Source of the DNA: Henricia sp. BOLD:AAB3569
Lineage: Eukaryota; Echinodermata; Asteroidea; Spinulosida; Echinasteridae
Assembly (NCBI GenBank): GCA_037783545.1
Contig: JBBELK010000033.1
Location: 1-64,000, forward strand
Length of the DNA: 64,000 nt
Direction: 5' to 3'
A program made the position numbers and the translations under genes. Below, one piece after another: positions 1-64,000 of this stretch. The notes beneath the pieces were generated by a model. The model had not been told where the DNA came from, searched no databases, and worked only from the letters and a program-made list of their open reading frames with translations. How positions within the stretch are numbered: the stretch's first letter is position 1; each line of letters begins with the position of its first letter.

Positions 1-790
1 GGACATAAACTTGGATTGGAGTCATCCCATAAGAATCTGCTCTGTGAATCTGATACAACAACAAACCACAGGGCTTAGGGCAGCGAGATTTTGGGTTGAT
101 GGACGATATCAAAGAGAGGGGAGAGGTGAGGGGCATGTACATGTAGGAGCATGGCCAGTAGAGCAAATTGGACCAGAAACAAAAACCTCTGGTAATTTGG
201 GGTGCAGGTCTTGACAGACGCCTGCCTATCATGGACCCCAGGGAGTCGTATTAGTTATCCTTATTTGACCAGAGAGGGCTGTGAAAGAGAGGCTGGATCC
301 TTGCCTTGTGCTGTGACTGTCAAATGTCCTGTGTCTTGTCAAGTCTGGTTTGACACCACAGGGCTGACCCCTGACCAGGTCACAGTCAAGGTCACTCAGA
401 GGTGAGAGTTGACTGTGACATATGGTTTGGGGTTTCTGGTCTGACTGGTCAAGTGGAAGATTGGGAGCAAAGGGAGGTTTTATCAGGCTTGATATGATCC
501 ACATTGTGATCATGGGAGTAGTTTTCATTTCATTGATCATTTCATTCAGTGACAGATTGATTGTTCTATTAATTAATCTGTTACATGTATCTGTACTATT
601 GCATGGATAAACATTAGTTGTAAAAATACACAGTGCTATAAGTGTAGGCGGAATGACGTCCGCCAATCAAAGATACATTGTTCTCCGCCGGATACAAAGT
701 CTTTGACTTTTAACAAGATAAGACAACAAGATTAGACAATGATAAATGGATGTAATTTGCCCATACATGACATGGTATACCATGTGCTTC

Positions 791-827
<37 letters not shown>

Positions 828-2907
828 ACCCCCCACCCCCCACCCCTTCCTGTTGATGACATGAAGAATTTGATGAAGTTACAACTGGAAAATGTTGGTC
901 ACAGGACCACACAGCAGCATGGAGTGATACCACACCTAAGCAGAGTGCTTACAGAAATATAAAGTGATATCTAATTGTCTGCAACTGGGGAGCATTGTAA
1001 AAATGACCTTTATTTTGGTGGGGTCAAGTTTTATGGGGGAAAAAACCATTGGGAGTAATATTGGCCACTGTTAAACAAATTTATGATGTACCTTTTGGGC
1101 AACAGGCAGCTTACTGTACATACATGTACTGCATTTTTATAGCCCTGCGGTTGTCTGAGTGTTTTGTTTGAAGTGGACCTGTTGTGATTTATTTCTAGTT
1201 TATGCTTTGCTGGATGGGGCAATAATTACAATTCCTTCCATGTGCATTTTGGGTACTAGAGCAGAAAGAGGCAATCCAGATGTGGGAAGATCGTGTGGAT
1301 GAAAACAGATGAAGACAGAAAATCTCAAAAACTGAGCCTGTAGCCGAATATAGTGATTTGAAAATAGCCTTTTACTTGGTCTTTCCATAAATTAGGGGTC
1401 CAAAGGTGTCTTTTTTTCTTCTTTTTTTATGTGTTCCTTGTTTCATGCAATATGTACAATTTGCCTTACATGTACAGGTACATGTACACATGTATCATTA
1501 AAATTGCCTTCAAACCATTTTTATGAATCATGCTTTAGGTCTACATGTATGTACTCACTCTTTGAGATAGAGGGCATTTAAAGAATGCGTCCTGAAAACA
1601 AGATGTCAGATGTAACGGGGGACACAAAAAATGGATTCCTAATTTATGGAAAGAACCACATGTAGCCTGTCAAATTACCAATCAACAGTGTACATTTTAC
1701 ATGGAACTAATTAGGAGACATGATTAAAAATTACTTCTGCATGAGTAAGGTTTATAATAACCTTGTATCATCACTGGACTAATCACTAGTTTGTCACATC
1801 ACGTTAGGCTTTGCATCCTTCAAGATAAGCATCGCTGGCATGCCACCAAAACATGCCTGTATGTTGGGTCCCCGATGCTGCGCTGTCAGCCGCATAAAAT
1901 TCATCTAAAAATGCACCGTAGTGGTCACATGATCAATCAAAACTCCACCCCCCATTAATCACCCTCATTTCTTCACCATCCCAACGGACACATCTTGTGA
2001 AAACAAGACACATCGGCAAATAAATTGCTCTCCCTCCGAGCCACGGAAAATAACATTCCATCTCATCCGAGCAATCCCAAGTGGGGAATTTTTTTCTCAC
2101 CTGAATAAAGAATGACCACGGAGTGTGAAATGGAATGGCATGCATGTACTACGTAAATCCAACAGAACCTATTGGAGCAATCTTAATAAAGGCCTCATGA
2201 TTAGGGATTTTTATCAATGAAATCTATGCTATGAAACTATATTGTACTCTACTCGGTTACAGTCATAAAAATCCTATTTGGAGCTTGTTTTGAGGGTTAG
2301 TACAAAGGTTTTTAGCTTTTATGCTAATGTGAATATGCATATATTCTTGACCAAGATGTCACAAGAGGCAAACACAGGAAAATCACATTCAACTATGCAC
2401 AAAATAATCCACCTTTTTTTCTCAAACTTGCTGAAACTTTTGTAATCCATGATTGTTTGAGTTTGTTTTACATGTTGCCTGTTGTAAGCCATGACAAAAC
2501 TGGGGGTAGAAACTGCAGCAATTTGCCACAAGTCCAACTTGAAGTCTTATGTTTTTTCTTAACTTTTCCCTTCTGTCTTCCGTATGTGATGCACTCAAAA
2601 CAGCGCCCTCTGTCTGTGATTTATTGCAATGAAATCTTCAAAGTTGAAAAAATGCCACCTTTTATTGATTTTACATCCAAACGAACAATAGTATGTCTTG
2701 CAGAACAAGTAATCCGTCATTATGAAGCAAAGCTTAGGCATAAAGTTGTTTAGGACGTCACAGGCCCTTTAAGGCATCATTTACTGTGGAAAACACAAAC
2801 AAATTCAAGGGCGACATTATGAAAATTTTGGAAATTTTGATTTGTTTTTGTGAGAGAATGCTTGGATTAAGATGTGCCAATCACATTGACTTTGCTTCTC
2901 ATTTCAG
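1..2907. other. Probable MCC intron (left edge)
   Basis: No exon homologous to the missing MCC N terminus was found here. It holds a 36-base poly-C tract (792-827, C-rich to 847), several TACATGTA words and otherwise unremarkable AT-rich DNA. Confidence 0.55.
792..847 (+). repeat. Poly-C tract
   Basis: 36 consecutive C, then C-rich with single A interruptions. Simple-sequence DNA; a G-quadruplex is possible on the minus strand. Confidence 0.9.
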
Positions 2908-3014
2908 GGAAGAAGATGAATTTTCCCAGTCAGCGTCGAGTCCACACAGCAACATCAGCAATAGCGGGGGGAGCTGTAATGGCAGCTTCCATGGTAGCGA
3001 TTCGGCAAACATTG
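2908..3014 (+). CDS. MCC: MCC visible exon 1
   Basis: Acceptor ttctcatttcag, donor gtgagt. It enters after two bases of a codon (AG|G = Arg) and leaves with one base. It starts R-E-E-D-E-F, the same block that follows the N-terminal coiled coil in vertebrate MCC, then runs into a Ser/Asn/Gly-rich linker. Confidence 0.85.
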
Positions 3015-6000
3015 GTGAGTTTAGTTCATTTATCACTCGTCCAGAGTCGCCTAATGGCGCGGTGAATATTCCCAGTATGGCTCCACAGCTTCCAACAAAA
3101 CAATCCTGCCTCAGGTCTGTATTTCAGTACAGCATTTTCATGGCATTTAGTGACAAGGTGCCCCTTCCACCGTCTCTTCCACTGCACTCTTCCACTGCAC
3201 TCTTCCTCTTCACCCACTTTGCTCCCTTCACCCTTTTCCTTCCCCATACCCCTTAGCCCCACCTCCTTAACCCCCCCATCATTAAAGGGGAATTACACCC
3301 AAGAAACAAAAAACATTGTGTTGAACAAGTGTACACTCGTACATTATTTCTGTACAAGGAACAAAGAATTCTACCCACTGAAAATCGGATATGAGCTTCA
3401 CAAAGAATGGCAATTGCAGCAACACCGTGCAACATGGGCGCCGCCATGTCATCCGGAAACTGGGTAAAGAATTGCATTTTTGCAGTAGTACGGAGCTCTG
3501 GAGGTACCACCCAACTTGTTGAGATCCTGAGATAATTTTTCACAGGACAACGACACATTCAATGCAAAATGTCGTCATCCTACATTCCTTGTTCTTTGTA
3601 CAAAAACAATTTATGAGTTACACTGACTTGTTCTGCACAATGTCTTTTGTTTCTTGGGTGTAATTCCCCTTTATCCCTCCCTTTTATCCCTCCCTTTTTA
3701 ACCCCTTCCCCTTAACCCTCCCCCATTAACCCCTCATTCTTTACCCCTTCCTCATAACCTCTCTCCTTTATCACTATTCCCCCTTATCACCCTTCCCCCT
3801 TAACATTCTTTCCCACTTCTCCACCCCTCTGCTCCTTTCCACACCCCTTCTACTCCCCTGGTCGGATTGATCATCAGTATTTGAGTAAGCGTGGAATGAA
3901 AAGTCAGTGCTCTAAAGTGTCGCAGAAAGTCACAGAAGAACTTCTTTTGTCCAAGTAGCAGCACGATGCAGTGGCATTTCATCCCCAGAATGTCAATTTA
4001 TTCAGCCTCCAGAATTCAAACAGACAAGACTGTGATCCCAGAGACAACCCAATAATTATGTTGTTTGCCCAGACCCCAGAGAAGTCGGCTTGAGGCTTGA
4101 GTCCGTGCCTCAGCATCAGGGCCGGTTTGTTTATGCCAGCCAATGATGGGATCAGCACATGATGAATTGGAGTGTTCAACACTGGGAGAATGTCCAGACA
4201 GTAATATGTGCCTTGTGGGGCAAAGCGCTTTGCCTGTTGTGTGGAATGTCAGAAGCATTCAACCTGGGCTAATTGAAAAAGGGGATAAGGTTTCACATCC
4301 TCCATCTTCCAGAAGAGGGGGAACTATCCTCTTGCATTTTTCTTCATCTCACCTTGCAAATTGTGACGTATTTTGTAGTTGAAGTTGGCTGGTGATGTCA
4401 GTTTTACTGCTTCATCACTAGGGGACTTAGGTATTTTTACATAAAGAACTGAAACAACCCCTATGAGTGGTACATTTTAACAATCTTAAACAGAGAACAT
4501 TTTTCTTAAACATTCAAGTACTAGTTTCCCATGTAAAGTAGATAATGAAGACAGACACTTTGTGACTCTTTTCCTCTCTCCGGGGGGCGTTTCTTAAAAC
4601 CTTAAGGTCACATACATGTGAGTCTTTCCACGGTAAAGGGGGCATTTTGACAACACAGACCATATTTTCCAGAAAATACCTTTGTCTAGTCTTAAAATAA
4701 AAGAAACAAGTTTCAGTTGTTCTGAAGAGATAACCTATAGGCCCAAAAAGGGTTACAAATAGTGTGACAACATGCCTTTCTAAAAACCCTGTGTACAAAT
4801 TTCCAATATACGCTCGTAACCGGTACGGCCTAAAATGTAACACAAGTGTCCGTTCCAGTTACGTGCGTATATTGGAAATTTGTACACAGGGTTTTTAGAA
4901 AGGCATGTTATCACACTATTTGTAACCCTTTTTTAGGCCTAAGTTATCTCTTCAGAACAACTTAATCTTATTTCTTTTATTTTGAGATCAGACAAAGGTA
5001 TTTCCCTGAAAATATGGTCTGTGTTGCCAAAATGCCCCCTTTTACTGTCTTTGGAAAATTAGTAAGGGGAGGTGGGATTGTAGAAAAGCATGGTGTCACA
5101 CTATTTGTTATCCTTTTGAGGTTTGCGTTATCTCCTGGGAACAGCTTTTAAGACAAGATAAAGCCATTTTGTTTGAAAATATGGTCTCATGTGGCCTATC
5201 ATTTCACCATGGAAAGACATTTTTTGTATAGACTGTTTAAAGTTTATACCGGTAGGTCTTTACAAGGGGTGATTCAGAAAATTGTAACTATGTAATAGTG
5301 CAGAAAAACTGACACTGAACTACATGTACTAGTGATTGTCTCGTAATGTCTTAATTGACAAGCGATGTCATGATCACAACCCTTACAAGAATGGAAGCAA
5401 TTCAGTCTGGTGTTTTATGGTTTTCTTTTTTTTTCCAGACCAGTGCAATGACTTATCAGCGGAGCTATCCAGGGTAGTAGGGGAACTTGAATGTGCAGTG
5501 GAGGAACGCAAGGGCACCGGTACTTACAAACAGCACATAGATGCAGCAGACCATGCAGTCAAACAACTCAAGTGTGCCTCTCATCAAGTAGAACAGAGAT
5601 CGTTAGAGGTGAGTGTCATCAAGTCCATCACAAATCTATCACTGCAAGTTCTTGCTTGGAACACTATGAAGGCCATGATTGATATGTACACATGTAGCCC
5701 TGTATAAGGCATTGAAATAAAGTGCAATGGAAGACGGCTACAGAAATGAAGCAAAGAGATAACCTTGGAAGTGAGAAGTCAAATTTGAAATGTTTTTATG
5801 CAAAATTAACATTTGTATTACAGAATTGGTTAATTACATGTATGCCTGTAGTATTACCTGACTAAAACGAGAGGCTCCAAATTTCTCCTTTCCAGGCTGT
5901 TCAAGGAGTTCAATGTCTTCACTATGAGAGCAGATCACCGACCGACCGCTCCCAAACCCCCAACGGTTTCCGTCAAAGCCCCACCCAGCAACACCCTCAC

Positions 6001-9000
6001 CATCCCCTCAGGAGGCAGGGCAGCCTGGAGCAGGAGATGGGGGTTTTGAGAGATGAAAACGAGAATTTAAACACAACGTTATCTATGAAGGAAGATGAGC
6101 TGCAGAAGCTGAAAGCAAACCTCATCGCTATCAGGGAGGAGAGAGATAGACTTAGAAAGAAGGTAGGTCAGGGTTTTAAAAATGATTTTATGCAAGTACG
6201 GTAGCTCATTTGAGTGAATTCACACTGACCGTTTGTCATGCAGTAACACACTAAAAGTTGATGCACAACACCTTAAAAAAGTGGCAGTGAGGGAATTTGG
6301 TGCACTGAAAATCACAGAATCTCAAAAGCATTTGTCGCCAAGTTGACTTTGTGACTTTCTGCGCGTCATTTTATACCAAATTTTCTCCACGCCTTATTTT
6401 TTTATGGTGATGCATGTCATATTTACACATGTTAATGTGTGAAAAACAATCGGTGTGATTCCACCATTAGAAGGATGAGTGGCCACTCTACCCCCCGCTC
6501 TCCCATCATGTTTAAAGGCCCTTTGTATCATTTGCAATGACTAAATTTTGTTTTTCATGAGTTGACAAGAAAAACCTTACTCAAAGTGTTGATAGCAATG
6601 GTAACAAATGCCACATGAATTTATTTCCGTCTAAAATGACATTTTATGTTGGAAATTGACAACCGAAGGTGGTTTTCTTAAAAAAAGTCCCGTGCACAGG
6701 ATTTTTTTACCATTCACTTGTACACAAAATCCATATATAGATTTTCAAGGTTTTCTGAAGCACTGATGCATCTATGTAGCTAAAATTCCTTCAGACTAGT
6801 TTACCAACATTCTTCCTTGGATATGTTACACTCTTATTCCACAAATCTGTAAAAAGTTTGGTCTTGCAAATGATACATAGATCCTTTAAAGACATACATC
6901 ATGTTTTGGAATTGAATCTGAATCTGAATTCCAGCTACTCTGTGTGATGTTTGTGCTGGGTGCAGTCCACAAGACTATAACATCCCACAACTCAGGATTG
7001 GATCAGTTCCACATCACTTTATTAAATATCAACTGTATTGATATTTAATATACACCACATACCCACAGTAATTCTCCACTTGCATGGGAGAATGCAGGAC
7101 AAGGAACAAAATACAAACATTCAAAAAATACAGAACACAGGCTTTGACATTAACCGAGGCCAATGGCTGCTGAGTTGGCCCTGATGCCTCTTCAACATAT
7201 ATACTTTCTGAGGCCAAGTTGGCCAGCATACCCTATCCCAGGCCTTGACATTAACCAATGCCAATGGCCTCATGCCCTGCTGAGTTGGCCTTGATGCCCT
7301 TCAAGATATATACTTTCCGAGGCCAAGTTGGCCAGCATACCCTATCCCAGGCCTTGACATTAACCGAGGCCAATGGCTGCTGAGTTGGCCCTGATGCCTC
7401 TTTAAGATATATACTTTCTGAGGCCAAGTTGGCCAGCATACCCTATCCCAGGCCTTGACATTAACCAATGCCACCAATGGCCTCATGCCCTGCTGAGTTG
7501 GCCCTGATGCCCCTTCAAGATATACACTTTCTGAGGCCAAGTTGGCCAGCATGCCCTATCCCAGGCCTTGACATTAACCAAGACCAATGGCCTCATGCCC
7601 TGCTGAGTTGGCCTTGATGCCCTTCAAGATATACACTTTCTGAGGCCAACTTGGCCAGCATGCCCTATCCCAGGCCTTGACATTAACCAAGGCCAATGGC
7701 CTCATGCCCTGCTGAGTTGGCCTTGATGCCCTTCAAGATATACACTTTCTGAGGCCAACTTGGCCAGCATGCCCTATCCCAGGCCTTGACATTAACCAAG
7801 GCCAATGGCCTCATGCCCTGCTGAGTTGGCCTTGATGCCCTTCAAGATATACACTTTCTGAGGCCAACTTGGTCAGCACGCCCTATCCTCTTAAAAAACC
7901 AGCCAACCACACCTTTATTTACTTTGCAAAACACCAGAGGATGGGTTTTGTCAGCTCTTGACCATTTGACACACACAAGTATACTTCACACAGGTGCGAG
8001 ACCACCAAACCCGTTGCAGCGACCAGCCCTCCGCCGCTTCGGCTAGTAATCTCAGACAGCAGCAGCATCAACAGGGCTACACGTCTTCCTCATCCGACCA
8101 GCAGAGTTCCCCTGGCTACCGGCCTACCCAGAAACCCACCACTGTACCCAATGGCATTAACCCAAGCACAGGAGAGCTGAGTATCTATGGCAGTGAGAGA
8201 CGCAGTGGCATGCCGGTGGCTAAGGTTGCTGAACGTGTCAGGTTAAAACCGTCCAAGTCGTTAGATAGCTCATCCAGATCGGGGTCAGAGAAAGGAGTGA
8301 CAGGGTCGGACTTTAGCAGTGTTGGGGTAAGTCAAGCAGACTGTTGCGGTCAGACTCTTTCAAGCTTGTGACATTTTTAAAGCTTGTTAATTATACATGG
8401 CAAAACTGTTCCCAGTAGACTAAATACTACCCCGGCTAGGCGGAATATTTCTGTGGCTTGACGGGGACGTTAGTTCTCCGTGTGTCTCCAAAGAACCTAA
8501 TTTTGAAATTCTACTGCACACCCATGGTAGTTTAACCCAATGGGAGCACCACTAGATTAATTCCCAGATAATATACTATTCTGTGATACAGTAAATGTAC
8601 AGTTCAACCTGTGGCAGATATTACCCTTCACAAAGTACATGCTCAGGAATTTGAAGCATTGTTTATATCAGTAATTTATTTGACTTGCGTCGGAGAGAAT
8701 GAATGTTAATTAGGGTGGTTTGTTTTGCCCTTGCCCGACGTATATTAGCACTGTATACTCGGTGCTTTCCCGAGACACTATGAAAAACTTCATAGCGTGC
8801 TCGGTGTTTATATCCATCACTCTTTCCTTTTTCAGCTAACAAACCCCAAGGTTGCAGAGCATCTAGCTCAGTCGCTGCAAGAATGCTCCAGTGTGCAAGA
8901 GATCCTACAGACATTAGGCTCTCATGGCCTGGCCATCCCAGAGAGCAAAGCCAGAGAGATTGAGGTAATTATAAAAAATATTGTTGTATTGTCTATCACA

Positions 9001-12000
9001 TATCACAGCACTTAAAAACCAGGGAAATTGCACTTCAATGGCCGTTTTTGAGACAAATGGTTCAGTTTGCAGGAAATCCTACAGATATTAGGTTCCCATG
9101 GTCGTGCTATCCCGGAGAGCAAAGACAGGGAGATTCTGGGGCTGAATTGCTTGAAGCTTACAAGTGTCTTCCACCTAAACATCGAGATACATAGGTGGCC
9201 CTCAAAACCATAACCTTTTGATTATAGGGCTGGCTTTATACTCACTATACCACACTCACCACCCAGTCATGATGTAGCCATCCTTGGAACTGGGAAAGAG
9301 TGGCCACTATAAACAGGTGGCCACTTTATAGAGGTTGCATTAGCATTGTACATGTCATTCTGGGAGCAAAGATGGGCCGTATCGAATAGCTGCCATCTTG
9401 TAGGGCAACTTTTGATATTTAAATTGATGAACAATGTGAGCACAAAATGTGCAACCATGCATGTCCTCAATGAACAAAGAAACTGCCCTGCAAGATGGCA
9501 GATATAAGCAAACGGCTTCGTTATTCAGTGACCACTATGGACATCTTTGACTATGCCTCATCTATAGGTGGAGATGGAACGACTGAACAGCAAGATCGAA
9601 CACCTCCGATCACAGAATGACTTACTGCAGCTGACCCTGGAAGAATGCAAGTCCAACGCCGACCGGCTGACGTTACTAACAGGAAAATATGAGAGCAATA
9701 ACACAGCGCTGCAACTGGCCGTCAACTATGCTGATCAAACGCTGGAGGCCTATGGAGTGCTGCTCATGCTGTGTGAGACAGAACAGCAGGTCGTGGTGGC
9801 TAACTGCCGGGCTGCGGGTGTTGGTGGCATTGGAACGGGTAAGGGTGGAACCCTGTGATTATGTTTAAATAATAGTACAATTAATAAGTACAATTAAAAT
9901 ATCTAACAGATATTAAAAAGAAAAGAGATTACATTACAGTGATGTTTAAAATAAAGACCTTTAGGCCGGGGTCAGACGAATTATGACATCCCAATTTATT
10001 GTACATGTAGTATTACTATAGTACTATTACGAGATTTTGTGCGTGTGACCCCAAATTTATTGTAATCGTATCACAATCAGTCAACGATTGTGATACGATT
10101 GTAATGGTAGTACAATACATTGGCAAAACATCTCGTAATCGTATTACAATCCATTTCTCCTCGCGCACGCGTGGTTTCTGCCTCACCGCGCGCGCCTGGC
10201 CTACGTTTCCCAGGGCGCTAGGCGTGCGCGCTGCACACTACAGACAGCAAGCAAGCACACGCAACACCGCAAGGGACTATGGGATGGATTACAATACGAT
10301 GATATTGTGTTGCTCGTGTGACCCCACTTTATTATAATACGATTACAATCCGATGTCTGACTCCGGTCGTCGTTGGAATTATTACAATCGTATCACAATC
10401 GAGTAATTATGTGACCCCGGCCTTAGATTGTCATATCGACTATGTGGACTTGGATGTTTTAAAGTATTCATGAATGCATTGGTCATGTCATCTCTCTTAT
10501 CTTGTCCACTGCCATAATTGAGAGTGCAGTGATTATAGAGTTTTTTTCTTAAACCTGAACATAACTTCATCATGTCTCAGTCTATATGACAATCTAAAAG
10601 TGTTCAGATGCAAATCTTGCAGTTTGTCAGTGTAATTTATTTCTGTGTAGGTGAGAGTTCAGAAGGTTCTGGAGAGGATTCAGAGGAAACTACCATGATG
10701 TTAAAGAGAGTCCACGAAAACCGCAAAGCGGCGGAAAATATGGCCAAGGCTCTGCTGCAAAGATTGGACAGGAGCTGTGGGACGATGGTCTGTCATGTCC
10801 CTGGATGTACGCTGCAACCATGGGAGGACGTGTCCTCACACAGTCACACCAGGTACGTAGGGGGACCGGCGGTTAAGGGGAGGGTCATAGAAACCACAAA
10901 GTGGCAGGGAACATGGCCAAAGGCTCTACTGACTGGACAGGAGCTGTGGGACAATGGTCTGTCATGTCCCTGGATGTACGCTGCAACCATGGGAGGACGT
11001 GTCCTCACACAGTCGCACCAGGTACTGTACGTAGGGGGACTGGCGGTTTAGGGGAGGGTCATAGAAACCACAAAGTGGCAGGGAACATGGCCAAAGGCTC
11101 TACTGACTGGACAGGAGCTGTGGGACAATGGTCTGTCATGTCCCTGGATGTACGCTGCAACCATGGGAGGACGTGTCCTCACACAGTCACACCAGGTACG
11201 TAGGGGGACTGGCGGTTTAGGGGAGGGTCATAGAAACCACAAAGTGGCAGGGAACATGGCCAAAGGCTCTACTGACTGGACAGGAGCTGTGGGACGATGG
11301 TCTGTCATGTCCCTGGATGTACGCTGCAACCATGGGAGGACGTGTCCTCACACAGTCGCACCAGGTACGTAGGGGGACCGGTGGTTTAGGGGAGGGTCAT
11401 AGAAACCACAAAGTGGCAGGGAACATGGCCAAAGGCTCTACTGACTGGACAGGAGCTGTGGGACGATGGTCTGTCATATCCAGAGATGTACGCTGCAACC
11501 ATGGGAGGACGTGTCCTCACACAGTCACACCAGGTACGTAGGGGGACCGGCGGTTTAGGGGAGGGTCATAGAACCCACAAAGTGGCAGGGAACATGGCCA
11601 AAGGCTCTACTGACTGGACAGGAGCTGTGGGACGATGGTCTGTCATGTCCAGAGATGTACGCTGCAACCATGGGACTGGAAATCAATTTCTAATTTTGGC
11701 CATCAAAAGGAACCAGCTCCTTTCGTAGAGATCTACACACTTTCAAGAGGGATTAATTTTCTAGTATAAACTGTTAAATATCAAATAATTTAAATTTTGA
11801 TGTCTTTTTTAAATTTTAAGGCCGATTCTAGTAAAGAAGCAAACACGAGTGCAAACTTTGTATAATTCTGACGTTACATTTTCTTTTGCAAGGTTAGAAT
11901 TAGTTAAATTTTCTACGAATTGACAGCACAAAAACTTCACTGTGACGTAAAATATGTGTATGTGTTTATGTTTACTTTCATGTGAAGTACAAACCAAGCT

Positions 12001-15000
12001 TTAATTGGTAAAATAAAATTTAAAAATCAGAAAGAGAACCCTTATTTTTTGACCACAGCACCACCAGCTCAACGACCAGCAGCTGTGACACTGACTTCAC
12101 CAAGGAAGACGAGCAGAGACTTAGAGACTACATCCAACAACTCAAGAATGACAAGGCCGCTGTGCGATTGACTGTTATGGAGCTAGAGAGCGTGCACATT
12201 GACCCCATGTCACAGGAGGTCAAGTCAAGTGCTGATAGTCAACGATTGGACCTGGAGAATGCAGTGATGATGCAGGAAATTGCAGCACTTAAGGTGAGGT
12301 AGTGTTGAAAAATGATGCCTTTTTCTCAATTTGGTAAATTTTTAAATGGAGCATATTACTCTGTGAGTGATTTTGATCAACGACTAAAGTTAACCACTGG
12401 TTTAATGTCATTCTAGTAACACACGTGCACATTCAAGTGTGTACACTTTTAGTTAGTCAGTCGGTTCAGTGCAGAACACTATAGGCATTGACTATATGCC
12501 TGATGGGTACCAGTGACCAGCGCGACCGTGCCCTGTGGGCTGGTTCCAAATGGTCGACCAGACACGGCTAAACCATGGTTGAATAGACTGCGTTTGGTTG
12601 GAAGTAGAAACTGAATTAGCTTTCGTCTGAGAGACTGAATGTTAATTAGGCCAAACAAAATAAATGGTGCGTTTACGGTAACGGTCTAAAAAAATCCAGG
12701 TAGGTAGGTAGGAAAATAATTTTATTTTGTCATTTTTTTTTTACATTTCAGTTGCAATGTTTGAAACTCACTATTAACACTATTAACAGCTTCAAGTGTA
12801 GAAAATGTTATGTTCGTTGGAAATTATTGCAAATACATGTAGTGCTCATTTAAAATTATCAACTTGAAAATTGGCAATAATAAATTTGAGGTCGGCAATT
12901 TGGCCTCACAAATTTCAGGTAGGTTGGGTTACCGTAAACACACCATTTATTTTGTTTGGCCTTACATGTATGGTTTGTTTTGCCCTTACCTGACATAATT
13001 ATTGACACTGTGTACTCAGTAGGTTTACCCTGGGATTAAGTTGGTGAACAAATCACATCTCATCATGTCACGAGTTCAGACATCTGGGATAATTTGGAAG
13101 ATTGAAGATGCCTTTTCAATCTTCAAGGAAGGAATTTGCACATGTCTTAATGACTAACACGCAATGAACTCATCAAGTTTGCTATCGATCTATACAAAGT
13201 ATGGTTCAGTCACAAGAAAATAGCAATCTGGGGAGGGAATAAAATCCAGAAAATGGGTATAGACCTTTATCACGGTGCGGTCGTCTTTACTTTCCCATAT
13301 TAAAACCAATGTAACTAAATCGAGGCTTGAAGCCAAAAGTTCAACTCTGTTGGAATTGTTGGGTAAGCATTATTTCACATGCATGAAGTGCAATAAAGTA
13401 AATGGTTCTATAGCTAACAAAAATGGGAGATTGCAAGCAAATAAGTTTAATTTTCTGGAGAGAATTGCTTTTACATGAGGGCTCGAAATGTTGCTAAAAT
13501 GTTTGATATGTTTTATTAGACCAAAGCCAGACTGCAGCCACAAAAATATGACATGGCTGTCAGTCTAGTACAGCACAGAAAACATTAGACCAACATCTAA
13601 ATTACTGGGCTTGATGTAGCGGGTCAAGCCCTGTTAGATTATTAAATAAACTAAATGTTTCATTATGCATTAAGAGGGAAAAACAGATTTGCATCAGGAT
13701 TTAAACCTGAGACGTCTATAAGGCCAAGTGGTATTAACCATCTTACAAAGTATTAACAAAATCATGCCTGTCAACACACTAGTTCAGTTTAGAATGTCAT
13801 GTCTGAGATGATTTCAAGATGGCTCCACAATGCTAGGCCTGATCACTGACCTATAAACATGGACTGGGTAAGCCTCTTTTGATGGTAGTAAGATGGCCGA
13901 TGTATTGCATCAATACTTGCATATGCATCTGCTGTAGTATACCAGTCCATGTATAGAGGTCAGTGGGCCTGATGAGTTTGCCCTGAAGCCATTCTCATCC
14001 ACTTGGAATGTCGGCCACTGAATACACATGTACACAGCTGGAAGGGTAGATAGAGCGTGCATGTGTGTTTAAGGCATTAAGGCAGATTGTCAGGGATTAG
14101 TGAGTGAAAAGGTTAGCCGAAGTTCATTCCTATATAAAGGGGGCATTTTGGCAACACACACCATATTTTCCAGGGAATACCTTTGTCTGGTCTCAAATAA
14201 AAGAAATAAGTTTAAGTTGTTCTGAAGAGATAACTTAGGCCCAAAAAGGGTTACACATAGTGTGACAACATGCCTTTCTAAAAACCTTGTGTACAAATTT
14301 CCAATATAACGCGCGTAACAAGGACGGACACTTGTGTTACATGTACATTTTAGGCCGTCCCGGTTATTAGCGTATATTTGAAGTTTGTACACAGGGTTTT
14401 TAGAAAGAATGTTACAGGCCTTCATTTTAAAGGAGCGCGATCGCGCTCGCGCTCCTCCGCGCTCCTTAAATTTTTTAAGGAGAGCAAAAAAAAGCGCTCC
14501 TTACAATTTTAACAAGAGCATTTTTTTCAAAACGCTAATTGTTGAAAAAAGTCCGGTTGGCCAGTCAAGATAATGTGGTATTTAAGTTCTTTAAAACAAA
14601 GTACATGTAGCCTAAATATTCAATATTATATTTACGCAAGAAAAAAAAGCGCATCAGTCGTTCATTGATCGCGGCCGTACCGACACTGACATGTGGGAAA
14701 AAAAGTACATCGCACTCGCACCACACCGCATGCATGTGGTGCATGTACTGTAACAAACTCTGGATTCAGCTGAATACCGTGTACACGTACGTATTGATAA
14801 AGTGTTGGCTGTACGCAAAGCTTGAACATTATTCCGTTCATTTCGCAAACTCCAGAACCGCAATTGCGTTTGCGAACATCCCCCTGTTGCGGACTCGCAT
14901 AGACGTGCTGATACATGTGGAGTATACTGTAATCCAGTGGGAGTGTGTGGTGTGTGGAATAGCGTGCACGTGCTGCTTTTCTTCGAAGCTTCGGGAGCTA

Positions 15001-18000
15001 AACACAAGTGCAGCGTGTATGACTACTTTTTCTTACAAAATAAATAAACGCAAATTCCTTAATTTTAACAGCTGAAGTTTTAAAAATATATATGTGATTG
15101 CAATAAATGTGTATTGATCAGCGATGCCTCGTAAGGATCGCATGAAACGCTCCAAGCAACTGGAACTGGACAGATCGGCCTGCAGTAAATGCAGAAATTA
15201 AAGCTGGAATCGTTCCTGATCGGCTCTGGGCGAGTTCAAAAATCCGCTCAAATTTTATCGAAATTGGCCGTGGTCATCAACATGTACGTCATGTATTTAT
15301 GATAAATAATTTATTTTATAAATTTGACATCCGACCTGAGCAGATTCTGTCATTTGTGGACTATGTGAAAGGATTACCGTCCCGTAGCCTACGTGATTTT
15401 ACCTGTTGGTCGGTGGGTTTTCTCTCCGTGTACATGCCGTATCCGGCCGGTGCCCTGTTTCGTTTTGAGTCGGACGAGTTGTCTCGGCGGACGAGTTGTC
15501 TTGGGCGAACGTTTTGGGGACCGGCTATCCCGGGCACAGGTTGTCCCGGAGACGAGTTTCACGCAATATTTGGATTGTTTTCTGGTTTTTCTTATTCTGT
15601 TTAGTCCTAGGCCTATCTGAATTTTTGCTTTTCTAAAGTGAGGAAACGGTAGCTAATTTACTTAACTTACTAGGCCAATTTTAAAAAGATTATTTAGGCC
15701 TAATTTTTTATTTTTTTGGTGGTTATTAAATCGCAGTTGTGATTGGTCAATGACAAACATTAAAATGTGACTGTGTGTGTCACTGTTAATGTTTGTCTCT
15801 CAACTCTGGGTTTTTATTTTGCAAACTAATGGAATTGTCAGAGGTGGTATAAAAAAAAAACGGTTTCATAATTAAACTCTTTAAATTGAGTAAGAAAAAG
15901 TTGAACTACTGGTGAATGTTGTGTTCCTTTTCTTGAGTATGTGTTTATTAAAGGCATAGACACCTTTGGTTGTCATTTTGAGTAACTACAAATAGTGTCC
16001 AGGGCCTTTAAACTTGCGTTTTGTTAGCGAGAGCAAATCACTCTCCTTAATTCATTCTTTTGATTTAAGAAGAGCGATTTTAAAATCACTCTCCTTAATT
16101 CACCTTTTGATTTAAGGAGAGCGATGCACAGCTCTCCTCAGATTTATTAAAACGAAGGCCTGATGTTATCAAACTATTTGTAACCCTTTTTGGACCTACA
16201 TGTAAGTTATCTCTTCAGAACAACTTAAACTTATTTATTTTATTTTGTGACCAGGCAAAGGTATTTTCTGGAAAATATGGTCTGTGTTGCCAAAATGCCC
16301 CCTTTACTGTTGAAAGACTCGCATAGGATAAGAGAGAAATCATATGAGCTTATTGGACATTTAGATTTGAACCACTGTGCCCCATAGTGTACCTCATTAT
16401 GCCCCATAGAGCTGTACCTCATTATGCATGGAATTTTGTTGAATATCTGCACTAAAATATCTGTTCCCTGACAAACTTTGGGAACGTGGCTATAGGCGTG
16501 TTTCTATTGAGACCCATTTACCAGATATAATGCTGGAAAAGACGAAAAATGTGCTCAGTAGAAATAGGTCTTGTCCGCTATTTTCTGGTAAATGGGGGGA
16601 AGAATTTTCCCCGACAATTTTCCTTCTCGAGGAAGAAAAATGACGGGGAATTTATCCGGTAAGTGCCAATATAAATACGCACCGTTCGTCCGAGTGCGCA
16701 TACAGGGGAGAGAACATAAACATGTGACCGCACAATGACTGATCCAATACACGTGCTTGACCCCTGCATGTGACCTTTATCTGGCAACCTCACTAAGCGT
16801 GACAAAGGCCAGCAAGCTCAGTAGAAACTTCGCGTTACCCGCTATTTACCGGTAAATGGGTTTACCGGTAAAATTGCAGAACGTCAATAGAAACACCCTA
16901 TAAGATTGGTAGGAGAATAGAAGGAAATATTTCTCCGTACTATTTTAGACAGAGTGGGTTTCAATAGTGAGTTGACATTTAGTGAGTTGACATTTAGTGA
17001 GTTGACATTTAGTAAGTTGACATTTAGTAAGTTAATATTTTGAGACTTTGAGAAGAGTGATTGATTGACAAGATAGTCAGGCAGCTGATCTAAAGGATTA
17101 GTGGGGATTAAGTTTAATCTAATGGGTCTGATAGCTTGACTGATTAGATCCTCCAGGCAGAGATTATCTCGTTCATCTAGATTATCTTGCTTCATTGCCC
17201 TGCCTGATAACTGAGCACTTGGAAAACTGATTTTTGGTTTTCCCTGCTCGTTTTCCTTTTTGTTATTTTCTTTTTAACCTTACCACTACATGTCATCTAC
17301 TTTTTGAAACTTCAAAAGTCACTTCTGGCACGGATTGTTCTAAATGTTAAAAAAGGAAATAGCAATCTCCACAGAGATGTTAAATAAGTACATCTCTGTG
17401 TGTATTTTATCCCATGTTTCATGTTAGTTTCTTTTCTCATTTATGTTCTATCAAGTTGAAAATTCAGATTTGTCCACACTGTCTTGCTGCAACAGACTCT
17501 TATGGAGAGCGCATTTTTCTTTTAATTAAAAATGCGACAGTGGAATCACTATTAAAGATACCATGGGTGCATTTGAAGCTCTGTTCATGTCAGAACACAA
17601 GAACAGAGTTTGCAATGTCGTAAGAGATTTGCACTCCACACACTGGAGAGCGCATATAGAACAACATGATTAAAGATGTTAAAATGGATGTAAATAAACA
17701 AATACTCATCTGCTGTCTCACAATGTGGCCAGCGAGGGGATCGCGACGTTTCGACCGCAAAGCTGTAGGCCTTCATCAGGCGATGATGTAGACAGTTCGG
17801 TGTCTCCTTAAGTAGCTAACCGCGGGATCCACCGATGCCGTGCGGCGAGCCGTAATTGACAAATGGATGTTATTTGCCTATACACGATGCAGTATATCCA
17901 TTTTATACATTTTAAACATACCAAAAACTCACAGCATGCTCGGGTGGGACTCGTACCCATGGCCTCCTGCAATCTAGGCAGAAGTCTTAACTACTTAACC

Positions 18001-21000
18001 ACCGAGCATGCCGGTGCCGAATGGCTGGTTAAACCTTTCAGGTCAAACTCTTCAGAAGGAAGAATGGAATAAGTTTGTGGTTACTATTGACCACTCTCAC
18101 AGACACCATCTTCGTAGGAAAAATGCTACTGCGTATTAAACGCCATCAAGTACGCGCACGCACACCCTGGAAAAAGTTCCAAGCATGCGTGCGTGTTGCT
18201 AAAAATTTGTTCGAAATACGGCGCAACTGAAGCGCGTCATAAAAAATATTACGCTCAAAATCCTGATGCACTTGACAATTTGTAGGAAGTGACGTCATTT
18301 GAACGTGATCAATTGATTCTATGTAATCAGTCACACACTTTTGTTTTTACAAATTATTGAACTTTTAAATTCTTAAGTCTGAATTTTGTTATACAGGAGG
18401 ATAAAGCCGAGCTCAAGGCCCAATACTACCTCCTTGAGAAAGAGAAAAAAGCAGCTGAACTCAAGATGAGCTCCCGAGAGGCTCAAGAACAGGCTTACCT
18501 CGCCCAGATAGATCACCTCAAGTCAGAGGTACAGGATAAGAAAGGCAAGGATGCAGTCCCAAGGAGCTCCAAGGTAAGACTTGTAAGTAGTGGGAGCCTG
18601 AGGAACAAGCTTACTTAGCCCTGATAGACCACAAAAATGAGGCACAGCAAAATAAGGGATGTCATAAGACCTGTAGGAAAGTACACAAAATGGCGAAACG
18701 AGAAAAGGTTATCTTGATTAATACAAAATGGTGGGTTCAGCTAGGGTATGCTATCAGCGTCTAGGTCCCTAGCTGATCTTAAATGTAAAGTTTAAGACTG
18801 GCCAACCATACCTTTTTATTCCTTTAGTATGATTCTGTTAAATTTGTTAATTTTTGTGTCTTTCCTTTACAAACGCCTTTAATCACTCTAGCTAACCTGA
18901 GTAACCTAGAAAACCATGCAATCTCCATCGAGATGGTTTGGTCTTCAAGATGACTGATGATTTGTTGATTTTTATGCTTTCCCATTCCAAGCAGTCCGGT
19001 GCTAGTCAGAACCCGACGCCTTCAATCACTCTAGCTAAACTGAGTAACCTAGAAAACCCTGCAATCTCCATCGAGATGGTTTGGTCTTCAAGATTACTGA
19101 TGATTTGTTGATTTTTATGCTTTCCCATTCCAAGCAGTCCAGTGCTAGTCAGAACCCGACGCCTTCAATCACTCTAGCTAAACTGAGTAACCTAGAAAAC
19201 CCTGCAATCTCCATCGAGATGGTTTGGTCTTCAAGATTACTGATGATTTGTTGATTTTTATGTCTTCCCTTTCCAAGCAGTCCGGTGCTAGTCAGAACCC
19301 GACACCTTCAATCACTCTAGCTGAACTGAGTAACCTAGAAAACCCTGCAATCTCCATCGAGATGGTTTGGTCTTCAAGATTACTGATGATTTGTTGATTT
19401 TTATGTCTTCCCTTTCCAAGCAGTCCGGTGCTAGTCAGAACCCGACACCTTCAATCACTCTAGCTAACCTGAGTAACCTAGAAAACCCTGCAATCTCCAT
19501 CGAGATGGTTTGGTCTTCAAGATTACTGATGATTTGTTGATTTTTATGCTTTCCCATTCCAAGCAGTCCGGTGCTAGTCAGAACCCGACGCCTTCAATCA
19601 CTCTAGCTGAACTGAGTAACCTAGAAAACCCTGCAATCTCCATCGAGATGGTTTGGTCTTCAAGATTACTGATGATTTGTTGATTTTTATGTCTTCCCTT
19701 TCCAAGCAGTCCGGTGCTAGTCAGAACCCGACACCTTCAATCACTCTAGCTGAACTGAGTAACCTAGAAAACCCTGCAATCTCCATCGAGATGGTTTGGT
19801 CTTCAAGATTACTGATGATTTGTTGATTTTTATGTCTTCCCTTTCCAAGCAGTCCGGTGCTAGTCAGAACCCGACACCTTCAATCACTCTAGCTAAACTG
19901 AGTAACCTAGAAAACCCTGCAATCTCCATCGAGATGGTTTGGTCTTCAAGATTACTGATGATTTGTTGATTTTTATGTCTTCCCTTTCCAAGCAGTCCGG
20001 TGCTAGTCAGAACCCGACACCTTCAATCACTCTAGCTAAACTGAGTAACCTAGAAAACCCTGCAATCTCCATCGAGATGGTTTGGTCTTCAAGATTACTG
20101 ATGATTTGTTGATTTCTATGCTTTCCCTTTCCAAGCAGTCCGGTGCTAGTCAGAACCCGACGCCTTCAATCACTCTAGCTGAACTGAGTAACCTAGAAAA
20201 CCCTGCAATCTCCATTGATACGGTGGAGATGGTACGACGAGAGAAGAAACTCAGAGCCAAGATTCATGAGCTCATGGCGACGATTGAGAAGCTTCAGAGG
20301 AGCTCAGAGTTAAGACATCAGCAATCGGCGGAGTTTATTGCTGACCTCAAGAGAGCAAATAGGTGTGTTAAGAGTACAAGTCAAAGTCAAATCTAAGAAA
20401 AACCATAACTCCCCAATTCTCATATCAATTAAGTCACAAACTGGAACAAAACCATTCCATTATACACATAAGACCCATTGAATTAACGATGACCATGGCC
20501 GTGTTCCACTTACACGGAGATTGCTAATGTTTCCAACATTTGCCAATTGAGCTCGTGCCAATGACGTCATTTTGGAATTCAAATAATGCCGCGTCGTTGT
20601 GGAAGCCATGTGCGTGCGCGTTATGTGTGTCCATAGCGTGCGTAACGCGCAATGCTAAGGCTCCCATTGGTGAATTAAACCGCGTTACGCCCACCAGAGA
20701 GACACACAACGCGCACGCACATCACTTCCACAATGACTCAGCATTATTTGACTCCCAAAATGGCGTATTTGCACGTGTTCGAAGGGGGTCAATAGCTGGT
20801 ACCCAACTTTGGGTACCATTTGCTGGTAACCAGTGGCAAACATTAGCAAAGTTCATGTGTGTGGAACGCTGTGAAATTACAGGTAAAAGTGTTAATCAAA
20901 CATTTAAAGATCACAACCTTAACAATTGTTTGTCACTTCTTGCTCTTTTTTAGCAGTAGTGTACATGAGAGGTGAATTAAATGTTGGAGTATTTGCTGCT

Positions 21001-21796
21001 ATTACAGTGCTCTAGTAAGAGGTATATTGAATATTTGAATTTTTCCTCATATTTATTACAGTGCCCTGGTGACAGCGTATGACAAAGCTAAAAAGAAGCA
21101 TCAGAACCGATTGAAGAAGCTTGAATCACAGATGATGGCCATGGTGGAGAGACACGACACACAGGTTAGTTGGTTGGTTTGTTTCACTGTCTGTGTCTGT
21201 TTGTTTTTTTGTCTGTCTTGAGACACTAATCCAAGAAACCCCAGAACCGACTCAAGAAACTAGAATCACAGATGATGGCCATGGTGGAGAGACATAACAC
21301 ACCAGTTGGTTAAAATTTAAACCAAAATAAAAGGAAAGATGAATTTTGGATTACTGTTGTCGTTCAGGGTAAAAGTTGCTGTGAGAGGTTAGTGTCCTAA
21401 AGTGGAATTCATAACACTACCACTGTTCCTTTCGCATCTCCGTAAGCTCGGTTCATACTTCACGCGAAAGCGAATTTGACATCGCACTGCAAATTCGCAG
21501 AAAGTGTAACTAGTTTCAATTAATTTGAGCGAATGAAACAAACGACAACAATAAGTAGTTGTGGACCACAAGTTTTCACAGAGTATTGTGTAGTAATCAT
21601 GTGTGACATCCAAACTAGTATATGAGGAAACACTTTACGTCCATTTCTCAATCATGCAATTTTCTCGTTTCTCCTCCCCCCCCCCCCCCCCCCCCCCCCC
21701 CCTTCCCTCCAGGTTCGAATGTTAAAGCAGAGAATAGCTTTACTGGAGGATGAAAACCAGGCTTCAAGACCCCCTCATAACGAGACTTCACTCTAA
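2908..21796 (+). CDS. MCC: MCC orthologue, 3' part (12 visible coding exons)
   Basis: Spliced exons: 2908-3014, 5439-5608, 5896-6162, 7994-8326, 8836-8964, 9568-9838, 10651-10852, 12059-12293, 18397-18573, 20139-20362, 21062-21164, 21713-21796. All introns are GT/AG, frames join, and the product is 766 residues plus stop; the usual vertebrate length is about 829, so roughly 100 N-terminal residues lie left of the window. Recognised by family blocks such as LEECKSNADRLTLLTGKYE, QRLRDYIQQLKND, REAQEQAYLAQIDHLKSE and the C-terminal ETSL, a class I PDZ ligand. MCC proteins are long coiled-coil scaffolds; the vertebrate protein binds the polarity protein Scribble and is linked to Wnt/beta-catenin signalling, cell migration and cell-cycle control. 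Gene family is certain; function in this species is inferred from orthology. Two exons border large tandem arrays made from their own sequence, and two have decayed duplicates. Confidence 0.93.
3285..3671. mobile_element. 387-base MITE with TA target duplication
   Basis: Inverted ends aaggggaattacacccaaga, about 27 bases, with TA on both sides (3283-3284, 3672-3673). It sits inside a CCCTT-rich tract that continues on both sides (3150-3280 and 3674-3850). A related half copy is at 55936-56078. Confidence 0.8.
4622..5054. mobile_element. Foldback MITE, family A, full copy
   Basis: Two arms of about 200 bases in inverted orientation, ends agtctttccacggtaaaggg. A degraded half copy follows at 5072-5205. 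Other members: 14134-14408 plus 16163-16321 (split), and 53199-53421 (half). Confidence 0.85.
5439..5608 (+). CDS. MCC: MCC visible exon 2
   Basis: Preceded by a long T tract and ccag, followed by gtgagt; ends on a full codon. The product CNDLSAELSRVVGELE matches the segment after the acidic linker of vertebrate MCC and is predicted helical. Confidence 0.88.
5896..6162 (+). CDS. MCC: MCC visible exon 3
   Basis: 89 whole codons between ctttccag and gtaggt. The first half is a His/Pro/Gln-rich linker; the second half is a heptad-type coiled coil ending IREERDRLRKK, nearly identical to vertebrate MCC. Confidence 0.9.
6215..6466. mobile_element. MITE, family B (ends gaattcacactgac)
   Basis: Inverted ends gaattcacactgaccg and cggtgtgattccacc. 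It shares the internal word aaaatcacagaat with partial copies at 42140-42356 and 49896-50560. Confidence 0.7.
6516..6885. mobile_element. TTAA-flanked MITE, family C copy 1
   Basis: 370 bases between TTAA (6512-6515) and TTAA (6886-6889); inverted ends aggccctttgtatcatttgc. The second copy, inverted, lies at 49226-49556. The TTAA duplication suggests piggyBac-type mobilisation. Confidence 0.8.
7138..7890 (+). repeat. 101-113 base minisatellite in MCC intron
   Basis: Seven copies (anchor ggccttgacattaacc at about 7140, 7241, 7350, 7451, 7564, 7673, 7782; spacings 101, 109, 101, 113, 109, 109). Units are rich in GGCC and TTGGCC. Two diverged units in reverse orientation sit in MCM6 intron 6 at 47858-48065. 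Confidence 0.92.
7994..8326 (+). CDS. MCC: MCC visible exon 4
   Basis: 111 whole codons between cacacag and gtaagt. Low-complexity Gln/Ser/Pro-rich, with the conserved islands INPSTGELS and AKVAERVRLK. It follows a 101-113 base minisatellite in the preceding intron. Confidence 0.88.
8676..8806 (-). mobile_element. tRNA-SINE, truncated copy
   Basis: Minus-strand tail (aattagggt, tttgcccttgcccgacgta, actcggtgctttcccgaga) and the start of the tRNA-like head (catagcgtgctcggtg). Same family as 22165-22345. Confidence 0.75.
8836..8964 (+). CDS. MCC: MCC visible exon 5
   Basis: 43 whole codons between ttttttcag and gtaatt, encoding VAEHLAQSLQECSSVQEI and HGLAIPESKAREIE, closely matching vertebrate MCC. 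A decayed partial copy lies about 165 bases downstream (9069-9137). Confidence 0.9.
9069..9137 (+). pseudogene. MCC: Decayed duplicate of MCC visible exon 5
   Basis: Conceptually reads QEILQILGSHGRAIPESKDREI against the true exon QEILQTLGSHGLAIPESKAREI. There is no acceptor at the exon start and no GT donor after the matching end, so it is a non-spliced relic of a local tandem duplication. Confidence 0.8.
9364..9505. mobile_element. Hairpin MITE, family D
   Basis: Inverted segments gaatagctgccatcttg and caagatggcag around a core with atgcatgtcctca. A better-preserved copy is at 34735-34881 and a partial one at 61630-61755. Confidence 0.7.
9568..9838 (+). CDS. MCC: MCC visible exon 6 (core conserved block)
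   Basis: Acceptor tctatag, donor gtaagg; leaves with one base of a codon. Encodes ERLNSKIEHLRSQNDLLQL, LEECKSNADRLTLLTGKYE and the segment ending CRAAGVGG. This is the diagnostic block shared by MCC and USHBP1-type proteins. Confidence 0.94.
9964..10422. mobile_element. Harbinger-like MITE with TTA duplication
   Basis: 459 bases, ends ggccggggtca and tgaccccggcc, flanked by TTA (9961-9963 and 10423-10425). The inside is a palindrome-rich series of tgatacgattgtaat-like words. A TTA duplication is typical of PIF/Harbinger. Confidence 0.8.
10651..10852 (+). CDS. MCC: MCC visible exon 7
   Basis: Acceptor ttctgtgtag, donor gtacgt; enters in phase 1 and leaves after two bases. Encodes MMLKRVHENRKAAENMAKAL and QPWEDVSSHSHT, as in vertebrate MCC. 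The 3' part of the exon plus donor is repeated five more times downstream. Confidence 0.9.
10853..11683 (+). repeat. Tandem array derived from MCC visible exon 7
   Basis: Five extra units, spaced 174, 169, 169 and 169 bases (anchor word catagaaac at 10886, 11060, 11229, 11398, 11567). Each unit carries the 3' part of exon 7, the gtacgt donor and about 40 bases of intron. No copy has an acceptor in front of its exon part. Copies differ by few substitutions; the last is cut at about 11683. Confidence 0.92.
12059..12293 (+). CDS. MCC: MCC visible exon 8
   Basis: Acceptor gaccacag, donor gtgagg. Enters with one base, completing Ser, then a Ser/Thr run and TKEDEQRLRDYIQQLKND, SVHIDPMSQEVK and QRLDLENAVMMQEI. 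Strongly conserved coiled coil. Confidence 0.92.
12611..13039 (-). mobile_element. tRNA-SINE copy interrupted by a MITE
   Basis: SINE parts 12611-12648 and 12962-13039 are contiguous once the 313-base element between them and one TTA are removed. Tail words tgttaattag and tttgcccttacctgacat mark the family. Confidence 0.75.
12649..12961. mobile_element. TTA-flanked MITE inside the SINE
   Basis: Inverted ends ggccaaacaaaataaatggt, extending about 35 bases; TTA at 12646-12648 and 12962-12964. Harbinger-like. Confidence 0.85.
13844..13965. mobile_element. 122-base hAT-like MITE
   Basis: Ends CACTGACCTATAAACATGG and its inverse, with an 8-base duplication GGCCTGAT at 13836-13843 and 13966-13973, the size expected for hAT elements. 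Confidence 0.85.
14134..16321. mobile_element. Family A foldback, split by a later insertion
   Basis: Left arm 14134-14408 and right arm 16163-16321 match the two halves of the copy at 4622-5054. The element at 14415-16162 separates them. Confidence 0.85.
14415..16162. mobile_element. 1.75 kb hAT-like insertion with CAGGCCTTC ends
   Basis: Begins caggccttcattttaa and ends ttaaaacgaaggcctg, flanked by ATGTTA (14409-14414, 16163-16168). Subterminal parts repeat ggagagcgat words. No transposase recognised; a short reading frame at 15124 starts MPRKDRMKRSK and stops after 23 residues. Confidence 0.8.
16491..16903. mobile_element. 0.4 kb TIR element
   Basis: Ends tataggcgtgtttctattga and tcaatagaaacaccctata. 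Inside it has inverted blocks rich in ggtaaatgggg. Confidence 0.8.
16964..17036 (+). repeat. 16-base tandem repeat
   Basis: About 4.5 copies of agtgagttgacattt with the last units changed to agtaagttgacattt. Confidence 0.9.
17740..17784 (-). ncRNA. Hammerhead-ribozyme-like motif
   Basis: On the minus strand: ATCGC, then core CTGATGA, an imperfect stem II (aGGCC...GGTC, 11-base loop), GAAAC, cleavage triplet GTC, then GCGAT, which pairs exactly with ATCGC as stem I. Stem III would be the 2-bp AC/GT type seen in ribozymes of Penelope-like retroelements, which act as dimers. One extra A after the core is a deviation. No reverse transcriptase remains nearby. Confidence 0.5.
17925..18012 (-). mobile_element. 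tRNA-SINE head
   Basis: The minus strand reads gctcggtggttaagtag (A-box region) and tacgagtcccacccgagc (B-box). It looks like a tRNA but has the SINE consensus and no good acceptor stem. Confidence 0.75.
18397..18573 (+). CDS. MCC: MCC visible exon 9
   Basis: 59 whole codons between atacag and gtaaga: AELKAQYYLLEKEKKAAELK and REAQEQAYLAQIDHLKSE. Coiled coil nearly identical to vertebrate MCC. Confidence 0.93.
18866..20138 (+). repeat. Tandem array derived from the 5' edge of MCC visible exon 10
   Basis: Eight units of about 143 bases (anchor gtgctagtcag at about 18999, 19142, 19285, 19427, 19570, 19713, 19856, 19999) plus a partial upstream piece, all before the true exon at 20139. Each unit has a pyrimidine tract, an AG acceptor and the first 22 or so codons of exon 10, then diverges into a sequence that reaches a TGA. 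Polarity is opposite to the other arrays: copies lie upstream and multiply the acceptor. Confidence 0.92.
20139..20362 (+). CDS. MCC: MCC visible exon 10
   Basis: Acceptor ttccaagcag, donor gtgtgt; leaves after two bases. Of nine look-alike acceptor segments only this one continues into VRREKKLRAKIHELMATIEK and RHQQSAEFIADLKRAN, which match vertebrate MCC, so it is taken as the real exon. Confidence 0.9.
20498..20873. mobile_element. Foldback MITE in MCC intron
   Basis: Ends gccgtgttccac and gtgtggaacgctgtg, with inverted blocks tgcgtgcgcgttatgtgtgtc and gacacacaacgcgcacgcac flanking a short centre. Confidence 0.75.
21062..21164 (+). CDS. MCC: MCC visible exon 11
   Basis: Acceptor tttattacag, donor gttagt; enters with one base. 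Encodes ALVTAYDKAKKKHQN and KKLESQMMAMVERHDTQ, almost identical to vertebrate MCC. Confidence 0.93.
21241..21302 (+). pseudogene. MCC: Decayed duplicate of MCC visible exon 11
   Basis: Repeats the segment for QNRLKKLESQMMAMVERH about 141 bases downstream of the true one. It lacks an acceptor and its end (caccagttgg) has no matching donor, so it is unlikely to be spliced. Confidence 0.8.
21676..21702 (+). repeat. 27-base poly-C tract forming the last MCC acceptor pyrimidine tract
   Basis: An uninterrupted run of 27 C lies 10 bases before the AG (21711-21712) of the final MCC exon, so it acts as the polypyrimidine tract. The run is likely length-polymorphic. Confidence 0.85.
21713..21796 (+). 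CDS. MCC: MCC terminal coding exon (visible exon 12)
   Basis: 27 codons plus TAA: begins VRMLKQRIALLEDENQ and ends HNETSL. The final ETSL fits a class I PDZ ligand (Thr at -2, Leu at 0), the site by which vertebrate MCC binds PDZ partners. Confidence 0.95.
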   Translation, partial: VRMLKQRIALLEDENQASRPPHNETSL

Positions 21797-22077
21797 GGAC
21801 GCCTTCATTGCCAAAGACTGTTATCCCATCCCACCTTGAACTATTTGCCTACATAAGAAGACCATGCAAGACAATCTTCTTATCGCTGGTGTGTGCCTGG
21901 AGCAAGTTATGCAATGGTGCTCGTAAGACAATCTATAGTCGGCCTTACATCTTGGGTTAAAAACTACAAGCAGTCACCTGTACAGAATGTAAAGGACTGC
22001 ATCGTTATATGTTCATCTGTTTGGCTTCAATCAGGATTCTACGTCATGAAAAAAACATGAGAGAATGCGATTTGGCT

Positions 22078-22157
22078 TGCATCAGGGAGAATGAATATTA
22101 ATTAGGGTCTGTTTTGCCCTAACTGACGTAACTTAATTAGCACTGTAAATGATTCGA
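22078..22157 (-). mobile_element. tRNA-SINE tail
   Basis: gaatattaattagggt and ttgccctaactgacgtaa are the family tail in minus orientation, directly before a plus-oriented copy. Confidence 0.7.
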
Positions 22158-22164
22158 ACGGGCT

Positions 22165-22345
22165 GCTCAACACCGGCCAGCTCGGTGGACGAGTGGTTAA
22201 GATGTCTGCCTAGTATGCAGGAGATCGTGGATTCGAGTCCCACCTGAGAACACTATGAAGTTTTTTTAATAGTGTCCGGGGGAAGCACTGTGTAGTGCTA
22301 TAATAAACCAAGTTACGTCGGTTAGGGCATAACAAACCCTAATTA
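22165..22345 (+). mobile_element. tRNA-SINE, near-complete copy
   Basis: tRNA-like head: gctcggtggacgagtggtta (A-box) and gattcgagtcccacctgag (B-box); then the tail with tcatagtgtc-like hairpin, gggaagcactg, tacgtcggttagggc and aaccctaattaa. This is the best reference copy of the family in the window. Confidence 0.85.
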
Positions 22346-23278
22346 ATGAAAAAACATGTTAGGGGTAGAGCACTCCAGCCTTGATTTTGTCAGAATTTCA
22401 AAGGACACCGAGGCCAACTGGCCAAATTTCATGGAGCCTGCGTCAGTCAGAACTACCTCACTTTGGTGGAAACTGAGGACTTTTATTGCAAAATCAGATA
22501 ATTGCAAAATTTGAATAGTTTATCAATTTTTGGCAAGATTTGACTAGGAATGTTCTTGACCTGTTCACAGTCGATTTTCAACATTGTTGGCATTTTGTGA
22601 CAGTGCCTGATGATGTGCAATCCACGTCTGACTTCACGGGGAAATATTTTAGCATTGGAGAAGAAAAAAAAGGAAAATGAAATTGCAATTTTGGAATGCC
22701 TTGCAAAAATAGAGCCTTTAGGGGCAATTGGTCTGTCAATTGTTTTGTCCCAATGTGTCGGGTCTGAATAGACACCTTGTGTTTCCATCGTCACATTATT
22801 AAACATGCTCACAGACATGGCCGCCGATGCAAATTGTTTATTGTATGTAAATGACACAATCAGCATTGTATACATGTACATATCAGGAATTGTAGATACA
22901 GGGCAGTGAGTGGTGCATGGACATTGAGGTAAAAAGGGAAGTGAAAAGGAGATTAAGGTTTTGCTGACATATTTGTATGGGGTAAAACTCCAAGTTGCTC
23001 CAAGGTCTGATTTCGTGACCACAACCAGTAACTGCAGAGTCAACCAGTGGTCAGCTTTGGCCATCTGCAAATTAAGCCATTCATTATGATTTACTGAACC
23101 AGTAGAAATGTTTCGGGTTTGCGTCTTGAAAATGGGCCATTATATAATATGCTGTTATAATGAAGCTAGTATAAAAGATGGTAATGCAAGTAAATGCAGG
23201 ACTTTGTTAGACAGAGTAAGCGAGCTTATCAGTCAAAATGCCGTCAGCCTTTTAAAAAGAACAAAAATGCTGACTTAA

Positions 23279-23505
23279 AGATGAAGACTCGTCGATGCAC
23301 GACGAGCTAATTCGTGCCACGAAATTCACCAAGCTTCATACCTTGCCCGAGCTCTTACGATCCCGGAGGGGATTGCGTACGTGTACGTGTGTTTGTATGT
23401 ACGTACGTAAACCAATGAACCTGTACCTTCCGGGATCGTAACAGCTGGAGCGCGGTGAATGTCGTAGCAAAAATTAGTTCCTCGCGCATTGACGAGCCTG
23501 CGTCT
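23279..23505. mobile_element. TTAA hairpin family E, diverged copy
   Basis: Flanked by TTAA (23275-23278 and 23506-23509); ends agatgaagactcgtc and gacgagcctgcgtct. The centre carries an inverted cgatcccgga pair. Confidence 0.65.
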
Positions 23506-24321
23506 TTAATTGCTGAATTCCCACAGCAACATCAAAAGGGTTCGGGAGATAATTCACAACCCACCTTTAATATTATTTATATAAACTGTGCATTTCTTTT
23601 AAAATTTAACTTAAGGAGCTTCCACGTCTTAAAAGAACAGTGTTATGTAATGGGCAGCTCTCAGCTGTAAAATGCACTATCAAGTTTGACATATAATTTT
23701 TTTGAGCAACGGAAAGGGTGACGTAGCTAAAATCAGAATATTAAAATAATAATAATATTGTATTCAGCAAGGTTGCACTTATTTTGCTCGTTTCATTTCT
23801 AGAACAGGGCGTATCTCATCTTTATCTTGTGGTGCCTTGCTCAATACTCGCTTTTGCTAACAAACAGACCACTTCTAAGACAAACTGTAAATTTTCCCTT
23901 TTAAAAGCTAAGATAAAACACAGTTGTGTTCTTAAACATATCGTTATTGTACAGATGTAAAGATAAACTGTTGTTACTGTTCATAACTATTTATGATAAC
24001 ATTTATGTTCGGTTTTTCTTTTTTTCTTTTATCAAAACTATTTTATGTTGGATTTTGAGTTACTGCATGTACTTTTATTTGATCTGCAGTCTTCTAATAG
24101 TTTCCTTCATTTTGCAAAATGAGAATTCCTTTTTAGTTTTGTTTTTCATATAAAAATTGTATTTCCCCCTGAATCAGTGGATGTATACGTGTACATGTTG
24201 ATAATAGCCCAAAAAGAAGGTGCTAGATTTTGTGTACGATCATGATTAAGGTTTGGTTTTCAAATTGTACCCAAAGGATTTTGATAACAAAACTTAGAAA
24301 CGGACAAATTGGAATAATTAA

Positions 24322-24454
24322 AGGCAGAGTCTCGTCAGCAATGCGTGTGCCCCAAATTCGTGCCACGAAATATGCAGCTCCTTGCCTTTGTTATGAAGCT
24401 GCGTATTTTGTGGCACGAATTTGGTGCGCGCGCATTGCTGACGAGCCTCTGCCT
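24322..24454. mobile_element. TTAA hairpin family E
   Basis: 133 bases, nearly full inverted repeat: ctcgtcagcaatgcg... and ...gcattgctgacgag; TTAA at 24318-24321 and 24455-24458. Internal gcagctcc and ggagctgc arms shared with 53886-54018 and 57035-57166. Confidence 0.85.
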
Positions 24455-25021
24455 TTAAGATAATGCTGTCAATCAAAGGTTAAAGAAATTTTTTTTAAAT
24501 TTAAATATTTACCCCAATGGGACATCTTGGGTACGTATATTAAAGGCCGTTTTGTAACAAATCTGTAAGTCTTACTTTAATTTGTTTTTAATTTATTTTT
24601 AAATTGCATTGTCACATGCCGTCCAGAAACTTAATAATCACCGTTAAAAATTATAGGGACCCTGAAAATGATTCGTAAATTTTATTGATTGCATTATGTG
24701 AAAGATTACAAAAGAAGTGTTTAATTTGGTTCGAATCACTGATCTATATGGATTGGTTGCCTGGCTCCATGAGTAAAGCGACCAGTCACCATCTTGCTCA
24801 AGGTATTATAACAATTCCTTGCCTATCACTGCCAATATATGAGGCTTTGTGTTATAAAGGAGCCTGGAGCCCAACAGTGAAAGTCCCCCCGCCCCCAAAA
24901 TGGGATATAAAAAAACGGCCAAATGCTGAAGTGTCTTCCTTGAATTGTCTTGACTATTAAGAATAAAGAACACATTACAGGGAAAAAAATAAGTACTTTC
25001 CACTCCACTTCCTCTCCCCCG

Positions 25022-25052
<31 letters not shown>

Positions 25053-25240
25053 ATCCCCTACTCCTCCCATCCCCTCCCATCCCCAACCCCTTCCATCCCC
25101 CTCCCATCCCCAACCCCTTCCATCCCCCTCCCATCCCCACCCCCTACCACCCCAACTCCCCCAACCCAACTCCACCCAACCTCTCTCCCACCGCCCCCTC
25201 CCCCTTTCCCCCACCCCCTCCACCTCCGCCCCTTCTCCAC
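25022..25240 (+). repeat. Poly-C and CCCCATCC simple repeat
   Basis: 31 C in a row, then ccatccccaaccccttccat units. Apparent reading frames here are low-complexity and not genes. Confidence 0.9.
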
Positions 25241-25625
25241 AAGATGAGGGCTTGATTGTTTTATTTTCTCAATCATGTTTCTTGTTTTGCGTCCATATCT
25301 CACCCAAAGATTACATGTATGACCCCATTATTCATGCAATCATGCGTTGGTCAACTCGGACCTGAACAATCTTTACTTTTTATGCCTTATTTATATTTCT
25401 GTTCTGTCATGATTCTAGCCGTTGGTTCTTGTACAAAGATTAAAACAATTTTATACAGCTTTCTTGAAAATGGTTGTGAATGTAATTTTTGTTTAGTGCG
25501 TTGTTGATATTATTTTTATGGCATCTTCAGCAGCTAATGCATTTTATGCCATCAACTTATCAGCTTTCTGTTTTATTATCAACTTAAGATGATGAATGAG
25601 ATGCAGTTTTAGAAGTGGGAGAAAA

Positions 25626-25762
25626 ACCCCCAGGGAAATCACCTAGGGGAAACTCATGCAGTCGGACTGCAAACCCAATTCACATACACACCCAGGAATC
25701 GAACCCAGGACGCCAAAGGTGAAAGGCGGGGAAAGAGCCACTAGGCCAACCCAACCGTGTGT
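25626..25762 (-). mobile_element. Second tRNA-derived SINE type
   Basis: The minus strand has ttggcctagtggctctttcc (A-box type) and gggttcgattcctgggtg (B-box), followed by a non-tRNA tail. Different from the 22165 family. Confidence 0.65.
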
Positions 25763-26050
25763 TGTGCGAGTCTTTGCTATTTGGTTTATTGCAATTTTAC
25801 TCTGGAAGCAACAGTTTTCCTAAATGTGCAAAACTTATGTGCTCAAGGGGGGAAAAGTAGCGATGTTCGATTAGCTTGCATAGTTTGACACGTGTTCTAA
25901 CCTTGTTTAGCCTTATTAAATTGGTCTTTGCACAATGATCGAGGTAGCTACTCGAACGCACACACCTGTTGTGAACTTGTGACCACGCCCATTAGCTAAC
26001 ACTGAACATAAGCGGGCGCTCTTTGCGCTAGCTTTGTCCACGAGGTCAAG

Positions 26051-30916
<4,866 letters not shown>

Positions 30917-30989
30917 TGTACTATTGATGGAGATTCCCCTACCATTAAAACAAAAATAGGAAATGGTAAAATCATTTCCCATAAAAGTA

Positions 30990-33330
30990 CAGCCTTGGGA
31001 AAAAAATATTGGACCACCTACAACCTGAAAACAAGGAATGTGTTATAGCAATATTTGATCCCATGTAAAGCGGGCCTCCCACTGTGCGATTTTTGCCACG
31101 AATTTCCAACAATAAGCCAGTTGCGTGATAGATTTGCATAAATCCTAGAGTCCTGCCTCTGCGCTATGGCGCTCGCATAATAAGAGAGTACTGCACCAGA
31201 CTACCAGGCCGTTGGCAACGGTTGCCAAGTGGCAAGGGGGTGCACGCTAGAACATGTTAGCCGGCGCGAAAGTCTGTACGGTACCTGGAATACCTCGCAC
31301 AGTACTCTATGCATTTTGAAGCTGGACCATCCGAAATTACATGTTGAAATTGCATGTTAAAACATGTACTCGCCATGAAGTTTCGTCAAAATAACGAGTT
31401 AGAACGTCTTGTTTGACTCGAAATGAACGTTAACTTTGAAAGCTGGATTGTTCCCAATCTGTGCATGATCAATTCAAGAAAAGAGTAACGATTTCGGGTT
31501 ATGAGACCGGTTCAAAGTTGCCGATTGAACGTCGAACCCGAACGAAGGGAGACGTATACACTTTACAGCAAACTTGACTTGAAATAGGGGAAATAAGATG
31601 ACATGCAGCTAGTAAATCTTGCCACAATATGATAAAAAATTAATATCGCCGTTGATTGTTTAATATCCATTCGACGGAACTTCGTCAGAAATTGGCGAGT
31701 TTTGCTGTTTCAGATCGCCGTTCAACGCGACAGCGAGCGACTCTCGTTTTGCGTACATGACCGGCATATTCCGAAGCCCAAGTAAAATCGCGAGAAATAC
31801 ATCAACGTACGCGACTTAATTAAGTGGAGATATAAATACCGTACACCCTCGCCACTAATTCTTTCTAATATTACATGATATTATGCCCCCATAAAGTTTA
31901 AATTTGGTTAGGAAACGTGATTTGGTTTAATAGGAAACATGAATTTTGCGTGTGTGGACCGGGAAAAATGGAAATGCGAAAATTATGCGATGCCTACTAA
32001 ATATACCAAAATAAAAAGGTCGATCGTATCCCGGTTCGTGTTTGCTAGACAGATTTGTGAAACTGAGGACTGTTAGGAGATATAATTGTTTGTCTTTGTT
32101 TAAAATTTTATTCTAATCGAAGTGTGTTACGGGTGCTGTTTGTCGCCCACAAATTAGAGCCTGCCCTTTTTTCCCATCTCAATTTTTAGTGGTGAATTCC
32201 GTATTCCGCACGGATATAGACAAACTCAACAACGTATAACACAACAACCGCTCGGTCAAGTTTTTGCAGCCAAAGTATTTCTAAAATCTGTTGTAACTTG
32301 TATGTAGCGAGATAATCATTTTAATTCATAATTGAATTACTTTTGATTTTACCCAAGTTGCTGCGAGACGTCGATCATTTGCGGAAACAAACAGGCATGA
32401 CCTTTTCTTTTCAAAAAATTCGGAAGGTGTATTTGAAATCGTATGCCGGTCTTGTACGCAAAACGAGAGTCGCTCGCTGTTATGTTGAACGCGCGTTTTG
32501 GAACAGTAAAACTCGCCAATTTCTGACGATGTTCCGTCAAATGGATAAACAATCAACGGCGCTATTAATTTTATCATATTGGCAAGATTTACAATCTGCA
32601 TGTCATCTTATTTCCCCTATTTCAAGTCAAGTTTGGTGTCTAGTGTATACGTCTCCCTTCGTTTGGGTTCGTGACGTTAAATCGGCAGCTTCAAACCAGT
32701 CTTATAACCCGAAATCGTTACTCTTTTTTTTGAATTTATCATGCACAGATTGGGAACGATCCAGCTTTCAAAGTTAACGTCTATTTCGAGTCAAACAAGA
32801 CGTTCTAACTCGTTATTTTGACGAAATTTCATGGCGAGTACATGTTTTAACATGCAATTTCAACATGTAATTTCGGATGGTCCAGCTTCAAAATGCATAG
32901 AGTACTGTGCGAGGTATTCCAGGTACCGTACAGACTTTCGCGCCGGCTAACATGTTCTAGCGTGCACCCCCTTGCCACTTGGCAACCGTTGCCAACGGCC
33001 TGGTAGTCTGGTGCAGTACTCTCTTATTATGCGAGCGCCATAGCGCACAGGCAGGACTCTAGGATTTATGCAAATCTATCACGCAACTGGCTTATTAGGT
33101 ACAATTTGGTACGATTGTGTATAGACTCTACACACAATCGTACCAAATCGTAGCTAATCGTACCTAATTCTTGGCCAAAATCGCACAGTGTGAGGCCCTC
33201 TTAAGCCCCCCGAGGTAATGACTATTGTCCAAGACCAAACATCATAAACCTAGCCCAGTTGCTGCCGAAGAGGAGTGATTTTTATGAACACTTCAAGACA
33301 TAGGTGGTCCAATAATTTTTTCAAATGCTG
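30990..33330. mobile_element. Tc1-like TIR element carrying a large foldback
   Basis: Ends cagccttgggaaaaa/attggaccacct and the inverse attggaccacct/tttcaaatgctg, flanked by TA at 30988-30989 and 33331-33332. The ends resemble Tc1/mariner termini. Most of the interior is the 31070-33205 foldback; no transposase seen. Confidence 0.7.
31070..33205. mobile_element. 2.1 kb foldback element
   Basis: Arms of about 0.75 kb in inverted orientation (31070-31785 and 32370-33205), ends gggcctcccactgtgcgat. The right arm has an extra 70 or so bases (about 33097-33170) forming its own hairpin with cacaatcgtaccaaat. The loop is about 0.6 kb. Confidence 0.85.
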
Positions 33331-33699
33331 TACAACAGAATATTTCACCAAGTTAAACTCAAAAGTGTGCTCAATACTTTAAAGTTTGGCATAACAAGGT
33401 TTCACTGTACTTCACTAACGGCAATACTCTCAAACCTTGCTAATTCATTCAAAATTACCTTGTTATTACAGGAGCCTTGTATTATCGGAAATGAAGAGAA
33501 CAAAACAAGGAGTTTGGAAACTTCCCTTATTTTGAAGCAGAATGTAGTACTCTTATGTCAAGGTTCGACTGTATCTCTGTAAGGAAATTATGCAAAAATT
33601 CACAACTCGATACTCGGTGCTCTTTTAATCTGTTTGACCAGTATAGTAGATGTTTTTTGCAGAGTGTAACTATATTTGAATGGTAGGCAAATTTTTCAT

Positions 33700-34090
33700 A
33701 TGCAGCGCGATATGTGGCAGAGGGACTCCCCCCACCCCCCCTAACCCCCCTAACCCGCCCCCCTACCCCCCCCCACCCCCTCCCCCCCTCCCCCCCGCCC
33801 CCCTTAGTGAGCCCGCCCTCTTGTGGTTATTTCATTGTTACTGCGGTGTATTTCCATTGTGACGTCATGTAAATACCTTGGAGATACACCGCAGTTTTCC
33901 TTGGTCGGATTAGTCTATACCAAGCAACAAAAGAAACAACTTTTCTCCACTTTTTGATCGAAAAAAAAAAACCCAGACATATATGCAGCATGATATGTGG
34001 CAGAGGGTACATGTACCTCACCCTACAATTGTTGCCCCCCATTGTGACTAAAACATCCAAGGAATTTCCAAGGAATTCCTTTCGATCTCA
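33700..34090 (+). repeat. Dispersed repeat with gatatgtggcagaggg, copy 1
   Basis: C-rich tract plus two tatgcagc-gatatgtggcag words and catccaaggaatttccaagg. The same words occur at 59865-60090 in MCM6 intron 15, partly inverted. Confidence 0.7.
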
Positions 34091-34544
34091 ATTTAATATA
34101 TTTTTGATAAACTGAAAATTTGCGTTTCTTTTGCTGCTCTGTATATTTATGCAGGTAACATGTAAATCGTACAATTAAACAATTTTTCTAGTAAATATAC
34201 AATAAATTTATTCCAGATATTTCCTATTTCCTCAAACAATTTATGTAAAAATCTGTTCCTCACACAGAAACAAAAACTCCTTAATGAATTTTAATCAATT
34301 TTAATTTAGAATCTACTCAATTGTCCTCAATCTGTTGCAGAAGTTAAAACAAATACATGAAAACTAATTGGTAAAAAAAAAGTTTTGAAGGAAATATTAC
34401 AAAGAAAATGAGCTCGTCTCGTGTTTCTTCTGTAGGCTACAATGTGTCAAAAATAATGCTACATGTATGACACAATGCTTTAATTTTACATTTTGTAATG
34501 GGTTTAATGAACTTCAAATCACTGTCCGTAGGCTGAAATGCATG

Positions 34545-34690
34545 AAGCTTACAAGTACCATCCACCTAAACATCGAGATACATAAGTGGGTGGCGCCATT
34601 GGCAGCCGATGGCCATAGACACCGGGGAAACCCCTAAATCTTCACGAAAGAATGCTCGAGGACAGAACCACTACGCCAACCTGACCGCCC
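34545..34690 (-). mobile_element. tRNA-like SINE, third type
   Basis: The minus strand has aggttggcgtagtggttctg (A-box type). The segment gaagcttacaagt...cacctaaacatcgagatac is shared with 9150-9200, so it is a dispersed family. Confidence 0.55.
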
Positions 34691-34734
34691 TCCTTCCTCC
34701 ATGCTTGTAGTTGTACTTGGTGAATATTTCATAA

Positions 34735-34881
34735 AGACCGTATCGAATAGCCGCCATTTCGTGGGGCACCTTTTGTTACGTCTTAAACCATTCAACAATG
34801 GAAGTACATTATGTGCAACCGTGCATGTCCTCAAGGAACAAAGAAACTGCCCCACGAAATGGCGGCTATTCAATACAGTCT
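34735..34881. mobile_element. Hairpin MITE, family D, best copy
   Basis: Inverted ends agaccgtatcgaatagccgc and gcggctattcaatacagtct; internal gccatttcgtgggg pair. Confidence 0.8.
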
Positions 34882-34888
34882 ATAGGGC

Positions 34889-35071
34889 ACTTTCACAGGG
34901 GGTCAAAAGGTCACAGGTCACTGTTATTGCTCGTCTTACAGAACGGGAGAGAACAATAGAGCCATGTGGAGAAATGCACGTGGCTGCTGGCGGAAAAGCA
35001 CGTGCTCTATTGTTCTTTCCCGTTCTGGAAGACGAGCAATAGTGACTTTTGACCTCCTGTGATTGTGAAAG
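34889..35071. mobile_element. Hairpin element upstream of MCM6
   Basis: Inverted blocks cactttcacagggggtcaaa, attgctcgtctt and agaacggga around a short centre with gcacgtg. About 0.7 kb before the MCM6 start. Confidence 0.75.
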
Positions 35072-35610
35072 TAATGGGAGCTAATATAGAGACGATAGGA
35101 GGTCCCCAGAAAGAGCTCGCTTATTTTGCGCTGGCACAGACAATCCTGGCGCTATATGTCCACTTCACCAAGTTTCTTTAGAAGCCGTGACAATGGAAGA
35201 ATGATAAAACCAGCCCACACATTGCTACACTTCAATGCTCCATCTCAACTGCTCAAACTATCACTCGCGCACGATCACGCACGTGCGTGAGCACGCACGT
35301 GTCCGAAAAAATGTCAACAATAGAAAACGCCATCAACGGCAACAAACGGACAGTTTGCCGCGCTTTGCCATTCTATCACACAAACACCCTCCCCAAAATA
35401 TTTATTGTAATTTGCAAATCTAGCTTTTAAAATTTGCTAAAATCACAGCAAAGACTGCAATAAGTTATTTGTACATTTTATTTTCGCAGTGTTATCGTAT
35501 TTTTAGTATTTATGTTGCATTTAAGCTGAAAATGTAGAATGTTTGCCTCTTACAGAGGGATGAAAGTTTAAATGCCCACTGAAGTAGCAGCACCTCGTCA
35601 CATGGCCATG

Positions 35611-35620
35611 TGGCGCGAAA
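35611..35620 (-). promoter_or_regulatory. E2F-type site upstream of MCM6
   Basis: The plus strand reads TGGCGCGAAA, the reverse complement of TTTCGCGCCA, a full match to the E2F consensus TTTSSCGC. It lies 125-134 bases before the MCM6 ATG. MCM2-7 genes are classic E2F targets at G1/S, so a functional role is plausible. The transcription start is not visible. Confidence 0.6.
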
Positions 35621-35744
35621 CTGCAACAACAAGCATGACAAGCACATCACATGCATGACAGGATAGCACTGCACAGCCACAAGTGTGCATACCAACTACA
35701 ACTTCTGATAAGTTGTTTGTGAGATTTTCGTCAAATTGTTCAAC

Positions 35745-63114
<27,370 letters not shown>

Positions 63115-63123
<9 letters not shown>

Positions 63124-63205
63124 GATCCATTCACACATCATCATTGGAGGATTGGGATCCATTCACACTTCATCATTGGAGGATTGAGATCCATTCAAAC
63201 CTATC
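63115..63205 (+). repeat. 32-base tandem repeat across the MCM6 stop codon
   Basis: Three copies starting gaggattg at 63115, 63147 and 63179. The first contains the last two codons and the TGA; the others are 3' UTR. Confidence 0.9.
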
Positions 63206-64000
63206 TTAGGCTGGGTCTGAATTATCTGGCTGTGGCCGCTGGCTGTGTTTGTGTCTTTTAGACGTGACCTAATGACCATGGTCAATACAATCATTCGGAC
63301 GTAGCTACACTTGAAAAGAAATTAATTTGTTACCAAGTGCCGTGTTACGGACGATACAGAACAGTACGATTTATATATCCTTTTGCAGACAACTTGTGAC
63401 ATCCTAGATTCTAAACTGCTTCTGTATTGACTGAGGGTGTCTTCTCTATAAGGTATTTGAGAAAATGGGTTTTCTATTGTTTTCAAAAAGTTGTGGCTTT
63501 GAAATTTGTGATGTCGGCCAAATTTTCAGACATGTCTTCAAAGTAGCCAATTTGCCAACGGCCACAGTCAAATGTTTTTAATTTTTTGGTAACTCAGAAG
63601 GACACTTATGTTGCACCAAAAATTTCTGAACCGCAAAAAAATGTCGCTTTTTCAAATGTTGATTCAACAAAATGCTGTACCGGATGTTGGTAAAACGCAG
63701 CAAATTGTGGAATGGAACGCAGAATGGTTTGGTGATTTTTAGTGTAGATGACGTATTCACTTCGGCAGGCTATACTTGCATGAATAATGACTCCCTCATG
63801 GTGTTATCATGTTGGTTGCTGTGACGTTGACTTTTGTCCTTTGTAAAATATGATATGTATCGGATGGGATCCAAAGTAGTTTATTTGCCTGGGGTCGATT
63901 TCAAGAAGCGTTACGATCCTTCATAACTAGAGATGCACGTTATGATGGTATACCCATGGAAGTGCCATCCGACTTGTTGAGTTCCTTTTTTTGCAGGATG
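63124..64000 (+). other. MCM6 3' UTR and beyond
   Basis: AT-rich, no further coding exon recognised. I saw no AATAAA, so the poly(A) site may use a variant signal or lie right of the window. Confidence 0.5.

Follow-up and report, generated by a model that had tools for sequence, protein, structure and literature searches.

Tandem copies of exon borders resembling amphioxus mirage minisatellites in the MCC and MCM6 genes of a starfish

Mirage minisatellites, tandem minisatellite-like copies of an intron-exon boundary that take in 5' or 3' exon edges, are described in amphioxus (PMC3087553, PMC3902484) for Adh3, the globin genes BflGb6 and BflGb9 and PGBD5, with troponin C, retinol dehydrogenase and presenilin loci also cited as cases. 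Their unit lengths are 150-160 and 157 bp in the globin genes, 10-72 bp in Adh3 and 60 and 108 bp in PGBD5, AG or GT is present in many copies and splicing is regular, and inner copies are homogenised while the edges are not (PMC3087553, PMC3902484). Ebner et al. (PMC3087553) considered mirages to be possibly general in cephalochordates and their origin to be unclear. Related systems include intron gain by tandem genomic duplication, reported for the potato RdRp gene (PMC4974935), and the Rogers model of intron gain by tandem duplication (as cited in PMC3087553). In human segmental-duplication genes, internal tandem repeats that are in part spliced out also occur at exon-intron boundaries (PMC2812944). 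In the open-access literature, no mirage case outside the cephalochordates was found, save these human repeats.

The window investigated here, the whole 64-kb stretch of starfish DNA (Henricia sp.), contains on its forward strand MCC (2907..21796, 12 exons), a G-patch gene (27443..30913) and the MCM6 coding region (35745..63123), whose 18 exons are in frame from ATG to TGA once all extra copies are spliced out. In protein searches the closest relatives of the spliced MCM6 and MCC are Acanthaster, Patiria and Asterias, with 81-88% identity to the starfish proteins, and identity to amphioxus MCM6 is only 72-73%, on which ground an initially suspected amphioxus origin of the window was rejected; residues 1-102 of the Patiria MCC protein have no match within the first 24 kb of the window. 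The G-patch gene, of which the domain alone was tested, is presumably GPATCH4, the name given in the first-pass annotation.

Tandem duplications were sought by self-BLAST for direct repeats (score threshold at least 50, blind to offsets below ~60), which gave 12 loci, of which 11 lie across a single splice border, and by a gapless scan of all offsets from 20 to 400, which relied on nucleotide identity only, discarded low-complexity matches and was used for the final counts. The gapless scan detected 17 loci, comprising the same 11 border loci (four in MCC, seven in MCM6) and six elsewhere (units of 185, 109, 15, 33, 116 and 32), and Tandem Repeats Finder (TRF) adds an intronic array with a 47-bp unit (16035-16125), making 18 in all. 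Left out were the sub-threshold BLAST matches at 16553, 24999 (twice), 52658, 57300 and 62602, which are below the gapless threshold or of low complexity, and other TRF rows with periods below 60, mostly poly-C or 10-25-bp units. Dinucleotide-shuffled sequences gave no match in 20 of 20 BLAST runs and in three of three gapless scans, and the top self-BLAST score in three mononucleotide block shuffles was 43.

Each border array is a head-to-tail series of exon end, splice site and adjacent intron, in which the extra copies are intronic and diverging. The unit lengths are 89, 140, 143, 144, 151, 155, 161, 164, 165, 172 and 174 bp, so that 10 of 11 fall within 140-174 bp although the scanned offsets ran from 20 to 400, and the 41 extra copies (one to nine per locus) affect eight donors and three acceptors. 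The first-pass annotation had listed at least ten such borders in MCC and MCM6, beginning at 10651, with units of 89, 134-174 and 32 bases, many near one nucleosome in length, and one to eight extra copies. Both scans bear out the number of borders, and the two longer unit classes and the nucleosome-like length stand; the border loci, however, start already at 8882, the copies reach nine, and the 32-bp array (32-bp x 2.7, 63113..63197) lies over the MCM6 stop codon and 3' UTR and contains no splice border.

In MCC, the 3' edge of exon M5 (8836-8964) is followed by one copy without a donor (8882..9135, unit 174 bp) and the 3' edge of M7 (10651-10852) by five copies (10700..11675, unit 169-174 bp), four of which retain CAG/GTACGT and the last of which is truncated. 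The 5' edge of M10 (20136-20362) is preceded by nine copies (18873..20224, unit 143 bp), the first partial, with the acceptor retained in eight, and the 3' edge of M11 (21062-21164) is followed by one copy whose donor is gone (21093..21311, unit 140 bp). A weak protein-level match at 18594..18659 (E 0.078), missed by both scans, may represent a degenerate copy from the 3' part of M9 (18397-18573) and was not counted.

In MCM6, copies follow the 3' edges of five exons, namely E2 (41596-41739; four copies at 41669..42105, unit 89 bp, CAG/GTAT in all), E7 (48102-48247; five copies at 48125..48977, unit ~150 then 134 bp, the donor gone from three inner copies), E8 (50679-50829; eight copies at 50752..52052, unit 144/150 bp, GT in all eight), E16 (60573-60746; five copies at 60659..61481) and E17 (62403-62542; one copy at 62463..62787, unit 153-155 bp, donor retained). 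The E16 units measure 165 bp when full or 139 bp in three copies, in which a 25-bp deletion takes out the donor; the last copy is truncated and the donor is retained in one of the five. One upstream copy with the acceptor retained precedes the 5' edges of E10 (53688-53829; 53464..53797, unit 164 bp) and E15 (59623-59728; 59405..59703, unit 161-163 bp). A candidate second copy of E10 near 53419 (E 6.4) and an exon-only fragment ahead of E9 at 52658 are weak and were not counted.

In the G-patch gene neither scan detected border duplications, as the first-pass annotation had stated; the contrast that it drew with MCC and MCM6 proves nothing, since at a rate of 11/56 zero loci over its six to eight borders are expected in 17-27% of cases.

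Judged from the sequence, the starfish arrays are mirage-type border minisatellites. As in the amphioxus mirages, they span the exon-intron boundary (at 11 loci), carry AG/GT signals in 30 of 41 copies and show homogenised inner copies with the edges excluded in three of the five arrays compared: in M10, M7 and E8 most inner copies are 93-100% mutually identical and the real copy is 86-97% identical to them, whereas E7 and E16 have no clear pattern. Most starfish units (140-174 bp) resemble those of the amphioxus globin genes, the units of Adh3 and PGBD5 being shorter. They differ in the starfish host and in their density, 11 borders being affected within a single 64-kb sequence and in only two of its genes. 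The term 'lineage-specific', previously applied to the mechanism, is unsupported, since arrays of the same construction have been published from amphioxus (PMC3087553, PMC3902484). The kind is already described there; the starfish adds a new, dense echinoderm example and suggests that the underlying process is not confined to amphioxus. Tandem-duplication intron gain is similar in that splice sites are duplicated and exon sequence becomes intron, but the starfish protein is as in relatives, and existing introns lengthen with no new one indicated; the human repeats belong to recently duplicated paralogs with often altered transcripts (PMC2812944), whereas the inferred starfish protein is unaltered.

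Regarding the origin of the arrays, we consider it somewhat probable that exon-anchored tandem duplications of about nucleosome length were filtered by selection to the intron side and then expanded by unequal exchange. Exon anchoring is proposed because no border unit contains less than 48% exon sequence (exon share 0.48-0.89, mean 0.63, P 0.003 for the mean, with unit edges from self-BLAST). The seed would be a tandem duplication of ~155 bp arising preferentially in exons, perhaps through double copying of an Okazaki (lagging-strand) fragment whose ends lie at nucleosome dyads. Selection would remove duplications of whole exons and those lying entirely within a coding exon, and duplications running over a splice site would survive because their extra copies are spliced out. 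An existing array would then grow by unequal exchange or slippage, and in the longest arrays this traffic would keep inner copies alike, with the real exon staying outside and the splicing machinery presumably picking the outer site by exon definition.

The nucleosome or Okazaki part of this proposal is suggested by analogy with FEN1-mutant yeast, in which small inverted triplications are reported to have modules of 148/160/148 bp, 6-bp junctions and breakpoints that coincide with the midpoints of nucleosomes and with Okazaki termini, tandem duplications also being increased (PMC13334657). The module size of 148-160 bp and the short junctions are similar, one 8-bp match being found in the starfish; in contrast to the inverted centre of the yeast triplications, no inverted pair was found at the starfish borders, where a search for inverted or larger-offset duplications returned nothing beyond the arrays themselves, and the analogy concerns the mechanism only. 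The two tests of such an origin were weak: clustering of exon-side breakpoints at the exon midpoint (dyad) was not convincing by KS tests (P 0.04 against a uniform 0-1 distribution, 0.51 against a truncated null), and junction microhomology was notable only at E17, where AAAGTGAA occurs both at the exon breakpoint (62463) and in the intron (62812) (P 0.045 before correction; the other 10 of the 11 loci not significant). The 89-bp unit of E2 is out of line with a nucleosome-size model. A wider idea, speculative and rather doubtful, is that in starfish, and perhaps also among deuterostomes including amphioxus, exons throughout the genome are hot spots at which single pieces of nucleosome length (Okazaki-sized) are duplicated in tandem. 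Splicing would conceal the survivors in introns, and introns near exons would consist in good part of old exon copies.

Alternatively, a process targeting the splice sites themselves, for instance through R-loops or splicing intermediates, might copy DNA over the junction, much as the first-pass annotation had proposed. A splice site lies inside all 11 loci, and donor and acceptor sides are both represented, but selection against exon-internal duplications would mimic this outcome, border units are exon-rich, and the 32-bp array extends from the last coding codons into the 3' UTR without any splice site, its unit size being different though. We regard splice-site targeting as unlikely; the straddling of the borders stands, and the data point, in moderate numbers, more to exon-anchored duplication than to junction copying, with selection leaving the straddling units. 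The process may start in exons. With dense arrays whose units are exon-rich and span a narrow size range, the echinoderm case makes it possible to test how mirages arise, through the rate of duplication in exons versus introns and the nucleosome phase of breakpoints.

That the arrays are ordinary minisatellites, randomly placed and spotted at borders because exons are easily recognised, is very unlikely. Window and feature were chosen post hoc, the conserved real exon copy keeps border arrays recognisable for longer, and short-unit intronic arrays are present: none of the four arrays with units below 60 bp is at a splice border and three (15, 33 and 47 bp) are purely intronic, so short duplications are not exon-bound. 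The scans, however, used nucleotide identity alone, and among loci with units of at least 60 bp 11 of 14 straddle exactly one splice border against ~2 expected (P ~1e-7), the frequency being too high for chance as previously claimed; among all 18 loci, short and weak ones included, it is 11 (P ~6e-7), the chances for six or seven non-border or short units (116, 185 bp, four short) being estimated rather than computed. A binomial with a flat chance of 0.155 gives P 1.4e-5 for 11/18 and P 1.4e-6 for 12/18 if 52658 is counted as border, and the self-BLAST set alone, with 1.75 of 12 expected at borders, gives P 6e-9. Among self-BLAST loci at ~90% identity or more, four of five are at borders (P 0.0012). 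Divergence of the copies from the real sequence amounts to 304 of 3675 exon sites (8.3%) and 175 of 1798 intron sites (9.7%); intron parts are nearly as conserved as exon parts, therefore duplications of similar age confined to introns ought to be detectable, and detection bias favouring border arrays looks small. As the window was picked for showing the pattern, the density of border arrays is not generalisable. Dispersed copies, the mark of introners and transposon-made repeats, were found at unit length elsewhere in the window for none of the 11 border units, two of which have short matches of 42-58 bp. Outside the borders, the intronic duplication at 4889 (unit 185 bp) is weak, and two of the three non-border loci with units of at least 60 bp (7138-7888 and 47853-48065) belong to one dispersed repeat family.

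Regarding splicing, a complete protein results if the outermost splice site, which adjoins the remainder of the exon, is the only one to be used; all 29 decoy splice sites tested lead to a premature stop, and alignments of MCM6 and MCC to starfish relatives contain no extra protein segment at the border loci. Reading frame and relatives thus indicate that the outermost sites are probably those used, which raises the question of how as many as eight intact decoys are passed over in splicing, and the arrays call for caution among gene annotators because border copies resemble extra exons. Retention of the copies for a function, such as splicing-regulating decoy sites or raw material for new introns, might be read from the splice dinucleotide in 30 of 41 copies and from the intron gain from mirages proposed by Ebner et al. 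(PMC3087553). There is little probability of this: the dinucleotide is absent from 11 copies, including three of E7 and three of E16 by deletion, each tested decoy truncates the protein, and covered exon codons evolve like the rest (MCM6 7/177 vs 11/544, P 0.17; MCC 5/131 vs 27/486, P 0.51). Assembly error, in which haplotypes or repeats were misjoined, has a precedent in the B. floridae draft, which appears aberrantly assembled at one mirage (Ebner et al., PMC3087553), but is very improbable, since copies carry private substitutions as well as indels in common, and divergence at the two-copy loci amounts to 5-30%, which misjoined alleles would hardly produce.

The possibility that drifted copies feed back into the coding exons was also considered and is overall unsupported by the comparison of covered codons with the rest. 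In MCM6 E7, a single exon chosen post hoc, four starfish-invariant residues are changed (S>G, H>N, N>S, T>A), and some of the E7 copies retain the residues of the relatives.

Annotation of the window revealed the gene MCC at 2907-21796 (12 exons up to the stop, with the Pfam domain USHBP1_PDZ-bd), MCM6 at 35745-63123 (18 exons joined via splice signals, complete and in frame from ATG to TGA) and, between them, a gene in which a G-patch domain was found and which we take to be GPATCH4, its name in the first-pass annotation. Among the best 120 of 7990 matches, a 699-residue part of MCM6 shares 88% identity with Acanthaster planci, 87% with Patiria miniata, 85% with Asterias rubens, 78-79% with sea urchins and 72-73% with amphioxus. 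MCC is 84% identical to that of Patiria, 81% to those of Asterias amurensis and Acanthaster and 67% to that of a brittle star. These identities assign the window to a starfish other than the four species compared. Long C-rich tracts are present on the plus strand at 792-846, 21676-21702, 25016-25052 and 33728-33803, one of them sitting immediately ahead of the splice acceptor of MCC's final exon.

Regarding tandem duplications, Tandem Repeats Finder detected seven arrays with units >60 bp in the window, and direct-repeat self-BLAST, which also picks up two-copy cases and does not see offsets below about 60, returned 12 loci at a score of at least 50, 11 of which enclose exactly one splice border. 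A gapless scan of every offset from 20 to 400, used for the final counts, found 17 loci, comprising the identical 11 border loci and six elsewhere. The border loci, head-to-tail arrays of an exon edge, its splice site and adjoining intron, lie at the 3' ends of MCC exons 5, 7 and 11 and MCM6 exons 2, 7, 8, 16 and 17 and the 5' ends of MCC exon 10 and MCM6 exons 10 and 15, confirming the earlier claim that both genes carry such arrays. Shuffled sequence gave no match by BLAST (dinucleotide shuffles, 20/20) or gapless scan (3/3), and the top BLAST score in three mononucleotide shuffles was 43. A 33-base stretch at 52658-52690, just upstream of MCM6 exon 9 and resembling its interior, is possibly an additional old border duplication.

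The six loci elsewhere are at 4889 (185-bp unit, weak), 7138 (109 bp), 47853 (116 bp), 16965 (15 bp, intronic), 43472-43538 (33 bp, intronic) and 63113-63197 (32 bp), to which Tandem Repeats Finder added an intronic 47-bp array at 16035-16125; an intronic 20-bp array at 61463-61525 lies at the far end of the MCM6 exon 16 array. Splice borders are thus the site of 11 of the 14 loci with units of at least 60 bp, none of the four shorter ones and 11/18 overall. The 32-bp array, which the first-pass annotation had placed at an exon border, instead begins in the last MCM6 codons, spans the stop codon and runs on into the 3' UTR, which fits the idea that coding-sequence duplications persist where extra copies stay outside the protein. 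The other short arrays (15, 33 and 47 bp) are intronic, so that a preference for borders is a trait of the long-unit loci.

The border loci involve eight donors and three acceptors, affecting 7/17 introns of MCM6 and 4/11 of MCC, with units of 89, 140, 143, 144, 151, 155, 161, 164, 165, 172 and 174 bp (mean 157, SD 12 bp, excluding 89). No unit-length copy of any of the 11 units was found elsewhere in the window, where only the units of MCM6 exons 16 and 17 have short matches (42-58 bp). The splice dinucleotide is kept in 30 of the 41 extra copies, and all 29 decoy sites within extra copies that were recognised in context would introduce a premature stop if substituted for the real site. The donor is absent from three inner copies of MCM6 exon 7; in exon 16 a 25-bp deletion removed it from three copies and the last copy ends before it. 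Exon sequence makes up 0.48-0.89 of the unit, and a mean share of at least 0.63 arises in 0.34% of random placements respecting exon length; this exon bias may possibly be due to the higher GC content of exons (49.5% vs 41% in introns).

When units of the observed lengths were slid over MCC and MCM6, one border was included in 8.5-17% of placements, no border in 81-87% and a whole exon in <1%. About 2.0 of the 14 long-unit loci are expected at a border, and at least 11 would occur with P ~1.4e-7, upholding within the window the earlier claim of an excess over chance; the corresponding values are P ~6e-7 for all 18 loci and P ~6e-9 for the self-BLAST set (1.75/12 expected). For six of the 18 units, border chances were estimated rather than computed. 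Since independence between loci is assumed and this window was singled out on account of the pattern, these figures describe placement within the window and not genome frequency. A recognition bias producing the border excess is disfavored, since intron parts of extra copies differ from the real copy at 175/1798 sites (9.7%) and exon parts at 304/3675 (8.3%), so that intron-only duplications of equal age should be visible.

Of five arrays compared, three show inner-copy homogenisation. In these, at MCC exons 10 and 7 and MCM6 exon 8, most inner copies are 93-100% alike; similarity to the other copies is 86-97% for the real copy, 87-90% for the far-end copy of MCC exon 10 and 90-95% for the MCM6 exon 8 copy at 51328. 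The arrays of MCM6 exons 7 and 16 have no clear homogenisation pattern. Indels common to groups of neighbouring copies indicate that inner units expanded. Array-covered codons do not change detectably faster than the rest in MCM6 (7/177 vs 11/544, P 0.17) or MCC (5/131 vs 27/486, P 0.51). MCM6 exon 7 (48102-48247) has four changes at positions invariant in three other starfish, and some of its array copies retain the relatives' residues.

To the extent that a single sequence can show it, the border arrays are real. They are of a known kind, the border-spanning minisatellites that Ebner et al. (2010; PMC3087553) described in globin genes of amphioxus and termed 'mirages'; these authors also cite Adh3 (Canestro et al., 2002) and two further mirage loci, term the mechanism unclear and propose intron gain. 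A paper on PGBD5 adds examples of 60 and 108 bp and refers to troponin C (PMC3902484). In the open-access literature on mirages, amphioxus and sea urchin minisatellites, border repeats, starfish and intron gain, judged mostly by title and the start of the abstract, no case outside cephalochordates was recognised, with the exception of human segmental-duplication repeats (PMC2812944); within that literature the arrays are new for echinoderms, and they are dense in this window.

Regarding mechanism, the arrays straddle borders, a complete protein is predicted through the outer splice sites, which adjoin the rest of the exon, and the copies drift. Duplications of about 155 bp may be anchored in exons, which carry positioned nucleosomes, and then be filtered by selection, with the outer splice site presumably chosen by exon definition. 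A parallel for the unit size comes from FEN1-mutant yeast, in which inverted triplications measuring 148/160/148 bp are reported to have their breakpoints at nucleosome midpoints and at Okazaki termini; tandem duplications are increased there too (PMC13334657). Under a dyad model, in what are weak tests, exon-side breakpoints were not convincingly central and microhomology was notable at 1/11 junctions. The exon-rich, size-restricted unit renders the mechanism testable.

Two of the three long-unit non-border loci, 7138-7888 (109-bp tandem, MCC intron) and 47853-48065 (MCM6 intron), lie in opposite orientation with ~79% identity and represent one dispersed repeat, either satellite-like or mobile. 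An inverted pair of ~660 bp at 31111-31768 and 32442-33096 (94% identical, ~0.7 kb apart), located in the interval separating the G-patch gene from MCM6, has the appearance of a foldback or TIR element. Another inverted pair, at 14135-14271 and 16163-16306, is 88% identical, and translated pieces of it (13 residues) reappear near 4.5-5.2 kb and 53.1-53.3 kb, suggesting a dispersed element.
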